IMG/VR virus record: IMGVR_UViG_3300032235_000808
Span: 1 to 64,000 of that record
Reading direction: 5' to 3' (one strand)
DNA: 64,000 nucleotides
Source of the DNA: a virus
Shown here: piece after piece, positions 1-64,000 of the stretch
Position numbering within the stretch: the first letter of the stretch is position 1
Layout: each line of letters opens with the position of its first letter
Notes under the pieces: model-generated
What the model was told of the DNA's origin: nothing
The model's database searches: none
The model's input: only the letters and a program-made list of their open reading frames with translations
Position numbers and translations under genes: made by a program

Positions 1-233
1 GGTCGTTCACCTGAAAGCATTTCCTTGCGTCTTTGTTTTTTATGTTCAGTATTATGTAATGCTTTGTAATTTTTTTCAATCTCCTCTAACGGTATTTTGT
101 GAGGGGATGGGTGATGACATGAATGTGTCATCCCATTATGTAAATGTGCGGTAACTTGTGTCCATTTAGCAAGACACATTCCACATCCAATAGAATCTAA
201 TTCAAGTTTAACTTGGTCATTAAATGTCTTCAT
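1..233 (-). CDS. Radical SAM (twitch-type) protein, N-terminal part only
   Basis: The reverse strand reads from an ATG at 233 without a stop to the window edge, giving 77 residues of the N-terminus. The fragment has a Cys-rich start (C17-G-M-C20), then a segment NGMTHSCHHP followed by a stretch ending KKQRRKEMLSGERP. This layout resembles the N-terminus of phage twitch/SPASM-type radical SAM proteins, where the iron-sulfur cysteines lie in the first domain. Its ATG overlaps the stop of the glycosyltransferase upstream in transcription (ATGA), so the two are co-translated. The family call rests on recalled resemblance of a short fragment; the C-terminal part lies outside the window. Confidence 0.6.
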   Translation of the reverse strand, partial: MKTFNDQVKLELDSIGCGMCLAKWTQVTAHLHNGMTHSCHHPSPHKIPLEEIEKNYKALHNTEHKKQRRKEMLSGER

Positions 234-1615
234 TTAATTTTTACATTTATAATTTTAGTATTGGGGTATGTTACATCATCAATGTTTACTGTATCCATTA
301 AATCCAATATTTGATTTATCCCTTCTGTTTTATAATTAATTTTTCCTTGTTGCATCTCTGTAACAAATCTTCTTTCATTTCTTGCGGTTGTATCACCTTT
401 AGCCCATTTACCATTAACAAATCCTTCATCGATATGTGGTAAACATTCAAACTTCCCATCTCTTCTAAATGGTAAAACATCTTTCATCACCTTAATGTTT
501 TCTTTACCGAAAATAACATTATTATAAACCGCACCTTCAAATTGTTCTGATGAACTAAAATGTAATATTGGATTTTCTCTTATCTCACTAATTGGTGTGT
601 CATATATTTTAAGTTCGGAAATCTTACCTTTAAATCTTGTGTTTGTGTGATTACAGAATCCAAGTAAGAATGGTTTGATTGAATCGTGTAATCTTAATTT
701 TTCAGGTAATATTCTTGGTGTATTATATTTTCCACCCATGTAATTTAAAATCAAATCATCATTAACATACACACTATATTCATTGGTATCTTTTTTATAT
801 GAAACAGTAAACCAAGTCCATAGATTTTCAAATCGTTTTGACCATGTATAGTGATAGTTATTTGACCTATCAATAACCATTGAACTAAGTGCTCTTGAAT
901 TATTAAATGATAATCCCCAAGTCCAACTTCTATCTTTTCTTAATAATGGATACTCAATAAATTTTCGTTCAGTATCACCAACTAACCAAATGGGTACTTT
1001 CCCTTGTTGTTGTTCCGCATTAAATAATATCGATATAGTGTGGTCATTATGTAAACATGAACTTACTTCACGATTGGTTGGTAATTCAATGTGTGAATCG
1101 ATACCGTTGAATTCAACATAGTCTTTATTCTCATATTGATTAACAACCTCCCCTGTTGTATATCCTTCATAGTAACATCTCCAAAACAAATCATCATCTT
1201 CTTGTCCCCAATCCCAATATTCGTTTGAATAACCATTTGTTCTTTCAACCTGTTCTTTGGTGAACAAAATAACACCACCAAAATACTGGTCGTAGTTTAT
1301 ACTATAATCATATTTTGATAGTTGTGTTGCAATATGTATTGGATTGTTTTTGGGATATGAATAATCAACATTCTCATCCGGTATCATATCAACATCATGC
1401 CAGGCAATATAGTCACATCCGTCATTGAACGCATATTGTGCGGCAATGTTTTTCATCGCACCCCTATTAAATAGTTTATCATCAACTTGATGTCCAACAT
1501 AAAATTCATGGTCGATACCTTTACCGGTTAATAGTTTACCAAGTTTATCAACAAGTTCATCTAAATGATTTTTTCTGTCTCTGTACGGTATACAAATACC
1601 TAATTTATGACTCAT
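230..1615 (-). CDS. GT7-like glycosyltransferase fused to LamG-like lectin domain (copy 1)
   Basis: This 461-residue protein has a GT-A fold of the beta-1,4-galactosyltransferase (GT7) type. Visible motifs are PYRDR at 10-14, FNRG at 49-52, the metal-binding DVD in DVDMIP at 74-79, FGGV at 112-115 and WGQEDDDL at 136-143; these match the classic GT7 signatures. After about residue 165 comes a concanavalin A/LamG-like beta-sandwich beginning near FNGIDSHIEL, followed by a C-terminal tail of about 100 residues. It probably transfers a sugar from a UDP-sugar to a glycan; the donor and acceptor are unknown. It overlaps both neighbours by four bases and has a paralogue directly upstream. The fused lectin-like domain is unusual for an enzyme of this family. 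Confidence 0.85.
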   Translation of the reverse strand: MSHKLGICIPYRDRKNHLDELVDKLGKLLTGKGIDHEFYVGHQVDDKLFNRGAMKNIAAQYAFNDGCDYIAWHDVDMIPDENVDYSYPKNNPIHIATQLSKYDYSINYDQYFGGVILFTKEQVERTNGYSNEYWDWGQEDDDLFWRCYYEGYTTGEVVNQYENKDYVEFNGIDSHIELPTNREVSSCLHNDHTISILFNAEQQQGKVPIWLVGDTERKFIEYPLLRKDRSWTWGLSFNNSRALSSMVIDRSNNYHYTWSKRFENLWTWFTVSYKKDTNEYSVYVNDDLILNYMGGKYNTPRILPEKLRLHDSIKPFLLGFCNHTNTRFKGKISELKIYDTPISEIRENPILHFSSSEQFEGAVYNNVIFGKENIKVMKDVLPFRRDGKFECLPHIDEGFVNGKWAKGDTTARNERRFVTEMQQGKINYKTEGINQILDLMDTVNIDDVTYPNTKIINVKIK

Positions 1616-3036
1616 ATTCCTACATTAATTTCTGTTATTTTTTTATCTTTTGTTTTACCATATTCGATAAACTCTAATGTATTTAATCCATCTTCATTAG
1701 TTAAATCGGTATTAATTGATATTTCATTGTGGTATCTTAACTGATTCCATCTTGTCGATTGGTCTTTCCATTTATTATCCAAAAATCCATTTTCATTATG
1801 CATTAAAGATTTAAAAAGTGATTTTCTTCTATATGGTATTTTCACTTCTTTATATTCTGGTAAATTTAAATTAACAATTTCACATTTTTCTATTTGTCCA
1901 TTATTTTTATTACCCGAAAGGTCAATTAATTGGTAATTTTCAATAAAATTTGCATTATAATAAATTTTTAAATCAGATGGTGACCTATGTATATTAAAAT
2001 TTTCAGTTAATAACCCGGTTCTATTAATTGATATTTCTTCAACTTCTTTTTCGGTTAATGCAATGTCATAATATGCAAATTCATCAATATGACCCCTAAA
2101 ATAATTAGGTATTAATTCTCTATCGGGTTTACCCACACCCAAATAAAAATATGGTTCCGTTCTATAAGACCTTAGTTTTTTAAAATGTTCTGTTTGACCT
2201 ATAAAAATACCGTCTTGATATACTTTTAAGGTTTTTTCAAACATGTCTAACACAATTACTATGTTAGTTTTATAGTTTGTTTTAATATTTGAATTGACGT
2301 AAAGTGCATTGTTAAAATTATCAAACGCACAAAAATTGTATCTTGAAAATGAATTATAACAAACGGCAAAATCCCATCCTGGAATACTAAAAACGGTAAA
2401 CTCGTCAGATTCTTTTTCATAATTTAATATTAAATTTTCAGGTAAAAACGAAATGAATATCGTGGCATTTGAATTAATATTAATCGTGTTATTACATTTT
2501 ATTAATGAATCTATACCGTTAAACTTTAATGCCTTAGTTTTAATATTAAAATTTTTTAATTTTAACGTGTTTAGATTAACATCATTTTTTCTACATCTCA
2601 ATAATAAATCATCATCCTCAAACCCCCACGCCCAATACTTGTTTGAGTACCCGTTAATTTTTTTAAATGTCTCAACAGGGAACATAGTCACACCACCAAA
2701 ATACTCATCAAATAACTCTCTCGTCTTCCCATTCTCGTCGGGTAAGAAATCGGTTGCAAGGTGTAACGGTACTTCAGAATATGAATAATCAACATCAATA
2801 GGTAACATATCCACATCGTGAAAAACAACGTAGTCACATTCCATTTTTAGTGCGTAATTAAACCCTATGTTTAATAACATACCTCTATTGAATTGTTTTG
2901 CATTATCTTGATTGACTATAATTAATTCATACCGAATATTACGTCCATCTAAATAATCGGTGATATGTTTTTTAAATAAATCTAAATGCTCAAATCTATC
3001 TCTATAAGGGACAATTACACCTAATTTTTTATCCAT
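1612..3036 (-). CDS. GT7-like glycosyltransferase fused to LamG-like lectin domain (copy 2)
   Basis: A paralogue of the preceding gene product, 474 residues. The GT7-type motifs recur at the same places: PYRDR at 10-14, FNRG at 49-52, DVDMLP at 74-79, YFGGV at 112-116 and WGFEDDDL at 137-144. A LamG/concanavalin-like domain follows (about 170-350, with FNGIDSLIKC near its start), and the tail again carries a conserved IPYRR segment. The two copies are clearly diverged in sequence, so this is an old tandem duplication rather than a recent one. It overlaps the downstream gene by ATGA and the small upstream gene by 8 bp, consistent with one operon. Specificity cannot be read from the sequence. 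Confidence 0.85.
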   Translation of the reverse strand: MDKKLGVIVPYRDRFEHLDLFKKHITDYLDGRNIRYELIIVNQDNAKQFNRGMLLNIGFNYALKMECDYVVFHDVDMLPIDVDYSYSEVPLHLATDFLPDENGKTRELFDEYFGGVTMFPVETFKKINGYSNKYWAWGFEDDDLLLRCRKNDVNLNTLKLKNFNIKTKALKFNGIDSLIKCNNTININSNATIFISFLPENLILNYEKESDEFTVFSIPGWDFAVCYNSFSRYNFCAFDNFNNALYVNSNIKTNYKTNIVIVLDMFEKTLKVYQDGIFIGQTEHFKKLRSYRTEPYFYLGVGKPDRELIPNYFRGHIDEFAYYDIALTEKEVEEISINRTGLLTENFNIHRSPSDLKIYYNANFIENYQLIDLSGNKNNGQIEKCEIVNLNLPEYKEVKIPYRRKSLFKSLMHNENGFLDNKWKDQSTRWNQLRYHNEISINTDLTNEDGLNTLEFIEYGKTKDKKITEINVGI

Positions 3037-3226
3037 TTATTGTTGGGTCTTTTGGTTTGGTGGTCTTGTGCCACTCCGATAAGTAATATTGGATTCTTTC
3101 ACTCCATTCATTCTTATCAACTTCTTCAAACCAAACGGTTAACGCATCTAGTGAATTTGCTATCTTCTCTAATGCCTTTACTTTTCTTTGTTCAATTAAT
3201 AATTGTTCTTTTTCTAATTCCGTCAT
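3029..3226 (-). CDS. Small helical protein of unknown function
   Basis: A 65-residue, charged, probably all-helical protein. It starts MTELEKEQ and has a Trp-rich middle (TVWFEEVDKNEWSERIQYY). I recognise no family. It is supported as a real gene by its position: its start overlaps the stop of the upstream glycosyltransferase by four bases and its end overlaps the start of the downstream one by eight, so the reading frames interlock as in the rest of the operon. It could be a partner or adaptor for one of the glycosyltransferases, but nothing in the sequence proves that. Confidence 0.65.
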   Translation of the reverse strand: MTELEKEQLLIEQRKVKALEKIANSLDALTVWFEEVDKNEWSERIQYYLSEWHKTTKPKDPTING

Positions 3227-4074
3227 ATCGATATAATTTTTTTACTTAGTAATCCCCATTTTTTAAAGTTATTGTAATCTGGTGTGGTTAAATCCATTTC
3301 AAACATAAAGTCAGGTCTTTTTAAATCAATTTTAAAATTACTTTTTCTCAATACATTAAACATTAATTCATACTCATTTGAAAATGCGTATTCTTCTTTA
3401 ATATTTGCCACGTCTTGTATTCTTTGAATTGCGGTATCATCCCATTTAAAATGATGTACTTGGACATATCCGTGTGGATAAATTAATGGGTGATTCCATC
3501 CTTGCCATTTCCAAGTTGTGTGACCATCATTATCAACATAGTGTTGACCAGATGTCAATTGTATAAAACCTTTTTTAATACAAATTTTATTTGGGTTGGC
3601 TCCACTCATGGGATGTCTGAAGAATCCGGCATTTGGAAACTGTTCCCAAATTGATATTTTAGATTTTAAATTTGTAAACTCTCCGTTAGTACCAATTCTA
3701 TCAATAAATCCACCTCTAACAATTGCATAATTATTTTCTTCACAATAATTGATAATTTTATTTATGTCGTTGTCAGGATATAAATGGAACTCATCAATAT
3801 CTGCAATGACCCACCAATCATTTGGTTCTTTGTTTGTTATGTAGTTATATAACATTGTAACTTTGTTCCAATCAAAAACTCTATCTTGATGAACCCTTAC
3901 AATCTTTACATTATTATAATGTTGAGTCACACCCATAACATCCTTATTTAAGGAAGGGTACATTTCAGATTCATAAACTACGATGTTTATCTCATCAACA
4001 TAGTTTTGATAATGATTAATGAAATGTGGTAATAATTTGACTCCGTGTCCGATAACCGTTAATAATCTTGTCAT
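3223..4074 (-). CDS. Glycosyltransferase, GT-A fold (Glyco_tranf_2_4/GT92-like)
   Basis: A 283-residue protein starting MTRLLTVIGHGVKLLPHFINHY, the pattern seen in Glyco_tranf_2_4/GT92-like enzymes. The metal-binding motif ADIDEF is at 91-96, preceded by a hydrophobic strand (WWVI). The later histidines and aromatic residues (QVHHFKWDD) fit the acceptor side of this fold. It probably adds a sugar to a glycan chain together with the other transferases in this operon. It overlaps the methyltransferase gene upstream by ATGA. Donor and acceptor are unknown. Confidence 0.75.
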   Translation of the reverse strand: MTRLLTVIGHGVKLLPHFINHYQNYVDEINIVVYESEMYPSLNKDVMGVTQHYNNVKIVRVHQDRVFDWNKVTMLYNYITNKEPNDWWVIADIDEFHLYPDNDINKIINYCEENNYAIVRGGFIDRIGTNGEFTNLKSKISIWEQFPNAGFFRHPMSGANPNKICIKKGFIQLTSGQHYVDNDGHTTWKWQGWNHPLIYPHGYVQVHHFKWDDTAIQRIQDVANIKEEYAFSNEYELMFNVLRKSNFKIDLKRPDFMFEMDLTTPDYNNFKKWGLLSKKIISI

Positions 4075-4796
4075 TTTCTATTAATAATGGTAATACCACT
4101 TGAGGATGGTTTATCCATTAATATACGAAAATTGAATAGATTAATCAAGTTCCATTCAGGATTATCTTGTAATTCTTTGACTAACTTGGATGGTCCATCA
4201 AACCGGTGGTGGTCTTTTTTTGCATCTTCTGAAACTATAAATGTTTCTTCATATTCTCCATCAGTATCGTGTAACATAATGATACCTTTTTCGGATAAGA
4301 TTGTTGAATATAATTCGAAATCTTTTTTTACTCCTTCATATGAATGGTCTCCATCGATAAATAAAAAATCTATTTTAATATCTTGTCTAATAAAAAAATC
4401 ATAAAACGCGTCGACAGAAGTCGATTTGATAAAACGAGGAACAAATACCTTACGAAGGAATGAGTGTTCGTTTTCCAAGTCGTTATACCCACCAACCCCA
4501 TTACAAGCGTCAACGACATAAGTAGTCCCAATGTCGCCCCAATTAAAATCATTGTTTCCATTGAATATATTTTGTTTATGTAAATCTATTCTGGCCTGTG
4601 TTATTATTCTTGGTATATAACCACCACCAGAACCAATACAAACACAATTCTTGGCCCTCATGTGTTGAATTGTTGAATAAACCATGATACCATCACCCAT
4701 ATGTTCACTTGTTGCTCCGTGAGACCATAAGTATGGAATCATTTCTCCACCATTTGATGTGATGTTATTTGTTATAAAATCTTGATTGGTAATCAT
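4071..4796 (-). CDS. Class I SAM-dependent methyltransferase (Methyltransf_24-like)
   Basis: This 241-residue protein shows a Rossmann-type SAM-binding motif CIGSGGGYIPR (53-63), then the acidic strand FIDGDHSYEGVKKD (about 146-159) and LHDTDG (175-180). The DGDHSYEGVxxD pattern is typical of the Methyltransf_24 family, often found in glycan and cephalosporin-hydroxylase-like methyltransferases. Inference: it may O-methylate a sugar made by the surrounding glycosyltransferases. Its start abuts the stop of the upstream GT gene (they share one base) and its stop overlaps the downstream GT gene, so it is embedded in the operon. The substrate cannot be deduced. Confidence 0.75.
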   Translation of the reverse strand: MITNQDFITNNITSNGGEMIPYLWSHGATSEHMGDGIMVYSTIQHMRAKNCVCIGSGGGYIPRIITQARIDLHKQNIFNGNNDFNWGDIGTTYVVDACNGVGGYNDLENEHSFLRKVFVPRFIKSTSVDAFYDFFIRQDIKIDFLFIDGDHSYEGVKKDFELYSTILSEKGIIMLHDTDGEYEETFIVSEDAKKDHHRFDGPSKLVKELQDNPEWNLINLFNFRILMDKPSSSGITIINRK

Positions 4797-5521
4797 TATC
4801 TGATTTTAGATGTTAAATGTGTTGGAACGTGTCTTTTACTATCACCATCTGTATATTTTTTCATTAAATTGTATAAATCCATATCTCTCTGTATTGGTGT
4901 TTGAGATAATAATGCAGATATTGCTGTTGATATTCCTTCACCAGCACCATTTACTTTTTTATTAAATTGTAAATCAGAAAAATCTTTGGTTAATTGTAAC
5001 TTTTCATAAAAATTATAAAATTCATAATGGTTAAATCCATTATTATTAATCACCATAAAGTATTCCCAAATGGTTTCTAAATCACCATAGTTTGGATAAA
5101 TTTGTTCGGCATATTTTATATAAGGTCCCCATTGGTCTTCTTTCAATTGAAAATCCTTAACAAACTCTTTTTTAGCACCGTGGTTTAACAATGTATCAAT
5201 ATACGAAATTCCTGGCTTAAATTCAAATGTCTTGAGGTCCCTTAAAAACGAATAGTCTTTTATTTTAACATCCGCATCTAATATGATTGCAATATCGTGG
5301 TCTTGTAGAATATATTTGGGTAATATTAGTTTATCGTGATATGATTTATATGATTTATAGTATGGTATGGTTTTAGCGTATTTGTTATAAATTAAATTTG
5401 GCGTGTCGGTAAGAACGTAACAACTAAAACCAAAATTTAATATTTCATTTATCTTATCATTTGTTCCTTGATAAAAATAATCATCACCAAAACACATTAT
5501 ACCAAACCCAATATTATTCAT
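4796..5521 (-). CDS. Glycosyltransferase-like protein with DxD motif
   Basis: A 241-residue protein with the hydrophobic strand and metal-binding motif IAIILDADVKI (LDAD at 81-84), preceded by a Lys/Tyr-rich segment ending HDKLILPKYIL. This arrangement resembles GT6/GT8-type retaining transferases (an upstream helix followed by a DxD strand), although I cannot assign a family firmly. Other visible segments are GDLETIWEYF and the Gly-rich VNGAGEGIST near the C-terminus. A candidate promoter box lies about 30 bp upstream, in the short gap after the APS-kinase-like gene. Probably part of the same glycan-building set. Confidence 0.65.
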   Translation of the reverse strand: MNNIGFGIMCFGDDYFYQGTNDKINEILNFGFSCYVLTDTPNLIYNKYAKTIPYYKSYKSYHDKLILPKYILQDHDIAIILDADVKIKDYSFLRDLKTFEFKPGISYIDTLLNHGAKKEFVKDFQLKEDQWGPYIKYAEQIYPNYGDLETIWEYFMVINNNGFNHYEFYNFYEKLQLTKDFSDLQFNKKVNGAGEGISTAISALLSQTPIQRDMDLYNLMKKYTDGDSKRHVPTHLTSKIR

Positions 5522-5551
5522 ACGAAACCGTTTTTTAATATTTCATTATAA

Positions 5552-5559
5552 TATAAATA
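5552..5559 (-). promoter_or_regulatory. Candidate late-type promoter box TATTTATA
   Basis: On the minus strand the gap between the APS-kinase-like gene and the next glycosyltransferase reads TCTAAGGTATTTATAT, about 30 bp before the start codon at 5521. The same core recurs before many genes here; a nearly identical TCTAAGGTATTTATT lies at 35605-35617. Function inferred from recurrence and position only. Confidence 0.35.
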
Positions 5560-5561
5560 CC

Positions 5562-6017
5562 TTAGACTTTTTTAACCAGTTCATTACCCATAATGTCCTC
5601 AATTGTTTCATAAACAGTTCTGTTTGTGGTATTTACATCAATGAAATTATCTGTTGGTGTTTGATAATTTTCAACATGAAATTGTTCTCTACCCCTAACA
5701 TCTGTGGTATGAACAAATATTTCAATCACATTTTCTTTTAAATCTTTTTTAAAGTTATCCCTCAAATCTTTAAATGGTGATACTATAGACATTACAACAT
5801 TTTTACCATCATTAAATGATAATTTCGCCATATTTTGTGCAAGTTCAATATTTGCTCTTCTTCCATTTTCAGAATAATCTTTGTTTTGTGTTAAATTACG
5901 CAAGTCGTCACCATCAATGTGATGTACGTTTGTCAATTTGTGTTCACACAGATATTTTGCCAATGTTGTTTTACCGGCACCAGGTTGTCCAATAAAATAA
6001 TATATCTTCTTACTCAT
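5562..6017 (-). CDS. cysC: APS kinase-like P-loop kinase (adenylylsulfate kinase family)
   Basis: A 151-residue P-loop kinase. The Walker A motif GQPGAGKTT is at 10-18; it is followed by DGDDLR at 35-40 and GRRAN at 52-56, which correspond to the APS-binding DGDxxR and RRxN elements of APS kinases. APS kinase phosphorylates adenosine 5'-phosphosulfate to PAPS, the universal sulfate donor. The protein is shorter than typical bacterial CysC (about 200 residues), and the segment between DGDDLR and GRRAN is shortened, so another small-molecule kinase activity is possible. The presence of a sulfotransferase-like gene 2.7 kb upstream in the same operon supports the APS kinase reading. Confidence 0.7.
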   Translation of the reverse strand: MSKKIYYFIGQPGAGKTTLAKYLCEHKLTNVHHIDGDDLRNLTQNKDYSENGRRANIELAQNMAKLSFNDGKNVVMSIVSPFKDLRDNFKKDLKENVIEIFVHTTDVRGREQFHVENYQTPTDNFIDVNTTNRTVYETIEDIMGNELVKKV

Positions 6018-7809
6018 TATAAATTTTATTCACATAGTTTTCCCCATCACCGTATCTTGACTCAACATCTAATGGTAAATCTTTATTCTCATCGTAACAA
6101 TAGTCTTCAAATCCCAATTGTTTAAATCTTTCATTAATTCTTTCATTATAATGATACATAATGGTTCTCACCCTTCTTTGTATGTCCTTTCTTGATAAAT
6201 CGTGTGAGTTGCTACTATGGATGTATTGTAGATACAACATTTTAGGTATTCTCATCATAATCGTATGTAAGAATGTACGAATAATTAATTCATAATCATC
6301 CGCAATCGCTAAGTGTCTATTATGACCTCCAATTTGGTGGTATACTTCCCTTCTCCACGTTCTAATATGATTTGGGACTCCAACTATATGTCGAATGGTT
6401 TTAGGGTTTATATTGACAGCAATGCAACTCTGGTAGAGTTTATCATTCCAATAGTAATCTTCATAATGACCATACCCCATTGCAAATCCCGGTTCGTATG
6501 TTAATGAGTTGTGTTCGTTATCTATTTCGGCATTATCTGAATAAAAGAAACCAACCTCAGGATGTTTTTGTGAAGCATCATATAATGATTGGGTACAATC
6601 TTCCGTAATAATGTCATCGTGGTCTAATTCACATAATAGATATCCATTACACAACATAGCCGCACGATATTTGGTTTCACCAATAATTCCATTTGACTTT
6701 TCCCTGAAATCATACACCTTAACTCTTGTGTCTTTAGCCGCAATGCTTTCGGCAATCTTTAATGTTTTACCATTATCGCTTGAGTCATTTACCATAACCC
6801 ATTCCCAATTGGTATATGTTTGGTTTCTTAAAGATTCGTAGGTTCTGTAAAGTACATCACCGGTATTGTAGATTGGTGTGAAATAAGATATTAAAAGACT
6901 TGTGTCATTTACCAATATGTTATTCATCGCACAGTGATATGCATGTTCACCAGTCCATTCATTTACCTCAGGTAAGGTAATCCATTTGTTACGAATTTGT
7001 AATGGTTGATTTGCAAGATTGGGGAAATTTTTCCAATCATCACTTATCGTAATAATCGAATCGGGTTTAAATTTTATCAATGCTTCCTCAATGTTAACAT
7101 CGGTAGGTAATGTTAATGTTTCTAAACTGTCATCTTCATAATCTGCGGCTTTATATGATTTTAATTCCCTATCTAATTTATCAATCAATAGTATTTTGGG
7201 TACCTTAGGTTTTTTGGGATTTTCAAAATAGTTATAATAACTTAAAACTTCATTAATCCAAAAGAAAACGTCTGGTTTATCACCATAAATTTTATCAATT
7301 AAAAATCCATCACCGGCATAATGACCGGTAAATTGATACTCTTTAAACACACTATGATGAAAAAGTATTTGTCCCACATCAACACCTTGATATTTCGTAT
7401 TCTCTGGTTTTGCATCTCTAATATCCAATCCCGTAAAGTCTTTTCCATCGACCCTTTGGGAAACAATGAATATCTCCTTATTTGGGTTATCCTCAATAGA
7501 CTTTTCGAGTATTGAACAGAAATCTTCGTGGATAATATTATCATCATCCAACAGATAAATCCAACCATCTAATTTAGACGATAGTTCACCACATTGTGGA
7601 TATAAGTAATCGTCACCATTACCATTAACAAAGTGTAATTTTATTTTATCACTTTGTAAGTTTTGTAATAGGTCTACAGGTATTTCTTTTAAACGACTTG
7701 TATCGAATAAAAGGTGCCATGTTATATCAAATTCATTAAACAAGATGGAATCTCGAATAAAAATTAGATTTTGGAATCGGGTACATCTTGTTAATATGTG
7801 TAATTTCAT
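6010..7809 (-). CDS. Two-domain glycosyltransferase with C-terminal GT2 domain
   Basis: A 599-residue protein with two GT-A-like halves. The N-terminal half (1 to about 200) has WIYLLDDDNIIHEDF with the acidic cluster DDD at 88-90. The second half starts near residue 305 with the GT2 signature ISYFTPIYNTGDVLYRTYES, followed by VMVNDSS, the metal-binding LDHDDI and ADDYEL near the C-terminus, which is the usual acidic catalytic element of GT2 enzymes. Between them lies a linker containing ITISDDWKNF. A protein with two transferase domains can add two sugars in succession, as in hyaluronan synthase-like polymerases; whether both are active is unknown. It overlaps its neighbours by 4 and 8 bp. 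Confidence 0.82.
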   Translation of the reverse strand: MKLHILTRCTRFQNLIFIRDSILFNEFDITWHLLFDTSRLKEIPVDLLQNLQSDKIKLHFVNGNGDDYLYPQCGELSSKLDGWIYLLDDDNIIHEDFCSILEKSIEDNPNKEIFIVSQRVDGKDFTGLDIRDAKPENTKYQGVDVGQILFHHSVFKEYQFTGHYAGDGFLIDKIYGDKPDVFFWINEVLSYYNYFENPKKPKVPKILLIDKLDRELKSYKAADYEDDSLETLTLPTDVNIEEALIKFKPDSIITISDDWKNFPNLANQPLQIRNKWITLPEVNEWTGEHAYHCAMNNILVNDTSLLISYFTPIYNTGDVLYRTYESLRNQTYTNWEWVMVNDSSDNGKTLKIAESIAAKDTRVKVYDFREKSNGIIGETKYRAAMLCNGYLLCELDHDDIITEDCTQSLYDASQKHPEVGFFYSDNAEIDNEHNSLTYEPGFAMGYGHYEDYYWNDKLYQSCIAVNINPKTIRHIVGVPNHIRTWRREVYHQIGGHNRHLAIADDYELIIRTFLHTIMMRIPKMLYLQYIHSSNSHDLSRKDIQRRVRTIMYHYNERINERFKQLGFEDYCYDENKDLPLDVESRYGDGENYVNKIYNE

Positions 7810-8723
7810 TCTACGTCAAAGAAAAATAATTGGAAAAATCTTGAATTGTTTATTGTGTCACCAAAATAGTCGGAGGCTGAATGTATTGCTTTAGCATCCC
7901 AAATCACTAATCTATTATATACATTTGCAACGTTATCAACGGTTTCAAATTGTGTTTTATCATAGTAATTATAATCTTGACTAATTCCTCTGAATGTTTC
8001 TTCAACACCCTCTTCAAATGAATCTTCAAAACGTTTTTTACCGGTAACTTTACTACGATATGTTTTAGTACCGGTTTCTAATGGTGCATCGGGTGTTAGA
8101 TAAACAACACCGGCATATTGTTGAACATCGGCGTGGATAACTATTGGGTCGTAAGATGTACAATATTGGAATATACCATTTGAATAATCCTCACTTTCCC
8201 AATTTGTTATTCTTCTCCCCATTATATTTTCTATCTTTTCTTTTGTCCCATCAACAAAAAATCTTTCCATACTTCTTTTACCTCTTGATGAGGATGTTGA
8301 TTGAAAAGTTAGATTATTCATTGCGTAGTCTCTAATTAGGTCGGGATTTTTATAGAAATTATCAACAACAATTAAATTCTTATGACCTTCACTAAATTCA
8401 GCACGAAACGCAATAAACTTATACACACTTTCAATTTCCATTGTTGTGTCATCCATCAATCTAATTGTTAATGGCAAATCAATTTGTGATTGGTTTAATG
8501 TTATTTCAAAACCAATCTTATCGACATCACCAGCATGTGGGTATATCTCTTTCACATCTTTTCTTGTAAACCTATATGTGATTAAATCAACACCACCAAT
8601 TTCAATTGATTTAATGTCTTGATTTGTGTGTAGCATCCATCCATTTAATATATATAACCCAAAAGAATGGGTTACACTATCAACATACCATAGAATTGCC
8701 GGTTGTTTTGAAATATGATTCAT
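7806..8723 (-). CDS. Putative 2OG-Fe(II) oxygenase (DUF6445-like) with extra N-terminal domain
   Basis: The C-terminal two thirds (about 118-305) match the DUF6445-type fold: DNFYKNPDLIRDYA at its start, then IHADVQQYAGVVYL carrying the H197-x-D199 pair, the distal His in AKAIHSA (H281) and R295 in the last strand (SRFFQLFFFD). That HxD...H...R set is the iron and 2-oxoglutarate site of the superfamily. The first 110 residues form a separate beta-rich domain (YILNGWML, IEIGGVDL) that I do not recognise. It may hydroxylate a protein side chain or glycan; the substrate is unknown. It overlaps both neighbours by ATGA. Confidence 0.68.
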   Translation of the reverse strand: MNHISKQPAILWYVDSVTHSFGLYILNGWMLHTNQDIKSIEIGGVDLITYRFTRKDVKEIYPHAGDVDKIGFEITLNQSQIDLPLTIRLMDDTTMEIESVYKFIAFRAEFSEGHKNLIVVDNFYKNPDLIRDYAMNNLTFQSTSSSRGKRSMERFFVDGTKEKIENIMGRRITNWESEDYSNGIFQYCTSYDPIVIHADVQQYAGVVYLTPDAPLETGTKTYRSKVTGKKRFEDSFEEGVEETFRGISQDYNYYDKTQFETVDNVANVYNRLVIWDAKAIHSASDYFGDTINNSRFFQLFFFDVE

Positions 8724-9277
8724 AATTTATTTTTTAGTAATTTTTTATAGTACTCCTTTTCACTTTCTAATCGTTCCATCATGATTTGATATTCATTTGG
8801 ATAAGTTTTACTTACATATTCCTCAACCTCTTCTTTTGTTTTCCATACATCAAAATAATTCCAATCGTATTCGTTTTTATCATATGGAACATCGTAACCC
8901 TTTTCTTTAACTAAAGATGTTAATTCACTTAAATCAATAATCTTTGCAAATCTATCGGTATTTTCCCAATATTCATAAATCCATCTATATAAATTTAAAG
9001 AATAATGACCACTACCGTTTGTTGACATATTTTTAATGATTTCTTGTTCTGTCATCCCCGGCCAATAATCATTCCATATGTGTAATAAATCGGTATGTAA
9101 TGCCGTTATTAAATGACCGTATGGTTCTCTTACAACAATATATTCGGTTTTTAATGTTTGTTTTGGTAATTCAATAGCACCAATAGTCAAATCATTTTGA
9201 AAAATTGAATTCAAATAACGTGAACCACATTTACCGGAACACATAATAAAATCACCGTAAACATTTAAAATTATCAT
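8720..9277 (-). CDS. Sulfotransferase-like P-loop protein
   Basis: A 185-residue protein with a first strand and loop FIMCSGKCGSRYLNSIF (10-26), which fits the 5'-phosphosulfate-binding loop of sulfotransferases (xSGxxGSxYL), and a second motif VVREPYGHLITALH (48-61), which fits the 3'-phosphate-binding motif with R50 and T58. Sulfotransferases move sulfate from PAPS to a hydroxyl group of a sugar or tyrosine. With an APS-kinase-like gene in the same operon, the pair could form a phage-encoded sulfation step. It is shorter than most sulfotransferases (250-350 residues), so activity is inferred, not shown. Confidence 0.65.
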   Translation of the reverse strand: MIILNVYGDFIMCSGKCGSRYLNSIFQNDLTIGAIELPKQTLKTEYIVVREPYGHLITALHTDLLHIWNDYWPGMTEQEIIKNMSTNGSGHYSLNLYRWIYEYWENTDRFAKIIDLSELTSLVKEKGYDVPYDKNEYDWNYFDVWKTKEEVEEYVSKTYPNEYQIMMERLESEKEYYKKLLKNKL

Positions 9278-9278
9278 A

Positions 9279-10310
9279 TTATTTGTTTAGAACTTTATCA
9301 ATATACTCATCAATATCGATTGGTGGGGTATCGATGTTTTTAGATAAGACTTCCTTTAATTCTTCTTTAGAACAATTTGACCACAATGCTTCATGTATAC
9401 TACGCTCATAAAACCAATTGTGTTCTTCTAAATCAGTATAGTCTTTGGATTTTCTACAACCCAAACAAAAATCTTCGTTTGGATACATGTAACCGTATTT
9501 ACAATTTACCAATGAGTTTGTTTTAAAACCGCAACCTTTAATGTCTCTTGATGCGGTTTCAAAATCATCATCATAATCCCAATGGTCACAATGAACAAAG
9601 TTACCAAATTTTAGATATGCGGTACCCAAGTGTTTGTTACCAATTCTTGATGCAATGATTTCAGCTTGACCCCATAATGGTTTACCTTTCAATTCTTCTG
9701 GTTCACCATCCTCACCAATAAACTCTTGCAAGGGGAATATACCACAATCATAGTATTTTTGGTTTCTTCTAATCGTTGGGTTATTGTTGTATTCTCTATT
9801 GTTTAGATAAATGAATTTTTCATCTTCATTCTTTATATTATTTTTTCTCAACCAGTAACCATACCCAAATTGTCTATCATCCACATCATGTTGAAATTTT
9901 CTTAAATGTATTTGGTCAATTTCTTGATTTGTTTGTAATAGATTTAGACATTCATCTAACCAATTTTTATCTATACCACTTAATTGTTCCGGTAATGTAA
10001 TCCAATCACCTTCTAAAAATAATGAGAACTCAGATAATTTTAACCATTCATTTAAACGATTAATACCATAACCGACACCCATGTTTTTACCTTCACAAAA
10101 TAAATGAAAGTTAACTTTGTGTGACCATTTTTCAATTACTTCACGCATAACACCAATAACGGGACTATCATAATTACCATTAACATAGATAAACCAATTG
10201 GTACCTTCGGGAACATTAGTATTTTCCATAAAGGTATCAATTGTTAATTTTAAAAATTTATCACGGTTTGGAGCATCATGTGTTAATGTTCCAATATTAA
10301 AATTATTCAT
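9279..10310 (-). CDS. Glycosyltransferase, GT-A/GT2-like
   Basis: A 343-residue protein when started at the ATG at 10310, which leaves 4 bp to the upstream stop; an in-frame ATG 27 bases earlier would overlap the upstream gene by 23 bp and is less likely. The N-terminus reads MNNFNIGTLTHDAPNR, a GT2-like first strand, then FEGKN-like and the acidic strand LFLEGDWITL. The Cys-containing segment NEDFCLGCRKS and several Trp-rich stretches near the C-terminus are unusual for GT2 enzymes and may bind a metal. It sits between a putative oxygenase and the sulfotransferase-like gene. Donor and acceptor are unknown. Confidence 0.7.
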   Translation of the reverse strand: MNNFNIGTLTHDAPNRDKFLKLTIDTFMENTNVPEGTNWFIYVNGNYDSPVIGVMREVIEKWSHKVNFHLFCEGKNMGVGYGINRLNEWLKLSEFSLFLEGDWITLPEQLSGIDKNWLDECLNLLQTNQEIDQIHLRKFQHDVDDRQFGYGYWLRKNNIKNEDEKFIYLNNREYNNNPTIRRNQKYYDCGIFPLQEFIGEDGEPEELKGKPLWGQAEIIASRIGNKHLGTAYLKFGNFVHCDHWDYDDDFETASRDIKGCGFKTNSLVNCKYGYMYPNEDFCLGCRKSKDYTDLEEHNWFYERSIHEALWSNCSKEELKEVLSKNIDTPPIDIDEYIDKVLNK

Positions 10311-10314
10311 TTTA

Positions 10315-10899
10315 CTATCTAAATGTAGAACCACCAACCCATAAGACTAAACTTTTACGAACGCCTTGGGTCACCGGTGTTATTCTATGTAACATATAAC
10401 TTGGGAATAAAATTGCACATCCTTTATGTTTTTCTACGTTTTGAATACCTGCACCTGTCCACAATTCTAACTCACCACCTTCATAATCCTCGGGATTCGA
10501 TAACTGAATGGTTATACTTACTTTTCTATGGTTAATAGGATGTGGACCAATGTCCATATGCCATCCATAATGTCCACCATCATCATAATATTCGGTATAT
10601 TGTATTGAGTCAACTATTGAATGTAAATCAAATTTCCAAACATTATTTGCTTCCAAAATAAACGATTGTATTTTATCATATACCCAATGTGATTTATCAT
10701 CAATATGAATCCATTTAACTTTTGATTTACGAACATTTTTTACTTCATCACCTCCTACAACGGTAGCTTCTTCATATGGATATAATTCTTTAAGATTATC
10801 TATCCATTCCAATTCTTGCTCAGAAAATCCTTCTTTAAAGCAATAGTAATTTGATTGGTCAATCGTTGAGTCTGTATTGAAAATTGGTTTAATTTGCAT
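10315..10899 (-). CDS. 2OG-Fe(II) oxygenase, prolyl 4-hydroxylase-like
   Basis: A 194-residue protein with a complete double-stranded beta-helix signature: H114-x-D116 in HYGWHMDIGPH, the HRKVSITIQL strand, YEGGELEL, the distal H171 in LHRITPV and R181 in RKSLVLWVGG. This matches the PKHD/prolyl 4-hydroxylase (PiuC-like) family, which hydroxylates using Fe(II), O2 and 2-oxoglutarate. The window encodes a long collagen-like fibre about 9 kb away, the classic target type of prolyl hydroxylases, so that protein is an attractive candidate substrate; this link is an inference. The gene overlaps the upstream glycosyltransferase by 11 bp. Confidence 0.85.
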   Translation of the reverse strand: MQIKPIFNTDSTIDQSNYYCFKEGFSEQELEWIDNLKELYPYEEATVVGGDEVKNVRKSKVKWIHIDDKSHWVYDKIQSFILEANNVWKFDLHSIVDSIQYTEYYDDGGHYGWHMDIGPHPINHRKVSITIQLSNPEDYEGGELELWTGAGIQNVEKHKGCAILFPSYMLHRITPVTQGVRKSLVLWVGGSTFR

Positions 10900-11536
10900 G
10901 ATTTATTAATTTTTTTACCACATCTTGAAACGTATCGGATTCTAATTGCATCACATGTTCATAATCTTTACTTGTAACACTCAATTCACCAACTGCCTTA
11001 AAATTAGTTATGTTATATATTTTTCTTTTATGATAATCTTTATTCCACCAATATAATAAGTCATCACCAAAAAATACTTTTAATCCTTTGTCAATAACAA
11101 TATAGTTTGATTTTTTGATTATCATCATACAACCAAAACCTAAACTTCTACACGGTGCTTCTTCAAAAATATAATCATCATTATCGTTATTGTGTTCTTC
11201 ATAAAAGTTTGCATTTGCGTCAAACCCAATAACACCAAAATCTAAATCATTGATTCTTGATAAGTTGTGATATAAATTTTTAAAATTAAAACTTATATCA
11301 TCATTCAATATACATAAAATTTCGTTAGTAGCATACTCAAAACCCAAATTCCATGCGGGATTTACAAAAATGTTCTCATCTTGTTTGAATACTTTTATTT
11401 GTGGGTCATTAAATGATGAATCTGTGTTATCGATAACAATAAATTCTGAATTTGGAATGTTGGCTTCTTTAAATAATTCGATATTATCCAATATCTTATC
11501 CGATTTCCATAAAGTTGGAGTTATAAATGTTATCAT
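10889..11536 (-). CDS. Glycosyltransferase family 2-like protein
   Basis: A short GT2 enzyme of 215 residues: the first strand MITFITPTLWKSD, EFIVIDNTDSSF, an NPAWNLGFEYA segment matching the GT2 NxGxxxAxN region, and the metal-binding ILNDDISF (NDD at 78-80). Only the nucleotide-binding half plus a small acceptor region is present, which is common for phage GT2 proteins. It lies between a halogenase and a prolyl-hydroxylase-like gene. It probably attaches one sugar to an acceptor; specificity is unknown. Confidence 0.8.
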   Translation of the reverse strand: MITFITPTLWKSDKILDNIELFKEANIPNSEFIVIDNTDSSFNDPQIKVFKQDENIFVNPAWNLGFEYATNEILCILNDDISFNFKNLYHNLSRINDLDFGVIGFDANANFYEEHNNDNDDYIFEEAPCRSLGFGCMMIIKKSNYIVIDKGLKVFFGDDLLYWWNKDYHKRKIYNITNFKAVGELSVTSKDYEHVMQLESDTFQDVVKKLINHAN

Positions 11537-11540
11537 ATGT

Positions 11541-13046
11541 TTACTTACTCATCAACATGTTTCTCACAAACTCATTATTGTTCATTAATCCCGACACATA
11601 TTTTTTAGTACCATCAAGATGATTCAAATACTCACTTTCAAATCTTCTAAGGTTTAATCTTTTTATTTCCTTTGTTGCCATTTCGGGTGTGATAATATTA
11701 TTACCCGCCAAAATCCAACACCAAACACCCCAACCAGCATAACCGAATTTATCCTCAAATTCAATTGTTGATGGTATTCTGTACTTACATATGTCTAATA
11801 TTTCTTGAACATACTCATTTCTTGGTGCATCATCTTGTAGATATCTCCAAAATTCAGTGTTTCTACGGCCGGTAATGTAATTAACTTCAATTAAACTTTT
11901 GTGTTCATTTAAAATACCGTCTATAATTTTATTATAGGTTTTAACATTAAATTCATCTAATGTTTTTTCCACAGTGTCCCTTAAAAAAACTGAAACAAAT
12001 GTTCTGATTTGTGATAGTGTAACATGAATTGCAGTTGCTTGTGCCGGTTCAACAAAAGAACCAGATAAACCCAAGGATAAAACATTCTTATTGAAAATTT
12101 TATCTAACTTACCCGTTTCAAATTTTATTGTTTTTAATGGCTCAATGTCCTCACCCATAACTTGTGAGAACTCTTCTAACGCCTTTTCTTCTGTTACAAA
12201 ATTATCCGAAAATACATACCCACATCCAATTCTCTTTTGTGTTGGTACTTGAAATGACCAACCATACTTCATTGCAGTTGATACGGTCTCGGCGTTTATT
12301 TCATAATCGTCAGTATATTTCTTTTGATATAATATACTTGTGTTAACCGGCAAAGTGTCTTTGTATGAAACCCACTTATTATCCATCTTATTACTAAAAA
12401 TACGAGCAAATCCCGTACAATCAATAAAGATATCACCCTCCACTTCTTTCCCATCATTTAATGTGATTGATTTAACATGACCATTTTCATTGAAATTGAC
12501 ATTGGTAACATCACCATTAATGTGGTTACAATAAGCTACCGATATTTTTTTCAAATATTGACCAACCTTAACACCATCGAAGTTAAATGCAAAAGATTGA
12601 ATATCATCATTTGGAATAACTTCATCCCTTGATGTATAATAAGGTGATTTTTTCTGTTCCATAGCATGACCAGAAAAAGATGAAAGGTGTGGTTTATTTT
12701 TCTCTAAGTTGAATAGATAAAATATATCATTGATATGTTTCGCAGTTGGTGAAATATCAATTGGGTGATAATATTCGTCATTATAACCTTTGAAATTTTT
12801 AAACTTAATACCAAACTTAAATGTGGCATCGGTTTGATTTAAAAAATCGGAAAGATTTGAGCCGATACCCTTTAATTCATCTAAAAGAAAGTAGGTGAAT
12901 AGACCGGTCACACCTTCACCGGCACCGATAATAGGAATATTTAAACTTTCAACAATCGTGATTTTATAATCAGGATTTTTTTCTTTTGCCAAATATGAGG
13001 CCGCAATCCATGCTGCAGTACCTCCACCTACTATAACTATTTTCAT
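11541..13046 (-). CDS. Flavin-dependent halogenase-like protein 1 (divergent active site)
   Basis: A 501-residue member of the tryptophan halogenase family (PF04820-type). The FAD-binding GGGTAAW is at 7-13, GAGEGVTG at 41-48 and the conserved lysine in ATFKFGIKF is K77. The signature that is WxWxIP in bona fide halogenases reads WSFQVP here (263-268), and the residue equivalent to the catalytic glutamate in EPLEST reads glutamine (Q336 in FVEPAQATAI). Family knowledge: the lysine forms or positions the hypohalous species and the glutamate assists. This copy may therefore have lost or changed the reaction. It directly follows a small hypothetical gene with no gap. No flavin reductase is seen nearby, so the host would have to supply FADH2. 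Confidence 0.85.
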   Translation of the reverse strand: MKIVIVGGGTAAWIAASYLAKEKNPDYKITIVESLNIPIIGAGEGVTGLFTYFLLDELKGIGSNLSDFLNQTDATFKFGIKFKNFKGYNDEYYHPIDISPTAKHINDIFYLFNLEKNKPHLSSFSGHAMEQKKSPYYTSRDEVIPNDDIQSFAFNFDGVKVGQYLKKISVAYCNHINGDVTNVNFNENGHVKSITLNDGKEVEGDIFIDCTGFARIFSNKMDNKWVSYKDTLPVNTSILYQKKYTDDYEINAETVSTAMKYGWSFQVPTQKRIGCGYVFSDNFVTEEKALEEFSQVMGEDIEPLKTIKFETGKLDKIFNKNVLSLGLSGSFVEPAQATAIHVTLSQIRTFVSVFLRDTVEKTLDEFNVKTYNKIIDGILNEHKSLIEVNYITGRRNTEFWRYLQDDAPRNEYVQEILDICKYRIPSTIEFEDKFGYAGWGVWCWILAGNNIITPEMATKEIKRLNLRRFESEYLNHLDGTKKYVSGLMNNNEFVRNMLMSK

Positions 13047-13550
13047 CTAACAATCTTCTATATTTTCTTTACCATATAACTCCATTAATTTTTCTTTTAA
13101 TTGTTTATATGCAAATTCAAAAACATCAACATTTTTAAGTAAATCAATATATGGTACTTTGACACTAATTTCTTCCTCAGCTTCCTGCTCTCTTGTAATA
13201 TGTTTTGGTACCGTTTTAGTGATTACCTGTGTTTTACCTTCATCGTCTTTGATGTAACTTGTTTCAGTTACTTCTTCAATTGTTGTTTTAGGTTTTTTTA
13301 TTTTTATTAATTTTTTTTCAAGTCTACCTAAAGGGATTAGAATGTGGTCATCAATTTGGGTATTATAACATCTTAAGTTTTTAGAAACAATCTCAGATTC
13401 AGGTAATTTTGAATGTTCTTCATTCATAAAAATTTCAAGACTTGCTTTTAAAAATCCAATTTTACTTATCTGATATGATGCAATTCTAATATAAGCTCTG
13501 TCACTTATACCTTTGTTTGTACCTACTAATGTGTTTATTTTTAATGCCAT
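13047..13550 (-). CDS. Hypothetical protein, possibly virion-associated
   Basis: A 167-residue protein starting MALKINTLVGTNKGI. The N-terminal 70 residues look beta-rich, followed by a Lys-rich segment (LEKKLIKIKKPKTT), an acidic segment (REQEAEEEIS) and a C-terminal helix (FEFAYKQLKEKLMELYGKE). I do not recognise the family. The pattern of an N-terminal MALxIxT strand and a predicted helical end is common among small virion-associated proteins near tail fibre genes, but this is only an impression. It abuts the divergent halogenase gene exactly and follows an oxygenase gene by 24 bp. Confidence 0.6.
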   Translation of the reverse strand: MALKINTLVGTNKGISDRAYIRIASYQISKIGFLKASLEIFMNEEHSKLPESEIVSKNLRCYNTQIDDHILIPLGRLEKKLIKIKKPKTTIEEVTETSYIKDDEGKTQVITKTVPKHITREQEAEEEISVKVPYIDLLKNVDVFEFAYKQLKEKLMELYGKENIEDC

Positions 13551-13574
13551 GATTTTTAATTGTTTTATATTATT

Positions 13575-14270
13575 TTATTTATTTGGGTCGTCTAACAAAA
13601 TTAAATTATCCGTTGTTCTACCCGGTTCATAATCATTGTAATTTTCATCAACAATAATATCAAACGCGATACTAATTCTTTCCTTTTTACCTAAATGTTT
13701 TGTGGTATAATGTGGAATATTGTTTTGAAAAAGGGTTAATTTACCTATAGTATTTATACTTTCATACGTTTCAGGATTATTAATTTGATTAATTGGGTTT
13801 ATATACATTGTACTTGTATTTTCGGATTGTACAGTGACATGTCCACCCAAATAAGTGTACTTATGTGTTGCATGTAAATGAGGTTTTATTTCCTCACCAT
13901 ATCTTAAGACATTTGCCCAACATTGTATCCACACTTTTCTTCTTGGTGCACCTACTTGCTCTAAAAACTCGATATATTTTTCACGTATCTTTTCCTTTAA
14001 TTTTTGTATCTCCTCATCATCCCAAGTTAATACATTAAAATTTTGATATCTTGATGTTAGGCTGTTTGGACCCAATCCCGTATAACCATCAGAACTTGCC
14101 GAATCGGGTGCGGGTGGTGTACTCTCAATAATTTCTTTTTCTTTTTCTAAAATTATTGAAGCAATTTTTTTAAAGTCAATGTTTATTAACCTTTCTTCAC
14201 CAATGACATAAAACCACCATGGTGCAAATACTGTTTCGGGTTTGTCGCTTCTAAATTGTACTATATTCAT
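13575..14270 (-). CDS. 2OG-Fe(II) oxygenase (TIGR02466-like)
   Basis: A 231-residue protein with the pattern of the putative 2OG-Fe(II) oxygenases often found in marine phages: W-rich ANVLRYGEEIKPHLHATH containing H131 and H133, GGHVTVQ, the distal H187 in NNIPHYTT and R198 in KERISIAFDI. The variant HxH instead of HxD at the iron site is what I see here; the first histidine and the distal one fit an iron ligand role, and R198 fits 2-oxoglutarate binding. It is sandwiched between two halogenase genes and one base from the second. It may modify a fibre or glycan before or after halogenation; the order and substrate are unknown. Confidence 0.75.
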   Translation of the reverse strand: MNIVQFRSDKPETVFAPWWFYVIGEERLINIDFKKIASIILEKEKEIIESTPPAPDSASSDGYTGLGPNSLTSRYQNFNVLTWDDEEIQKLKEKIREKYIEFLEQVGAPRRKVWIQCWANVLRYGEEIKPHLHATHKYTYLGGHVTVQSENTSTMYINPINQINNPETYESINTIGKLTLFQNNIPHYTTKHLGKKERISIAFDIIVDENYNDYEPGRTTDNLILLDDPNK

Positions 14271-14271
14271 A

Positions 14272-15801
14272 TTATAAATTAATTAGTTTTTCAATATGTA
14301 ATCTATGGTCTACACTCTTTGATTCAGCATATGTTAAACCCTGGTAATACTCTTCCCTCCATTTTTTTAATTTTTCATCAAGATTATAAACCTCGTTTTC
14401 TTTTTTAATTAAATCTCTTGATAATAATTCAATTCCTAACCCAACAAACAAAAAGGATTCCGCACCAAAATTATTACTTTGGTTCGCCGAATCAAAACCA
14501 TTAGGTACCCTTTCTTTCCAAACATCTAAGTATTTTTGTAATTTATCGGATTTAACGGTAGTTTTCTCATAATCACGCCAAAATGGAGTATTGTCTTTTT
14601 TTGTTAGATAATGAAAATGTAAAAAGTTTGCAATATCATCATTAAAATTGGCGTTTACTGAATTGAATTCCTTAATCATTAATTCTTTTGGATTTTCAAT
14701 TAAATTTTGTGTGACCATATTTAATGTTTGAATTGCTGACCATATTGCTGTTGCCTCTAATGGTTCGGTAAAACCGGCACTTAAACCTACCGCGATACAA
14801 TTCTTAACAAAAAAGTTTTCATATCTACCGGCTTTGAATTTGATAGTTCTATTCATTTCAACGTCATGACCCAAATATTTTCTAACCTCTTCTTTTGCCG
14901 TTTCAACATCAATATAGTTGTCATCAAAAATGTATCCACAACCCCAACGATTTTGTAATGGGATTTGCCACATCCACCCATAATCCATTGCAATTGCTTT
15001 TGTGTATGGTGGTATTTTTTCACCCATAGGTAAAAAATAAGGTATAGCCGTATTGACCTTTAATTTGTCTTCGTAGGATATCCAATTTGTTTTAAAATGG
15101 TCACCTATTATTAATCTTTTAAATCCTGAGCAATCAAAAATAAGGTCACAATCGTATTGTACATCATTACAAATTACATTTTTTATGTATCCATCTTCGT
15201 TGTTATTAATTTTACTAACAACCCCCTCAATTCTTTTTATTCCCCTACTTTCAGCAACACTTCTTAAATATTTAGCAACCAAATGAGCATCAAAATGTAA
15301 TGAATAAATAGCAATTAAATCCTCAAACCCATCAATTTCAATATATGGACTTTTATCATTGTATGATAAAATACTATTGATATATGAATTTTCAATCACA
15401 TCCTCATTCGCCATTAAATTGATAAGAGAATACGGTATACCTAAGTCGGCCAATCTGAATTTAGCCAATACACGTTCATATTTTTTTAAATTGTAAGAAA
15501 CTTCTTTTCTTTCTACATCAAACGGATGAAAATAACTTTTACCGTCTTTTCTCCAATTTTCAAAATTTATACCTATTTTAAAAGTGGCATTTGTGTTTTT
15601 GATAAAGTCTACTTCTCTAATACCAATTTTTGACAAAAACGAAGGGAAAAGAGGTGTGGAACCTTCACCTGCACCTAAGATACCAATCTCTTCACTTTCA
15701 ATTAATGTTATATCGTATTTGTCTGATAAAAAATTAACATAAAGTGCAGTTAACCATCCGGCAGTACCTCCACCAACTATTACAATTTTTTTATTTTCCA
15801 T
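14272..15801 (-). CDS. Flavin-dependent halogenase-like protein 2 (tryptophan halogenase family)
   Basis: A 509-residue halogenase-family protein with all the residues I look for: GGGTAGW (10-16), GAGEGSTP (43-50), K75 in ATFKIGINFENW, the WMWQIP signature (276-281, matching WxWxIP) and E349 in FTEPLEATAIW, equivalent to the catalytic glutamate. Family knowledge: FADH2 and O2 with chloride or bromide generate a halogenating species used on an electron-rich ring such as tryptophan; relatives in cyanophages accept small aromatics. It resembles halogenase 3 much more than halogenase 1. A box TATATTGT lies 19 bp upstream. Substrate unknown. Confidence 0.9.
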   Translation of the reverse strand: MENKKIVIVGGGTAGWLTALYVNFLSDKYDITLIESEEIGILGAGEGSTPLFPSFLSKIGIREVDFIKNTNATFKIGINFENWRKDGKSYFHPFDVERKEVSYNLKKYERVLAKFRLADLGIPYSLINLMANEDVIENSYINSILSYNDKSPYIEIDGFEDLIAIYSLHFDAHLVAKYLRSVAESRGIKRIEGVVSKINNNEDGYIKNVICNDVQYDCDLIFDCSGFKRLIIGDHFKTNWISYEDKLKVNTAIPYFLPMGEKIPPYTKAIAMDYGWMWQIPLQNRWGCGYIFDDNYIDVETAKEEVRKYLGHDVEMNRTIKFKAGRYENFFVKNCIAVGLSAGFTEPLEATAIWSAIQTLNMVTQNLIENPKELMIKEFNSVNANFNDDIANFLHFHYLTKKDNTPFWRDYEKTTVKSDKLQKYLDVWKERVPNGFDSANQSNNFGAESFLFVGLGIELLSRDLIKKENEVYNLDEKLKKWREEYYQGLTYAESKSVDHRLHIEKLINL

Positions 15802-15819
15802 TATATTATGTTATTAATG

Positions 15820-15827
15820 ACAATATA
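15820..15827 (-). promoter_or_regulatory. Candidate promoter box TATATTGT before halogenase 2
   Basis: The minus strand has TATATTGT about 19 bp before the ATG at 15801, in a 45-bp gap. The same core precedes nusG, the sigma factor and other genes. It resembles the Bacteroidota -7 element TAnnTTTG but is not an exact match. Confidence 0.3.
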
Positions 15828-15846
15828 TGAAAAAATATTAAAAAAA

Positions 15847-16116
15847 TCAACCTCCAAAATGTTTATTAAAGAATGTATTATCTACATCATCCCATTTTTT
15901 TTCAATACAGGCATCTTTATGAAATCTAAATGCCAATTGTATTAATACACAACCACATGAACCACATCTGTAATCACCTCTCAATTCGGTATCCTCGTTT
16001 TCAACTCTATATTCACAAGTTTCACAAACTGAGGCTCTATTTGTTGCCAATTCTATTTGTTTTGGACTTGGGTTATGAGATTCAACCCAATCATTTACTT
16101 CTTTTATAAAACTCAT
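15847..16116 (-). CDS. Small zinc-ribbon protein
   Basis: An 89-residue protein with cysteines at 31 and 34 (CETC) and at 51 and 54 (CGSC), plus C56 and C70. The two CxxC pairs separated by 16 residues form a likely zinc ribbon. The N-terminal third is a charged helix (MSFIKEVNDWVESHNP). Similar small zinc-ribbon proteins occur beside tail fibre genes in marine phages, but I cannot name the function; a structural or chaperone role is possible. It lies between halogenase 2 and a probable virion protein. Confidence 0.7.
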   Translation of the reverse strand: MSFIKEVNDWVESHNPSPKQIELATNRASVCETCEYRVENEDTELRGDYRCGSCGCVLIQLAFRFHKDACIEKKWDDVDNTFFNKHFGG

Positions 16117-16129
16117 AATTATTTAATTT

Positions 16130-16537
16130 TTAATAAATTTTAGGTACTTGTAACCACTCTTGTAATGGGTCTTCCCAAATAAATGTATAGTCAGCGTCTG
16201 GCGGACAATCTGGTTTAGGAATTGGTGGTTCATAAACGCATTTTTCTTCGTTTAAAATCCAAGTTGGTCCACCTGATGGTGGAATAAATGCGTCCCTCAC
16301 TTCATCATAATAATAACCCTTGCATGCGTAATTTTTTCTTATTGCCGGTTTACCGTCAGGTAGACGGTCGGGTCCATAATGTACACCTTCTCTTGTATTA
16401 TATGATGTTTGAATCCATCTACCGGGTTGCTTTAATACGTTATTTATAAAGTCAGCACCCATTTCTTCATCGTCGTTATTTAAAACAATAATGTTTTCTA
16501 CAATGTTTTGTTCGTTTACTAATGCAAAATGTGCCAT
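16130..16537 (-). CDS. Probable virion/tail-associated protein
   Basis: A 135-residue protein starting MAHFALVNEQNIVENIIVL and carrying IRKNYACKGYYYDEVRDAFIPP and PTWILNEE. This pattern (MAHFA...V..V..VN, RKNYA..GYtYD..RDAFIPPKP..SW.LD) is familiar from many marine phage genomes next to tail fibre genes. Its molecular role is unknown; it is usually called a structural protein. It sits between the zinc-ribbon gene and the glycine-rich adhesin gene, as in such phages. The call rests on recognised sequence pattern rather than a named domain. Confidence 0.7.
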   Translation of the reverse strand: MAHFALVNEQNIVENIIVLNNDDEEMGADFINNVLKQPGRWIQTSYNTREGVHYGPDRLPDGKPAIRKNYACKGYYYDEVRDAFIPPSGGPTWILNEEKCVYEPPIPKPDCPPDADYTFIWEDPLQEWLQVPKIY

Positions 16538-16569
16538 AATATTTTTTATTGATAATATATTAATTCTTT

Positions 16570-17610
16570 TTAAAAATTTACAGTATATGTTCCAGAATAT
16601 CTAAATACGTGGTTCGTTCTACCGTCTTTTGATGCAATTGAATAACCTCCTTGTCCCCTTTGTCCTCCATCATAAATAATCCACACATTACCGTATCCAC
16701 CGCCACCGCCGTTTTCACCACATGTTGCTCTTGAGCCACCACCACCATCACCAGCACCACCTAATCCATCACTAGAACAGTGTTGAAATGACCCACCCTT
16801 ACCATAAGCATCTCCAGACCTCCATTCTGCCTGAACAGGACCACCGTTTACTTCACTAGCACCACTACCACCAGTTCCACACCATTGATTATTACCAATA
16901 TCAGTTTCACAACCTCTAATTCCGGTGTTACCTCCAGGTACCCATGCAATACCTCCTTTTATTAAATTACTATCCCATCCTGAACCACAGTCAAATTGTG
17001 CATCTTTACCATGGTTATATGAACCACCACCTCCACTGGCACTACCACATCCACAAAAATATGCTCTACCTCCATAAAATCCACCAACCCCATCTTGTAC
17101 ACCTAAAGTTCCTACAATTGCTGGTGCTTGATAGTTTGAACAAGCATCTCTACCTCCTCCACCACCTGAACCACCCTGACCACCTGTTAATGTATATCCA
17201 CCACCATAACCACCACCATAGGCTGTTATTTCACCGAAACTTCCTTGTACTTTACTTTCACCACCAGTACCTCCGTGTCCTGGTGAACCTCCATTACCGC
17301 CTCCACCTCCACCACCAACTGTGACAGTAATTGTGGTACCTTTTCTTACCGAATATCCACGCGCTTTTACGAATCCACCTGAACCTCCGCCACCTCCACC
17401 TTGGAAGCTGGCACCTCTACCACCCCCACCTCCTCCAGCGAGGATATACATGTCAATCGTATAAAAATCACTATAACCCCAAAACTCACTCATTGAATCG
17501 GGAGTTCCTTTATTGGCTGATGCACTTAATGTTCTTAATGAACCAGCACCTTCCGCTAATTCGCTTCTTATTTGAGATATCGAAATTGTTGTACTGTTAG
17601 GTAATGGCAT
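16570..17610 (-). CDS. Glycine-rich tail adhesin/fibre-tip protein
   Basis: A 346-residue protein. The N-terminus (MPLPNSTTISISQIRSEL) matches the start of phage fibre proteins with an ISQIRSEL-type segment. From about residue 58 most of the sequence is poly-glycine loops such as GGGGGGRG and GGGGGGSGG, interrupted by aromatic and polar residues. Such sequences form polyglycine type II bundles in T-even gp38-like adhesins and in related glycine-rich tip proteins, where the loops recognise the host receptor. The C-terminus YSGTYTVNF is a beta strand. The product is therefore probably a receptor-binding tip. Cysteines at several positions might form disulfides. Confidence 0.75.
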   Translation of the reverse strand: MPLPNSTTISISQIRSELAEGAGSLRTLSASANKGTPDSMSEFWGYSDFYTIDMYILAGGGGGGRGASFQGGGGGGSGGFVKARGYSVRKGTTITVTVGGGGGGGNGGSPGHGGTGGESKVQGSFGEITAYGGGYGGGYTLTGGQGGSGGGGGRDACSNYQAPAIVGTLGVQDGVGGFYGGRAYFCGCGSASGGGGSYNHGKDAQFDCGSGWDSNLIKGGIAWVPGGNTGIRGCETDIGNNQWCGTGGSGASEVNGGPVQAEWRSGDAYGKGGSFQHCSSDGLGGAGDGGGGSRATCGENGGGGGYGNVWIIYDGGQRGQGGYSIASKDGRTNHVFRYSGTYTVNF

Positions 17611-17632
17611 AATATTAATTAATTTTTATCTT

Positions 17633-18025
17633 TTATTCAATAATACCGTTAGAGTAATATTCTACAGTTAATAAATGGTTGTATACTTGTTCTTCAAGTG
17701 ACAATGCGTTTTCAGATTTGTCAAGATTAAATACAACATCCATATTAGTTATTTTTTCCAAATTAGGATAATTACTTATTTTTCCTGTATGATTACCGGT
17801 CAATAATCCTATCGGTGCTTCATTATTATCTTTGGCAATTTTACTTTGATAAACCAAAATAAATGGGTTTATATAATGACCCGCTTTCCAAAAAATATCT
17901 TTTGCGGTACTATTAACATCTTCATCATTTGCCCTTATAAATTCATCATATTCCATAAACACATAATATGCGTTATCATATGATGTTATATTATTTAATG
18001 AATTATATATATTTGTTAATCCCAT
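17633..18025 (-). CDS. Hypothetical protein
   Basis: A 130-residue protein with an acidic composition, no membrane segment and no motif I recognise. Segments such as YDNAYYVFMEYDEF and DIFWKAGHYINPF suggest a globular alpha/beta fold. It is placed between halogenase 3 and the glycine-rich adhesin and is preceded at 19 bp by a TATTTATA-type box, which suggests late expression with the structural genes. Function unknown. Confidence 0.6.
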   Translation of the reverse strand: MGLTNIYNSLNNITSYDNAYYVFMEYDEFIRANDEDVNSTAKDIFWKAGHYINPFILVYQSKIAKDNNEAPIGLLTGNHTGKISNYPNLEKITNMDVVFNLDKSENALSLEEQVYNHLLTVEYYSNGIIE

Positions 18026-18043
18026 TTTATTATTAAACTTATA

Positions 18044-18051
18044 TATAAATA
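18044..18051 (-). promoter_or_regulatory. Candidate late-type promoter box TATTTATA
   Basis: On the minus strand ACAGATATTTATATAT lies 19 bp before the ATG at 18025. The same ACAGATATTTAT string occurs again before the gene starting at 45515. Inferred from recurrence and position. Confidence 0.35.
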
Positions 18052-18055
18052 TCTG

Positions 18056-19591
18056 TTATGAAACTTTTTTAATCATTTCAATTAGTTTTTTATTATCTAT
18101 AGATGTTTTCAAAGCCTGTTCCACATTATACTTGTATGTTTCCATCCACTTTAAAAAATCACCGTTTAAATTATAGATTTCGTTTTCTTTTTTAAATATT
18201 TCTTTCGATATTAAATTATTGTCAAGTCCAACACCAACTTCAATATAACTAATATTTGGAAATGTTTCAACAATATTTCTATCAAAAATATTTGGTGTAC
18301 GTTCTTTCCAAGTTTTTAATTTTTTATCTAATGTCTTTGGTATAATTGTACTTTTCTTATAATCTTTCCAAAATGGTGTATCGTCTCTATCCGTTAAATA
18401 ATGGTAATATAAGAAATCTAAAACACTATCATTAAAGTTATTGAAATACTCATTATACTCCTCTCTAAATAAATCGGAAGGATATGTAAAATTCATTTTG
18501 GTTAGATATGTTAATTGGGATATTGCAATCCATATTGATGTGGCTTCAATTGGTTCTGTAAATCCGGCACTTAAACCGACAGATATACAATTTTTAATCC
18601 ACACATCTTTAAATCTACCAGCATTAAAATCAATTACTTTATTAATCTTAATTTCTTTACCAACCATTTCTTCCACCTCTTTCTTAGCTTCATCCACATT
18701 GATATAATTCTTATCAAAAATATATCCACAACCATATCTACTTTGTAATGGTATTTTCCACATCCAACCATATTTCATGGCAATTGCATCTGTGTGTGGT
18801 TGTATGATGTCATCTTCTTTATCTAAGAAGAATGGTATTGCACAATTAACTTTAAGTTGATTCTCATATGATATCCACTCACTCTCATAATGTTTACCGA
18901 TGATTAATCTTTTAAACCCGCTACAATCAAAAACAAAATCAATATTAGATACTGTTATGTCCTCAACTAAATTAATTGAACATATATTTCCGTCATTATC
19001 ATTTTGAATATCTTTGACTGTACCTTCAATTCTTTTTATACCTCTTTGTTCTGCTTTTTTTCTTAAAAATTTTGCCATTAAAGTAGCATCAAAATGATAT
19101 GAATAACTTACTACCTTTTTGAATGTGTCATCGATATATAGATAAGGTGACCTATTATTATATGATAATAAATGGGTGATTAATCTGTCATCTAATTTTT
19201 CATCGTTTGCTATTAAATTTGTAATAGTATAATTTGTTCCATTAGGTGTTAAACCAACTGATGTGACATTTCCTGATTTAACAATTTCCTCAAAATTTAA
19301 TGATTTATCATCAACACCAAAACCATGCATGTATTTTTCACCATTACCTCTCCAATTCTCAAAATTTATACCTAATTTAAATGTGGCATCGGTCTCCTTT
19401 ATAATTTCTTCTTCACTAATTCCTAAATTATAAAGAAAATATGGAAAAATGGGTACTGAACCTTCTCCAGCACCTAAAATACCAATTTCTTCACTTTCAA
19501 TAAGTGTTATGTTATAATCAGGTGCAATTTTGTTTAAATAGAGTGCGGTTAACCAACCAGCGGTACCGCCACCAACAATAACTAATTTCAT
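18056..19591 (-). CDS. Flavin-dependent halogenase-like protein 3 (tryptophan halogenase family)
   Basis: A 511-residue paralogue of halogenase 2 with the same active-site features: GGGTAGW at 7-13, K72 in ATFKLGINFENW, WMWKIP at 276-281 and E349 in FTEPIEATSIW. Many segments are shared with halogenase 2 (DCSGFKRLIIG, GCGYIFD), so the two arose by duplication and kept the full set of residues expected for activity. It lies among fibre genes, directly between a hypothetical gene and the small gene that precedes the collagen-like fibre. This placement argues that its product, or its target, belongs to the virion or the adsorption process. Substrate unknown. Confidence 0.9.
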   Translation of the reverse strand: MKLVIVGGGTAGWLTALYLNKIAPDYNITLIESEEIGILGAGEGSVPIFPYFLYNLGISEEEIIKETDATFKLGINFENWRGNGEKYMHGFGVDDKSLNFEEIVKSGNVTSVGLTPNGTNYTITNLIANDEKLDDRLITHLLSYNNRSPYLYIDDTFKKVVSYSYHFDATLMAKFLRKKAEQRGIKRIEGTVKDIQNDNDGNICSINLVEDITVSNIDFVFDCSGFKRLIIGKHYESEWISYENQLKVNCAIPFFLDKEDDIIQPHTDAIAMKYGWMWKIPLQSRYGCGYIFDKNYINVDEAKKEVEEMVGKEIKINKVIDFNAGRFKDVWIKNCISVGLSAGFTEPIEATSIWIAISQLTYLTKMNFTYPSDLFREEYNEYFNNFNDSVLDFLYYHYLTDRDDTPFWKDYKKSTIIPKTLDKKLKTWKERTPNIFDRNIVETFPNISYIEVGVGLDNNLISKEIFKKENEIYNLNGDFLKWMETYKYNVEQALKTSIDNKKLIEMIKKVS

Positions 19592-19610
19592 ATATTAAAT
19601 TATTTACATA

Positions 19611-19634
19611 ATTTAACAAAAAAAATTGTTAAAT
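19611..19634 (-). terminator. Weak AT-rich hairpin at end of the small gene before halogenase 3
   Basis: Inverted repeat ATTTAACAA / TTGTTAAAT (9-bp stem, 6-base loop) spanning the stop codon at 19629. There is no clean T-tract after it on the minus strand, so a termination role is doubtful; it could equally stabilise the mRNA end. Confidence 0.25.
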
Positions 19635-19985
19635 GGAAGGGTTATTGGGTGTTGTAACTGTTGCCCATGGTAATGGTAAGTTATATTCGGTTACAAATTG
19701 AACTGAATCATTATCTATACGATTTTGAATTTCTGTTTTAAATTCAATAATATCAAGACTATTTTCCAACCATGATATGATAGTTTCTTGATTTATATTA
19801 CTGTAATCAATAAAAGATTCTGTATTTGGGGCCGGTAAATTTAACTTACCCGTAACAAAAGCGTTCACACCATCTTCTCTTGTACCTCTATAAACATATG
19901 TTATTGCACTAATAACATCACTCAAACCATCCAACGATTTTTGTGGGTGTAAATTCATAATTTCCCATTGATATATTGTTTCCAT
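19629..19985 (-). CDS. Small virion-associated protein (DUF7936-like)
   Basis: A 118-residue protein starting METIYQWEIMNLHPQK and containing ITYVYRGTREDGV and FIDYSNINQETIISWLENSL. The pattern of an initial Y.W.I strand, a ..Y.G...DG.... strand and a helix with the sequence ET.I.WL is shared with a small protein common next to fibre genes in marine phages, which I know as DUF7936; I hold this loosely. The gene ends NNPSI. It is one base from the collagen-like fibre gene and probably co-expressed with it. A role in fibre assembly is possible but not shown. Confidence 0.6.
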   Translation of the reverse strand: METIYQWEIMNLHPQKSLDGLSDVISAITYVYRGTREDGVNAFVTGKLNLPAPNTESFIDYSNINQETIISWLENSLDIIEFKTEIQNRIDNDSVQFVTEYNLPLPWATVTTPNNPSI

Positions 19986-19986
19986 A

Positions 19987-22900
19987 TTAGTCTAAACCTA
20001 CGTGTTTTTTAATTTTATTTACTTCTTCAGTTAATTCTTTAATTGCCTCAATTAACAATGGTACAATCTTATCATATTTTACTGTTAAATAATTTTCGCC
20101 AGATTTTGAGGTTGTAACACCATCTTCCGATGTGTCAAAATCAAATGGTGCTAACGATACTACTTCAGGTAAAATTGATTGTACTTCTTGTGCTGAAACA
20201 CCGACTTGTAATTTAGCATCGTTATATCCAAAAGTTTTCGCTAAATCATTATTAACATAGTAAAAACCATTTAATTTGTTAACCTTATCTAACGGATTTT
20301 CAATTGGGCCTAAATTTTCTTTTAATCTTTCATCAGAATAATATGCTGTAATATCACTTGTAGCGGCTATTTGATTTGGAACATAAAAGGCTTTACCATT
20401 GTAGACTCTCACCCAACTTGTATCTTGCATAAAAATACCACCATCATATGACCCATTGTACCAACCTGTAGCACCTTGACTTCTAAACCAGTTTGGTGCG
20501 TAAACCGTATCAAATGTTGGACCATTGTTGGTATTAACATATTGGTTCATTGCAGACGCATAAACGTTTGATGTACCTGAAGGTCCTGTTGGTCCTTGAG
20601 GACCTGTGTTACCATTTGTACCATTAGTACCTGAAGGTCCTTGTCTACCTTGTGGACCTACGGGACCTATTGGTCCTATTGGTCCTTGTGGACCTGCTCC
20701 ACCAACGTTACCTGTTGGACCTGTATTTCCTTGATTACCCTGTGGGCCAGTTGGACCCGTGTTACCTATATTACCCTGTGGACCTACGGGACCTATTGGA
20801 CCTTGTGGTCCTGTGACACCATTGTTACCTGCAGGTCCTGTGTTACCTTGATTACCTTGAGGACCAGTTGGTCCTGTGTTACCTATATTACCCTGAGGAC
20901 CTATTGGTCCTTGTGGTCCGGTTGCCCCCACATTTCCTTGGTTACCCTGAGGACCTGTAGCACCATTGTTACCATTATTACCCGCATTACCTTGGGGTCC
21001 TGTTGGTCCTGTATTTCCTTGATTACCTTGAGGTCCCGTGGCACCATTGTTACCATTGTTACCTGCAGGTCCTGTGTTACCTTGGTTACCTTGAGGTCCC
21101 GTGGCACCATTGTTACCATTATTACCCGATGGTCCTTGTCTACCTTGAGGGCCTACGGGACCGATTGGTCCAATATTACCTTGTGGTCCTATATTACCCT
21201 GAGGGCCAGTTGGACCAGTATTTCCTTGATTACCCTGAGGTCCTGTGGCACCATTGTTACCATTGTTACCTGCAGGTCCTGTATTTCCTTGGTTACCCTG
21301 AGGACCTGTTGGACCAGTATTTCCTTGATTACCCTGAGCACCATTATTACCATTATTACCATTGATACCTGATGGTCCTTGTCTACCTTGAGGGCCTACG
21401 GGACCAATTGGTCCAATATTACCTTGAGGACCTGTCGCACCAGTATTTCCTTGATTACCTTGAGGGCCTGTTGGTCCTGTATTTCCTTGATTACCTTGAG
21501 GACCCGTTGCGCCAGTATTTCCTTGGTTACCTTGTGGACCTGTGGCACCTGTATTTCCTTGATTACCTTGGGGACCAGTTGGGCCTGTGTTACCTTGATT
21601 TCCTTGTGGTCCTGTTGGTCCTGTTGGTCCTGTATTTCCTTGATTACCTTGAGCACCGTTGTTACCATTATTACCTGATGGTCCTTGTCTACCTTGTGGA
21701 CCGACAGGTCCGATTGGGCCAGTATTTCCCTGATTACCTTGTGGACCTGTCGGTCCTGTATTTCCTTGGTTACCTTGAGGACCTGTTGGTCCAACATTAC
21801 CTTGAGAACCCACGTTACCCTGAGCACCAGTATTTCCTTGATTTCCTTGTGGACCTAAGTTACCAAATGCACCTTGATTTCCTTGCGGACCTGTTAGTCC
21901 AGTATTTCCTTGGTTACCCTGAGGACCTGTTGGTCCGACATTACCTTGCGGACCTGTGGCTCCTTGATTACCTTGTGTACCCACATTACCTTGAGGACCA
22001 AGATTACCAAACGCACCTTGATTTCCTTGCGGGCCTGTTGGTCCTGTATTTCCTTGGTTACCTTGAGGACCTGTTGGTCCAACATTACCTTGAGGTCCAC
22101 TATTTCCTTGATTACCTTGCGGTCCTGATGGACCTGTGTTTCCTATTGGACCTGTGTTACCCTGATTACCTTGAGGACCTGTTGGTCCTGTGTTACCCTG
22201 ATTACCTTGTGGTCCATTTGGACCTATATTTCCTTGATTTCCTTGAGGTCCTATAACCCCCTGAGCACCCGTTGGTCCTTGTGGTCCTGTTACGTTTGAT
22301 GAACCACCCGCGGGACCTGTTGCACCTTGATTACCTTGATATCCTTGTGGACCTATTGGTCCTGTACCACCTTGGTTACCTTGAAAACCTTGAGGACCGA
22401 CGTTACCATTTAAACCGTTAGTACCTGTAGGTCCAGTATTTCCTTGATTACCCTGAGGACCTGTTGGTCCCGTTGTTCCCGCATTTCCTTGATTACCTTG
22501 TGGACCAGTTGGTCCCACATTACCTTGAGGACCAGTAGCACCTTGATTTCCTTGAGTTCCCGCAGGTCCTGTGTTACCTTGATTACCCTGAGGTCCGGTT
22601 AAACCAGTATTACCTTGATTACCTTGTGGACCAGTTGGTCCAACATTACCTTGTGGGCCGACATTTCCTTGATTTCCTTGTGGTCCTGTTAAACCAGTAT
22701 TTCCTTGATTACCTTGAGCACCTGTTGCACCCACATTACCCTGATTACCTTGTGGGCCTGTTGGTCCCACGTTACCTTGGGGTCCTGTTGGTCCTTGTGG
22801 ACCACCCACTAATAAATTTGTGGCAACACCTGCAGCAGTTTCAGTTAAATCAATATACGCACCTCGAGCGGAACCTCCTTGTTCAAAAATTCTTATTTTA

Positions 22901-23106
22901 TTTTGGTAAGAGTCGATTGTTATACCACTACCTGTAAGTGTGGTATTTGTCTCAGGTTTACCTAATAATAATTCTCCACCTTCGTCACCCCCAATTGCGT
23001 CTAGTGTTAATTTTCCACCAGCACCACCACCAACCGATAAAGAACCGGTAATTACAGAATTATTTTTAGCAATGACACCATTGCGTGCCACAAATTCATT
23101 TGCCAT
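19987..23106 (-). CDS. Collagen-like tail fibre with C-terminal S74 intramolecular chaperone
   Basis: A 1039-residue fibre. Residues 1-100 form a beta-rich virion-attachment-like head; residues 101-844 are a near-perfect Gly-X-Y collagen repeat (units such as [16 protein letters not shown]), about 248 triplets. Then come about 80 residues of globular tip and, from S924, the peptidase S74 chaperone: [10 protein letters not shown] (S924, K929), ending in a coiled-coil-like helix. Family knowledge: the S74 domain trimerises the fibre, then cleaves itself off just before the Ser. Pro and Asn dominate the X and Y positions. The product probably forms a rigid trimeric stalk on the tail. A prolyl-hydroxylase-like enzyme in the same window could stabilise it. 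Confidence 0.93.
20575..22806 (-). repeat. Collagen-type coding repeat (about 248 Gly-X-Y triplets)
   Basis: Nine-base-periodic coding repeat inside the fibre gene. Units such as [12 protein letters not shown] recur dozens of times with synonymous variation. The same bases produce long open frames on the opposite strand that are artefacts of the periodicity. Repeats of this kind are prone to length change by recombination. Confidence 0.9.
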
Positions 23107-23114
23107 ATATTGTT

Positions 23115-23138
23115 ACTTTAGTTCACTGTCCCTAAAGT
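23115..23138 (-). other. Hairpin in the leader of the collagen-like gene
   Basis: Inverted repeat ACTTTAG / CTAAAGT (7-bp stem, 10-base loop) between the candidate promoter box at 23154-23161 and the start codon at 23106. It would lie in the 5' untranslated leader. It could stabilise the message; no riboswitch pattern is seen. Confidence 0.35.
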
Positions 23139-23153
23139 GAGGGTTTATTAATT

Positions 23154-23161
23154 AATAAATA
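23154..23161 (-). promoter_or_regulatory. Candidate late-type promoter box TATTTATT before collagen-like fibre
   Basis: Minus-strand CCGATATTTATTAATT lies 48 bp before the ATG at 23106, in an 88-bp gap without coding capacity. It matches the recurrent core seen before other structural genes. Confidence 0.35.
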
Positions 23162-23194
23162 TCGGAAAATACATAATTATCTTAATTCAAAATA

Positions 23195-23446
23195 TTAAAT
23201 GTTATCTATTGATGATGTCCATTCTTCAGTTGATAGTATCTCTAATATTTCTTCATGTGTATATGGTCCTTCTGTATTCTCTAAAGTAGATATAAATGAA
23301 GGTTGTTCACCTGACCATTTTACAAATGTTTTTGAATTATCAACTGATTTTCTTACAGTTTCTTCTGAGGTTTCTAATACTTGACTAAAATCAACTTTAG
23401 AAAGTTCTGTGATTGGAAAAATGAGGTATTCTCTTGTGCTATACAT
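23195..23446 (-). CDS. Small hypothetical structural-operon protein
   Basis: An 83-residue acidic protein starting MYSTREYLIFPITEL. Residues 20-50 contain FSQVLETSEETVRKSVDNS and WSGEQPSFI, and the C-terminus reads TEEWTSSIDNI. It looks like one of the small proteins that accompany fibre genes in marine phages, but I cannot name a family or a function. It is one base from the first LamG gene, upstream of it in the opposite direction of reading but downstream in transcription, so it is co-transcribed with the LamG cluster. Confidence 0.65.
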   Translation of the reverse strand: MYSTREYLIFPITELSKVDFSQVLETSEETVRKSVDNSKTFVKWSGEQPSFISTLENTEGPYTHEEILEILSTEEWTSSIDNI

Positions 23447-23447
23447 A

Positions 23448-24125
23448 TTATATTAAATTAAATCTTGATTTTAATGCGTTATAGTTTTGAAGTTGTTCCT
23501 CTGCAGATAATTGTCTATTATACATATAAACCGATACCAATTTTCCTTGAAATCCTCTACCTGGATATCCACTTGCACCTAAATGATATGCAAAGTTAAC
23601 AGGAAAATTTACACCTTGATTTGTTCTATATCCACCAAAGATATTCCAACCTGAAACTAATGTATTTGAAACTGTTCCATTTCTATAATATGTTGTAGCC
23701 GTTCCACTTGCCCAGTTATTTTGGTCTCCAGGATTTGATATATTCCAAGGACCGGTACCATTTACATTACCAAATCTTAAACTATTATCTTGTGAAACAC
23801 TATTAGGGGTATCCGCAATTAATCCAGATATACCATTAGCTTGAGAATGAGTAAAATCCGGTTGAAATACTATGGTAACATCTAAATAATTTTGACTAAT
23901 TGTAGAAGAAATATAGTTTCCATCACCCGCCGTGGCAAAATTAAAATAACTTTTTGGACCATCATTTACAAAAGCCACACTTCCATTTATGGTTCCGTGT
24001 GCATTATTTCCTGATAAATCGTACCATGTTGTTCCATTACCTGGGTATGAATTTTTATCAGTAGCATCTAACGCTAATATTAACCCATTCGTTACTATTT
24101 TTCCATTTGCATATTGTACTGCCAT
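23448..24125 (-). CDS. LamG/concanavalin-like lectin-domain fibre protein 1
   Basis: A 225-residue protein that is essentially one LamG_3-type jelly-roll: TNGLILALDATDKNSYPGNG, WYDLSGNNAHGTI, an aromatic core and the ending LSAEEQLQNYNALKSRFNLI. The LxLDAxxxxSYxGxGxxWxDLSGNxxxGTxxxG pattern is the hallmark of phage LamG fibre proteins. It probably binds a surface glycan and acts as part of the receptor-binding machinery. It is the first (in plus coordinates) of three tandem paralogues with one or a few bases between them. Confidence 0.85.
   Translation of the reverse strand: MAVQYANGKIVTNGLILALDATDKNSYPGNGTTWYDLSGNNAHGTINGSVAFVNDGPKSYFNFATAGDGNYISSTISQNYLDVTIVFQPDFTHSQANGISGLIADTPNSVSQDNSLRFGNVNGTGPWNISNPGDQNNWASGTATTYYRNGTVSNTLVSGWNIFGGYRTNQGVNFPVNFAYHLGASGYPGRGFQGKLVSVYMYNRQLSAEEQLQNYNALKSRFNLI
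23460..23489 (-). repeat. 30-bp repeat, copy 1 of 3, at 3' end of LamG gene
   Basis: Identical 30-base segment encoding the C-terminal QNYNALKSRF motif. The other copies are at 24144-24173 and 24841-24870. Shared ends of tandem paralogues can seed homologous recombination and domain shuffling. Confidence 0.7.
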
Positions 24126-24131
24126 ATATTT

Positions 24132-24827
24132 TTATCTTAATCCAAATCTTGATTTTAATGCGTTATAGTTTTGTTGTACTTCTGTTGCAGATAGTGTTTT
24201 GTTGTAAACTTTTGCAGATGCCATTGAGCCAGAAAACCAACCACTGCCGAAGTTACTTCGACCCATATTTAAACTAGCCGAAGTTACTAAAGGTGATAGG
24301 GCCATTGACCCCGCACCCATTAATACACCATTCACATAAACACTTGAGGTTTGGTTAGTATAGTTAAAAGTATTAACAAAATGATACCATGAACCTGTAG
24401 TAATTGTTCCTCCACCGATGTCAGTATATGTTGGTGTCCCATAAAATGAAGCGTAAATGTTATTTCCTCTAACAACTATTGAATATGTACCTCCATTAAT
24501 TGCGGATTGTGCAGAATTAATTAAGGTTCCATTTGAACCTGTGGTAAAATTTGCCCAAAATTCGGTAGTAAAACTACTACTAATTAAACTAAAATTTGAA
24601 TTGGGTAAAGTGTTCAATGTAACATAATCATTTGTTCCATCAAATACTATTGTACCTCCTTTAGTTGAGTTATAGGTTGGTCCATTGGTCAATGTCCCAT
24701 TATTTACCTTCCCACTAACGTCTTTCCATGTTAAACTACCACTGATATAACTATTTTGGTCACTAGCATCTAAATCTAACACTAAACTTGAATCTCTTAC
24801 AATATTTGGTCCTGCAGATATTCCCAT
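24132..24827 (-). CDS. LamG/concanavalin-like lectin-domain fibre protein 2
   Basis: A 231-residue paralogue of the LamG protein downstream. It starts MGISAGPNIVRDSSLVLDL, has the LSG-type DVSGKVNNGTLTNGP segment, GTIVFDGTNDYVTL and the end ATEVQQNYNALKSRFGLR. The fold is a single concanavalin-like jelly-roll. The variable parts are in the middle, while both ends are conserved across the three copies, as expected for receptor-binding modules under diversifying selection. It lies six bases from the next copy's neighbour and is clearly in the same transcript. Confidence 0.85.
   Translation of the reverse strand: MGISAGPNIVRDSSLVLDLDASDQNSYISGSLTWKDVSGKVNNGTLTNGPTYNSTKGGTIVFDGTNDYVTLNTLPNSNFSLISSSFTTEFWANFTTGSNGTLINSAQSAINGGTYSIVVRGNNIYASFYGTPTYTDIGGGTITTGSWYHFVNTFNYTNQTSSVYVNGVLMGAGSMALSPLVTSASLNMGRSNFGSGWFSGSMASAKVYNKTLSATEVQQNYNALKSRFGLR
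24144..24173 (-). repeat. 30-bp repeat, copy 2 of 3, at 3' end of LamG gene
   Basis: Same sequence as copies at 23460-23489 and 24841-24870; encodes the conserved C-terminal motif of the LamG paralogue. Confidence 0.7.
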
Positions 24828-24828
24828 A

Positions 24829-25524
24829 TTATTTTAAATTAAATCTTGATTTTAATGCGTTATAGTTTTGTAGGATTTCTGTTGCTGATAAAGCACGATT
24901 GTAGACTGTAACTTGTGAGATATTTCCGTTCCAATATTCACCCGGTAAATTAAACTGTGGTGCTTCTAACCCCCACCTACCTAAATTATACACAGTGTTA
25001 CCAGTAAAAAGGCCAGTAGCAGTCCTAGAAGATATAAAACTTCCGTTTTGGTATACAGATTGCAGCAGACTTGAATTAAGAGTACATGTTAAATAAGTAA
25101 AATTTGCACTAGTATTAGATAAAGTAGTAACTAAACCACTAGTATATAAGTCAAATCTAAATGATGTTGTGCTAGATACAAATCTAAGATGAATTGATTT
25201 GTTGTTAGAAGCTTCAGTACCAAGAGAAAACACGATTTTATTGGATGAGATATTTCCTGTTTTTAACCAGATACCTATTGTAAATTCACTGTTTGATAGT
25301 GAGGTGGCAAGACTCCCAGATATATAATCATCAACCCCATCAAACACAATACTACCACCATTTGTTGAACTATAAGTTGGCCCATTTGTTAATGTTCCAT
25401 TATTTCCATTACCACTCAAATCGTTCCATACCGTTCCGGTACCAGAATAACTATTTCTATCCGCAGCATCTAATGATAATATTAAACCACTTGTTACAAT
25501 TTTAGGACCATTTCCAAATGCCAT
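24829..25524 (-). CDS. LamG/concanavalin-like lectin-domain fibre protein 3
   Basis: A 231-residue protein when started at the ATG at 25524 (MAFGNGPKIVTSGLILSLD), which shares one base with the stop of the upstream fibre gene; an upstream in-frame ATG at 25557 would overlap that gene by 34 bp and is less likely. Features are LSLDAADRNSYSGTG, WNDLSGNGNNGTLTNGP and the C-terminal QNYNALKSRFNLK. It is the third LamG copy, closest to the large fibre gene, and may be the original of the set. Probably a carbohydrate-binding tail component. Confidence 0.85.
   Translation of the reverse strand: MAFGNGPKIVTSGLILSLDAADRNSYSGTGTVWNDLSGNGNNGTLTNGPTYSSTNGGSIVFDGVDDYISGSLATSLSNSEFTIGIWLKTGNISSNKIVFSLGTEASNNKSIHLRFVSSTTSFRFDLYTSGLVTTLSNTSANFTYLTCTLNSSLLQSVYQNGSFISSRTATGLFTGNTVYNLGRWGLEAPQFNLPGEYWNGNISQVTVYNRALSATEILQNYNALKSRFNLK
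24841..24870 (-). repeat. 30-bp repeat, copy 3 of 3, at 3' end of LamG gene
   Basis: Same sequence as copies at 23460-23489 and 24144-24173, encoding the conserved C-terminal segment. Confidence 0.7.
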
Positions 25525-28500
25525 TATAATAGATTTACAAAACTTTTTATTGTCCAACCAGTGGTTGGTAACACAGTAGATAATACAACATTTCCCGTAC
25601 TTAGTGAAGCGGTTAATGCAACGTTGTCTGTTGTTCCAATATCAGTTGTTGAATTTTCTGTATACGTTATTGAATTTCCGTTCCAAACAGCTATTAATTG
25701 ACCAGCTCTAGCGTTAGAACCTGATGCCAATGTATAATTGTAAAATACCGATGTAAATGAACTTGTTGCGTTGGTTGATATTGTTTGGGTACCTGAAGCC
25801 AATGACGCAATATTTTGATTTACTAATTGAGATGAACTAAGAATTATTTGATTAGTTACTCTCAAACTACCACTAATATCCGCCTTATATATTGGTGTTT
25901 CTGTACCAAAACCAACCATTGATTGTGAAACAAATAACGCCTTTTGACCAAATTGTCCTATACGTACTGTATTATCTGAGAATCCTTCCATTAATGGTAG
26001 ACCCGCAGCAGTATTAACTGAGAATAATGAACCTGATAATGAATCATCTATTTGGAATAGACGACCTGAAGTTCCATCCACTGTGAATACACCTGAACCA
26101 CTACCAATTAACGATGCCGCAACTCCTGAACTTGATACAAACAATGAACCTGTTATTGCTTCACTACCACTAATGTTAAGTGAACCTGTAACTTTGTGAA
26201 TGTCAGTAGAAATGTTACCAATTGTAACACCGGTTTGATTCACTTGTAATTCGGTTGAACCACCAATCGATACTCCTAAAATACCATTTAATGTTTGACT
26301 ACCCGATATATTTAAAGAACCTGTAATTTTGTGAGTGTCAGTAGAAATGTTACCAATTGTAACACCTGTTTGATTAACTTGTAATTCGGTAGAACCTCCA
26401 ATTGTGACATTTAAATTACCAATTAACGTTTGACTACCTGAAATATTAACCGAACCCGTGAATTGATGAGTATCATCTATAGTATCACCAAATTTAGTTG
26501 AACCTGATGAGAATGATGTGGTTAAATATGTAACAGAAGATGAGACAATAAATTGTTGTGCAATTAAATTACCTTGAACGGTTAAATCTCCCGTTATTGT
26601 ACCACTACCAATAACATTTAATGAACCTGTAAGTGATGATGAACCACTTACGTTTAATGAACCGGTAACAGTTTGATTACCGTTGAATACATTTGACCCA
26701 GTTATTGCAAAACCTAAGTTACTTATTTGTGAACTACCACTTACAATATCTGATGGTATACCTGTTAACCCACTATATATAACTTGTGAAGAACCTGATA
26801 CTACACCGTCAGAATTTAATTTATTTTTAATAGTTGTATCAATAGAACTGCTAAATGTATTTAAACTACTTGTTACACCTTCAATTGAATCTAATCTATT
26901 GTTTTGTGCTAAATTGGTTGATGCCACTGATGATGATAATTCACCTATGCTTGAACTTAATGAACTACTAAATGTTGAGTATCCTGTTGTTCCTGTAATT
27001 TCAATTTGTGAAGAACCTGATACCAATGGTGTTGTTTCCGAAACTATGGTTCCCGTAACTATTAAAGAACCAGTAATAACTTGAGATTGTTTAAAGTGGT
27101 TTGAACCTGTTGTTGCATAACTACCTGTGACACCTTCAATTGAATTTAGTCTATTGTTTTGTGCTAAATTGATTGATGCTACTGAAGATGATAATTCACC
27201 AATACTTGAGCTTAACGAACTACTGAATGTTGAATAACCCGTAGTTCCTGTAATTTGAATTTGTGAAGAACCTGATACTAGTGGTGTTGTTTGTGAAACA
27301 ATGGTTCCTGTTGTTAAAAAAGAACCAGTAATTTCTGTATTAGAATTTATACTAACGTTTGTACCATTGTCGGTAATATTACTATCTATTAGGTGTTCAA
27401 TACCGGTCCCTTTTGGGATTCTATTTTGTGTTAAATAAGTTTCATTTCCTAAATCACCATAAGTCTCGGGTCCCAATAAGAAAACGGACGATGTTACAAT
27501 CCCTTGGGATTGATGAATAAATATAAATTCGTCTTTTTGTGAATCAAACAAAAACGAACCTGAAACTTGTGGATTTGACCCACTATCAACAACCGCCAAT
27601 CCACCATATCTAACGCCAGGATTAGATGCGTTAAGTTTAATAATATTGGTTGATATATCTAACTGTGACGATGTAACATAAACAATAGAAGATGAGCCTA
27701 ATACCGTTAAATCCTGTGTGATGATAACCGACCCAGAAACGGTTTGACTACCATAAAAAGTATTAGAGCCCGTTGTTGCGTAAGTTAAATCCGTTAATAA
27801 CGCACCATTACCTTTAAATGTACCACTAATGATACCACCATCATAAACGTATAGATTACTACCACTGTTTAAGATTAATGAACTATTTTCAGTTAACGCT
27901 AATGTTGCATCAAATGTTGCAGAACCTGAGGAAACAATTAATGAACCTGTAATTTGAGTATTTGAATTAATACTTACAGTCGTTCCATCATCACTTATGT
28001 TTGAATCAATTATATGATGTTCGTCATCCGCTTTTGGAATACTATTTGTCGTTAATCCATATTCTTGACCTAAAGACCCCGTATTTCTAGGACCCATGAT
28101 AAATAACGAAGAACTATATGTATCATGATTTGGTACAACTTCCACCCATCTATCTTCTAATGTATCCCACGCTAACGATGCGGTTTCATTTACACCCTCA
28201 TAATCTAAAACTTTTATACCACCAAATCTACCTAAAGAACTTGTGGTTGTTACTGTAATCCAGTTATCGTTTACCAATAATGTGGACGCTGTTACATAAT
28301 TATAATACGCAGTACCTGAAACGGTTAAGTCACCCACAATAGTTGCCTCACCTGTAACTTTTAATGTACCGGTAATTTCTGTATTAGTGTTAATTCTTAA
28401 ACCTTCAGTATTTGAAATAGAAGCAGTTGCATTACCATCCGCAATTCTTGCCGTATTTAACCCCGTAACACCACTTATTGGTATATTATAAAGTCCAGCA

Positions 28501-29624
28501 CCATTTCCTGTAAATGAACCCGATACGGTATTTCCTACTATTGCTCCATTTACTTTTAATGACGCATTTGAACCGGTAATTTCAACACCACCATTTCCAG
28601 GTTGAATTATTATTCCACCATCAGGTGATTGTATATATGTTTTACCTAAATTATCTCCAATTATATTAAATTTGGTTGCTTCACTTGCCAAAGATATACT
28701 ACCAGTGAATTGGTGTGTGTCGTCATTTGAGTTACCAAATTTAGTGGAACCAGATTGAAATAAAACAGACGATGTAACATAATCTGTATGTATTTCTTTT
28801 GCGGTGATTGTTCCATCAATATAAACATCGGTGTTTACTCTAAATCCATTGGCTTGAGATATTGATGCACTAACATTACCATCATAAATTTTATTTAAGT
28901 TAGTTATACCTGATATTGGTATGTTAGTTAATCCACTACCATCACCACTAAATAAACCGGTTAACGAACCTGTAAAAGAACCCGTAAAAGAACCTGTCGA
29001 GTATGATGATGTAAATGAATTAAAATTACTTCTTATACTACCACTTTCAGTTTCTAAAAACCCTAATCTACTAGCAATTGATGATGAAACTAATGTTAAA
29101 TTTGTTACACCTTCTATTGGTATATTTGTTAAAGCGATACCATCACCATTAAATGAACCAGTAAAGGAACCTGTAAATGACCCGGTGGTATATGATGATG
29201 TGAATGAATTAAAATTACTTCTTATACTACCACTTTCATCTTCTAACGCATCTAATTGTAAGCTAATTGAGCTAGAAAAAAATGGTAATTCTGTAACACC
29301 ACTAAGTGGTATGTTATATAAGCCCGAACCATCACCTTTATATGAACCAGTAAATGATGCAGATTCAAAGTTTGACTGATATGAAGCAGAAAGTTCTAAA
29401 AAACTTGAGGATAATAAATCAATACTTGATGTTAAATTATCATAACCCGTGGTGCCTGTGATAAGAACTTGGGCAGACCCTGAAAATAAACCACCACTAT
29501 CAAATAGACTTGATGAACTAATTGTTTCCCACAATTTTGTATCTCCATCAAAAATTGGTAGATAACCATTTAATGGTGAATTTAAATTAATCTCTACAGG
29601 TTTTCTACTTACTAATCTTCCCAT
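25524..29624 (-). CDS. Large repetitive tail fibre protein
   Basis: A 1366-residue protein built from SGS-rich beta repeats. Typical units are GSFTGSFTGSF, NIPISGVTGL, ITGSLIVTGT, SGSSQIEITGTTGY and NISGSQTLNGIL. Such units (strand, SGS turn, strand) build elongated beta-prism or beta-helix fibres in marine and freshwater phages. The N-terminus MGRLVSRKPVEINLN is followed by FDGDTKLWETISS, a head domain that may attach to the baseplate. The final 130 residues form a compact end with NATSSFTSVFYNYTL. Several blocks repeat almost unchanged, including a 180-bp duplication. It probably forms a long tail fibre; the LamG proteins encoded next could be its tips. Confidence 0.85.
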   Translation of the reverse strand: MGRLVSRKPVEINLNSPLNGYLPIFDGDTKLWETISSSSLFDSGGLFSGSAQVLITGTTGYDNLTSSIDLLSSSFLELSASYQSNFESASFTGSYKGDGSGLYNIPLSGVTELPFFSSSISLQLDALEDESGSIRSNFNSFTSSYTTGSFTGSFTGSFNGDGIALTNIPIEGVTNLTLVSSSIASRLGFLETESGSIRSNFNSFTSSYSTGSFTGSFTGSLTGLFSGDGSGLTNIPISGITNLNKIYDGNVSASISQANGFRVNTDVYIDGTITAKEIHTDYVTSSVLFQSGSTKFGNSNDDTHQFTGSISLASEATKFNIIGDNLGKTYIQSPDGGIIIQPGNGGVEITGSNASLKVNGAIVGNTVSGSFTGNGAGLYNIPISGVTGLNTARIADGNATASISNTEGLRINTNTEITGTLKVTGEATIVGDLTVSGTAYYNYVTASTLLVNDNWITVTTTSSLGRFGGIKVLDYEGVNETASLAWDTLEDRWVEVVPNHDTYSSSLFIMGPRNTGSLGQEYGLTTNSIPKADDEHHIIDSNISDDGTTVSINSNTQITGSLIVSSGSATFDATLALTENSSLILNSGSNLYVYDGGIISGTFKGNGALLTDLTYATTGSNTFYGSQTVSGSVIITQDLTVLGSSSIVYVTSSQLDISTNIIKLNASNPGVRYGGLAVVDSGSNPQVSGSFLFDSQKDEFIFIHQSQGIVTSSVFLLGPETYGDLGNETYLTQNRIPKGTGIEHLIDSNITDNGTNVSINSNTEITGSFLTTGTIVSQTTPLVSGSSQIQITGTTGYSTFSSSLSSSIGELSSSVASINLAQNNRLNSIEGVTGSYATTGSNHFKQSQVITGSLIVTGTIVSETTPLVSGSSQIEITGTTGYSTFSSSLSSSIGELSSSVASTNLAQNNRLDSIEGVTSSLNTFSSSIDTTIKNKLNSDGVVSGSSQVIYSGLTGIPSDIVSGSSQISNLGFAITGSNVFNGNQTVTGSLNVSGSSSLTGSLNVIGSGTITGDLTVQGNLIAQQFIVSSSVTYLTTSFSSGSTKFGDTIDDTHQFTGSVNISGSQTLIGNLNVTIGGSTELQVNQTGVTIGNISTDTHKITGSLNISGSQTLNGILGVSIGGSTELQVNQTGVTIGNISTDIHKVTGSLNISGSEAITGSLFVSSSGVAASLIGSGSGVFTVDGTSGRLFQIDDSLSGSLFSVNTAAGLPLMEGFSDNTVRIGQFGQKALFVSQSMVGFGTETPIYKADISGSLRVTNQIILSSSQLVNQNIASLASGTQTISTNATSSFTSVFYNYTLASGSNARAGQLIAVWNGNSITYTENSTTDIGTTDNVALTASLSTGNVVLSTVLPTTGWTIKSFVNLL
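26881..27060 (-). repeat. Internal 180-bp repeat, copy 1, in large fibre gene
   Basis: This block encodes TTPLVSGSSQIEI and STFSSSLSSSIGEL. It matches the block at 27136-27315 at most positions, with scattered substitutions. Confidence 0.7.
27136..27315 (-). repeat. Internal 180-bp repeat, copy 2, in large fibre gene
   Basis: Partner of the block at 26881-27060 with the same period and reading frame; a short unique segment of 75 bp separates them. Looks like an in-frame duplication. Confidence 0.7.
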
Positions 29625-29626
29625 TT

Positions 29627-29980
29627 TTAGTTATTTGCGTTTTCAAGCACGGATAATACTACATCTAATACTCCAGATTCGTTGGTTGTCATTACTAATT
29701 TATCATTTCTTTCCAATACAAGTTTACCACCAAAAGGATTTAACGATTCTTCAGTTGGTATTGCACCATTATTAAGTAATGTAATTGTGGTGCCCGTATA
29801 TCCACTTTTTATTATCCCAACACTAACTCTTTTAGTGGTGGCAGACATATTTGTAACCTGTGCAGATAAAACAATTGTTGAAATGTCCAAATCTTCTTGG
29901 TATATGTCATTACTACCACTTGTTAATGTTGTGGTAATTAATCGGAATTTATTTAAAGGTAATGAACTAGTAACTGCCAT
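29627..29980 (-). CDS. Small beta-rich virion protein
   Basis: A 117-residue protein, MAVTSSLPLNKFRLIT, with several Val/Thr-rich strands and NNGAIPTEESLNPFGGKLVLERNDKLVM. The pattern PFGGKLVLERNDKLVM looks like the small beta-sandwich proteins present in many phage virions, often near fibre genes. It lies two bases from the large fibre gene. I cannot assign a specific role; a head-tail or fibre-collar part is possible. Confidence 0.65.
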   Translation of the reverse strand: MAVTSSLPLNKFRLITTTLTSGSNDIYQEDLDISTIVLSAQVTNMSATTKRVSVGIIKSGYTGTTITLLNNGAIPTEESLNPFGGKLVLERNDKLVMTTNESGVLDVVLSVLENANN

Positions 29981-30006
29981 ATTTTTATTTATTTAAAATT
30001 TTTATT

Positions 30007-32178
30007 TTAGGTCTCAAGTGCTAAATTTATTGGTGTTATTTGTGCAGAAATTGCTTTATTAAACGTTCTACCTTCAATCGTACCCGTTTGTTGTCTAATA
30101 ACAAAGTCGTTACCTTGATATTGGTCACCCGTTTCATCACCACCTGTGTAATAAACACGACCACCACTCTCTTGGAATACTCTGATTGTTAAATTAGTTT
30201 CTCCAACACCACCTTGGTTAATTGGTAGTCCTAAAAAGTTAACACCTGAACCCGCATATGAGAAATCATGTGACGTTGATGTAATTAGTGAACCAAATTC
30301 GACTAACAAATCTCCACCGGCCTCGTCAATAATTACTCTCTGTATGGTATCTTCAACAACATCTAATAATTGACTCACTTTGGTAATTGTCGAAGCACTT
30401 ATTGAACCAAATAAATTATCGGGGTCATCTACAAAATATTCTCTAATGTATTGGTATGCCCTAACAAAGTCATCCGCAATACCCGTATTTCCAGTTGTAA
30501 TTGGGAAAGAAACGACAGCACCCTGTGTAAAACCACTCTGAACAGGTAATGTTTGCGTCTGACCCGTTGTTGTGTCTTGACCAACAAAGAATCCCGACGC
30601 TATTTGTGAAACACGTGCAACTACGGGTGATAATAAATCATCACAGATGGCATCGATTAACAATCCTGAATCCTTAATTGTTGACGCATATATTGTGGAA
30701 CCGGTATTACTATACGATGCCGCATATGTACCATATAATGCCAATTGTGAAATCATATATGTTTGAATATCGGTTTTCTTTGTTGCAATGTATGCCGAAG
30801 CAACTGAATCAACGGTGGTACCCGTAACTAATGTAATATCCGGTTTTACTAATATTCTTAACCCTTTTGAACGTAAACCATAATCACCAAATGTTGTATT
30901 TGAGTTTAACAATGAAGCGTGTCCACCATCAATACAATAAACACCGACTCTACTAAAGTTAGTAAAGAATGATACCATTTGACCGTATCCTCGACCTCTG
31001 GCACACATACCAATACCATTAAAAGCAACCTGAGTATATGAATCCACAATCATTGATTTAAGTGGACTGTATGGGTCTAAAACGGAGTCATCTATTAACA
31101 TTCCACCCGGTCCATTACCCACCAACGGATTTGCGTTATCAAAATCTAATGGAGTGTAGAACTTATTGAATGGTGTGTTAATTGCTGAACAGTTTTGTAC
31201 ATATGGTGATGTTGAAATGTATGCACCCGGTGCAAATGCGAAGAAGAAACCACTTCTTGGGTCTTCTAAATCATCAATTTCACAACCTTCCAATCTTAAT
31301 CCTTGTGCGTAACAACCATTATTCATTAAAAATAGATTATTACCTTTTGTTCCATTAGTAGGTCGTACAACTACAGACCTTAAATCATCACCTAAAAGTG
31401 AAACATTACTTACTAATGTAATTGGTGCCTCTTCAACATAGTATCCACTTTTAACACGGATACTTGTTCTATAAGGATAAGGATTTGGTGGATTTAATGC
31501 GAGTGATGCAGACGCCGCTTGTGCCGCCACTTTAATTGTTCTAAATGGTGTCGATAATGTTTTTCCATCATTTGAATCACTACCATCTTCACTAACATAA
31601 AATACTTTTTCAGTATAACCTACGTTAGTTAAATTACTTCCATCACCATAAATTGAACCTGATACCTTTAACGAACCCGTAATTTCTGTTTTAGTGTTTA
31701 TTCTTAAACCTTCGGTATTTGAAATGGAGGCCGTTGCATTACCATCGGCAATTCTTGTTGTATTTAATCCGGTAACTCCACTTATTGGTATATTAATTAA
31801 TTGACTACCGTCACCTCTAAATGAACCACTAATGTATCCAGTATCTTGTACATGTAGATTACTACCACTTGTTAATATTAAATCACTATTTTGTGCAATT
31901 AAACCAGTATCAATATAACCAATTCCATCGGTAACTATCAATGAACCTGTTATTCTTTGAGTACCTTCTAATCTAATACTACCACTAAGATTAATAGAAC
32001 CTGTATTCGATGCGTTGGTAATAACTAGTTCTTCAATCGATGTTCCTAATGAACCCGATTTTGCCATGAACGCCTTACCGTCAGTTGTGTTTAATGCTAA
32101 TTCACCTAATTCAAGATTTGAATTTGTTGGTTTTTGACCTGATACACTACTCCTACGCAGTCTAATGATTTGTGCCAT
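30007..32178 (-). CDS. Beta-helix tail/virion fibre protein
   Basis: A 723-residue protein. The N-terminus MAQIIRLRRSSVSGQKPTN with NLELGELALNTTDGKAFMAKS is the phage fibre attachment head also found in the gene starting at 37358. Residues 90-180 carry SGS repeats; from about 190 a right-handed beta-helix begins (YVSEDGSDSNDGKTLSTPFRTI, then GYYVEEAPITLVSNVSLLGDD). That SDGSDxNDGxxxxxPFxTI start is typical of pectate-lyase-like helices in virion proteins of marine phages. No catalytic residues can be asserted. The 117-bp upstream gap holds a candidate box and three palindromes. Confidence 0.82.
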   Translation of the reverse strand: MAQIIRLRRSSVSGQKPTNSNLELGELALNTTDGKAFMAKSGSLGTSIEELVITNASNTGSINLSGSIRLEGTQRITGSLIVTDGIGYIDTGLIAQNSDLILTSGSNLHVQDTGYISGSFRGDGSQLINIPISGVTGLNTTRIADGNATASISNTEGLRINTKTEITGSLKVSGSIYGDGSNLTNVGYTEKVFYVSEDGSDSNDGKTLSTPFRTIKVAAQAASASLALNPPNPYPYRTSIRVKSGYYVEEAPITLVSNVSLLGDDLRSVVVRPTNGTKGNNLFLMNNGCYAQGLRLEGCEIDDLEDPRSGFFFAFAPGAYISTSPYVQNCSAINTPFNKFYTPLDFDNANPLVGNGPGGMLIDDSVLDPYSPLKSMIVDSYTQVAFNGIGMCARGRGYGQMVSFFTNFSRVGVYCIDGGHASLLNSNTTFGDYGLRSKGLRILVKPDITLVTGTTVDSVASAYIATKKTDIQTYMISQLALYGTYAASYSNTGSTIYASTIKDSGLLIDAICDDLLSPVVARVSQIASGFFVGQDTTTGQTQTLPVQSGFTQGAVVSFPITTGNTGIADDFVRAYQYIREYFVDDPDNLFGSISASTITKVSQLLDVVEDTIQRVIIDEAGGDLLVEFGSLITSTSHDFSYAGSGVNFLGLPINQGGVGETNLTIRVFQESGGRVYYTGGDETGDQYQGNDFVIRQQTGTIEGRTFNKAISAQITPINLALET

Positions 32179-32186
32179 ATATATGG
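32175..32186. other. Palindrome CCATATATATGG over start codon
   Basis: A 12-bp perfect palindrome that includes the ATG of the beta-helix gene. It is the first of three palindromes within 70 bp. In RNA it could fold over the start codon and limit translation. Confidence 0.5.
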
Positions 32187-32206
32187 TTCTATTTTATATA
32201 AAATCT

Positions 32207-32222
32207 TGTGATATATATCACA
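32207..32222. promoter_or_regulatory. 16-bp palindrome TGTGATATATATCACA, CRP/FNR-like
   Basis: Exact TGTGA-N6-TCACA, the consensus arrangement of CRP-family operators, 29 bp upstream of the start codon. In transcript terms it lies downstream of the candidate promoter box at 32249-32256, so if protein-bound it would sit where a roadblock or repressor acts; as RNA it is a hairpin. Function not shown. Confidence 0.4.
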
Positions 32223-32230
32223 TTTAATTT

Positions 32231-32244
32231 GACCTATATAGGTC
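32231..32244. promoter_or_regulatory. 14-bp palindrome GACCTATATAGGTC
   Basis: Perfect palindrome directly downstream of the TATTTATA box on the minus strand, near the place where transcription would begin. Operator-like by position. No known binding protein can be named. Confidence 0.35.
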
Positions 32245-32248
32245 TCTA

Positions 32249-32256
32249 TATAAATA
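32249..32256 (-). promoter_or_regulatory. Candidate late-type promoter box TATTTATA
   Basis: Minus-strand TGTGTATTTATATAG, about 70 bp before the ATG at 32178. It has the same core as the other boxes before structural genes, followed by two palindromes. Confidence 0.35.
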
Positions 32257-32295
32257 CACAAAATTTCTATTTAAATAAATAAAATGTGAAAAAAA

Positions 32296-34506
32296 TTATA
32301 AACCGTATGTGGTTTTAATGGCATTGAAATTTGTGGTAATCTCAGCACTCGATAATGCTCTATTATATACTCTCATTTGGTAAAACACAGGTTGGTTTGC
32401 GGTAACTGAACTATTTAATCTATCGGCAGGTCCAGTTCCCGTATTTACGTGTCTTGCACCAAAGTAAAAATCACCAGTTGCATATCCACCAGCTGGGTTA
32501 CTAAGTGTTGCCGTTGAACCGAATTGTGTGCCGTTTAAATATAGAAGTTTACTTGTATTATCAATTACGAAGACCCAATGTCTAATTACATTACTAGCAG
32601 TTATTGTTGCATTTGTTACATTTGCTGTAGGAGAACCCCATGTTATTGTTGTGGAATTTGCCATATATGCAAAATACCCCCTACTAAAACTATAAGCCTC
32701 ATTACCCCAAATACTAGCCCAATGTGAATTCGGGTTAAAAGATGCAACAATTTCAATTGTTGAGGTTGCTCCCGTAATATTATATGGAATACTAATATAT
32801 CCCGTACCTGTAGAATCGGTATTATTTAATTTAATACCACCACCATTATTTGAAACATATGATGTTGTACCATTTAATGTTGCATTAAAACCATTACCCG
32901 AAGTATCACTCCAAACTGTACCCGAACTAGGTGCCGAAGCTAAATTCATAATCAAACCATTCGTCACAATTGCATTTGAACCTGAACTTGGTGTTACTGT
33001 TGGTGTAATTGTTGATGTTGGTGTAATGGTTGGTGTTATAGTGTTAGTCGGAGTTGGGGTAGGTGTGACAGGTGTTGGTGTGTTTGTTGGGGTCATACTA
33101 GGTGATGGTGGTGGTCCCAATAAACTAACCTTAATGTAACCACTACCAGTATTATATGTATTTAAATTTTCAACAGTATACCCTTCAAATGTTGTTAATG
33201 AATTATAGTTACCATCTGATGTTCCAATATATGAAATACTTCCACTAATATAGGAACCTCCTCCTCCACCACCATCGGATTGTGTTCCACCATTAGAGAA
33301 ACCAGTACCACCGCCTGAATATCCACCACCCGCACCTGCGGAAATGATACCATTACCACCTCCACCACCACCGAATCCACCTCGGCTTGATGCGTATGAA
33401 GATGGGTCACTCCAAGAATTGTTTGTACCTCCACCTTTAGAACCGCTAATAAATGAATAACCACCTTCTCCATAGTTTGCAACATAACCAAATGGTTTTG
33501 TTAAAGTACCATTACCATTCATACCGTGACCATAGAAACCCGCACCCGCACCTCCATCATATGTGTTAGAACCACTATGTGATGTTCCACCATTACCATT
33601 TATCCCACCTAAAGAGCCTCTTCTTGATGTTCCTCCAGTATTTGTTGTTACACCATCTTTACCATAATACGGTCCACCGGCAAATGATGTATAATGACCT
33701 GTACCTCCACCACCACCTGCAACTATTAACGGTGTTTGTTGTGAACCTGAGATAGCCACGAATGTACCTCCACCACCACCTAAACCTTGGTAACTACCTG
33801 ATTGATATATATTAACACCACTTGCGTCATAATATTGACCCGCAACCATTGTTAATTTTTGACCTTGTGTAAGTTGGTATCTTGCTTTAACTACGGCACC
33901 TCTACCATATGTTTGTGTTGAACCGACAGCTCTTGCTGCTCTTGAACCTGCAACTTCAAATTCATATGTTGCCGTCTGTGGTACGGTCCAAACTTGATAT
34001 CCTTGGAACGCTCCTGTTGTAAATAATGATGTATCTGTTGCCCAAGATGCTGACCCACTATATGCACCAACTAATGATGAATATGTTGGACCCACATCAC
34101 CTGTTGTATTTGCAGTTGTAAATGTAAAACCTGTAAAATAATATAATGAACTTTCAATAATCGGTGACGTGGTTACTGTAGGTGTTACAGTTGGGGTGAC
34201 CGTACTTGAAGGTGTATATGTTTGAGTTGATGTTATGGTAGGTGTTACCGTTGCGGTTGGTGTAACACTATTTGTTGGTGTAATTGTGTTAGTAGGTGTA
34301 ACTGTATTTGTTGGTGTAATAGTTGTTGTTGGTGTTACTGAATTAGTTGGCGTAATTGTGTTAGTTGGTGTAATAGTTGGAGTGACTGTTTTAGTTGGTG
34401 TTGGGGTATTTGTTAAATTTTGTGTTGGGGTCGGTGTAGGTGTTGATGGCGGTACAAACGCATCAAGACTACCAACTACAAACCCATTTTTAAAAATTAT
34501 ACCCAT
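32296..34506 (-). CDS. Stalk-and-lectin adhesin: PT repeats, glycine-rich domain, LamG domain
   Basis: A 736-residue mosaic protein. After a short head (MGIIFKNGFVVGSLDAF) comes a Pro/Thr stalk (about 18-115: TPTPTP, TNTITPTNSVTPT) of the sort that is rod-like and often O-glycosylated. Next is a glycine-rich domain (about 120-465) with the sequence FEVAGSRAARAV and GGGGGT- and GGGGSY-type loops, resembling glycine-rich adhesin tips. A second PT linker (about 475-515) leads to a C-terminal LamG domain (VTNGLIMNLASAP, WSDTSGNGFNATLNG, SAEITTNFNAIKTTYGL). It probably displays two binding modules on a flexible stalk. The PT stalks are natural targets for the seven glycosyltransferases. Confidence 0.8.
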   Translation of the reverse strand: MGIIFKNGFVVGSLDAFVPPSTPTPTPTQNLTNTPTPTKTVTPTITPTNTITPTNSVTPTTTITPTNTVTPTNTITPTNSVTPTATVTPTITSTQTYTPSSTVTPTVTPTVTTSPIIESSLYYFTGFTFTTANTTGDVGPTYSSLVGAYSGSASWATDTSLFTTGAFQGYQVWTVPQTATYEFEVAGSRAARAVGSTQTYGRGAVVKARYQLTQGQKLTMVAGQYYDASGVNIYQSGSYQGLGGGGGTFVAISGSQQTPLIVAGGGGGTGHYTSFAGGPYYGKDGVTTNTGGTSRRGSLGGINGNGGTSHSGSNTYDGGAGAGFYGHGMNGNGTLTKPFGYVANYGEGGYSFISGSKGGGTNNSWSDPSSYASSRGGFGGGGGGNGIISAGAGGGYSGGGTGFSNGGTQSDGGGGGGSYISGSISYIGTSDGNYNSLTTFEGYTVENLNTYNTGSGYIKVSLLGPPPSPSMTPTNTPTPVTPTPTPTNTITPTITPTSTITPTVTPSSGSNAIVTNGLIMNLASAPSSGTVWSDTSGNGFNATLNGTTSYVSNNGGGIKLNNTDSTGTGYISIPYNITGATSTIEIVASFNPNSHWASIWGNEAYSFSRGYFAYMANSTTITWGSPTANVTNATITASNVIRHWVFVIDNTSKLLYLNGTQFGSTATLSNPAGGYATGDFYFGARHVNTGTGPADRLNSSVTANQPVFYQMRVYNRALSSAEITTNFNAIKTTYGL
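34161..34455 (-). repeat. Pro/Thr-rich coding repeat (stalk)
   Basis: Coding repeat of units such as TPTNTITPTNS in the N-terminal stalk. Periodicity is near 18-27 bases and is imperfect. The opposite strand gives a Val/Gly-rich open frame that is an artefact. Confidence 0.7.
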
Positions 34507-34512
34507 TATGTT

Positions 34513-34520
34513 TATAAATA
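34513..34520 (-). promoter_or_regulatory. Candidate late-type promoter box TATTTATA
   Basis: Minus-strand CTCTATTTATAAACATAATG, ending 6 bp before the ATG at 34506. If this is a -10-like element the transcript would start at or after the ATG, so this copy is less convincing than the others. Confidence 0.25.
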
Positions 34521-34526
34521 GAGAAT

Positions 34527-34550
34527 TTTTTAATTTAAGTAAATTAAAAA
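34527..34550 (-). terminator. AT-only hairpin after fibre gene
   Basis: Stem of 11 A/T pairs with a 2-base loop, located after the stop of the fibre gene starting at 35479. With no G or C it would be weak, and no T-tract follows, so a terminator role is doubtful. Confidence 0.25.
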
Positions 34551-34558
34551 TTGAACCA

Positions 34559-35479
34559 TTATGCTATTTGAGTAACTGTTACAATTACCGATGGTGTTGC
34601 GGGTCTCGATGGAGTTGATTGTACATCTTTATATTGTAATTGCCCCTGTGCCGTTGTTTTTGACCAATACAATTCTACATAACTTCCAGATGATATTGAA
34701 GTTAAGAAGTTTAATGCTGCCACTTGAAATCCCCCACCACTTACCTTTTCAATAGAGAAATCGGTATTTGAATTAGCAATAGCCGAACCGGTCATAGCAA
34801 ACCAAACAGAAAAATCACACGACTGATTTGCGGTTGTATGCAATTGTGTTGAAAATTGAATGTTATATAATCCCGTATTTTCTACATAAATTCTAGTTGG
34901 AACTCCACTACCATTATTTCCAACGTACATACCAGATAAATCAGGACTTGGTACTTCCAATTTCATAGGATATGCCGTATCTGCCGAACCACTTTGTGTT
35001 TGTAATGAATACCATTGTCCGTAGTTGAATAATTTATTTCCCCATCGGGTAAATGATGAACCACTAACTACATCAATATCACCATATACATTTAATGAAC
35101 CCGTTATCCACTGTGAACCTGTTAAGTATTGTGAACCTGTTACAATGAATATTGAATTATGGAAATTAGAACTACCACTCACTTCAATACTACCGCTAAT
35201 TACGGTATTACCCACAATTGTATTGGTTCCAGTCATAAGAGTATTACCTACAATTGTGTTACTACCACTCAAATTATGAGTACCTTTAAATGTTGTTGAA
35301 CCACTTACATTAAATGAACCGGTTACTACTTGATTACCATGGAACGTGTTGTTACCATCTAATAATGTCTCTTTAGTTACAATATGTGTAGTTGTGTTAC
35401 TTACATTATTCATTACAATGTGAACACCGCTAGTGTCACCTGTGTATAATGGTAATTGGTCTATTTTTCTATTTGACAT
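34559..35479 (-). CDS. SGS-repeat fibre protein with C-terminal jelly-roll
   Basis: A 306-residue protein. The head MSNRKIDQLPLYTGDTSG is followed by about 130 residues of fibre repeats (FNVSGSTTFKGTHNLSGSN, TMTGTNTIVGN, YLTGSQWITGSLNV). The C-terminal half (145-306) has a compact beta fold with YSLQTQSGSADTAYPMKLE, YNIQFSTQLHTTANQS and YVELYWSKT, resembling the C1q/TNF-like jelly-roll that trimerises many fibres. It is likely a short tail or whisker fibre. Its start codon shares a base or two with the stop of a 40-codon gene upstream. Confidence 0.75.
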   Translation of the reverse strand: MSNRKIDQLPLYTGDTSGVHIVMNNVSNTTTHIVTKETLLDGNNTFHGNQVVTGSFNVSGSTTFKGTHNLSGSNTIVGNTLMTGTNTIVGNTVISGSIEVSGSSNFHNSIFIVTGSQYLTGSQWITGSLNVYGDIDVVSGSSFTRWGNKLFNYGQWYSLQTQSGSADTAYPMKLEVPSPDLSGMYVGNNGSGVPTRIYVENTGLYNIQFSTQLHTTANQSCDFSVWFAMTGSAIANSNTDFSIEKVSGGGFQVAALNFLTSISSGSYVELYWSKTTAQGQLQYKDVQSTPSRPATPSVIVTVTQIA

Positions 35480-35601
35480 TATTCGTTAGGTTGTAATTGT
35501 TCATCATCTTGACTTGTTACTATAACATTATCTTCGGTTAATAGTAATCCATTAACTTCTGTTATTGTTAAAATAAATCCTTCTGTCATTATTATTGCCA
35601 T
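35479..35601 (-). CDS. Very small ORF (40 aa) before fibre gene
   Basis: Forty codons from an ATG at 35601 (a second in-frame ATG is at 35589) to a TAA that overlaps the fibre gene start (TAATG). The peptide starts MAIIMTEGFILTITEVNG and ends QLQPNE. It fills the gap between a fibre gene and the terminator at 35637. A TATTTATT box lies just upstream, only 3 bp from the first ATG, so the second ATG may be the real start. Function unknown; it may be a short structural peptide. Confidence 0.5.
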   Translation of the reverse strand: MAIIMTEGFILTITEVNGLLLTEDNVIVTSQDDEQLQPNE

Positions 35602-35604
35602 AAC

Positions 35605-35612
35605 AATAAATA
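35605..35612 (-). promoter_or_regulatory. Candidate late-type promoter box TATTTATT
   Basis: Minus-strand TTCTAAGGTATTTATTG lies just before the 40-codon gene, downstream of the terminator at 35637-35667. The TCTAAGGTATTTAT core equals that at 5552-5559. Placement between a terminator and a gene supports a new transcript start here. Confidence 0.4.
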
Positions 35613-35636
35613 CCTTAGAAAATAGAATTAGTAAAT

Positions 35637-35667
35637 AAAAAAGGAAGGATTTGAATCCTTCCTTTTA
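35637..35667 (-). terminator. Intrinsic terminator after gene 35691-37358
   Basis: Perfect inverted repeat AAAGGAAGGATT / AATCCTTCCTTT with a 2-base spacer; on the minus strand the stem is followed by TTTTTTATTT. It lies 24 bp after the stop of the tail fibre gene, so it ends that transcript. The plus-strand side has a weaker T-tract. Confidence 0.75.
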
Positions 35668-35690
35668 ATTAATTACTATTATACTTTAAA

Positions 35691-37358
35691 TTACACATAA
35701 GAACCCCCGTCAATCACTGTCGAGAATACTAAAGCACCATTTGAATTCTTATAACCTAAAATTCCATCCATAACATCTGTTGTTGATGTTGTTGAAACAT
35801 ATCCTAAAATGTTAGATGAATTTCTAAATACAATTGCAGATGAACTTAATGCATTATCAGTACCACCTGAATACGATAATGTTAAATTACCTGTTATTGT
35901 AGTATCACCTGTTCCTGAGTTAACACTAAATTTGTTAGTATTAAGTACCAACGTTGTACCTGAATAAGTTAATAAACTATTACCAATAGTGCCATTTGAT
36001 GTAGCGATAGGGAATGTTCCGTCTGTTAAACTTGATTCAGAACCCATTGAACCAGTTGTTACACTAACAATTTTACCTGTGTTTCCGTTACTATATTGAA
36101 CCAACCAATAATCATTTGTTGCATCCCATAAGAATGAACCTGATAATCCTGCTGAACCTGAATCATATGCCGATAAACCAGCATATCTATCAAATGGTGT
36201 ATATGCATTAACTTGAATAATATTATCACCAATATTAACTGTATTAGATTCTAAATTAACATTGGTTGCAGTCCCAAAAACTTCTAAATTACCTGATACA
36301 TATAAATTACCGTTTACACTTGTATTATTATCCAAATAAATTCCATTTGTACTATCAATTGTAATCGTTTGTAAATTATCGTCTATTTTTAAATAATTTG
36401 TGTCGTCACCAAAGAAATTATATGTTGCATTACCTTTGATGTGAATATCAGAAGGTCCTCCCGTATTATAAATTCTAAAATCTCTACTATCGTTTAAATC
36501 TGGTTTCAAGTATAATGAACCTGTACCTTGAATATTTGTTACTTCAAGTGCACCTGATAAATTTAAATTACCATTATCAAATGTTAATCCACTGTAATTT
36601 GTTAATAAACCATTAGCACCCGCAACAACTAATCTTTTTTCGGTTAAATCTTCTACATACACAGAACCCGATAATATGGTCGTACCACTTACAATTAAAT
36701 CCCCCGGTAATGAGATTGAATTAATAGCAATACTTTCCAAATTAATGTTTTCAATATACGCAGTTCCACTAACATACAAATCATTCCATGCATTATCGGC
36801 ACTACCTAAATCGAAAGTATTATTTAACGCCGGAATCAATGATGAACTAATTTCACCATTAATGTTAACAGTATCACCCGTTAAGTTATCACCGATATTG
36901 ATATTACCTCTTAAAGTAACATCACCTGTTAATGTGATAGAACCTGTTTGGTAAGTGTTACCGGTCATGTTTAAATCACCATCTAAACCTAAAGTTCCTG
37001 TTAATTTATTAATTGTAAGTCCTGAAATTGTATTTCCTTCAATATTACCTGTTAAATCGATATCACTATTACCATCCTTACTTAAGATGTATAATGTTTT
37101 GTTACCTGTAGCGTAAAAAGGTGTTCCGTCAATTACAGAACCGTAAGAACCAACTGAAATTGTTGGTGCGGTTGAACCTTGAAAAATTTTAGAAACTGGT
37201 CTATACGCACCAGCAACACCTTCAGATTCACCAATGAACACCATTGGTCCGTTTAGGTCGTTGATGGAACCGGTAGCCATTACAAATTCACCAACCCTTG
37301 CGGTAACGTCTTTTAGAGTACCAATTCCACCTCTTCTGTGTTTAATTATTTGTGCCAT
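35691..37358 (-). CDS. Tail fibre protein with MAQIIKHRRG-type N-terminus
   Basis: A 555-residue fibre protein. The N-terminus MAQIIKHRRGGIGTLKDVT with RVGEFVMATGSIND is the same attachment-head pattern as in the gene starting at 32178. The rest is composed of beta repeats with SG and TG turns (ITLTGDVTLRGNINIGDN, VSGTTILSGSVYVEDL, IFDSGSAGLSG-like), probably an elongated stalk. The segment YAGLSAYDSGSAGLSG and TNDYWLVQYSNGNTG is shared with other fibres here (27540-27610 region), showing modular exchange. Terminator and candidate promoter flank it, so it may be its own transcription unit. Confidence 0.8.
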   Translation of the reverse strand: MAQIIKHRRGGIGTLKDVTARVGEFVMATGSINDLNGPMVFIGESEGVAGAYRPVSKIFQGSTAPTISVGSYGSVIDGTPFYATGNKTLYILSKDGNSDIDLTGNIEGNTISGLTINKLTGTLGLDGDLNMTGNTYQTGSITLTGDVTLRGNINIGDNLTGDTVNINGEISSSLIPALNNTFDLGSADNAWNDLYVSGTAYIENINLESIAINSISLPGDLIVSGTTILSGSVYVEDLTEKRLVVAGANGLLTNYSGLTFDNGNLNLSGALEVTNIQGTGSLYLKPDLNDSRDFRIYNTGGPSDIHIKGNATYNFFGDDTNYLKIDDNLQTITIDSTNGIYLDNNTSVNGNLYVSGNLEVFGTATNVNLESNTVNIGDNIIQVNAYTPFDRYAGLSAYDSGSAGLSGSFLWDATNDYWLVQYSNGNTGKIVSVTTGSMGSESSLTDGTFPIATSNGTIGNSLLTYSGTTLVLNTNKFSVNSGTGDTTITGNLTLSYSGGTDNALSSSAIVFRNSSNILGYVSTTSTTDVMDGILGYKNSNGALVFSTVIDGGSYV

Positions 37359-37379
37359 TCTTTGTTGTTTGTTTTATAT

Positions 37380-37387
37380 TATAAATA
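37380..37387 (-). promoter_or_regulatory. Candidate late-type promoter box TATTTATA
   Basis: Minus-strand AAAGTATTTATAATATAA, 21 bp before the ATG at 37358 in a 41-bp gap. One of the best-placed copies of the recurrent box. Confidence 0.4.
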
Positions 37388-37399
37388 CTTTATTTTTGT

Positions 37400-38215
37400 T
37401 TAGAAAAACCCATCCCCACAGTCAATTATATTCACATTTGTTTTATGTTCTGCCAATATTATATTTTGCATTTTAATCGATGCCGATACTATCTGTGCAT
37501 TTATTTGGTTTTCAACTATACTCATAGCTCCTGAAACTACTAATGATTCCATATTAGGGTTTAAAGTTTGAACCAATGTGGTCATACCCTCAACTCTTAA
37601 ATTACCTTTAATAGTTACCGAACCACTAAGTAACATTGAACCAGTGTCAGTGGTGTTAATGATAACATTTGTACCGTCATCATAAATTCTTGAATCGACT
37701 AAAATACCACTACCTGAAGATTTTTGTATGTAATTTAAATTACCACTACCAGTTTTTTGTAAAACAATTTTTTGTTCAGAACCCGCAGGACCTGCTTTCC
37801 AATAATCACCGGTAGAATCCCACAATAAAGAACCTGAAATGGTATTTGGCGCAGTTGGGTCTCTTACAATTAGACCACCATTCATTTGACCATTACCGTT
37901 TAATTCGATAATGTTGTCACCTAACTGTATTGTATTTGAATTTATTGAGGTGGTGGTTCCTAAAACTAATAAATTACCCTTTACTGTTAAATTGGACCCT
38001 GTGGTTTGAATTGCCTCTTTTATAGATGCGGAAAATAAATTTAATTCCTCCGTACCCTGAGTGTTTAAGAAATTTGAGAGATTTAAACCAGATACAAATA
38101 CCTCATCAAAATAACCATTTCTTAGAGCTCCACTAGGTGAACCCAAATTTATAATCGAACCTGATGGTACTTCGGCTGTATTAATTTGCAGCCAATTTAT
38201 CTGTTGTAATGCCAT
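37400..38215 (-). CDS. Tail fibre protein
   Basis: A 271-residue protein, MALQQINWLQINTAEVPSG, with fibre repeats from about residue 70 (LTVKGNLLVLGTTT, NTIQLGDNIIELNG, TDTGSMLLSGSVTIKGNL). The C-terminal 60 residues (MTTLVQTLNPNMESLVV to the end, IIDCGDGFF) include predicted helix (QNIILAEHKTNV). The segment SGSLLWDSTGDYWKAG parallels fibres at 27540 and 36120 (SFLFDSQKDEFI, SFLWDATNDYWL). It probably forms a small fibre or collar. A box and a terminator-like hairpin lie upstream. Confidence 0.75.
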   Translation of the reverse strand: MALQQINWLQINTAEVPSGSIINLGSPSGALRNGYFDEVFVSGLNLSNFLNTQGTEELNLFSASIKEAIQTTGSNLTVKGNLLVLGTTTSINSNTIQLGDNIIELNGNGQMNGGLIVRDPTAPNTISGSLLWDSTGDYWKAGPAGSEQKIVLQKTGSGNLNYIQKSSGSGILVDSRIYDDGTNVIINTTDTGSMLLSGSVTIKGNLRVEGMTTLVQTLNPNMESLVVSGAMSIVENQINAQIVSASIKMQNIILAEHKTNVNIIDCGDGFF

Positions 38216-38234
38216 TAAAAAGTAAAGTCTTTTA

Positions 38235-38242
38235 CATAAATA
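38235..38242 (-). promoter_or_regulatory. Candidate late-type promoter box TATTTATG
   Basis: Minus-strand AAAAGTATTTATGTAAAAG, 19 bp before the ATG at 38215, just downstream of the terminator at 38264-38296. The terminator-then-box order suggests a fresh transcript start. Confidence 0.4.
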
Positions 38243-38263
38243 CTTTTATCTTATTTATTGGCA

Positions 38264-38296
38264 TAAAAAAAGGGATAATTTTTATATCCCTTTTAA
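38264..38296 (-). terminator. Intrinsic terminator after glutaredoxin-like gene
   Basis: Inverted repeat AAAAGGGATA / TATCCCTTTT with a 7-base loop, followed on the minus strand by TTTTTTT. It begins 1 bp after the stop of the glutaredoxin-like gene and ends the transcript coming from the redox and AAA genes. Confidence 0.75.
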
Positions 38297-38297
38297 A

Positions 38298-38567
38298 TTA
38301 AACGTATTTTTTAATAATTTCTATACACTCTTCTTTACTATTGAAGTCCCTTTCAGGTACAAAGACCGGTCCTTCGTCTGAACCATTTATTGAAATATAT
38401 ACTGTTGGTAGTGAATTATGACCTGTTTGGTTTATAACTTGGTTCCAAATTTCCTCATTATCATCAACAACAATTTCAGTATAATCAATTTCTAATTCAA
38501 TTAAACTTTTTTTAAGTTCAACACAATGGCCACAACCATTTAATGTGAAAATAATAATATCGTTCAT
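38298..38567 (-). CDS. Glutaredoxin-like thiol-disulfide oxidoreductase
   Basis: An 89-residue thioredoxin-fold protein. The active-site CGHC is at 12-15 (FTLNGCGHCVELK) and a cis-proline follows in LPTVYIS; KEECIEIIKKYV ends the protein. The CGHC site is between CPYC of glutaredoxins and CGPC of thioredoxins. T4 encodes a glutaredoxin-like NrdC that supplies electrons to ribonucleotide reductase; a similar role is plausible here, but no reductase gene is in the window. It lies two bases from the thioredoxin gene. Confidence 0.85.
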   Translation of the reverse strand: MNDIIIFTLNGCGHCVELKKSLIELEIDYTEIVVDDNEEIWNQVINQTGHNSLPTVYISINGSDEGPVFVPERDFNSKEECIEIIKKYV

Positions 38568-38569
38568 TA

Positions 38570-38875
38570 TTATAGATTATTTAAAATATTTTTATAGTAT
38601 GATTCTTCATTCACACCAGATGAACGGTCTACTAATTTATCACCATCAAAAATCATAACCGTAGGTACTGAACGAATTCCTGCACTCATTGCATGTTGTT
38701 GTTCACTATCCACATCTATCTTAACAAATTCAATATTTGGGTAATCTCTTTCAAATGATTCTAATCTTGGGATTAGGGTTCTACATGGTCCACACCATTT
38801 TGCCCAATAATCCACTAATACTTTTTTTCCTTGTGATTGTAATTCCTTTACTTGTTCTGCTGTAACGTTTTCCAT
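38570..38875 (-). CDS. Thioredoxin
   Basis: A 101-residue thioredoxin with the canonical WCGPC at 28-32 (YWAKWCGPCRTLIPRLE), the conserved DVDSEQQ and the cis-proline in RSVPTVMIFDGDKLV. It is a cytoplasmic dithiol reductase. It is immediately followed by the glutaredoxin-like gene, so the phage brings two redox carriers, probably for nucleotide reduction or for keeping cysteine-containing virion proteins reduced. The sequence is normal for the family. No thioredoxin reductase is present nearby; the host would reduce it. Confidence 0.93.
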   Translation of the reverse strand: MENVTAEQVKELQSQGKKVLVDYWAKWCGPCRTLIPRLESFERDYPNIEFVKIDVDSEQQHAMSAGIRSVPTVMIFDGDKLVDRSSGVNEESYYKNILNNL

Positions 38876-38876
38876 T

Positions 38877-39944
38877 TTAAAATCCTAATTTACTTGTTTT
38901 TATTGTTTTATGTACTTCTACATCTATATTATATATATCTGCCAAAGTCATTCCTTCTTTTACTTCGGTATCCTTATTAAGATGTTTTAATAATTTATTT
39001 GTATCTTCTACATTTAACTTATCAAATTTATGTTCGGCAATTAATCTACCCTTTCTTAATAATGCTTTATCAATATTTTCTTTTCTCATATTGAACGTTG
39101 CAATAATTTGAATTGATAAACAATCACCCAAAATACCGTCAGTTAAGTTAAGTACATTTGATACTCCGGCAGATGATACATTACCACTTTCTCTATCTCC
39201 AATGACACGTTCAGCATCTTCAATGATAAGAATTGAATCCTTGTGGTCCATTAAGAACGGAATCATTGATGGGTCGGATAACATTTCAGCCATCGATGGT
39301 GGAATGAATAAAATATCCTTATCCTCAATTAAACTTGTTAAGTATTTGATATAAGAAGTCTTACCGGTACCGTGTTGTCCATGTAACAATATAATACCTT
39401 TATCATTTTTCTTATTAAGACGACTGATAATTGTTTGATGTACTTCTTTGAACGATTCACCATAGTTTAAATCCAATTCCATTGGTGGGATAAACAAATC
39501 ATACTCTTCAGTATCCAAATGTCCGTGTTCACTCTTTACCAAATGAATGTGTGAACGTTTTTTTGTTCTTACAAATGTTTCAATTTGAGTAAAATCTAAT
39601 TGAATATTTAATTCGTTATTCTTGACATTATAAAAAAACTCAACATTAACCAAGTTGTCTTTCTTTTTATTGATGTGACCGGTGATTCTTAATAGTATTT
39701 GTTTCTCATAGTTGATTAACATAGTTTGAGAACCAATTTCAAATCTTCTGTTGGTGGCATTAATTCTCATCTCTTCAACGAACCCGATTCCTTTAAAATA
39801 TTTTTCAATTTCAGGGTCGTAGTACTTTGAATCCGTATGTTTAGAAGGTAATGAATCAAAAAATAACACAAACAGTTGTTCTGTTGGCATATCTGAACCA
39901 TATACGCTATCATAAATCGGATAAGATGATGGGAATTTTGTCAT
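38877..39944 (-). CDS. AAA+ ATPase (BCS1-like core)
   Basis: A 355-residue protein. Residues 1-165 are a novel N-terminal region; the AAA+ core has Walker A GQHGTGKTS (189-197), Walker B SILIIEDAE (237-243), SSAGVSNVLNLTDG and the arginine-finger-like LRKGR (296-300). The combination of N-VLNLTDG with a late KGR motif resembles BCS1/AAA-family ATPases. It probably uses ATP to remodel a protein or nucleic acid; the partner is unknown. It is co-transcribed with the thioredoxin gene (one base apart). Confidence 0.85.
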   Translation of the reverse strand: MTKFPSSYPIYDSVYGSDMPTEQLFVLFFDSLPSKHTDSKYYDPEIEKYFKGIGFVEEMRINATNRRFEIGSQTMLINYEKQILLRITGHINKKKDNLVNVEFFYNVKNNELNIQLDFTQIETFVRTKKRSHIHLVKSEHGHLDTEEYDLFIPPMELDLNYGESFKEVHQTIISRLNKKNDKGIILLHGQHGTGKTSYIKYLTSLIEDKDILFIPPSMAEMLSDPSMIPFLMDHKDSILIIEDAERVIGDRESGNVSSAGVSNVLNLTDGILGDCLSIQIIATFNMRKENIDKALLRKGRLIAEHKFDKLNVEDTNKLLKHLNKDTEVKEGMTLADIYNIDVEVHKTIKTSKLGF

Positions 39945-39979
39945 ATCAAAAAATAAGATAAAAATGTGATAAGTTAAAG

Positions 39980-40312
39980 TTACTTAGTGGTTATTTTTTC
40001 GTAACCTCTATCATCTATGTAGATAATAGTCTCTAATTCGTAATCAAAGGACAAATCCGGTGGTAATTCACTTTCATCCATTTCAGATATTTTCATGGCG
40101 ATTAGTGTTTTTCTTAACAATTCAAATTGAACTTCTGTTAACATAACCTCACCACTATCCTCAAAGTTTTTTTGAGAAATATTACCCAAATATCTAAAAA
40201 AAGTGTCCTCATCTATCTGTGATAGAAAGTATTCACGAGTTCCTTCGTTTTTACTAAAGAAATTTTTAACTGTCTGAATATAGATGAGAACCTCCGGTGG
40301 AAAATCTTCCAT
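39980..40312 (-). CDS. Hypothetical acidic protein
   Basis: A 110-residue, strongly acidic protein starting MEDFPPEVLIYIQTVKNFF. It has a helical first half (KNEGTREYFLSQIDEDTFFRY) and a C-terminal beta segment (YELETIIYIDDRGYEKITTK). I do not recognise the family. It abuts the NusG-like gene (its ATG shares a base with that gene's stop) and may act with it, or may be a cofactor of the AAA protein downstream. Confidence 0.65.
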   Translation of the reverse strand: MEDFPPEVLIYIQTVKNFFSKNEGTREYFLSQIDEDTFFRYLGNISQKNFEDSGEVMLTEVQFELLRKTLIAMKISEMDESELPPDLSFDYELETIIYIDDRGYEKITTK

Positions 40313-40839
40313 TAAATCTTTTGGATTTGATTCATAGTTAATGAAATTGTATTTGGTCTACCAAATATCTTAATTTCAATATCAACCTTATCATCATCTT
40401 TTAATTCAGAGACAACTCCCTCAAATGTTGCGAATGGTCCATCATTAACAATGATGGTTTCACCAACCTTGTATTTTGTTAATTTGGCATCAACGTGTTT
40501 ATCCAAGATTTCATCTTTAAGGATTCTTTTGATATCACTTTCACGTAATTCAATAGGAATTCTATTTCCACCCATTCCCATTACATTCTGTGTTAACGAG
40601 ATTGTTTTAAGTTGGTCCTCATTTAATGGTTGGTTGGATTCAAAGTAAAGGTATCCACTATATAGAACCTTTTCTCTAATCATTTTTTTGTTTCTTACCG
40701 TTACCTGATGTTTTTCAGTTGGACAAATGAATCTATTAACATTACCCATTTTACCTAATGAGATTTGTCTATTAAACTCATCGGCCATTTGTCTTTCCTT
40801 ACCCGGTAAAACTTTTACCAAATACCAAGATGTTTTCAT
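40312..40839 (-). CDS. nusG: NusG-like transcription elongation/antitermination factor
   Basis: A 175-residue protein from the ATG at 40839 (MKTSWYLVKVLPGKERQ); an earlier TTG at 40857 overlaps the upstream candidate promoter and is not preferred. The N-terminal domain matches the NGN fold (WYLVKVLPGKE, VLYSGYLYFE) and the C-terminal part (126-150, VGETIIVNDGPFATFEGVV) is a KOW motif. NusG binds RNA polymerase and suppresses pausing or links to Rho and ribosomes. A phage copy could tune elongation on its long transcripts. The gene follows a TATATTGT box by about 14 bp, so it may be an early or middle gene. Confidence 0.85.
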   Translation of the reverse strand: MKTSWYLVKVLPGKERQMADEFNRQISLGKMGNVNRFICPTEKHQVTVRNKKMIREKVLYSGYLYFESNQPLNEDQLKTISLTQNVMGMGGNRIPIELRESDIKRILKDEILDKHVDAKLTKYKVGETIIVNDGPFATFEGVVSELKDDDKVDIEIKIFGRPNTISLTMNQIQKI

Positions 40840-40853
40840 AATATTATTTTTTA

Positions 40854-40861
40854 ACAATATA
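40854..40861 (-). promoter_or_regulatory. Candidate promoter box TATATTGT before nusG
   Basis: Minus-strand GAGTATATTGTTAAAA lies 14 bp before the nusG ATG at 40839, in the gap after the methylase stop codon. Confidence 0.35.
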
Positions 40862-40864
40862 CTC

Positions 40865-41707
40865 TTAATAATTCATAATGAGAAGCTCAGTTCCCATATT
40901 TTGTGTTCCGTCTTTCTTAGCGGCAGCTGCCTTAGCGAAATCTTTTTGTTCCCAACGATACTCATCTTTAGGGAACCATTCAGATAATTTAGGAAAGTCA
41001 TAATATGATAAACTAAACTTACCTTGAATGTTCTTAATACAATCAGCCAATCTTGTGTGGTCATTCACATCAAAATCGTGATTAGAATAATAGTTCTCAG
41101 TTTTCCAATACGGAGGGTCCATGTAGAAATATGTCTTAGGAGAATCGTATTGAAGAACTACACTTTGAAAATCCATGTTCTCAACGAATGTGATTCTATC
41201 AAAATGTTCACGGAACTTTGGATTCTTTAACTTATCCATAAAGATAAGAACTTTACAACGATACTTTCCTTTGTAATCTGTGTATGCTGCAGTTTCAGGT
41301 TTAGACCCCGAAAATACTTGTGTTAATACATAGACATACTTGCCGGCAATATCGTAGTTAGGTTCATCACCAATCACTAAATTGGGGTCGAATACTTCCT
41401 TCTGATATGTTCTAAACATTTCACCATATTCCGGTGGTGTTTCTTCCACACCTAATTGTTGACATGGGTATTTTGCAAGTTCATCCCACATCCTATCGTA
41501 ATCTAATGAACATTTCATAAGGTTGGCATTTAATCCATTGAAGTCATTGTATACCACCGTCTTAAGGTTAGGATACTTTGTCAAATCCATGTTAAAAAAT
41601 ACCCAAAACATACCTGAGAAACCCTCAACATACGTTTCAATGTCTGTAGGTATGAATGGCGTAATCCATTTACCAATACGTGCTTTACCACCAATGTAAG
41701 AAATCAT
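40865..41707 (-). CDS. D12-class DNA adenine N6-methyltransferase (Dam-like)
   Basis: A 280-residue protein from the ATG at 41707; a longer frame to 41827 would cross the divergent promoter region and is rejected. Motifs are FSGMFW (30-35, motif I-like) and the catalytic DPPY at 197-200 in TYFYMDPPYW. The N-terminal ISYIGGKARIGKWI is the SAM-binding start of D12 enzymes such as Dam. It methylates adenine in DNA, probably to protect phage DNA or to mark replication. The target sequence is unknown. The upstream box TATATTTG is an exact TAnnTTTG match. Confidence 0.9.
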   Translation of the reverse strand: MISYIGGKARIGKWITPFIPTDIETYVEGFSGMFWVFFNMDLTKYPNLKTVVYNDFNGLNANLMKCSLDYDRMWDELAKYPCQQLGVEETPPEYGEMFRTYQKEVFDPNLVIGDEPNYDIAGKYVYVLTQVFSGSKPETAAYTDYKGKYRCKVLIFMDKLKNPKFREHFDRITFVENMDFQSVVLQYDSPKTYFYMDPPYWKTENYYSNHDFDVNDHTRLADCIKNIQGKFSLSYYDFPKLSEWFPKDEYRWEQKDFAKAAAAKKDGTQNMGTELLIMNY

Positions 41708-41735
41708 GTTATTAAATTTTTGATTATTTGTTTGA

Positions 41736-41743
41736 CAAATATA
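41736..41743 (-). promoter_or_regulatory. Bacteroidota-type -7 element TATATTTG before the methylase gene
   Basis: Minus-strand ATCTATATTTGTCAAAC contains TATATTTG, an exact match to TAnnTTTG, 28 bp before the ATG at 41707 in the divergent gap 41708-41803. No clear TTTG -33 element is seen at the right distance. Confidence 0.45.
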
Positions 41744-41803
41744 GATAAAAGAATCGAATAAAAAAATAATTGATAAATATCTTTTTAATGTATATATTGT
41801 ATT

Positions 41804-41968
41804 ATGGCATGTAAAACTTGTAAACAAAAAAACGGGATACCAGATAATATCAAGGAAGATATTATGAATAATGTTGCTAAAACCGGTAAAATAGTTCTTT
41901 GGATTATTGGCATTTGGGGTGCACTTGGATTATTTGGTTTAATATCGTTATTTAGACTATTTCTATGA
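41804..41968 (+). CDS. Small membrane protein with CxxC start (plus strand)
   Basis: A 54-residue protein encoded from the ATG at 41804. It starts MACKTCKQKNG with a CxxC pair, then a charged helix and one transmembrane helix (IVLWIIGIWGALGLFGLISL). Its stop TGA overlaps the ATG of the next plus-strand gene (ATGA), which is strong evidence for real coupling. It is one of only two plus-strand genes in the window, so it belongs to a separate, divergently transcribed unit. Function unknown; a membrane-anchored zinc or redox peptide is possible. Confidence 0.7.
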   Translation: MACKTCKQKNGIPDNIKEDIMNNVAKTGKIVLWIIGIWGALGLFGLISLFRLFL

Positions 41969-42603
41969 AGAATGGAAAATATTTTATAGTTCTTTTCTGT
42001 AACAAGAAGAAAGTTAAAATATTATATAAGTGTATGAAACGTACCACTGTGTATGAGTATTGGCGTGAATTTAGAACAGAAAAGAAACCAAGATACGTAA
42101 AACAACAAGGTGGTAAACGTAATCGTGAACTAATATATGAGTTAGGTCTCATATTTCCAAACAATAGGTGGGCAACTCAAATATGGGTTAAAGACAGTTT
42201 AGGTCGTAATGAGCCGGCAATCATTGAGGACGACAAGTTTCGCATTAAAGAAATTGTACCATATTGGGAAGAAGAACTCATCTACGATTATTCAATCAAA
42301 AAAAGAATCCGTTACCATGAAATGATGGAATATATTGAAAGTGTTACCGAGATTGCTCAAATCTTTACACTTAATAATAAGTTATTTGTTCAAGTAGAGG
42401 AAGATGTTCGATTATTTGGTAATAAGAACATCAAAGATGCCGATAGATTACTTGAATTGGTCAAAGAAGACTTATTAAAAAAGAAACGTGGTAACTTTAT
42501 CTTTGTTAGAGATGTTACCACGCATCAAAGGACTTTATTATACAATTTACTTGAATCTAAGGGGTTCAAACGTCAAGAGTTGTTTAGACACTACTCTTAT
42601 TAA
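41965..42603 (+). CDS. Hypothetical plus-strand protein, second gene of coupled pair
   Basis: A 212-residue, basic and strongly charged protein with no transmembrane segment. It has an EYWREFRTEKKPRYVKQQGGKR segment near residue 30-50, a WATQIWVKD strand and a long helical C-terminal half (NIKDADRLLELVKEDLL, KKKRGNFIFVRDVTTHQRTLLY). The coupled ATGA start supports the first Met; an internal Met at residue 24 exists. I do not recognise the family. Its strand and position between dam and Hc1-like genes suggest an independently regulated accessory role. Confidence 0.7.
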   Translation: MKNGKYFIVLFCNKKKVKILYKCMKRTTVYEYWREFRTEKKPRYVKQQGGKRNRELIYELGLIFPNNRWATQIWVKDSLGRNEPAIIEDDKFRIKEIVPYWEEELIYDYSIKKRIRYHEMMEYIESVTEIAQIFTLNNKLFVQVEEDVRLFGNKNIKDADRLLELVKEDLLKKKRGNFIFVRDVTTHQRTLLYNLLESKGFKRQELFRHYSY

Positions 42604-42823
42604 AAACAATGTCCACAAATCCAATTGTTATAGAAAAAGAATCGTCCGGTTTATCCATTTTCCTACCATATTTTTTCTGAATGTGTTCAAATGAATAATT
42701 AAATTCATCGTTTGATAGTTCCAACACTACGGTATTTGATACTGTTTGTACCGACATCTTTTCGATTAAATCCGATATGATTGCTAATTGATTTAATAAA
42801 TCACCCTTTCTTTCCATATCCAA
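42584..42823 (-). CDS. Small hypothetical protein, convergent with the plus-strand pair
   Basis: A 79-residue protein starting MDMERKGDLLNQLAIISDLI (a second Met is at residue 3). Its 3' end overlaps the end of the plus-strand gene by 20 bp (tail to tail), and its start overlaps the gene upstream by about 23 bp. It has a helical N-terminal half and a beta C-terminal half (FSITIGFVDIVFNKSSV). No family recognised. Confidence 0.6.
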   Translation of the reverse strand: MDMERKGDLLNQLAIISDLIEKMSVQTVSNTVVLELSNDEFNYSFEHIQKKYGRKMDKPDDSFSITIGFVDIVFNKSSV

Positions 42824-42926
42824 ATATCTGTGCTATTTTTTTAATAAATGTTAATTTTTCTTTAGGTGTTGGTTTTGGGATTATTTCATCCCTTTTAATT
42901 TTTTTTATTTCGTCAATCATCTTCAT
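42801..42926 (-). CDS. Small basic protein (41 aa) of unknown function
   Basis: I prefer the ATG at 42926 (41 residues, MKMIDEIKKIKRDEI), which overlaps the stop of the upstream gene by only 14 bp; a longer frame from 43007 would overlap that gene by 95 bp. Another Met is at 42920. The protein is rich in Lys (IKKIAQIFGYGKKG at its end) and contains a PKPTPKEK hinge. It may be a nucleic-acid-binding or membrane-associated peptide. Confidence in the start is modest. Confidence 0.45.
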   Translation of the reverse strand: MKMIDEIKKIKRDEIIPKPTPKEKLTFIKKIAQIFGYGKKG

Positions 42927-43368
42927 CTTGTGACTCAGTATCTCCTTCTCGTCCTTCTTCATCTCCTTCGTCAACCAATCCATACCCTGTTGTAATTTCT
43001 TGTCCATAATCAGTTAATAAGTTTATGTCTTTTAATTTGTCTAACGATTCCTTTTTAAATAGTTCTTGTAACTCTTTAACTTTCTGTTGGAATAATCTTT
43101 GTTTCTCCTCTTCCTCTTTATTTTGATTGATTATCTCCAAAGCACAAGCAAAAGCGACTTCATAACCTTCTTGTGTTGCGTTTGATATTAATGATAATAA
43201 TGTGAACCTCTCATTCTTATCTTGTATTTTCATTTTCAAGGAACGATACGGTTTTGCAATCTCCTCGTATTTCCAAGTTAATGGTAACTTTATATCTAAA
43301 CTGACATTACTTTCAATCTCCCTAAGAGAATGAAAATATGGTCTTAATGATTTTATTGATTCAAACAC
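42913..43368 (-). CDS. Hypothetical protein with acidic C-terminal tail
   Basis: A 151-residue protein. The first 100 residues are mixed alpha/beta (SLREIESNVSLDIKLPLTWKYE), followed by a helical region rich in Gln/Glu (ALEIINQNKEEEEKQRLFQQKVKEL) that may form a coiled coil, and a very acidic C-terminal tail (DEGDEEGREGDTESQDEDD). Acidic tails like this often belong to proteins that bind basic partners such as histone-like proteins; an Hc1-like gene lies nearby. Function unknown. Confidence 0.65.
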   Translation of the reverse strand: MFESIKSLRPYFHSLREIESNVSLDIKLPLTWKYEEIAKPYRSLKMKIQDKNERFTLLSLISNATQEGYEVAFACALEIINQNKEEEEKQRLFQQKVKELQELFKKESLDKLKDINLLTDYGQEITTGYGLVDEGDEEGREGDTESQDEDD

Positions 43369-43372
43369 GTTG

Positions 43373-43552
43373 TTAAATTAAAAAATAAGTTATTATGTAT
43401 GATAACGATGCCAAATAAGATACTTGTTCCAATTTAGTTAGCGTTAGCGGTTTTGGGTCTTCTTCTGTTAGTCTTAATACAAACTCAACAACAAAATGCA
43501 ATATGTATAAAATACATAATACAAATAAAAATAAACTAATCTCTTCCTTCAT
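43373..43552 (-). CDS. Small membrane protein (59 aa)
   Basis: A 59-residue ORF from an ATG at 43552 to a TAA at 43373. It starts MKEEISLFLFVLCILYILHF (one transmembrane helix), continues with VVEFVLRLTEEDPKPLTLT and ends in a second hydrophobic stretch (VSYLASLSYIITYFLI). It overlaps the Hc1-like gene by 17 bp at its start and fills the otherwise empty gap between that gene and the next. It has no recognised family. It could be a small membrane-disrupting or holin-like protein, but that is speculation. Confidence 0.65.
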   Translation of the reverse strand: MKEEISLFLFVLCILYILHFVVEFVLRLTEEDPKPLTLTKLEQVSYLASLSYIITYFLI

Positions 43553-43724
43553 GTCTTTTTATTTCATCTAAAATTTCCTTACGGAATGTTGCAATAAGTG
43601 ATTTAACCTCTTGTGCATTTTTTCTTGCCCTGATGGAAGCACTGTGATTTCCTTTCACAAAAACTTTCTTAGTATCTACCGATATCTTCTCAACCAGGTC
43701 CTTTATTTTTATTAAGGTTTCCAT
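43536..43724 (-). CDS. Hc1-type histone-like DNA-binding protein
   Basis: A 62-residue protein. The centre KGNHSASIRARKNAQEVKSL matches the KGNxxAxxRARKxxxxxxxL pattern of the Hc1/histone H1-like family that is common in Bacteroidota, and the tail TFRKEILDEIKRHEGRD fits the helical end. These small proteins bind DNA non-specifically and can compact it. A phage copy might organise phage DNA or remodel the host nucleoid. The upstream gap carries a TATATTGC box. Confidence 0.75.
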   Translation of the reverse strand: METLIKIKDLVEKISVDTKKVFVKGNHSASIRARKNAQEVKSLIATFRKEILDEIKRHEGRD

Positions 43725-43743
43725 ATTATTTTGGTTTTTGATA

Positions 43744-43751
43744 GCAATATA
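43744..43751 (-). promoter_or_regulatory. Candidate promoter box TATATTGC before the Hc1-like gene
   Basis: Minus-strand CCGTATATTGCTATCAAAA, 19 bp before the ATG at 43724 in a 38-bp gap. Confidence 0.3.
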
Positions 43752-43762
43752 CGGAAAAATAT

Positions 43763-44218
43763 TTACTTTTTCAAGTTTTGTTCTAATAATTTGTAGATTT
43801 CTGTTAACATATCAAGTTCCGACCTTGACTTTTTGTATTTAAAATCGAATAACTTATAAAAGTATTCCGAAATTTTACTTGACTCATTATCTAATTGTAC
43901 AAAATAATAAGCTTCTAAAAAGAAATTCCAAAAATATTGGTAATGTTGACCTCTTTCTTTAAAGAATATTTTTTCTTTATTAAAGTTTTCTATTGTTTTA
44001 TCCCAACACCACGTGAAATGATTCTTTTGGTCTTCTTCTGTTTGGATTACATCATTACCTAAATAAGTTTCATCAATTAGAGAATGGAATGAATAAATAA
44101 AGTCGTAAAAGAGTTCAATTCTTTCACGACTTATATTATATGCTTTGTACCAAATATCAATTTGATTCTTGTAATTCTCCGAAGTAATAAACTCTAAATA
44201 ACCTTCTCTATTTTCCAT
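43763..44218 (-). CDS. Hypothetical aromatic-rich helical protein
   Basis: A 151-residue protein rich in Phe, Tyr and Trp (YNISRERIELFYDFIYSFHSLI, HFTWCWDK, YQYFWNFFLEAYYFVQ). It is probably all-helical and soluble or peripherally membrane-bound. No motif recognised. The gene has its own upstream box and ends near the Hc1-like gene. Confidence 0.65.
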   Translation of the reverse strand: MENREGYLEFITSENYKNQIDIWYKAYNISRERIELFYDFIYSFHSLIDETYLGNDVIQTEEDQKNHFTWCWDKTIENFNKEKIFFKERGQHYQYFWNFFLEAYYFVQLDNESSKISEYFYKLFDFKYKKSRSELDMLTEIYKLLEQNLKK

Positions 44219-44232
44219 AATCCTACTTACTT

Positions 44233-44240
44233 ACAATATA
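44233..44240 (-). promoter_or_regulatory. Candidate promoter box TATATTGT
   Basis: Minus-strand ACCTATATTGTAAGT, 14 bp before the ATG at 44218. Confidence 0.3.
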
Positions 44241-44267
44241 GGTATAAAAGAAAATAAAAAAAAGAAA

Positions 44268-45515
44268 TTACTGAGTTTTTTTGTTATACCCGTACATCTT
44301 TTTCATCTTTTCAATTTCCTCATTGATAAGATTTGTTTTTAATACTTCAGACTCATTAACCTCTTTTGTAGGTGCTGGGTCTTTTTCATACATTGGAGCC
44401 TTCTCTTGTTCTTTTTCTTTTTTATTTGCTCTGTCTGCTAATTTTTTTCCTGTGTCAGTTGGAATAACGTTTCCAGCGTCGTGTGAATTACCCATTGTAG
44501 AATCACCATCTAATGCTTTCTTTAATCTTGCTTTAAACTCTTCTGATGGTTCGCTATCATAATCTAAATCCAATAATGTACCACCTCTAAAGTTACTTAC
44601 AAATTCATCTTCTTTTTCATCATTGTTAACCACAACCTTTTCTCCCTTTTTATTTGCTTCAGGGAATTCAGGATTACTTCCACCCGGTATTTCTAACTGA
44701 CCTTTGATTTTTTTCTTTACATCATTTAAGTTAGCATCGTTTTCTTTACCACTTGCAGTACGTACTTTCTTTTGAGTTTCGATACCCGGTACCGCAGCTT
44801 CACTAACCATTTTACTAATTAATGCAACTAACTCAGATTCAGTTAAACGTAAAGTTTTCTTTTTAGATTCCATCATATTACCTGAACACTCTGAGCAAAT
44901 TCCTTCCTCATTCATCATACCACCACACTCATTACAAGTACCTGACATTTCATTCAAATCTTCTTCCATATAGTTACTACCACACTCATAACATTCTTCC
45001 TCTTCTTCTTTGGTATCTTGTTTTTGACCTTTAAGGATTTTAAAATCTTGTGCGTCAATCTTACCATTATGGTTTTTATCTAATTTCTTTTGTCCTCCGA
45101 TTAATTCTTCTTTAGTATCTGCTTTATTACCATTAAGAATTTTAAAATCTTCACCATCAATTTTACCATTGTGATTCTTATCTAATTTTTTTTGACCACC
45201 TTTTAATTCTTCTTTCATATCGTTGTTTTCTGTTTCTTCTAATTCTTCACCCATTTTATCTAATTTTTCAATCATATCACCATGAGATTCATAATTTGCT
45301 TTCTCAATGATAAATTGTTTTCCTGGGTGTTCTTTTGCCAATTTATCAACATGTTCTTCAGCTTCTTCTTGTGTGTCACAAGTAACAACAGGTTCACCTT
45401 CACATGTTACATGATATTTTTCCATCATACCACCGGTAGATTCTTTAAGAATACTTTTCTTAATTTCATCAAAAACGATGCTTTCCATGATTGCGTTTAA
45501 TTCTTCAACTTTCAT
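44268..45515 (-). CDS. Putative virion/assembly protein with EF-hand-like repeats and Cys pairs
   Basis: A 415-residue acidic protein. Two tandem repeats GQKKLDKNHNGKIDGEDFKI and GQKKLDKNHNGKIDAQDFKI contain loops DKNHNGKIDGED (112-123) and DKNHNGKIDAQD (146-157), which match the dockerin/EF-hand calcium loop (DxNxNGxIDxxD). Three CxxC pairs follow (C175/C178, C194/C197, C207/C210), likely a zinc ribbon set. The segment LRLTESELVALISKMVSEA is common in large phage proteins of unknown role. C-terminal region is charged and disordered. Probably virion or scaffold, Ca- and Zn-binding; inference only. Confidence 0.75.
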   Translation of the reverse strand: MKVEELNAIMESIVFDEIKKSILKESTGGMMEKYHVTCEGEPVVTCDTQEEAEEHVDKLAKEHPGKQFIIEKANYESHGDMIEKLDKMGEELEETENNDMKEELKGGQKKLDKNHNGKIDGEDFKILNGNKADTKEELIGGQKKLDKNHNGKIDAQDFKILKGQKQDTKEEEEECYECGSNYMEEDLNEMSGTCNECGGMMNEEGICSECSGNMMESKKKTLRLTESELVALISKMVSEAAVPGIETQKKVRTASGKENDANLNDVKKKIKGQLEIPGGSNPEFPEANKKGEKVVVNNDEKEDEFVSNFRGGTLLDLDYDSEPSEEFKARLKKALDGDSTMGNSHDAGNVIPTDTGKKLADRANKKEKEQEKAPMYEKDPAPTKEVNESEVLKTNLINEEIEKMKKMYGYNKKTQ

Positions 45516-45516
45516 A

Positions 45517-46839
45517 CTAAATAAATATCTGTTTTATTTCATTTAATACAATTTTTTGAATTTCATTTTTAGGAATACCCGTATTTTTTGAAACTTCATT
45601 AATTGCATCTTGTAATTCTTTATCTTCTTTAATAAATTCTAATGCTCCGGTGTTACCTTGATTACAATACGGGAACTTTTTACACTTTTCCTTTATCTTA
45701 ACAAAAACACCACCGGGTCCACCCCATTTAGGAAAATTTTTATCTTTAACCGCTCTACCTTTGTAGATACTATCAGGTCCATCAATCTTCAATGGGTCCT
45801 TACGTCCACCCTTTGGTGTTCTACCAAATGCTGGAACATCATATGCTCCTGACGACGACGCATCCATTGCTTCTTCAAGTTCTTCTTCGTTCTCATTTAA
45901 ATTTGCATTATGTATTGTATGGATTTTTCTTTTTACCATACTACCAAATGCAGGACCTTCAAATGAACCAGATGAACTTGCATCTGTTTCGTCAATATCT
46001 TTTTTACCGGATTTTAACCCTGACATTCTTGAAAATTCTTTTTCATTAAACTCCACATTTTCTTTGTGAAATTTATCTTTCATGTTCTTGAACACTTTTT
46101 TTCTGTTTTTGGTGTCTTCAATTTGTTTTAAAATTTCTGCAACACCTATAACCATATCATCATCATGTTCATGAGAATTTTTACCTTCTTCTATTTTGGA
46201 TAGTTTACTGTAATATTTTGGGTCTTCCCATAAATGGTCAAACGCAATTTCTTTTGCCTTATCTTTATCATCGGTATGTTCGGTTTCCACCTTCATTCCC
46301 ATTTCAAGTTGTTTTTTTAATGACTTAACCATATCATCTATCTGATAATAGTTTTTTGCATTATGTTTTTTAGCAATTTGAATCAATGATTTATTGTCGG
46401 CTAATCCACCCTCTAATTTGTTTGATTCGTTCATATTTTCTATTTTGGCAATAAACACTTTAGGACTTACACCAATTGCAGCTGCAGTACTTAATCTTGT
46501 GTTACCTGCTATTAAGATATATCTATCCCCCAATTTTAATATTAAGGGTCTATTATATTCACCTTTCATAATAGCCTTTGCTAAAATTTTCGGACTGGTC
46601 TTATTATACATTTTGGCAATCTTCATTACCGCATTTGTATCACCTTTTTGGATTTCATTAGATTCGGTGTTCTCTAATTTACCCCATATATCATTTGTTA
46701 ATGTTTCTTCTTTAGAATTGTTGAAAGCATTAACCAATTGTTCTACACTAATTTTGATATTTTCATCACGACTCAAATCTTGAACAGCTCTTTGCAGTTC
46801 ATCCATTTCACCTTCAATATCGGGTCTTTTATTGTTCAT
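45517..46839 (-). CDS. ParB-N-like domain protein with DUF5661-like segment
   Basis: A 440-residue protein. Residues about 65-135 resemble a ParB N-terminal/sulfiredoxin-like domain (NRPLILKLGDRYILIAGNTRL with GNTRL at 112-116 where ParB has GxRR). Residues about 175-215 match a DUF5661-like segment (ETEHTDDKDKAKEIAFDHLWEDPKYYSKL). Two copies of an ASSSGxxxxPAFG motif follow (DASSSGSFEGPAFG and DASSSGAYDVPAFG). The C-terminal helix (DAINEVSKNTGIPKNEIQKIV) is amphipathic. It may be a virion or scaffold protein; the ParB-like site lacks clear catalytic residues. Confidence 0.7.
   Translation of the reverse strand: MNNKRPDIEGEMDELQRAVQDLSRDENIKISVEQLVNAFNNSKEETLTNDIWGKLENTESNEIQKGDTNAVMKIAKMYNKTSPKILAKAIMKGEYNRPLILKLGDRYILIAGNTRLSTAAAIGVSPKVFIAKIENMNESNKLEGGLADNKSLIQIAKKHNAKNYYQIDDMVKSLKKQLEMGMKVETEHTDDKDKAKEIAFDHLWEDPKYYSKLSKIEEGKNSHEHDDDMVIGVAEILKQIEDTKNRKKVFKNMKDKFHKENVEFNEKEFSRMSGLKSGKKDIDETDASSSGSFEGPAFGSMVKRKIHTIHNANLNENEEELEEAMDASSSGAYDVPAFGRTPKGGRKDPLKIDGPDSIYKGRAVKDKNFPKWGGPGGVFVKIKEKCKKFPYCNQGNTGALEFIKEDKELQDAINEVSKNTGIPKNEIQKIVLNEIKQIFI
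45520..45527 (-). promoter_or_regulatory. Candidate late-type promoter box TATTTATT
   Basis: Minus-strand ACAGATATTTATTTAGTATG, 4 bp before the ATG at 45515. It shares ACAGATATTTAT with 18044-18051 but is very close to the start codon and lies inside the end of the ParB-like gene. Confidence 0.25.
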
Positions 46840-47078
46840 TATTTAACATTCTTTAATGCACCCTCCCAAAAAGATTTACGTTGCCATAATGTTTTGAACA
46901 ATTCAACAACAACCTTAGTAGATAAATCAATTATTTTATCGTCAATATTTTTTGTACCCAATTCTTTTTGAACCATTTTAATTACTTGGCTATGTGCTTG
47001 AGTAGTATCCAAGAAATCTTTAATTTCTTTTCTGGTGATTCTTTCGATTTCTCTTTTATCTTCGTTACTAAGTGCCAT
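46839..47078 (-). CDS. Small hypothetical helical protein
   Basis: A 79-residue protein, MALSNEDKREIERITRKEIKD, probably helical with a Trp-rich end (TLWQRKSFWEGALKNVK). It shares a base with the next gene at its stop. No family recognised; probably a virion-assembly accessory given its location. Confidence 0.65.
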   Translation of the reverse strand: MALSNEDKREIERITRKEIKDFLDTTQAHSQVIKMVQKELGTKNIDDKIIDLSTKVVVELFKTLWQRKSFWEGALKNVK

Positions 47079-47079
47079 T

Positions 47080-47589
47080 TTAGTTATTATTTCTTTGACT
47101 AATTATTGGTTCCATTGAACTTTTAAACACTTCGTTAAACTTAGCTAACTTCTCTAACGTGTTTGCAACGTTTTGTTCTAATTTTAACATATCCGCAATA
47201 ACATATACACCACCATCTTTACCGGCAATAAAAACAAATTTCATATCTTCATCCGTTAATTTACCATCTAATCTAATTTGGTCGGGAAATATAGAAAATC
47301 CAGGTTCGAAGTTTACTATTTGTGAAACTTGTTGTTTGAAATTATCAATGATACCTGAAATTTCTTTCTTTTGTTCATCCATTAATTTCATATCGGCATC
47401 ATCTTGTGAATTCATTTTAACGTCAACATCATTCACAACAAGAATATCATCTTTCATGCTTTGTTGTGGTTGAGGCTCATCTTGTGCCATTTCAACTTGT
47501 TCTCTTAAAATTTTATTCGAAGCGGTTGATTCATTGAGTTTCCTCATCATGTTCAACATTTTCTTATCAAAGTCGTAACTATTTTTCAT
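47080..47589 (-). CDS. Hypothetical acidic protein
   Basis: A 169-residue protein rich in Asp, Glu and Met, with a helical N-terminal part (MLNMMRKLNESTASNKIL), an acidic middle (KMNSQDDADMKLMDEQKKEI), a folded segment FIAGKDGGVYVIADMLKLEQNV and the end SSMEPIISQRNNN. No domain recognised. Its neighbours suggest a virion or scaffold role. Confidence 0.6.
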   Translation of the reverse strand: MKNSYDFDKKMLNMMRKLNESTASNKILREQVEMAQDEPQPQQSMKDDILVVNDVDVKMNSQDDADMKLMDEQKKEISGIIDNFKQQVSQIVNFEPGFSIFPDQIRLDGKLTDEDMKFVFIAGKDGGVYVIADMLKLEQNVANTLEKLAKFNEVFKSSMEPIISQRNNN

Positions 47590-47590
47590 T

Positions 47591-48196
47591 TTATCTTGGA
47601 TTGCTAAAGAATACCCTAAAATTAAAAGAAGGGTTTATATCAGTATAAATACTTTCAAAATTAGATTTGCATACAATTCCGTTGAAATTAGATGCTTTTT
47701 CTAAGTATCCTTGTGATGGTACCGTTTGTTTATATATGTCATGTTTTTCACATAACATCTCACAGAGTTCTGCAAGTGAATTTAATTGTGTTTCACCGTA
47801 CTTATCCCAAAAATAATAGTTTCTCCAATTACGTATATGTGGTTCGGACCTATATGGGTCTCCAATCCAATTATGTAATATACCGGTGATTGTGTTTTTA
47901 TTTAACCAACCCAAATTTTCAATGGCAATTTTTATTTGCTTTCTATCAACCTTAGGGTCGTCAAATGTATTTGAACTGTAGTCGGTGTCGTATAGTTGAT
48001 AAACCATACCTAGCTTAGAAACAACAAAATGGGGTACGTCTTCGTACTTCCCATTTTTGCGATACTTTATCTTGTTAATAAAATCATCTACACGTCTTCG
48101 TGTATCATAAAGTAAAATCTGAGTTTTTTTAGATTTTCTTTTATGTATGTTAAGTTGTTTGGTATCTAATGTTTCGACATTAAAGATTTCTAACAT
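47591..48196 (-). CDS. Amidase_2/PGRP-like protein, zinc ligands not conserved
   Basis: A 201-residue protein from the ATG at 48196 (MLEIFNVETLDTKQLNIHK); an earlier TTG at 48217 would add 7 residues but lies inside the frameshifted end of the upstream gene. The core follows the N-acetylmuramoyl-L-alanine amidase (PGRP) layout: VPHFVVSKLGMVYQLYDTDY, KIAIENLGWL (like the GIEL strand), and a helix LNSLAELCEMLCEKHDI. The usual first zinc His position reads LLYDTRR here, and the last conserved His region is replaced by GIVCKSNF. It may bind but not cleave peptidoglycan. Confidence 0.55.
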   Translation of the reverse strand: MLEIFNVETLDTKQLNIHKRKSKKTQILLYDTRRRVDDFINKIKYRKNGKYEDVPHFVVSKLGMVYQLYDTDYSSNTFDDPKVDRKQIKIAIENLGWLNKNTITGILHNWIGDPYRSEPHIRNWRNYYFWDKYGETQLNSLAELCEMLCEKHDIYKQTVPSQGYLEKASNFNGIVCKSNFESIYTDINPSFNFRVFFSNPR

Positions 48197-48200
48197 TTTA

Positions 48201-49558
48201 TCATTTTTTATCGTCAACTTCCCAATATATGTTCTTATATCCTGCTGAATTTGACGTTTCCTCCCGGTGGTTTTCTATTATTTCTTCGGATGGTTCTGTT
48301 ATTTTTTTTTTTCGTCAATTGCTTCATCAACAATATCTAACATTTTATCTAATTCTTTGGAGTCCGTTTGATAAATTGGTTCATCATCTTTATCAATTGG
48401 GTCGACACCCACATCCCAAGCTTCATCAACTTCAGGTATCTCATCTTCATCCATCGAATACATTTGTTCTATTTTTTCATTCTCTATTTTTTCTAAAAGT
48501 TCAATAGCATTTAAATAAGGTTCGGGTGAAGATTCTTCTAACGCCTCTAATCTTTCGATTTCATTGAATTCGGCAATTGCTTGGTCAATTTCTTCGTCAG
48601 TAAAATTTAATTCAATGTCATCATTAAAAACATCAACAGTCTTAGATTCTTCTAAAATTTTTTCTTCATATATCTCCTCTTCGTCCTCATCATCGACTTC
48701 AATATCTTTCAATCTATATTCACTGTTTGCTAATGCTCCAACAGGGTCCTCACTATTATCCTCATATCCACGTATTTCATTTTGAATTTCTCCAATTTTT
48801 TTCATACGTTCGGCAATTCTTTTGAATTCAATTTTTTGTGCTCGTTCTAATATTTCTTCATCACTTAAAGTTTCTTCATCTTTTAATGATGCTTTTTGAA
48901 TTTTTTCATATTCATCATGTGCATTTACTAAAGCCTCATTTGGTTTTGGTGGATTTAATAAATGTTTTTCCAATATCGCTAAATCTTCTTCAGAAAATCT
49001 AACTCTTGAAATCTCTCCTATTAAATCAGATGCATCTATTTTTGTTGGTTCTTCTTCCTCTTTTTTATCGTCAACAATAACTTCAACTTGTCTTTCCGTC
49101 TCACTGAATTTTACTAACATATGAAGGAATGATAATGATATTAGTGGTAACATACCACCTGAGAAGAACGCCAGAAATCGTTTGTGTCCTATGAAGTCCG
49201 TAGGCTCAACTCCTGTTATCTCTAACAATGGTGATACGAGCTCAACCCAAGATTTAAACGAACTGGCGGTTACATCAATGAATGAATAGGCAAAGAATAT
49301 ATTACCGATAAATTGTATTAATGTAACAATACCAAATGGAAAATAAATTTTCTTTCCCATATTTGCAGAAATTGCCGCAAGTGCTGATAACGCAGCAATC
49401 TCAATACCTACCGATAGATAGATTGCCCACGTAAAAGGATTTGATATTCCATACCATTGGGTTACGTGTGATATTGAAACCACTGCTACCGTAATGATAG
49501 GTATTAAAAACGCTAATATAATTATCGTTTTGTAATTGTTATGAAACCAAACTTTCAT
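48201..49558 (-). CDS. Acidic-tailed membrane protein with probable -1 frameshift at its end
   Basis: The uninterrupted frame runs from 49558 to a TAA at 48299 (419 residues); a -1 shift at an A11 run (48302-48312 on the minus strand) continues to a stop at 48201, adding about 33 residues that start ITEPSEEIIENHREE. That tail is equally acidic and ends 4 bp before the next gene's ATG, so I annotate the longer form with the shift noted. The N-terminal 160 residues hold four hydrophobic segments (IIILAFLIPIITVAVVSI, WAIYLSVGIEIAALSALAAI, FGIVTLIQFIGNIFFAY, GMLPLISLSFLHML); the rest is a long, highly acidic soluble domain. Function unknown; perhaps a membrane anchor or scaffold. Confidence 0.65.
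48302..48312 (-). other. A11 homopolymer (slippery site or indel)
   Basis: Eleven A bases on the minus strand at the end of the membrane protein frame (GAC GAA then three AAA codons before TAA). The frame shifted by -1 is open for another 33 codons. This is either programmed slippage or an indel in the sequence or genome. Confidence 0.6.
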
Positions 49559-49824
49559 TATTTGTTAGATTCTAATTTTTTTATTTCTTCGTCAATCTGT
49601 GTTTGTCTTTGAACATCTAAAATTTTTCTATCAGATGCTTGGATTGAACGTTTCTCGGATTTTAATCCTTCGATTTGCATTTGTTTATTTAAACGGCCTT
49701 CTAATTCGGTCATTTCTTTTCTAACCTTAGTTATTTCTCTTGTGTCACCACAACTTTTTAAAAAACCTAATAATGATATCACTAATACAATCATAGTGAA
49801 TTTTTCTTCGATAAATTTTTTCAT
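49558..49824 (-). CDS. Small membrane-anchored coiled-coil protein
   Basis: An 88-residue protein with an N-terminal transmembrane helix (MIVLVISLLGFLKSCGDT) and a C-terminal charged, probably coiled-coil region (MTELEGRLNKQMQIEGLKSEK to EEIKKLESNK). The LKSCG after the helix resembles a lipobox only loosely; I do not claim a lipoprotein. This shape (inner-membrane helix plus periplasmic coiled coil) is compatible with an i-spanin or an anchor protein, but no lysis partner is identified. It is coupled with the acidic membrane protein (TAATG overlap). Confidence 0.6.
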   Translation of the reverse strand: MKKFIEEKFTMIVLVISLLGFLKSCGDTREITKVRKEMTELEGRLNKQMQIEGLKSEKRSIQASDRKILDVQRQTQIDEEIKKLESNK

Positions 49825-49826
49825 GT

Positions 49827-50636
49827 CTATAAATAGTTTAATAGATTGAAACTCTCGTTTCTTAATTTCTTTATTGCCTTGTCTCTCAACTGTCTAATAC
49901 GCTCTTTGGTACATCCAAACTCGTCACCTAAGTCGTCTAAGTTACATTCAATACCGTTTAATCCGTAATATTTCTCGATAATAACTTTTTCTCTATCATC
50001 AAGTACGTTTAACATTTGAGCCACACGTTTTTTAATTTCTTCAGGAGTATTGAATATTTCTTCGGGATTCCCTGCGTCCTTGTTTGGTATTAAATCAATC
50101 AATTGGTCGCCATCTTCATTGATTTCCTTAAACAATCCAACACAATATGGTAATGTAGTTGTATTGTCATTATTATTATCAATGTGGAACTTATCAATTT
50201 TATTTGTTTCGTTCTTCTTATTCTTTTGAGCCTCTTGAACTAAGTTAGATGGTAGTCTAATTGTTCTTGCATTATCATTTAATGAAGCCATGATAGCTTG
50301 TTTAACCCACCACACCGCATATGATATGAATTTTAAACCACTCTTAGGGTCGAAACGTTCTGTTGCTTTGATTAATCCGATATTACCTTCTGATATTAAA
50401 TCTAACAAGTCTAAACCCTGTCCTTGATACATTTTGGCAACAGAAATAACAAATCTTAGGTTACCTAATACAAGTTCTTCTAATAATTTATCCTTTTCTT
50501 TCTTGGTTGTGTTAGAATCAAGTAACGATTTGAATATTTCGTCTTGTCTTTGATGACTTACGATAGGTATTTTACGAATGTCTTTTATATACTGATTTAT
50601 TTCATCTGTACTGATAAGAACGGCAGGTTTTCTCAT
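49827..50636 (-). CDS. RNA polymerase sigma-70 family factor
   Basis: A 269-residue sigma factor. Region 2 is clear (about 56-118: NLRFVISVAKMYQGQG, LDLLDLISEGNIGLIKATERFD, SYAVWWVKQAIMASL), then a region 3 (RTIRLPSNLVQEAQK) and region 4 (205-262: LDDREKVIIEKYYGLNG, TKERIRQLRDKAIKKLR). Region 1 is minimal. It resembles the primary-type sigma of Bacteroidota in overall layout. It could direct RNA polymerase to the phage's own promoters, the TATTTATA-type boxes being obvious candidates. The gene follows a TATATTGT box by 21 bp. Confidence 0.93.
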   Translation of the reverse strand: MRKPAVLISTDEINQYIKDIRKIPIVSHQRQDEIFKSLLDSNTTKKEKDKLLEELVLGNLRFVISVAKMYQGQGLDLLDLISEGNIGLIKATERFDPKSGLKFISYAVWWVKQAIMASLNDNARTIRLPSNLVQEAQKNKKNETNKIDKFHIDNNNDNTTTLPYCVGLFKEINEDGDQLIDLIPNKDAGNPEEIFNTPEEIKKRVAQMLNVLDDREKVIIEKYYGLNGIECNLDDLGDEFGCTKERIRQLRDKAIKKLRNESFNLLNYL

Positions 50637-50657
50637 AAATTTATGGTATTATATTAT

Positions 50658-50665
50658 ACAATATA
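50658..50665 (-). promoter_or_regulatory. Candidate promoter box TATATTGT before sigma factor gene
   Basis: Minus-strand AGTTATATTGTATAATATAA, 21 bp before the ATG at 50636 in a 40-bp gap. Confidence 0.35.
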
Positions 50666-50676
50666 ACTAAAAAGTC

Positions 50677-51120
50677 TTAGTTTTCAAAATTATCTAAGAA
50701 CTTTTTTTCTTCGGAGGTAAGACTATCCATTCCGGTCTTTTCAATCTTTTCCAATAAATCATCTAATTCGAACACTTGTGATGATTCGGGTTTTGCGTAC
50801 TCTAAATTCATAAACTTTGCGTTAGACGGCTTGTAAATGAAATCTTTTATTTGTTGTGGAACATGTGCACTAACTAAATTACTTCTGTCAAATATAAAAT
50901 AAAACCTAACACTATCATTTTTTAGAACATCAAACATATCTTTAGATAACTTTTGTAATTCACTATCTGAATCAAATATTACTATAATATTTTGAGAATT
51001 TTCAATCACGTATCTAACAGATTTAACACAATCCATTTCACCAATGACATCCATGCAAAAATATTCTATATCTTCGTGGTCTTCAAACATCCCGAAAATA
51101 AATAAAATAAAGGTATTCAT
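50677..51120 (-). CDS. Hypothetical protein with DUF6576-like C-terminal motif
   Basis: A 147-residue alpha/beta protein: MNTFILFIFGMFEDHEDI, IIVIFDSDSELQKLSKDMFD, VRFYFIFDRSNLVSA. The C-terminus LLEKIEKTGMDSLTSEEKKFL resembles the short helix-hairpin found at the end of Bacteroidota rhomboid and other membrane proteins (LLDKISxSGxDSLTxEEKxFL). The function is unknown. It lies between the sigma factor and a membrane protein gene. Confidence 0.65.
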   Translation of the reverse strand: MNTFILFIFGMFEDHEDIEYFCMDVIGEMDCVKSVRYVIENSQNIIVIFDSDSELQKLSKDMFDVLKNDSVRFYFIFDRSNLVSAHVPQQIKDFIYKPSNAKFMNLEYAKPESSQVFELDDLLEKIEKTGMDSLTSEEKKFLDNFEN

Positions 51121-51124
51121 AAAA

Positions 51125-51781
51125 TTACTTTTTAAGTTTTATTTTCCAATACATACCAAATCCAACATATGGTGACATTTTGTTACCGGTTGGTGTGTTA
51201 CTATTGGCAACTCCAAGATTTAATTGAACTAACTTATCTCTCTTAGTTTTTAGTATTAAACCGGCAGATACGTTACTAACAACATCTTCTTTGTTAAATC
51301 CACCATTGAATCCCCAATATACTTGGTTCTTTGGTAATTCTTTTACTATTGTTGTTTCTTTAACAGTTCTTTCTTTTAGATATGCATTCCATTTTCTACC
51401 CAATACTTTATTCTTATAAATTGTATCGGTAATTGAAATCATACCTAAATCATTATCTAATTTTAATGAATCTTTATAAACAACTTTCTTATAAAAATCT
51501 CTAAGAATTGTTAGGGTATCCACTTTTGTTAATACAGGAACCTCGACATTCTTTTCAACAACGGTTTCGTGATAAATGTCATCACCTTTAACGTACTTTG
51601 TTTTATAATGGTCTACAACAAATGTATCAACCTTACGGCTTAACAGTTCGTATTTTTTACCGTTAACTTTAATAGTTTCACCGGGAATGTCACCACCTTT
51701 ATCTGTGAAGTAGTAATAGGCTACAATACATGCTAATATGATTAGGACTATTGTTTTGATATCAAGTTTGAAAGTATTCAT
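51125..51781 (-). CDS. Membrane-anchored protein with beta-rich C-terminus
   Basis: A 218-residue protein. It has one N-terminal transmembrane helix (IKTIVLIILACIVAYYYF), a middle with Lys/Asp/Glu repeats (DTFVVDHYKTKYVKGDD, VEKNVEVPVLTKVDTLTILR) and a C-terminal beta-strand region (YWGFNGGFNKEDVVSNVSAGL, SPYVGFGMYWKIKL) reminiscent of outer-membrane beta-barrel proteins. It may span from the inner membrane toward the outer membrane, as spanins do; I do not claim this. A box lies 15 bp upstream, and a hairpin at 51812 separates it from ClpP. Confidence 0.65.
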   Translation of the reverse strand: MNTFKLDIKTIVLIILACIVAYYYFTDKGGDIPGETIKVNGKKYELLSRKVDTFVVDHYKTKYVKGDDIYHETVVEKNVEVPVLTKVDTLTILRDFYKKVVYKDSLKLDNDLGMISITDTIYKNKVLGRKWNAYLKERTVKETTIVKELPKNQVYWGFNGGFNKEDVVSNVSAGLILKTKRDKLVQLNLGVANSNTPTGNKMSPYVGFGMYWKIKLKK

Positions 51782-51796
51782 TATATCTATTTTATA

Positions 51797-51804
51797 TATA
51801 AATA
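51797..51804 (-). promoter_or_regulatory. Candidate late-type promoter box TATTTATA
   Basis: Minus-strand TTATATTTATATATAAAAT, 15 bp before the ATG at 51781, downstream of the hairpin at 51812-51827. Confidence 0.35.
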
Positions 51805-51811
51805 TAATGAA

Positions 51812-51827
51812 GGGGACTTTTGTCCCC
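51812..51827 (-). terminator. Hairpin after clpP, possible terminator
   Basis: GGGGAC / GTCCCC stem with a TTTT loop, 5 bp after the clpP stop codon. On the minus strand the following sequence is TTCATTATATTT, only weakly T-rich; the plus strand has TTTTATTATTT. Probably ends the clpP transcript. Confidence 0.5.
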
Positions 51828-51832
51828 TTTTA

Positions 51833-52504
51833 TTATTTCTTCTTAACTATCTCGTCAATGATACCGTAAGCCAAAGCTTCGTCAGCACCTAACCATAAAT
51901 CTCGACTTGCATCGTTCTTAACCGTTTCAGCATCTTTACCACAGTATCCACCTAACAATTCAAATAATGTATTGTTAATTTTTTCCCACTCAATCATAGT
52001 GATACGAGCATCTTGGATATTACCACCGGCACCTCCTGATGATTGGTGTAACATTGTACGAGAGAAACGTAATGAACCACGTTTACCTTTTGTACCTGCA
52101 CCCAATAAAACAGAACCCATAGATGCTGCCATACCTGTGTTAATTGTACGAATGTCTGAACCAATGTAATCCATAACATCAACCATTGATAAACCCGACT
52201 TCACACTTCCTCCTGGTGAGTCGATATGCATCGTGATGTCCGTACTATCCAAACTGTCTAAGAACATTAATTGTGCTTGAACTATGGTGGACATATGGTC
52301 ATTTACCTCACCGGCCACCCATATAATTCTTTCCATCATCAAACGTGAGAACACATCCATTACAGTTACATTCATACTTCTTTCTTCAAGAATATATGGT
52401 GTCATACTGTTTTCAATGTTTGTGTTGAATCTGTGTAAATCTAACGAACTGATTTTGTGGTCTTTAGCGTATAGACCAAAACTATTTAATTCTTTCGGTG
52501 TCAT
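51833..52504 (-). CDS. clpP: ClpP-family serine protease
   Basis: A 223-residue ClpP-fold protease. The nucleophile S128 sits in GMAASMG (124-130), the general base H153 in MLHQSSGG, and the acid is D198 in NDASRDLWL; IDSPGGSVKSGLSM is the typical first turn. The N-terminal 60 residues are an extension (MTPKELNSFGLYAKDH). ClpP works with AAA unfoldases; phage ClpP-like proteins also serve as capsid maturation proteases. Either is possible here. The promoter box TATCTTTG before it is an exact TAnnTTTG match. Confidence 0.9.
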   Translation of the reverse strand: MTPKELNSFGLYAKDHKISSLDLHRFNTNIENSMTPYILEERSMNVTVMDVFSRLMMERIIWVAGEVNDHMSTIVQAQLMFLDSLDSTDITMHIDSPGGSVKSGLSMVDVMDYIGSDIRTINTGMAASMGSVLLGAGTKGKRGSLRFSRTMLHQSSGGAGGNIQDARITMIEWEKINNTLFELLGGYCGKDAETVKNDASRDLWLGADEALAYGIIDEIVKKK

Positions 52505-52523
52505 ATATTTATTATTTAGGTAA

Positions 52524-52531
52524 CAAAGATA
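52524..52531 (-). promoter_or_regulatory. Bacteroidota-type -7 element TATCTTTG before clpP
   Basis: Minus-strand ACTATCTTTGTTACCTAA, exact TAnnTTTG, 19 bp before the ATG at 52504, in the 42-bp gap. A possible -33 region (TTTC) lies in the end of the SbcC-like gene. Confidence 0.45.
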
Positions 52532-52546
52532 GTAAAAAATTTCAGA

Positions 52547-54898
52547 CTACGAAATTTTTGTTGTGATAAAATCAATTGATGAAACATTCTCATCTTTCTT
52601 AATCATAATAAGATTATCTGACCAGTTACGAATCAATGGATTATGAGAAATAACGATAATATGTTCAAAGTAGTTTTTAATCTTCTTAAAAAATTCACCA
52701 ACCATTTCAAGGTTTTCATCCGCAATTTTGCCAAAGACTTCATCCATTACAACGATATTAGGCTTTGGTAATGATGAGATTTTGGTCAACACACTACGAA
52801 GTGCTAATGACGAAATTGTTCTTTCATAACCTGAACCGGCATTAAGAGGTTTTGCAATTCGTGATTCATTGTCAATCATAATAAACTCAACCTCATTCTT
52901 ATCGTTGATATTCATCTCCAAAATGAAATGACAACTATCAACCAATAAACGATATAGTTCTTGGTTAATTAACGGAACCATATTTTTAAGTATAACTTTT
53001 GAAATACCATTCTTACCATAAACTGTAAGGTATACTTTAAACACTTGCATTAATTCTTCCTCCGATTTAATTTTCTTGATTAAATCTTCGTTCACACCAA
53101 TCTTTTCTTTCATATTGGTGATGTTGTTCTTATGTTTCTCAGTATTTGTACCGTTTAAACGAATGTCAGCGTTTGCCGTTTCAATTTTGGTTCTAATACC
53201 AACAACCTCTGCATCGATTTTACGATTATCCTCAAGTTTCTTCTTGTTGTTCTCGTAATTGTCTAACTTTAATTGTTTTGCATCAATTTCAACTTGTTTT
53301 TGTTCAACCTCCAATTCATAACGAGCTTGGATTAACTTATTTCTTTCATAAGCATCGAACTCATCTTTCAAACTTTTAAATGACTTATTCTTTTCTTCTA
53401 AATCATCTTGTTTGATTTTACGTTCTACACGTTTGTTTTTTAATGATTCAATAAGTTCTTTAATCTTATTAATCTCATCAGTATGGTCAACATCTTCAAG
53501 TGCTCTATTACATGTTGGACATATAGAACCTTCCTCAAATTGTTTGATGAGTTTTTCGTTTCTTGCAATTGCATCAACATCTAATTTATCCTCAACCAAT
53601 AACGAGTTAATTTCTTTTTTAATTAACTCATGTTCTTCTTCTAAATAATATTGAGATGGTTCTACAACGTTTACATTATTGGCGTTGGTTCTACTCGATG
53701 ATTGTTTAGTTTTTAAATCCTTAATATCATTCTCAAGTTGATTTGGATTGGTATTAATTAGTTCGGTATCAATATTATTGTTTCTTGACCCGAGTAATTC
53801 ATCTCTCCTATCCTCTAAACCTTTTAATGCTTTAGTATGTACATCTAGTTCATCAGCTAAAATAATTAGCTGTTCTTCTGAATTAGCTATACTATCACTA
53901 TAAGTTTGATTGTCGATTTCTAACTGAGCAATGTTGTGAGTATTTGAAATTAATTTCTTACTCCAATCATTATAGATACCTTTAGCAACCTCTTCTTTTA
54001 ATTTAAGAGACTCTAATCCCATGAACTTAGTCAATATCTGTCCACGAGCGGTTGGCTTCGACTCAATCAATTCCTCGAGGTTATAACCGGTAGTTAAGAT
54101 AGTTGACAAGAAGTCTTCCTCAGTACCAATAGCCGATTCAATAAACGCTTCGGTTTCTCTACGTTGTTCACCGGCCAAATTCTCTATTGTACCGTCTTCC
54201 TTACGTTTGTAAAACTCTAACTTATTGGTAACCGTATAATCACCTGACTTTGATTTCTTTCTTAATGTTTTTCTTTCAATAACATAATCACCACCATCGA
54301 TTGTAATTTCACCGGTTACACTAACCTCATCCTTATCTGTGAATCGATTAAAGATTTCTGCATTGGTTTTGGTCTTAGTCGTTGAGTTAAAGAATAAGAA
54401 CATTAATAGGTCTACGGTTGAAGTAGATTTCCCACCAAAGTTTTTAGGTGTGGACTCAACAACTGATATTCCATCCAAATTAGTAAAGTCAATAACATTA
54501 TTATCCCCGAAAGATAAAAAATTAGAAAACTCGACTTTTTTGATGAACCATTTGTTGTACCGTACTTTATTTTCATTTTGTTTTTCAATTTCTCCATTAA
54601 CTCTATTATCTAATCTATCAATAAGTTCCCATTTAGTAGACATCTTGTTTTCATCCATGAATTCCTTCATCAATGTTTTTTGATATTGACTATCTAAAAT
54701 GTTATCTGAAACTTCTAATGATTGTAATCGAGTATTTTGTACATTAGTTAAAGTCTTGGTAATGATTTGTACACTGGCTCCATTATACTTGTTCTGAAAG
54801 TATGTCTTTACTCTCTTGATTTTTTCTGGCGTGAAGTTCTCTTGCACGTCTTGCCATGTTACTTTTACGAATGGATTCGATGTTTTTGTGATACTCAT
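52547..54898 (-). CDS. SbcC/Rad50-type recombination nuclease ATPase subunit (gp46-like)
   Basis: A 783-residue SMC-like protein from the ATG at 54898 (MSITKTSNPFVKVTWQDV); an upstream ATG at 54922 is alternative. Its P-loop is NFGGKSTS with the usual first glycine replaced (STPKNFGGKST); a zinc hook CPTC is in the middle of the coiled coil (about residue 460); the signature GSGYERTISSLALRSVL and Walker B PNIVVMDEVFGK close the protein. Together with the gp47-like nuclease it forms the exonuclease used in recombination-dependent replication and end resection. The first 120 residues are an extension before the ATPase lobe. It overlaps the upstream gene by about 116 bp, which is unusual here. 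Confidence 0.88.
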   Translation of the reverse strand: MSITKTSNPFVKVTWQDVQENFTPEKIKRVKTYFQNKYNGASVQIITKTLTNVQNTRLQSLEVSDNILDSQYQKTLMKEFMDENKMSTKWELIDRLDNRVNGEIEKQNENKVRYNKWFIKKVEFSNFLSFGDNNVIDFTNLDGISVVESTPKNFGGKSTSTVDLLMFLFFNSTTKTKTNAEIFNRFTDKDEVSVTGEITIDGGDYVIERKTLRKKSKSGDYTVTNKLEFYKRKEDGTIENLAGEQRRETEAFIESAIGTEEDFLSTILTTGYNLEELIESKPTARGQILTKFMGLESLKLKEEVAKGIYNDWSKKLISNTHNIAQLEIDNQTYSDSIANSEEQLIILADELDVHTKALKGLEDRRDELLGSRNNNIDTELINTNPNQLENDIKDLKTKQSSSRTNANNVNVVEPSQYYLEEEHELIKKEINSLLVEDKLDVDAIARNEKLIKQFEEGSICPTCNRALEDVDHTDEINKIKELIESLKNKRVERKIKQDDLEEKNKSFKSLKDEFDAYERNKLIQARYELEVEQKQVEIDAKQLKLDNYENNKKKLEDNRKIDAEVVGIRTKIETANADIRLNGTNTEKHKNNITNMKEKIGVNEDLIKKIKSEEELMQVFKVYLTVYGKNGISKVILKNMVPLINQELYRLLVDSCHFILEMNINDKNEVEFIMIDNESRIAKPLNAGSGYERTISSLALRSVLTKISSLPKPNIVVMDEVFGKIADENLEMVGEFFKKIKNYFEHIIVISHNPLIRNWSDNLIMIKKDENVSSIDFITTKIS

Positions 54899-55529
54899 TG
54901 TATTCTTTTGTATATTTTTCAATTAGTTTTTCATATTTTTCGGTACCTATATTATAAGAATAGTCAGGAAGATATATACCTTTTTCATTTTTGTTAAACA
55001 AATCAACATCACCTATTTTAAAACATAACCAATGTTCGGGTCTACCTGCGGTTACAGTATTTGTTTTCCATAGACCTCTTACTAATTTATTTAAATCTCG
55101 TACTACACTAAAATTAATATGCCAAAATTGTGTAAAATTACTATTAAACCTTGAAAATGTGTTAAATTCATAATCAGGTTCATAATGAATATATGGATTT
55201 CCATTTTTATCAAAACATGGAAATGATGGATAAGCGTATTTTTCTTTCCTTTCTTGTGGAATGTTATAAGTTGGAAATGGTAACGTAAATTGATTAAAAT
55301 TTATACATGGTTGTTCCAAATAATGTCCAACCCATTTACCCGCTTCATTTTCATTCCCACCTCTTCTATCGGTATGAATAGTATCTATTCCCTTATGATT
55401 TGGATTTCGTATTAAATTATATCCGTGTGTCTGTTTTAAGGCAACTTTTGACTCGATAGTTACCGGTCTATCATAAAATGACACCGCTTCGTCGGTACCT
55501 CTATAATTTCCTGTTAAATTTACTGCCAT
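54783..55529 (-). CDS. Hypothetical protein
   Basis: A 248-residue protein from the ATG at 55529 (MAVNLTGNYRGTDEAVSFY), which leaves one base after the upstream stop; an earlier in-frame ATG at 55610 would overlap the upstream gene. The sequence has a repeated aromatic pattern (YLEQPCINFNQFTLPFPTYN, NFTQFWHINFSVVRDL, RPEHWLCFKIGDV) and a helical, basic C-terminus (RKSNMARRARELHARKNQES). I do not recognise the family. Its end overlaps the SbcC-like gene. Confidence 0.65.
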   Translation of the reverse strand: MAVNLTGNYRGTDEAVSFYDRPVTIESKVALKQTHGYNLIRNPNHKGIDTIHTDRRGGNENEAGKWVGHYLEQPCINFNQFTLPFPTYNIPQERKEKYAYPSFPCFDKNGNPYIHYEPDYEFNTFSRFNSNFTQFWHINFSVVRDLNKLVRGLWKTNTVTAGRPEHWLCFKIGDVDLFNKNEKGIYLPDYSYNIGTEKYEKLIEKYTKEYNEYHKNIESIRKSNMARRARELHARKNQESKDILSEQV

Positions 55530-55530
55530 T

Positions 55531-55842
55531 TTATTTGATTCTACTCTCTTCGAAAAATTCAACGATAGCGTTAACCATCCAAACTGCTCCGGCGGTAAAC
55601 ATCCCATCAAAAAATATAGTAGGCATCATAGGTAACTCAATATAAGTATTTACTAATCCACCTAAAATCAATGACATAAAGAAACCAACCCAAGTTCCTG
55701 TACATAATGTACATGATATTAAGTCACCAAAAAACTTTGAGTGTTTCTTTATAAAATTACGAGCCTTTTCAAAAATAGACCCCCAAACAAGGATGGAGGT
55801 CATTCCATAACCTGCCAAAATCCAAAAAATAATTAATTCCAT
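55531..55842 (-). CDS. DUF1360-like membrane protein
   Basis: A 103-residue membrane protein. Segments are IIFWILAGYGMTSILVWGSIF, the conserved CTLCTGTWVGFFMSLILGGLV (CxxCxGxWVG, hallmark of DUF1360) and MFTAGAVWMVNAIVEFF. Three helices are predicted. Family function is unknown. A TATATTTC box lies 3 bp upstream of its start and the gene is one base from the next one. It may work in the host envelope. Confidence 0.8.
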   Translation of the reverse strand: MELIIFWILAGYGMTSILVWGSIFEKARNFIKKHSKFFGDLISCTLCTGTWVGFFMSLILGGLVNTYIELPMMPTIFFDGMFTAGAVWMVNAIVEFFEESRIK

Positions 55843-55845
55843 ATT

Positions 55846-55853
55846 GAAATATA
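55846..55853 (-). promoter_or_regulatory. Candidate promoter box TATATTTC
   Basis: Minus-strand ATCTATATTTCAATATG; it shares TTTATCTATATTT with the box before the methylase gene but is only 3 bp from the ATG at 55842. Confidence 0.25.
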
Positions 55854-55878
55854 GATAAAAAAAATGAATTAAAAAAAT

Positions 55879-56631
55879 CTATTCGTCATAAAGTGAATTT
55901 AAATTACTATTTTTCATATACTTGGCTCTATTAATTTTACCAAGACTTTCTGTAATAGCATCCAATTCTTTTTGTAATTGTTCATTTAGTCCTTTTAAAC
56001 GAATAATCTCAGTTTCGTCTATTTTAACGATTTCCTTTATAACTTCAACTGGTACTTCTTTGATTACCTCCCTGATAATTTCAACGGGAACTTCTTTGAT
56101 AATCTCCTTAATAACTTCAATCGGAACCTCTTTAATCACCTCAACCGGTACTTCTTTGATAATCTCAACAGGTACCTCTTTTACAATTGTTTTAGTTTTT
56201 GATTTACCCTGAATTTCTTTTATTACCTCAACCTCGATAGGAACTTCTTTAATGATTTCCTTAACGACTTCTATTTCAATAGGAACTTCTTTTATTATTT
56301 CCTTAATTACTTCGATTTCAATGGGGACTTCTTTGATGACTTCCTTAATAACCTCGACCTGTACTTCTCTAATAACTTCCCTAATAACCTCAACTGGTAC
56401 TTCCACAAGCTTCTCAACTGTGACTTCAACGATTTTTTCGACTTCTTTGATGATTTCTTTTTCAATTGTTACCTCCTTTCCTTTAATGTGTGATGGAGTC
56501 TCACCATATTTTAATAAAGTGAAACCTCGGTTAAATGTTTCTTTAGCTTTCTTATCTACGTCTTGAATGTTATTTAATTCACAATATTGTATGAATTCTT
56601 TATCCAAGGTTAAGGTGTACTTCTTTACCAT
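55879..56631 (-). CDS. Repetitive Lys-Glu-Val-rich protein
   Basis: A 250-residue protein. After an N-terminal domain (MVKKYTLTLDKEFIQYCELNN to about 60) comes a long stretch of imperfect repeats such as KEVPVEVIKEVP, EVIKEIIKEVPIEIEVIKE and EVPVEIIKEVPVEV, up to about residue 205. The pattern (K/R)EVPxEVIKEI is an alternation of beta-branched and charged residues; long beta-strand ribbons or a beta-solenoid are possible, and a coiled coil is less likely because of the prolines. The C-terminal 45 residues form a helix (IRLKGLNEQLQKELDAITESL). It overlaps the gp47-like gene by 32 bp. Function unknown. Confidence 0.75.
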   Translation of the reverse strand: MVKKYTLTLDKEFIQYCELNNIQDVDKKAKETFNRGFTLLKYGETPSHIKGKEVTIEKEIIKEVEKIVEVTVEKLVEVPVEVIREVIREVQVEVIKEVIKEVPIEIEVIKEIIKEVPIEIEVVKEIIKEVPIEVEVIKEIQGKSKTKTIVKEVPVEIIKEVPVEVIKEVPIEVIKEIIKEVPVEIIREVIKEVPVEVIKEIVKIDETEIIRLKGLNEQLQKELDAITESLGKINRAKYMKNSNLNSLYDE

Positions 56632-57418
56632 CCTCTATATCGGTTATATCTTTTATTTCAAAATGGAGAAATGGTTGTTCATTTGGTAAATCGTGAAATG
56701 TATATCCATCAATCTCTACATTATATATACCATAACCATGATGTTTCACCGTCTCACCAAAATTTTGTTGAATAAGACTTCCCGGCATTACCGCCTTTCC
56801 ACCTTCAGGTAATGTAAATGTTTGTCTCTTATGAATGTCACCACATAATAATAAATCCAAACCAACAAAGTTTAATCTATCATAAGCATCTTCAAACTCA
56901 AATCCCATATCCGTAGATAATCCTTGAATTGGTCCGTGGAATAAACCTACATGAAATTTACCTTCTTCCTTCTCGTACTCAGGTTTTACATTATGTTGAT
57001 ACAATGAATAAACAACCCAATTGATATTCTCGTCAGGATATACACCACTATCTTTATAATATGTGATTGGTTCATCATATAATAGTTCAACAATTGGTGT
57101 GATGCTATCTAAACGTTGTGTATTGTTCTCTAAGAAGTCGTGGTTACCCGGTATGATAACAACCCTACCAAACTCACCTAATTGTTTTAGGAACCAACTT
57201 GTTAACATCAATTGTTCATTGGAGATATTAATTTTTTGATGTGCAATATCACCGGCAACAACAATACGAATGTTTCCCCAACCAAGACCTTCATCCACCC
57301 AACCTTTATATTGGACTTTTAGTTCTTCAATTAATCTTTCAAATTGTTTTTTATACAATTCATGATATTGAAATGTTCTAATATGAATATCGGCAATGTG
57401 TACTATTCTTTTTATCAT
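56600..57418 (-). CDS. SbcD/Mre11-type metallophosphoesterase (gp47-like nuclease)
   Basis: A 272-residue metallophosphoesterase with the standard set of metal motifs: HIADIHI (7-13; D10, H12), AGDIAH (55-60), GNHDF (91-95), LFHGP and GDIHKRQ. With the gp46-like ATPase it forms the SbcCD/Mre11-Rad50-type nuclease. Its C-terminus carries FLHFEIKDI. It overlaps the PD-(D/E)XK nuclease gene upstream by four bases. Canonical motifs suggest an active nuclease. Confidence 0.92.
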   Translation of the reverse strand: MIKRIVHIADIHIRTFQYHELYKKQFERLIEELKVQYKGWVDEGLGWGNIRIVVAGDIAHQKINISNEQLMLTSWFLKQLGEFGRVVIIPGNHDFLENNTQRLDSITPIVELLYDEPITYYKDSGVYPDENINWVVYSLYQHNVKPEYEKEEGKFHVGLFHGPIQGLSTDMGFEFEDAYDRLNFVGLDLLLCGDIHKRQTFTLPEGGKAVMPGSLIQQNFGETVKHHGYGIYNVEIDGYTFHDLPNEQPFLHFEIKDITDIEDGKEVHLNLG

Positions 57419-58272
57419 CGTTTTAAATATTTTTTTAAATCCATAGTTAAGATTGTGTCACTTATTTCTTTTGGTACTCTGAATTCTTCAAATGTACCAT
57501 TTTCCTTTAAAAGAACAATAACACTACCCATTAATTTTGTTTTATCAAATTTGGTACCTTGTAACATTTTTAAAATCAATCTACCGTATAGTGGTAATTG
57601 TAAGTAATAGTGACCCAAGGCATTATCATGATAATTACCAAATGGTGGATACAATCTACCAGTGTAATATTGAACTTCAAAGTTCTTTGGTTTATTAGTT
57701 TTCCAATCTGTGATAACTAAACCATAATCAGTTTTTTGTCTGTTCATCATCAACCATACCTTATCGGGTTGACCGGTATATCCTTCTTCAGGGTCACCTA
57801 ATACCATTTCGGTATCTAATAATACTCCACCACGTTCCAACATTAAATCAAGAAACTCTTTACCTGCACCAATCATCGCATCACTCTTACGTTGTTGTTC
57901 CTCATTGATATCAAATATTGGTTGTCTCACATTTTTGTAGTTACCAAATCTATCAATGGTATCGGTTTCTAATTCAAAGTGAACACGACTACCCATATTA
58001 GTTGATAAATCACCAGCTTGTTTCCATTCCGCTAACAATTCTTTTGCACCTTCAGGGTCACCTTTACACATCTGTAATGCCTTACCTTCTGAATCAAAGT
58101 GTTTATGGAACTTGGATATTAGTCTTGAAACTGACGGGAAATTACTTTTAATTTCACCGTTAAGGTCTCTCATATAATAAATGTGGTCTTCCTCAATAAA
58201 GGACAACTCTAATTGTTTCCTTTTTTCCTCCAACGCATCTCTCATCTCTAACGAGATATCATATAAATTCAT
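57415..58272 (-). CDS. PD-(D/E)XK family nuclease
   Basis: A 285-residue protein with a PD-(D/E)XK layout: GSRVHFELE with H98, E155 in LDTEMVLGD, D170 in GQPDKVWL and D189-W-K191 in VITDWKT. The same motif set is found in RecB-like exonucleases. T4-like phages of marine hosts often have such a gene near gp46/gp47; a role in DNA end processing or degradation of host DNA is likely. It is two bases from the primase gene. Confidence 0.88.
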   Translation of the reverse strand: MNLYDISLEMRDALEEKRKQLELSFIEEDHIYYMRDLNGEIKSNFPSVSRLISKFHKHFDSEGKALQMCKGDPEGAKELLAEWKQAGDLSTNMGSRVHFELETDTIDRFGNYKNVRQPIFDINEEQQRKSDAMIGAGKEFLDLMLERGGVLLDTEMVLGDPEEGYTGQPDKVWLMMNRQKTDYGLVITDWKTNKPKNFEVQYYTGRLYPPFGNYHDNALGHYYLQLPLYGRLILKMLQGTKFDKTKLMGSVIVLLKENGTFEEFRVPKEISDTILTMDLKKYLKR

Positions 58273-58273
58273 A

Positions 58274-59218
58274 TTAATCTAATTTAATTTCTTTATAACC
58301 ACTTAAATCACCAGCCAAATCTGCAATGTCCTTATCTCCCTCCAATTTAATGATGTTAACTCGACCCATTAACTTACCACAATTAATTCTATGATAAAGT
58401 CTTTCAGCATCGTTCCACGCATCAGGGTCCAAGACAATAGTGAGTTCCCCCTTTGCATCATCGTATAACTTATAAAAAAGGTGGTCTGACATAAATTTAC
58501 CCAACATTGGTATTGAGTTGGGGATAAATATGCTATCGAAAGCACCTTCAACGATGTATATTTTTTCATTCCATTTAACTAATTTCTCATTGAAAATAAT
58601 AATCTCCTTTTGTACCTCGGGATTTTTATACTTCAATTTAGTGTATGATAGGTATGACCTTGCAATAAAATAATTTAAATAACCTTCCTCATTGTAAGAT
58701 GGAATAATAATTCTATTTGCAAAGTCTCCTTCGTAACAGAATCCAATGTTATATCTCTCTAACATTTCATCTGTAATATTTCTTTTCTTAATATAAGCCC
58801 ACGCTTGTTTGAATTGTGATGTTAACCTCAATCCTCGACTTGCATCTTTAAATAAGATAAACTCCTTTGGTAATTTTACATTTTTATAGACTCGTTTTGG
58901 TGCTTCACCATCCTCATCAGGTCTCAATATGATATACTTCTTGAGTTGTTTAGGATTACCGTGTTGTTTTATTAACTTATATAACGTACCATGAGTTCCA
59001 TGGGTTTCAGAACATGACCAGCATTTAAAAACACTCTCTTTGTAGTTTATTTCAAGATTTCCTTTACCATCTCCGTGGTCAAGTTCCTTAATATCATATG
59101 AACAAACGGGACAATCAAAAGATATTTGTCCTTTGTAATCGTTGTGGAGTTTAGGTTCCCCTAAAATGTCCTCAAGGATATCAATTACCGGTGAATAATC
59201 TACTTTTTGGTCAGTCAT
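58274..59218 (-). CDS. DnaG-type DNA primase (zinc finger + Toprim)
   Basis: A 314-residue primase. The zinc finger has C36, C39 and C66, C69 (CPVC, CWSC). The Toprim domain has E224 in YIVEGAFDSIF and the acidic DPDAWND (264-270). This is the layout of compact phage primases and of T4 gp61. It makes RNA primers for lagging-strand synthesis at the fork. The helicase partner is not in the window. A two-hairpin element sits upstream of it. Confidence 0.92.
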   Translation of the reverse strand: MTDQKVDYSPVIDILEDILGEPKLHNDYKGQISFDCPVCSYDIKELDHGDGKGNLEINYKESVFKCWSCSETHGTHGTLYKLIKQHGNPKQLKKYIILRPDEDGEAPKRVYKNVKLPKEFILFKDASRGLRLTSQFKQAWAYIKKRNITDEMLERYNIGFCYEGDFANRIIIPSYNEEGYLNYFIARSYLSYTKLKYKNPEVQKEIIIFNEKLVKWNEKIYIVEGAFDSIFIPNSIPMLGKFMSDHLFYKLYDDAKGELTIVLDPDAWNDAERLYHRINCGKLMGRVNIIKLEGDKDIADLAGDLSGYKEIKLD

Positions 59219-59268
59219 ACTCGAAAGGTATGAAAAATATTCGGTAAAAAAAAATTAAGCATAAAAAA

Positions 59269-59296
59269 AGAGAGTCGAACACCACCCCGACTCTCT
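59269..59296 (-). terminator. Strong hairpin with U-tract (terminator or 3' end of sRNA)
   Basis: AGAGAGTCG / CGACTCTCT, a 9-bp stem with 10-base loop, followed on the minus strand by TTTTTTT. This is the most convincing rho-independent terminator in the window. Confidence 0.75.
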
Positions 59297-59305
59297 ACCA
59301 ACCAA

Positions 59306-59323
59306 GAATGTATTACTACATTC
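59306..59323 (-). other. Small hairpin before the terminator
   Basis: Perfect 7-bp stem GAATGTA / TACATTC with a 4-base loop, between the promoter-like box and the terminator hairpin. Confidence 0.55.
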
Positions 59324-59335
59324 CCGACCTACATT

Positions 59336-59343
59336 AATAAATA
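59336..59343 (-). promoter_or_regulatory. Candidate late-type promoter box TATTTATT before two hairpins
   Basis: Minus-strand TTTATATTTATTAATGTAGG, the recurrent core, located so that a transcript starting there would consist of the two hairpins at 59306 and 59269. Confidence 0.35.
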
Positions 59344-59370
59344 TAAACAAAATAATTTGAAAAACAAAGC

Positions 59371-59985
59371 CTACTTCGTATTTTTTTCAGTTTCTTTTAT
59401 CATATTTACATATCCTATCACACAACATGCAGCATCCGCCATGTCGTAGTTCTCTTTCTTTAAATTACCTGTCTTTCCATATAACCAACTGATATCAGGA
59501 CAAACCTCATTAACGTGTTCCCAAATTACATGTTTCTTATCTATATCTTTTGGGTATCCGCCAAATAAAACATTGCGACCTTTGTCATTTGGACCAACCA
59601 AATCAGGGAAAGCGTACTTTCTCGAATTATATGTTGAGATGAATGTTGGTAAGATTCCTAATGCGTCATAACATACTTTAAGAATTAAAGTGTTGTAACG
59701 TAACAATGTACCAATTGTGTAAATGTTATTAGATTGAAGTAATGGCTCTTCTATAATGACACGGGTAATACCCATTCCTTTATATTTTTCGATGTGTGTT
59801 TTAAACGCATCTGCCTTTTTAATTAATTCTTCGATTTTATCTTCAGGTTGTGGTTTAATTTTTGGTGAAAAGTGTGTTAACTCCAATAATTTTGACCCTG
59901 AAATATCAAATAACGCAAAACCAATTGTTTTGGTACTAATATCTAAACCAAGAATTTTAGCCGACTCAAGTATTTTTTTATTCAT
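59371..59985 (-). CDS. RuvC-like Holliday junction resolvase
   Basis: A 204-residue RNase H-fold nuclease with D15 in LGLDISTKTIGFA, E79/E80 in VIIEEPLL, and D181/D184 in NYDMADAACC, the acidic residues of RuvC-type resolvases. It probably cleaves Holliday junctions or branched DNA before packaging, the job done by endonuclease VII in T4. It lies next to the baseplate genes, 39 bp from the downstream gene's end. Confidence 0.88.
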   Translation of the reverse strand: MNKKILESAKILGLDISTKTIGFALFDISGSKLLELTHFSPKIKPQPEDKIEELIKKADAFKTHIEKYKGMGITRVIIEEPLLQSNNIYTIGTLLRYNTLILKVCYDALGILPTFISTYNSRKYAFPDLVGPNDKGRNVLFGGYPKDIDKKHVIWEHVNEVCPDISWLYGKTGNLKKENYDMADAACCVIGYVNMIKETEKNTK

Positions 59986-59994
59986 GTAAACTAT

Positions 59995-60002
59995 AATAAA
60001 TA
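59995..60002 (-). promoter_or_regulatory. Candidate late-type promoter box TATTTATT before resolvase gene
   Basis: Minus-strand AATTATTTATTATAGTTTACATG, 9 bp before the ATG at 59985, in the 39-bp gap. Confidence 0.3.
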
Positions 60003-60024
60003 ATTTAACATGAATTGTAAAGTC

Positions 60025-61983
60025 TTAGAAATCTAACTGTACATCAAAACTACCTTGGTTTCGGTCATAAGGTTCAGACATCTTTCCCATAATTAATGTT
60101 TCTTTGTTTGAATTTAACAATGCAACTTCAGTAATCATAATACTTTCGGACGTATGTGTTGGGTTTTGTGATGTGATAAATTTATCTGATGGTAAATTTA
60201 TTCTAAAATTTAATTGTTCAATTTCTGTTCCTCTTACCACATTAATACTACCAGGGAATGGTTGTTCCTCACCAAAATAAGGACCTGATGTTGTGGTTAA
60301 ATAATCATTCTGAATGTAATTTCCTAAATAAAAGGCACCAGTATTTAATGCTTCCGAATATTCGGTTTCATTTATTGTAAAAACATGTTCCGTTAATGCC
60401 GAAGAGGTTATTAAACTATTTCCATTTAAATATACCGTTTGGTCGTGCATTAACCACGCATCCGAATCTGGCAATTCACCGTTATCGGTTATTTGAAATA
60501 ATAAATAAAGTTTATCTGCAATTGGCCCGTTTATTGTGTTACCTGTTGATGATTGTAAATAAAAAAGGTCCTCACCACCAAATCTAACAGTAACACCGAG
60601 TGGTGTTGTGGAACCGGTTACTTTTGTATAATAATTACAAGGTATACCATTTTTATTAATATCATGTGAATAAGATAACATATATGTCATCCACATTGTT
60701 TTTCCTGTTGTTAATTCAGTAATAGGGTCATAACTTACAATTGTATTTACCTTAGGTGCCGGTAATGTGTATTTTCTATTTGATTTATAATCTAACGCAG
60801 CAACAATTTCTTCATCATCAAATATTATTACTTGTTGGTTGTAGAACACTTTACCCACTCTAATATTTTGTTCATCAAGTAAATCTCTATATTTTAAAAC
60901 AAATCTTGAGTTATATGATGAAACTATTTCTTTATCGGTGGAGTCCATATGAAACGATGCACCAACTGTTGTTCCGGTGTTTCTATGATACATTAAGAAT
61001 GGTGTGTGTACTTGAAAGTATTCTTCATCCGATAAATCATTAGCATTTGGACTCGTATATCCTGTACTTGTACTTATATGGTCATCATATTTAAAAAATC
61101 TATTAGGGTCAATGTTATCACCATTTTTAGAGTAGTGAATTACCGCAATTACTTTTTGTTCTTCCGGTGTGATTGTAATTAATTCTCCAAAACTATTTGT
61201 AATTGTTGTGCCGGTATTGTATGTTTGTCCATCTGATGATTTATAACCAAAAAATTCTTTGGTGCCAACAAACTTGTTACTCGTATACCCCGTAATATTT
61301 CTATCTCCACTTTCTAATCCGGTCAATTTTTTATCCCAAACAACATTTAATGTCCATGGATTATGTTGGTCGGTTGTTTCTGTTGGAATTGGGTTTTCAA
61401 ATTCTTTATCATTATTAATTAATACAACATTCGTACTTGGCATTACCGGTACATTTCTATCTAAAGTAATTGATGTTGAACCTGTAGCAGTAACTTTAAA
61501 AATATAACTATTTGTTTGTCCTGTTATTGTATCATCATCTAATTTAGATGCATTAAGTGCTAACGTAACAAAACTACCAACCGGATATTCTGAACCATCA
61601 ACAACCGTTAATGTATCGCTATCACCTATAAATGAACTAATAGTTTCATAATGTGATTTAATAACAAAATCATCACCAAATGAACCTGATACAAATCCTG
61701 CTGGTCCCATAACATTTGAACATTCCACCACTTCTCTTAATGAAACAGGAATACCATATGGTGTACCACCATCAACATATAATAAAGGATATTTTACATT
61801 ACCATAATCATCAAATGGTGCCATTACCATTTGACCGGTGGTTGAATCCGTGTATGAATATTCTGAATCTCCCACTGCGAAGTGTGTAATCACAAAATTA
61901 CCATTTGCAATACTTTCTCTACCCTTTTGCGTAAGTCTTGTGGCGATTGTAAACCCTCTATAATTTGTATCTAAAAAACTCAT
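60025..61983 (-). CDS. Tail/baseplate protein with tail-collar-like N-terminus
   Basis: A 652-residue protein. The start MSFLDTNYRGFTIATRLTQKGRES followed by GNFVITHFAVGDSEYSY resembles the tail-collar fibre pattern (TxxGRExIAxGNFxIThFxxGD). The rest is beta-rich with many Thr/Ser/Gly segments (TATGSTSITLDRNVP, YLGNYIQNDYLTTTSGPYFG) and ends in LNSNKETLIMGKMSEPYDR. It probably attaches fibres to the baseplate. A box lies 4 bp before its start, and the next gene is only 25 bp away. Confidence 0.75.
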   Translation of the reverse strand: MSFLDTNYRGFTIATRLTQKGRESIANGNFVITHFAVGDSEYSYTDSTTGQMVMAPFDDYGNVKYPLLYVDGGTPYGIPVSLREVVECSNVMGPAGFVSGSFGDDFVIKSHYETISSFIGDSDTLTVVDGSEYPVGSFVTLALNASKLDDDTITGQTNSYIFKVTATGSTSITLDRNVPVMPSTNVVLINNDKEFENPIPTETTDQHNPWTLNVVWDKKLTGLESGDRNITGYTSNKFVGTKEFFGYKSSDGQTYNTGTTITNSFGELITITPEEQKVIAVIHYSKNGDNIDPNRFFKYDDHISTSTGYTSPNANDLSDEEYFQVHTPFLMYHRNTGTTVGASFHMDSTDKEIVSSYNSRFVLKYRDLLDEQNIRVGKVFYNQQVIIFDDEEIVAALDYKSNRKYTLPAPKVNTIVSYDPITELTTGKTMWMTYMLSYSHDINKNGIPCNYYTKVTGSTTPLGVTVRFGGEDLFYLQSSTGNTINGPIADKLYLLFQITDNGELPDSDAWLMHDQTVYLNGNSLITSSALTEHVFTINETEYSEALNTGAFYLGNYIQNDYLTTTSGPYFGEEQPFPGSINVVRGTEIEQLNFRINLPSDKFITSQNPTHTSESIMITEVALLNSNKETLIMGKMSEPYDRNQGSFDVQLDF

Positions 61984-61987
61984 ATAT

Positions 61988-61995
61988 TATAAATA
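61988..61995 (-). promoter_or_regulatory. Candidate late-type promoter box TATTTATA
   Basis: Minus-strand TTAATATTTATAATATATG, 4 bp before the ATG at 61983. The close distance to the ATG makes this copy weaker. Confidence 0.25.
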
Positions 61996-62008
61996 TTAAT
62001 TTATTTAA

Positions 62009-64000
62009 TTAGCACTCTGAATTTAAATTAGAATCTCCACCATAATTTGGTCTTAAATAACGATATTTTGACCTATTAAACATGGTATTCTTTATTAATA
62101 CACCACCTGTCCATAAAGTAGTTGCCGGAACAAATTGTTCAATAACTTTAACCCAATATGGTGACATCTTTTTAATGTATTCAATTAATGATGTATATTT
62201 AAATGGTGTTATGTCAGTATTATTTATATAATCTCTATAAATCTCATCTAAAATTACATAACTTCTTTCGAATTTATTAGAGTTACTATTTACTAAAACA
62301 TTTTTTAATCCATTATCTAAAAACTCCGCGAATGTTATTCCCGTTTGTGGTGGCATTGTACCAAATGTTAATTCCAAGTTCGATGATTGTCTCCAAATAT
62401 CATATTCAATTGTTTGTGATGGTGAAAGATGTACGCTTAAATTTTTTCTATTTAATGTGAAAATATCTAAATTATTGACAATACTTACTTTTTTATTGTC
62501 AATTCTCGACATTAAGCTATAACCATAATCTAAACCTTGAAACGTTCTAAAACTATCAAAATAATCCTCACCGTATGTGAATGGTTTATTCATTGTTTTA
62601 GTATATTTTGTTCTACCAGTCAATACAGAATTATCATAATCAATAACCAATGGTGACCTATGTTGTAATGTTACATCATACCATCCTGAACCTTTTTGAA
62701 AAAATACACTACCATCACTACTTGTGGCATTTTTTGGTACACCATTCTCATCAATTGGATAGTCACTTCTTATTAATGTTGTACCTGATGTTGGTGTCAT
62801 ACCCGTGTTGTAGGATATGAAAGTACTACCTGACATTGTTACACCGGTAATAATAGGTCCCATTTCAATCCCGTTGATATAGTTGTATAAATCGAAATTG
62901 ACTTTTAAATCGGTAATATCCCCAACTGTCACTAATGTAGTTGCCTCAGTTGGTACTGATGTTATGTCATAAACATATTCATCTATCTTAATCATTGGTT
63001 CGGGGGCACCCAAGAATTTTAAAAAGAATTCTAAAGCTTTACGTGTACCTTTTGACTTATATAATTGTGCGAGATTAATTAAGATTCTTCTGTAAAATTC
63101 ATATTCAGATTCTACTAAATTCTTTCCAACAGGAACACCTAAGTAATTACTATCTTGTCTTGTGTATAGAATATCATTTAAACTTTTCTCATCAAAAAGA
63201 TTTACGGTATCGAGTCCCAAGTTTTGTGATAAATTTTTTAATAAGATATCTGGTATATTACTAATACCATCATAACTCACATGTCTCATGTAAGCAATGT
63301 TGTCAATATATTTTTTTACACTATCAAAACTTTGTCCATATAGTTGGAAAACCGATTCTGCTCTTTTGTCTTCCGTATCAAATTCAAATAATTGTGGTGA
63401 TGTTAAAAATCTAACAATTAAATTGGATTTATAATCGTCAATCTCATCTGATAAGTCATAAAGTTTTTGAACATATTGGTCAAACTCAATACCAATGATT
63501 TGTGGATTCCACCCATCTTTTGATACCGGCCAAGTTGCGTCAACACCAATTAAATCAGTTGCACTTTCATCAAAACTATCTCTTGGTACTCTAAAAGATG
63601 CTGTGTAAATTGGATTTGATTCTCTATTAAGTAATAATTCCTCAAGGTCATCTAAACTTTTAAAGAACTCTTCAATAATACTATCATTTGGTTTGATTAA
63701 GAAATCAACATTAACATCTGTATTTCCACTAAATAAATTACCATCCACCTCGAATGATGATATAAAGTTATTATCGAAAGTTGGCTCTGTATAATTCGTT
63801 ATATTATATGAAATACCACTATAAACAATTACATAATTCTTATATGATGAATAAAAATTTCTAATTTCATTATCCGTTTCAGCTAACGTATTACTATTTG
63901 GTTTTGTTAATACAATATCAAACGGGTTATATAAAATTGATTGCTGAGAGTCGAAATATGTTGTATCAGTATCACCACTATAACTAATATTTTCCGCAGT
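62009..64000 (-). CDS. Baseplate/tail protein (partial, N-terminus beyond the window)
   Basis: The frame runs without a stop from the TAA at 62009 to the window edge; the 84 codons between a GTG at 63748 and 64000 are open and protein-like (YFDSQQSILYNPFDIVLTKP), so the GTG is not the real start. At least 663 residues are present. The segment SEYEFYRRILINLAQLYKSKG followed by TRKALEFFLKFLGAPEPMIKI is a well-known baseplate pattern (tail protein I-like). The rest has beta-rich elements (KFIDNI-type helices, YDVTLQHRSPLVI). It is probably part of the baseplate wedge. Confidence 0.8.
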   Translation of the reverse strand, partial: TAENISYSGDTDTTYFDSQQSILYNPFDIVLTKPNSNTLAETDNEIRNFYSSYKNYVIVYSGISYNITNYTEPTFDNNFISSFEVDGNLFSGNTDVNVDFLIKPNDSIIEEFFKSLDDLEELLLNRESNPIYTASFRVPRDSFDESATDLIGVDATWPVSKDGWNPQIIGIEFDQYVQKLYDLSDEIDDYKSNLIVRFLTSPQLFEFDTEDKRAESVFQLYGQSFDSVKKYIDNIAYMRHVSYDGISNIPDILLKNLSQNLGLDTVNLFDEKSLNDILYTRQDSNYLGVPVGKNLVESEYEFYRRILINLAQLYKSKGTRKALEFFLKFLGAPEPMIKIDEYVYDITSVPTEATTLVTVGDITDLKVNFDLYNYINGIEMGPIITGVTMSGSTFISYNTGMTPTSGTTLIRSDYPIDENGVPKNATSSDGSVFFQKGSGWYDVTLQHRSPLVIDYDNSVLTGRTKYTKTMNKPFTYGEDYFDSFRTFQGLDYGYSLMSRIDNKKVSIVNNLDIFTLNRKNLSVHLSPSQTIEYDIWRQSSNLELTFGTMPPQTGITFAEFLDNGLKNVLVNSNSNKFERSYVILDEIYRDYINNTDITPFKYTSLIEYIKKMSPYWVKVIEQFVPATTLWTGGVLIKNTMFNRSKYRYLRPNYGGDSNLNSEC

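Follow-up and report, generated by a model that had tools for sequence, protein, structure and literature searches.

Glycosyltransferase, oxygenase and halogenase genes beside collagen-repeat and Gly-rich fiber genes suggest fiber modification encoded by an aquatic phage

The downstream half of a phage fiber operon appears to encode enzymes that would chemically finish the fibers. The window analyzed here is the whole 64,000-nucleotide stretch (positions 1 to 64,000 of IMG/VR record IMGVR_UViG_3300032235_000808) and its positions 1 to 38,215 carry a fiber operon of what, judging from the relative G001, is probably a large T4-like phage. Glycosyltransferase (GT), halogenase, 2OG and other enzyme genes are closely packed in one series that also contains the collagen, LamG and Gly-rich fiber genes; 28 of the 33 intergenic gaps among the 34 genes at 230–38215 are shorter than 50 bp. 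The reading we favor, and hold to be somewhat probable, is that the phage chemically finishes its own fibers by fiber-specific protein modification through three modules, A to C. We infer that fibers are the substrates, which residues would be modified and what the benefit would be (stability, receptor binding or shielding). Support for a fiber-linked modification island comes from recurrent adjacency and from one case in which enzymes and a fiber gene were replaced together between two close relatives. An earlier note on this DNA had proposed one dedicated surface-modification system; its link to fibers stands, but because the parts of the island have different distributions a dedicated system made of this combination is not supported, and the island is a mosaic of modules rather than a single unit. 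When gene neighborhoods were compared across phages, as that note had advised, subsets were found kept beside fiber genes in relatives, but not the full set as one unit.

All listed island genes are open reading frames on the minus strand (Table 1), and labels are curated family matches apart from calls marked weak. The number of enzymes is far above chance. Profile matches bear out most of the earlier inventory, namely a methyltransferase (Methyltransf_24), an APS-kinase-like gene, three 2OG-type genes (DUF6445, 2OG-FeII_Oxy_3 and 2OG-FeII_Oxy_5) and three halogenase-family genes, with full-length Trp_halogenase matches in 3/3 (E 4e-84 to 8e-112); the enzymes also adjoin, as described, a fiber with collagen repeats, amounting to 244 Gly-X-Y triplets. 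Two of its entries stand in part. Seven GT-type genes are present between 230 and 11536, but 4796 lacks any profile match (Pfam matches in 0/13 aligned family members) and a conserved DxD suggests its label; the sulfotransferase-like gene 8720 has motifs common to one distant homolog, but no Pfam family profile match at E 0.05, and is a weak candidate. The 9279 sequence itself has no Pfam match, nor has 13047 above the cut-off, and 35691 has no PHROG match. No T4-type late-promoter boxes were found in the 150 bp preceding island genes, and a DNA search of 20–40 kb against phages returned only two records, each with a 33-bp match.

Table 1. Features of the fiber operon and adjoining enzyme island.
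Feature	Coordinates	Strand	Basis
GT7 galactosyltransferase-type domain + LamG-like tail	230..1615	-	PF02709 2e-19, PF13733
Second GT7 + LamG tail	1612..3036	-	PF13733 3e-21, PF13385
GT2-type glycosyltransferase	3223..4074	-	PF13704 (GT2_4) 1e-5, 26.3 bits, just below cut-off 27.5
Methyltransferase	4071..4796	-	PF13578 (Methyltransf_24) 2e-11
Putative glycosyltransferase, weak label	4796..5521	-	conserved DxD; no Pfam match
APS-kinase-like kinase	5562..6017	-	PF01583 4e-15, 56.4 bits vs cut-off 21.1
Double glycosyltransferase, resembles chondroitin polymerase	6010..7809	-	PF00535 1e-20; AlphaFold model
DUF6445	7806..8723	-	PF20043 2e-13; residues 112-305 prolyl-hydroxylase-like 2OG fold
Sulfotransferase candidate, weak	8720..9277	-	motifs common to L178
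Glycosyltransferase, GT2 type	9279..10337	-	PF00535 in 5/17 aligned members
2OG-Fe(II) oxygenase	10315..10899	-	PF13640 (2OG-FeII_Oxy_3) 8e-16
GT2 glycosyltransferase	10889..11536	-	PF00535 6e-7
Exchanged cassette	11539..18055	-	no collinear alignment to relative G001
Flavin halogenase HalC	11541..13046	-	PF04820 4e-84; Lys and Glu positions retained
Protein with homologs in other phage loci	13047..13550	-	34 phmmer hits including itself, fetched loci
2OG-Fe(II) oxygenase, type 5	13575..14270	-	PF13759 2e-7; unusual ligand motif
Flavin halogenase HalB	14272..15801	-	PF04820 5e-107
Small Cys protein	15847..16116	-	homologs near other islands
WPP partner protein of Gly-rich fibers	16130..16537	-	adjacency to Gly-rich genes
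Gly-rich fiber, probable adhesin	16570..17610	-	PF21722 2e-8; replaced in relative G001
Orphan protein	17633..18025	-	sole match is itself in fetched loci
Flavin halogenase HalA	18056..19591	-	PF04820 8e-112; 92% in relative
Small gene after collagen fiber, possible assembly partner	19629..19985	-	72% in relative; same place in L005
Collagen-repeat tail fiber	19987..23106	-	PHROG tail fiber families
Three LamG-type virion proteins (23448, 24132, 24829)	23448..25557	-	phrog_24074, phrog_8510
More fiber-type and structural genes, including PT-rich 32296	25524..38215	-	PHROG matches, some weak

Module A would comprise the 2OG gene 10315, the GT genes 9279 and 10889, the prolyl-hydroxylase-type 7806 and the double GT 6010; its target would be the collagen stalk, to which it would add hydroxyl groups and sugars. 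The 6010 protein has two GT-A domains with acidic motifs (D88–D90, D396, D398 and D399 invariant in 31 aligned sequences), and the best fold match of its AlphaFold model (residues 1–584) is the chondroitin polymerase K4CP (Z 24.9, 442 aligned), which likewise has two GT-A domains; identity is 17%, and the rmsd of 20 over both domains means that the domain packing is not matched. In 7806 the ligand set HxD...H...R (H197, D199, H281, R295) is invariant in 28/28 sequences, and, with no sequence match in PDB, its fold compares best with OGFOD1 (Z 13.9), PHD2 (13.2) and a bacterial P4H (13.1), although other 2OG enzymes also score 12–13; 7806 is a candidate protein prolyl hydroxylase. In 15/21 groups of the 6010 family (seed groups excluded) collagen genes occur no more than 5 kb away, compared with 5/42 GT7 groups (p = 4e-6) and 6/26 WPP groups (p = 0.001). 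Counting against the collagen link, module A adjoins Gly-rich instead of collagen genes in two loci (L439 and L441). Were the region a mere insertion hot spot by fiber genes, accumulating unrelated accessory enzymes, the varying enzyme combination among relatives would fit, as would the grouping of variable cyanophage genes in hot-spot regions described in passages of PMC3037559; we consider this very unlikely, since the immediate upstream neighbor of the 6010 family is DUF6445 in 24 of 36 groups, and collagen is found near that family and rarely near GT7.

Viral collagen with dedicated modifying enzymes, as proposed here, has a counterpart in Mimivirus, whose enzymes are reported to act on hydroxylysine; the double GT 6010 is instead of the GT2 chondroitin-synthase type, and the window's collagen has no Lys across the 244 triplets of 19987. 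Mimivirus-style hydroxylysine glycosylation is therefore impossible in these triplets, and because the repeats lack Lys the targets of module A would most likely be X-position Pro, or Thr/Asn. Mycobacteriophages encoding glycosyltransferases carry glycans on virion proteins (Freeman 2023, cited in PMC12619734), namely capsid and tail tube subunits; unlike the window, they come with no mention of oxygenases or halogenases in the cited excerpt.

Module B would consist of the 2OG gene 13575, halogenases 14272 and 11541 and perhaps 18056; it would modify 16570, the Gly-rich adhesin that is exchangeable, or neighbors of it. The WxWxIP motif is typical of the flavin-dependent tryptophan-halogenase family; HalA (GWMWKIP) and HalB (GWMWQIP) fit it, and HalC reads GWSFQVP. 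K72 and E346 (HalA numbering), which we take to correspond to the known catalytic Lys and Glu, are invariant in 8/8 aligned halogenases; a review names K79 and a glutamate as catalytic in flavin halogenases. HalA, HalB and HalC are assigned by sequence to this family, and halogenation is predicted. In 13575 a pattern search finds no HxD/E...H, an HxH is visible, and the PF13759 match has an E of 2e-7.

Exchange is seen in one pair of phages, the window and G001, between which the cassette is replaced, enzymes and Gly-rich fiber together, with borders coinciding with gene ends, and 10 of the 11 genes at 1612–11536 are 98–100% identical. The order Gly-rich fiber, WPP, halogenase, 2OG recurs in loci L183, L184, L186 and L188–L190, without WPP in L185 and without WPP and 2OG in L192. 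Some cultured cyanophages likewise carry the halogenase next to fiber tips; in S-SRM01 it sits between fiber genes and the annotated adhesin tip gene. A 2OG gene lies within 5 kb in 32/65 halogenase groups, against 2/55 GT7 loci (p = 8e-9) and 3/27 WPP loci (p = 8e-4), a flank-length filter having been applied to the two controls and not to the 65 groups. All 19 halogenase matches in nine cassette contigs, searched whole, fall in the cassette locus. Other counts go against a fiber link: in one contig (G009) some 25 kb separates the halogenase from the Gly-rich locus, and another (G016) has several halogenase matches with no Gly-rich gene nearby. For 48/65 halogenase groups, Gly-rich, collagen and WPP genes are all missing within 6 kb, many loci being short, and the fiber/2OG tie within groups depends on grouping (p = 0.012 at 80%, p = 0.45 at 60%). 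Among the 11 isolates viewed, 6 have the halogenase no more than 7 kb from a Gly-rich or collagen gene and 5 do not; in S-SSM7 a 9.3-kb stretch holding carbamoyltransferase genes separates the end of a tail fiber gene from the halogenase that follows. The locus scans covered the best 80 of 144, 291, 302, 246 and 105 matches (five scans), and the HalB scan gave 4 loci.

A published alternative is that, in the infected cell, the enzymes produce an antibiotic or small molecule that is halogenated and hydroxylated (passages in PMC7824862, PMC9964418 and PMC2984593). Cyanophage halogenases have been read as converting free Trp to chlorotryptophan, and those of the window share homology with enzymes that halogenate free Trp, PrnA and RebH among them; 11/65 halogenase groups have carbamoyltransferase genes within 6 kb. 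We nevertheless regard this as unlikely, as none of the 20 island proteins scanned belongs to NRPS/PKS families and the cassette sits within the fiber gene run and changes along with the fiber gene. In the cluster of S-SSM6a and relatives, interpreted in PMC7824862 as making a secondary metabolite or decorating the capsule, several 2OG oxygenases and sugar enzymes likewise accompany a gene of the Trp-halogenase family; unlike that cluster, the island has no carbamoyltransferase among the 20 proteins scanned (G001 has one ~7 kb beyond GT7) and has collagen- and Gly-rich-linked modules. VirX1 of cyanophage Syn10 is a distant member of the same family (PDB 6qgm, matched by HalA at 2e-57 and HalC at 4e-34); the review excerpt names no native substrate for it and describes its active site as large and accessible and its substrate range as broad. 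Such a site is compatible with small-molecule and fiber substrates alike.

Module C (GT7 ×2, GT2 3223 and the methyltransferase) would place a glycan onto a more conserved target; the kinase 5562 and the sulfotransferase candidate 8720 belong to none of the three modules as drawn here. The GT7 profile has beta4GalT7 as its best PDB match, and the LamG-like tail of 230 scores below the Pfam cut-off. Among the best 80 GT7 loci, GT7-GT2-methyltransferase was found again in 74–80, the 3223-type GT2 stays beside GT7 in 78, and the fetched flanks hold a halogenase in 0 and 2OG genes in only 5. Modification of host surface glycans, for example against superinfection or re-adsorption of progeny, with the LamG tails of GT7 binding glycan, would accord with the LamG domains and the many GTs, and cyanophage GT clusters have been proposed to diversify outer polysaccharide (passages in PMC7824862). 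We think this quite improbable, as it accounts neither for the collagen link of the 7806–6010 pair nor for the halogenase/2OG genes being replaced along with a fiber gene.

Halogenases of phages, like the numerous 2OG oxygenases that phages carry, are commonly classed as auxiliary metabolic genes with no agreed function. A wider proposal, which we offer tentatively and rate as rather doubtful, is that aquatic phages carry exchangeable fiber-finishing cassettes. The prolyl-hydroxylase and chondroitin-synthase-like pair would equip collagen tail fibers with a proteoglycan-like glycan that may be sulfated, and a halogenase and 2OG array would hydroxylate and halogenate Gly-rich adhesin tips. Receptor binding would then be tuned by residues invisible in the genome sequence. 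If fibers are modified, host range and stability of aquatic phages would hinge on chemistry not evident from the fiber gene; the statement in a passage of PMC3368898 that the prolyl hydroxylases needed for collagen are absent from bacteria and viruses would also have to be revised.

The WPP protein 16130 was rejected as a dedicated halogenase substrate and is a general partner of Gly-rich fibers: a Gly-rich gene lies immediately upstream in 53 of the 69 WPP loci having an upstream ORF, and within 4 kb a halogenase was found in 0/72 and a 2OG gene in 5/72 loci (from the best 80 of at least 590). Fibers sharing the 16570 N-terminal domain have a halogenase within 5 kb in 5/9 Gly-rich and 1/43 other cases, a count left unused because the query was built from cassette fibers and is thus biased.

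Amino-acid composition gave mixed signals. Collagens near the 7806/6010 pair have more Pro, Asn and Phe in X and Gln in Y (34 vs. 31 proteins), a shift that is suggestive only, the comparison having no lineage control and including doubtful repeats. For Gly-rich fibers, a second fiber type (15 loci) was scanned for composition only. Trp is raised in halogenase-linked sequences (1.14 vs. 0.39%, p = 2e-4, 22 vs. 95 sequences), a signal lost at lineage level (7 vs. 41, p = 0.13) and therefore set aside; this control is coarse, since 124 sequences were joined into a single lineage by the grouping. Sequences next to 2OG genes only are likewise richer in Trp (p = 0.03), and among 122 ORFs of seven isolates those with the most Trp are mostly non-fiber. 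His (p = 0.01) and Cys (p = 0.005) remain raised near halogenases. Gly-rich domains near 2OG genes are enriched in Pro, and this persists at lineage level (p = 0.004; p = 8e-4 for 2OG-only lineages).

The virus record is 80,716 bp long, with the window covering its bases 1-64000. Between 230 and 38,215 lie 34 genes, all on the minus strand, with 28 of the 33 intergenic gaps shorter than 50 bp. The enzyme inventory drawn up for this run in the earlier note proved correct, its weak calls being 4796, 8720, and 13575 (genes are named by their start in the window). G001, a near relative of 269,133 bp, encodes a T4-type Gp23 capsid gene, from which we infer that the window phage is a T4-like jumbo phage. 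A phage sigma-factor-like gene (phrog_351) lies at 49827-50636.

Genes of the proposed modification island in reading order (GT, glycosyltransferase; 2OG, 2OG-Fe(II) oxygenase; WPP, partner protein of Gly-rich fibres; HalA-C, flavin halogenases)
Feature	Start in window	Strand	Place
Fibre-type genes	37400 down to 23195	-	first
Collagen fibre	19987	-	after fibre-type genes
Small gene	19629	-	after collagen fibre
HalA	18056	-	after small gene
Orphan	17633	-	after HalA
Gly-rich fibre	16570	-	after orphan
WPP	16130	-	after Gly-rich fibre
Cys protein	15847	-	after WPP
HalB	14272	-	after Cys protein
2OG	13575	-	after HalB
Gene 13047	13047	-	after 2OG
HalC	11541	-	after 13047
GT2, 2OG, GT, sulfotransferase candidate, DUF6445, double GT		-	after HalC
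APS-kinase-like, putative GT, methyltransferase, GT2, GT7, GT7		-	end

The island is a mosaic. The window and G001 are collinear, with 98-100% identity for 10 of the 11 genes from 1612 to 11536 (93% for 5562) and 89% for gene 230. Collinear alignment is lost at 11,539-18,055, where the sole cross-match is HalB against G001 HalA (67%). The window side of this exchange comprises HalC, 13047, 2OG, HalB, the Cys protein, WPP, the Gly-rich fibre, and the orphan, and the G001 side six 2OG-type genes, one halogenase (39% identical to HalA), a different WPP (39%), and a different Gly-rich fibre, alignable over 60 residues. Three of the six 2OG-type genes score above the Pfam cut-off and a 168-aa one just below it; a 206-aa one is 51% identical to 10315, and a 180-aa one carries the HxD...H motif only. 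Upstream, identity is 83% for the collagen fibre, 72% for its small partner gene, and 92% for HalA. Among the eleven listed genes from 23195 to 38215, seven are 97-100% and two 83-89% identical, LamG gene 24829 stands at 47%, and PT fibre 32296 is mostly replaced. The halogenase and 2OG genes have therefore changed jointly with the Gly-rich fibre, as observed in this one phage pair, and the GT block did not track the other fibre changes.

The N terminus of the G001 halogenase (L004:13136-14758) is a brief collagen-like segment, GPIGPIGPM, similar to motifs in the adjoining collagen fibre. The window ends where a G001 block beyond GT7 starts (L094:155-10884 = G001 20155-30884); a Pfam match in this block identifies a carbamoyltransferase, and inspection by eye suggests a radical-SAM-like protein as well as a protein of 502 aa whose C terminus is rich in Cys.

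The cassette recurs elsewhere. Among the best 80 of 291 loci from a scan with two HalB-type halogenases, a Gly-rich fibre and WPP are accompanied by a halogenase and between one and six 2OG genes in L183, L184, L186, and L188-L190, some of which are near copies. L185 has the Gly-rich fibre, halogenase, and 2OG without WPP, L192 is without both WPP and 2OG, and L215 has the Gly-rich, halogenase, and 2OG parts in a different order; halogenase/2OG arrays face Gly-rich genes in L193-L197, L199-L201, and L204. All 19 halogenase matches in nine whole contigs (G001, G003-G005, G011-G015) fall in the cassette locus. About 25 kb separates the halogenase from the Gly-rich locus in G009, the fetched locus of G016, a contig with six halogenase matches, has no Gly-rich gene nearby, and whole-contig searches of G006-G008 and G010 gave no halogenase matches.

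When all fetched halogenase loci were grouped at 80% identity, 32 of the 65 groups had a 2OG gene within 5 kb, as against 2/55 GT7 and 3/27 WPP control loci. Gly-rich genes lay within 6 kb in 15/65 groups, and Gly-rich, collagen, or WPP genes in 17/65; many halogenases thus sit away from fibre genes, notably in contigs carrying WhiB-like genes; there, a family of small hydrophobic proteins (~94 residues) is encoded within 3 kb of the halogenase in 61 of 80 loci (L004-L083). 2OG genes were found in 13/17 groups with fibre genes vs. 19/48 without (p = 0.012), and at 60% grouping in 7/10 vs. 12/24 (p = 0.45). An unrelated contig (L178:2026-12373) carries an 8720 homologue, 2OG genes, a halogenase, a Cys protein, and, by eye, two genes with sulfotransferase-like motifs. 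In L376, L399, and L439-L441, a shorter (142-aa) homologue of the APS-kinase-like gene directly precedes the Gly-rich fibre gene.

A second module pairs DUF6445 protein 7806 with GT 6010. With five 6010-type proteins as queries, the best 80 of 246 loci were retained; they form 36 groups, in 24 of which DUF6445 is immediately upstream. The collagen comparison used loci with flanks of 4 kb or more on either side and excluded three seed groups, because seeds had been picked beside collagen or Gly-rich fibres. Collagen repeats occurred within 5 kb in 15/21 groups of the 6010 family vs. 5/42 for GT7 (p = 4e-6) and 6/26 for WPP (p = 0.001); at 70% grouping the counts were 6/7 vs. 3/31 (p = 2e-4) and 6/24 (p = 0.007). 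In L439 and L441 the module adjoins Gly-rich genes, not collagen. The 80 GT7 loci hold GT7 (80), its GT2 (78), and the methyltransferase (74), with 2OG in five and no halogenase in the fetched flanks; one of these loci comes from G001, where the halogenases are found immediately beyond those flanks.

The island enzymes look intact. Across eight aligned halogenases, the three of the window among them, K72 and E346 (HalA numbering) do not vary. In the PDB, HalA and HalC are related to Trp halogenases and to VirX1 from a cyanophage. H197, D199, H281, and R295 are kept in 28/28 DUF6445 sequences. In the 7806 AlphaFold model (mean pLDDT 89.6), residues 112-305 resemble OGFOD1, PHD2, and bacterial P4H (Z 13-14), other 2OG enzymes scoring only slightly lower. 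The predicted 6010 structure (mean pLDDT 87.6) best matches chondroitin polymerase (Z 24.9, 442 residues), the rmsd of 20 indicating that the two domains pack differently. The nearest relative of the GT7 profile is beta4GalT7.

Compared with Gly-rich domains that have no enzyme genes nearby, those near halogenases contain more Trp, His, Cys, and Pro. When N-terminal lineages were taken as the units, the Pro excess remained significant both beside halogenases (p = 0.004) and where only 2OG genes are near (p = 8e-4); the Trp excess near halogenases did not (p = 0.13), and Trp was also raised near 2OG alone. Pro enrichment, which holds by lineage where Trp fails, favours prolyl hydroxylation of Gly-rich fibres as a prediction from composition, and no halogenase substrate is indicated. 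The window collagen has 244 triplets, mainly GPQ, GNQ, GNT, and GPT, and no Lys. We lean modestly toward fibre proteins as the main substrates of the island enzymes; published accounts instead have such enzymes serving antibiotic or metabolite synthesis, or capsule decoration (PMC7824862, PMC2984593, PMC9964418). Were fibres the substrates, the chances that 7806 and 6010 hydroxylate and glycosylate collagen would in our judgement be roughly even, and halogenation of a fibre tip would be a tentative, rather doubtful possibility. Phage halogenases, phage 2OG oxygenases, virion glycosylation, and phage collagen are already known. In the literature searched, with subscription papers mostly outside it, no paper seen assigns fibre modification to phage halogenases or 2OG oxygenases, and we found no earlier description of the modular split, the collagen-linked hydroxylase-GT pair, or the Gly-rich/halogenase/2OG cassette and its joint replacement.

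HalA relatives were found in 70 of 50,697 phage records. In 11 isolates chosen by hand, a Gly-rich or collagen gene lay within 7 kb of the halogenase in six and 2OG genes in eight; by the thresholds of this analysis, P-SSM2, Syn1, S-PM2, HTVC008M, and S-SSM7 had no Gly-rich or collagen gene in that neighbourhood, and S-PM2 no 2OG gene either. In DSL-LC01 two collagen genes precede the halogenase with one gene in between, in S-CREM1 it is followed by eight genes with a 2OG annotation and one annotated JmjC, and in S-SRM01 it stands between tail fibre genes and an annotated gp37-gp38 adhesin tip complex gene. This adhesin tip gene (L515:10488-11576) has a Cys/Trp-rich segment. For S-CREM1, detection of virion proteins by mass spectrometry has been published (PMC9964418). 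Syn9 genes labelled "DNA endonuclease V" and "minor coat protein" (L091:18406-20113) match the 2OG profile, the labels being likely annotation errors.

What the first reader, a model, noticed from the sequence alone, without database searches (positions are those of the whole stretch)
14272..19591. Two intact halogenase paralogues interleaved with fibre and oxygenase genes
Halogenases 2 and 3 keep every residue I would require. One lies next to an oxygenase, the other next to the collagen-like fibre gene. Phage halogenases are known from cyanophages, but three in one genome, inserted among virion genes, is unusual and hints at modification of tyrosine or tryptophan in fibres or of a host aromatic compound.
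Basis: partly seen in the sequence, partly recalled or inferred. Interest (0 to 1): 0.6.

Follow-up and report, generated by a model that had tools for sequence, protein, structure and literature searches.

The report
Halogenase genes in a phage fibre module
A large aquatic virus of bacteria carries enzymes that attach chlorine, bromine or iodine to aromatic rings right behind its tail-fibre genes; phages swap these genes as blocks together with a fibre, which hints, without proof, that the virus may chemically decorate its own attachment proteins.

Summary
Confirmed: ORFs 14272-15801 (H2) and 18056-19591 (H3) are full-length variant-A flavin-dependent halogenases; a third, 11541-13046 (H1), has lost several motif features, including the catalytic Glu (Gln). 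H2 and H3 are sister paralogues in a large viral halogenase clade, separate from the characterised cyanophage enzyme VirX1. New here: viral halogenases sit next to 2-oxoglutarate oxygenases far more than chance (36/165 neighbours against 7/554 distant genes), and collagen-like genes cluster within three genes of them. A 269-kb near-identical relative keeps the collagen fibre and H3, but the block 11538-18056 (Gly-rich fibre, H2, H1, oxygenase) is replaced by another Gly-rich fibre, another halogenase and about six oxygenase-like genes. So a halogenase follows a fibre in two slots, and the second slot is exchanged as a unit. H3 is under purifying selection (dN/dS 0.07). Best reading: working aromatic halogenases of the adsorption module, possibly acting on fibre Trp/Tyr. 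The target is unproven; a small-molecule substrate is nearly as likely.

The parts
18056..19591 (-). H3: variant-A flavin-dependent halogenase, 511 aa, slot behind the collagen-like fibre; kept in relatives G048 (92%) and G049 (70%)
14272..15801 (-). H2: variant-A flavin-dependent halogenase, 509 aa, sister of H3; AlphaFold2 model mean pLDDT 88, the 50 best PDB matches are all halogenases
11541..13046 (-). H1: halogenase-family paralogue, 501 aa, with GGGTAA, GWSFQVP and FVEPAQATA (catalytic Glu to Gln); other clade
13575..14270 (-). 2OG-Fe(II) oxygenase (PF13759, PHROG 81), 1 bp from H2
13047..13550 (-). 167-aa protein of unknown function between H1 and the oxygenase
15847..16116 (-). 89-aa CxxC/CxxCGC small protein (PHROG 13558)
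16130..16537 (-). 135-aa Trp/Tyr-containing small protein (PHROG 7759); a common companion of Gly-rich fibres, not of halogenases
16570..17610 (-). Gly-rich (poly-Gly) fibre or adhesin-like protein, 346 aa, 31% Gly
17633..18025 (-). 130-aa protein of unknown function
19629..19985 (-). DUF7936 protein, 118 aa, between H3 and the collagen-like fibre; kept in G048 and G049
19987..23106 (-). collagen-like tail fibre, 1039 aa (191 Gly-X-Y in a row), Tyr/Trp-rich tip and a C-terminal part that resembles an S74-type chaperone (by eye)
10315..10899 (-). PKHD-type 2OG-Fe(II) oxygenase (PF13640) in the same operon
7806..8723 (-). DUF6445 protein with invariant HxD...H...R; fold search points to 2OG-Fe(II) oxygenases
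11538..18056 (-). cassette exchanged against a different Gly-rich fibre, halogenase and oxygenase block in the close relative G048

Best explanation
H2 and H3 are working variant-A flavin-dependent halogenases of the phage adsorption module. FADH2 supplied by a host flavin reductase reacts with O2 and halide to give HOX, which passes down the tunnel to the conserved Lys (H2 K75) and halogenates an electron-rich aromatic ring next to the conserved Glu (H2 E349). Each is encoded a gene or two behind a fibre (collagen-like fibre, DUF7936, H3; Gly-rich fibre, two small proteins, H2), with 2OG-Fe(II) oxygenases beside them. The likeliest target is Trp or Tyr side chains of the phage's own fibre or adhesin proteins, made at the same time and place, tuning stability or receptor binding. 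Basis: enzyme class, residues, paralogy, cassette exchange and selection on H3 were computed here; host reductase and HOX chemistry rest on established knowledge of the family; halogenation of fibres is inference. The enzyme class alone I hold at about 0.85; the stated confidence is for the whole, target included.
For: Enzyme: PF04820 E<1e-100; closest solved proteins all halogenases; AF2 model of H2 against PDB, top 50 all halogenases, TM about 0.8-0.86; Lys, Glu, WxWxIP kept. H3 dN/dS 0.069 against G048 and 0.21 against G049. Module: one-strand operon, gaps of 45 bp or less. Exchange: the relative G048 is about 96% identical over 91-11538 and most of 25337-53621, but 11538-18056 is replaced by a different Gly-rich fibre, a halogenase of another clade and six oxygenase-like genes (four of six pass Pfam cut-offs), while collagen fibre, DUF7936 and H3 stay. 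G049 has the same two fibre-halogenase slots. Collagen-like ORFs (10 or more GXY): 11/685 genes within three of a halogenase against 1/1354 farther away, p 5e-5, 8 of 112 loci. Fibre-module halogenases in cultured phages. Free-Trp-binding motif Trp4 of PMC8269204 absent in all 120 viral sequences, against a free-Trp substrate. Peptide and protein Trp halogenation by FDHs is known (PMC10858898, PMC10286304).
Against: No halogenated virion protein is known to me and none can be detected from sequence. Most viral halogenases have no fibre as immediate neighbour. Fibre regions are insertion hot spots, so proximity may be passive. The fibre-tip Trp motif occurs in 37 phage records, none of a named group listed with halogenases at that sensitivity. 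The small protein beside the Gly-rich fibre is common without a halogenase (0 of 80 loci). The motif Fx.Px.Sx.G is not met strictly. The neighbour statistics rest on loci fetched by halogenase similarity, capped at the best matches, and not fully independent.
Confidence: 0.4

Rival explanations
1. Active halogenases whose substrate is a free small aromatic compound (host metabolite, signal or defence compound). They sit in the fibre region only because it is a cargo hot spot of T4-like phages and is expressed late.
For: VirX1, from a fibre-module gene, iodinates many small aromatics in vitro (PMC8407142; identity with Syn9 gp42). Other phage halogenases lie away from fibres: HTVC008M between small and large terminase, Syn1, S-PM2 and S-RIM44 copy 3 near talC or hli genes. 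Hot spots are described in PMC3037559.
Against: Collagen-like genes cluster near halogenases and the fibre-halogenase block is exchanged as a unit. Trp4 motif absent, so free tryptophan is unlikely. No biosynthetic gene cluster was recognised in the module.
Confidence: 0.35
2. Not halogenases in vivo but flavin monooxygenases or oxidases on the halogenase scaffold, at least H1.
For: H1 has Glu to Gln (the Gln change inactivated a studied FDH, PMC8407142), GWSFQVP and GGGTAA. All 8 Gln-type sequences fall in one clade of 23. H2/H3 miss Ser and Gly of Fx.Px.Sx.G.
Against: H2/H3 keep Lys, Glu, WxWxIP and FX[DE]PX[EFL]; tree and fold put them with halogenases. Ser to Ala is common across the set (134/211).
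Confidence: 0.17
3. Selfish or decaying cargo without a function in the phage.
For: H1 has lost several motif features and the H1/H2 block is absent from a near-identical relative.
Against: H3 dN/dS 0.07 to 0.21 and conserved place in three phages; full-length frames; the replaced block again holds a halogenase.
Confidence: 0.05

Closest known systems
VirX1 of cyanophage Syn10 (= Syn9 gp42; PDB 6qgm)
   Same: Variant-A FDH of a T4-like aquatic phage, behind tail-fibre and fibre-assembly genes and before 2OG-oxygenases
   Different: Different clade; VirX1 has canonical FIEPLESTG, H2/H3 FTEPLEATA and FTEPIEATS; no link to fibres was made in the papers read
Pelagibacter phage HTVC008M halogenase (gp079)
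   Same: Closest cultured relative (42% identity), same larger clade, overlaps a 2OG-oxygenase gene
   Different: Single copy, between terminase genes, not beside a fibre
S-RIM44 halogenase triplet
   Same: Three copies, two in tandem in a fibre module (with Gly-rich fibre gp167) plus one Gln-type copy like H1
   Different: The tandem pair is VirX1-type; the third copy lies in the talC/hli region
Halogenase of actinophage DSL-LC01
   Same: Collagen-like genes two and three genes upstream
   Different: Distant; GWVSKIP and RIEPLDFSS; next to a glycosyltransferase, no oxygenase annotated in the stretch
Peptide Trp halogenases MibH, SrpI, ChlH
   Same: Precedent for FDHs acting on Trp in ribosomal peptides and proteins (PMC10858898, PMC10286304, PMC12518702)
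   Different: Natural-product peptides, leader-guided in SrpI; MibH (taken to be 5uao) is among the weakest PDB matches here

Membership tests
Flavin-dependent halogenase, variant A (tryptophan halogenase family) | Trp_halogenase domain over full length and FDH fold | tested here: met
   H2; H1, H3
Flavin-dependent halogenase, variant A (tryptophan halogenase family) | FAD motif GxGxxG at the N terminus | tested here: met
   H2, H3 GGGTAG; H1 GGGTAA fails
Flavin-dependent halogenase, variant A (tryptophan halogenase family) | Catalytic Lys (PrnA K79) | tested here: met
   H1, H2, H3 all Lys; 210 of 211 sequences
Flavin-dependent halogenase, variant A (tryptophan halogenase family) | WxWxIP motif | tested here: met
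   H2 GWMWQIP, H3 GWMWKIP; H1 GWSFQVP fails
Flavin-dependent halogenase, variant A (tryptophan halogenase family) | Active-site Glu (PrnA E346) and FX[DE]PX[EFL] | tested here: met
   H2 FTEPLE, H3 FTEPIE; H1 FVEPAQ fails
Flavin-dependent halogenase, variant A (tryptophan halogenase family) | Fx.Px.Sx.G, said by PMC8407142 to be found possibly in all active FDHs | tested here: not met
   H2 FTEPLEATA, H3 FTEPIEATS; only 17 of 120 viral and 31 of 91 bacterial relatives meet it, so its force as a requirement is doubtful
Flavin-dependent halogenase, variant A (tryptophan halogenase family) | Halogenation of an aromatic substrate in vitro | not testable with these tools
   needs protein
Free-tryptophan halogenase (groups A and B of PMC8269204) | Trp4 substrate motif | tested here: not met
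   absent in H1-H3 and in all 120 viral and 91 bacterial sequences by pattern search
VirX1-type cyanophage halogenase | Groups with Syn9/Syn10/S-RIM44 fibre-module copies in a tree | tested here: not met
Fibre-modifying enzyme | Modified residue on a virion protein | not testable with these tools
   needs mass spectrometry

The most novel reading that the evidence does not exclude
Phages encode fibre-dedicated halogenases: each fibre or adhesin has its own halogenase (with 2OG-oxygenases) that halogenates Trp/Tyr of its tip, and fibre plus modifying enzymes are exchanged as one cassette to change adsorption. This would be halogenation of a virion protein, and a chemical layer of host-range variation.
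Probability: 0.25. Interest if true: 0.85.

Novelty: new variant of a known kind. Interest (0 to 1): 0.52.

Why it matters
Halogenases in marine phages have been listed among host-like or auxiliary genes since at least 2010 and one (VirX1) is a studied biocatalyst, yet in the papers read here their natural substrate is unknown or only speculated on. The recurrent linkage found here (fibre, halogenase, 2OG-oxygenases), and the exchange of the whole block between near-identical phages, turns that question into a direct test: look for halogenated Trp/Tyr in fibres. If positive, phage adsorption proteins carry enzymatic chemical modification. If negative, the cassette still gives a defined set of enzymes for substrate screening.

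Tried and rejected
1) That three copies is exceptional: rejected. 2) That the small protein 16130-16537 beside the Gly-rich fibre is a dedicated halogenase partner or substrate: rejected; its family is very common, 71 of 80 such loci have a Gly-rich ORF and none has a halogenase. 3) That the fibre-tip Trp motif is specific to halogenase phages: rejected; found in 37 records of phage groups not listed with halogenases, apart from unnamed metagenomic records. 4) General fibre adjacency of viral halogenases: not seen among immediate neighbours; only collagen-like ORFs are enriched, Gly-rich ones only weakly (p 0.09). 5) A phage-borne flavin reductase: no PF01613 match in the 80.7-kb record, the 269-kb relative, HTVC008M, S-RIM44 or Syn9. 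6) T4 late promoter motif TATAAATA: not above chance. 8) gp23 and terminase are not in the 80.7-kb fragment above cut-off; T4 kinship was taken from the relatives. 9) The VirX1 paper itself is not held; its content was taken from a review. 10) No literature link between flavin-dependent halogenase and tail fiber in the held library.
Full report
What is there. The window is part of an 80.7-kb IMG/VR record. On the minus strand, with gaps of at most 45 bp, lie in order of transcription: collagen-like tail fibre 23106-19987, DUF7936 gene 19985-19629, halogenase H3 19591-18056, small ORF 18025-17633, Gly-rich fibre 17610-16570, small protein 16537-16130, CxxC protein 16116-15847, halogenase H2 15801-14272, 2OG-Fe(II) oxygenase 14270-13575, small ORF 13550-13047, halogenase paralogue H1 13046-11541, then a glycosyltransferase-like gene, a PKHD-type oxygenase and, further on, DUF6445.

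Are they halogenases? Both H2 and H3 match PF04820 with E<1e-100, and the best solved relatives are tryptophan halogenases. An AlphaFold2 model of H2 (mean pLDDT 88) has only halogenases among its 50 best PDB matches. In an alignment of 211 relatives, H2 and H3 keep the FAD motif, catalytic Lys, WxWxIP and the active-site Glu. The Ser and Gly of Fx.Px.Sx.G are replaced, as in most of the viral clade. H1 differs: GGGTAA, GWSFQVP and FVEPAQATA. The Glu-to-Gln change inactivated an FDH in one study reported in PMC8407142. All eight Gln-type sequences of the set, from window H1, cultured cyanophages (Syn1, S-PM2, S-RIM44, Sf-CH3) and three IMG/VR contigs, fall inside one clade of 23, so this is a lineage trait and not a random defect. 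The Trp4 motif, which PMC8269204 ties to free-tryptophan binding, is absent from H1-H3 and from all 120 viral sequences.

Phylogeny. H2 and H3 are sisters; the split is older than the divergence of H3 among three related phages (100/100). With HTVC008M and dozens of virus contigs they belong to a large viral clade distinct from the VirX1-type copies of cyanophage fibre modules and from the bacterial copies.

Is three copies unusual? No. S-RIM44 has three, and IMG/VR records G002, G003, G027, G041, G042 and G043 show three to five matches; G041 also encodes a T4-type capsid protein. Two copies in cultured cyanophages were tabulated in 2010 (PMC3037559).

Is the fibre setting unusual? Also no, but it is recurrent. 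In Syn9, S-RIM44, P-RSM6, P-TIM40, S-WAM1 and S-SZBM1 one or two halogenases follow the fibre or fibre-assembly genes and precede 2OG-oxygenases. In S-SRM01 the halogenase lies between a fibre and an adhesin-tip gene. In DSL-LC01 it follows collagen-like genes. Across dereplicated virus contigs, 2OG-oxygenases make up 36 of 165 immediate neighbours against 7 of 554 genes at distance six or more (Fisher 3e-18; independent family scan). Collagen-like ORFs occur 11 times in 685 genes within three genes of a halogenase and once in 1354 farther genes (p 5e-5, eight loci near). Tail fibres in general are not enriched among immediate neighbours. These p-values overstate the surprise, because loci were fetched by halogenase similarity and are related.

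A natural experiment. IMG/VR contig 3300042549_005931 (G048, 269 kb, with gp23) is about 96% identical to the window over 91-11538 and over most of 25337-53621, and 90% over 18056-24880. The block in between is replaced. Instead of window H1, ORF 13047, oxygenase, H2, CxxC, 16130, Gly-rich fibre and 17633, G048 has a Gly-rich fibre (39% identical), a 16130 homologue (about 41%), a halogenase of another clade, and six ORFs. Four of the six pass the Pfam 2OG-oxygenase cut-off, one falls just short, and the sixth shows an HxD...H pattern by eye. The collagen-like fibre, DUF7936 and H3 are kept. A third relative (G049) has the same two slots: collagen fibre, DUF7936, H3; and Gly-rich fibre, 16130 homologue, halogenase. 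H3 evolves under constraint (dN/dS 0.069 to G048, 0.21 to G049). Thus each halogenase belongs to a fibre slot, and the second slot is exchanged as a unit.

How it most likely works. Shown: enzyme class, residues, operon, paralogy, slot exchange, constraint on H3. From established FDH knowledge: FADH2 (no phage flavin reductase of family PF01613 was found, so probably host-made), O2 and halide give HOX, used at the Lys next to the aromatic ring. Inferred: the ring is a Trp or Tyr of the fibre or adhesin. All three Trp of the 1039-aa collagen-like fibre lie in a tip of about 70 residues that is conserved in the three phages although the shaft differs in G049. Against this, the tip motif occurs in many phages in which no halogenase was found, and other phage halogenases sit far from fibres. 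I therefore give fibre modification only a modest lead over a small-molecule substrate.

Comparison. H2/H3 work like, and by most defining features are, variant-A FDHs. One motif proposed for all active FDHs is not met strictly, so activity needs a test. They are not VirX1-type and carry no free-Trp signature. In the held literature no paper contains both 'flavin-dependent halogenase' and 'tail fiber'; peptide Trp halogenases offer the biochemical precedent.

Verdict. A real, recurrent and under-described arrangement of known enzymes. The linkage of fibre, halogenase and 2OG-oxygenases and its exchange as a cassette are the new points; the target is open.

Noticed in passing
window 230-1615 and 1612-3036: Two tandem genes with a GT7-type galactosyltransferase domain joined to a LamG/ConA-like domain, in the same operon region.
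   Followed up: no
window 7806-8723: DUF6445 protein (related to a cyanophage gene labelled 'minor coat protein') has an invariant HxD...H...R, and a fold search of a medium-confidence model gives only 2OG-Fe(II) oxygenases near the top, so the family is probably such an oxygenase.
   Followed up: partly
L282:688-2310 (-): The exchanged halogenase of G048 begins [17 protein letters not shown], a short collagen-like stretch before the FAD motif; may be a start-site artefact.
   Followed up: no
window 24829-25557: One of three LamG-like paralogues is only 52% identical between window and G048 while its neighbours are 99% identical; another exchanged adsorption gene.
   Followed up: no
window 11541-13046 and L002, L177, L178, L184, L009, L045, L046: A clade of phage halogenase homologues in which the catalytic Glu is often Gln; in cultured cyanophages these lie near talC or hli genes.
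   Followed up: partly
window 16130-16537: Very common phage family (MAHFA...WIQTSYNT) that accompanies Gly-rich ORFs in 71 of 80 loci; probably fibre-related.
   Followed up: partly
INPHARED records: Four Campylobacter phage records have halogenase-like matches; not examined.
   Followed up: no
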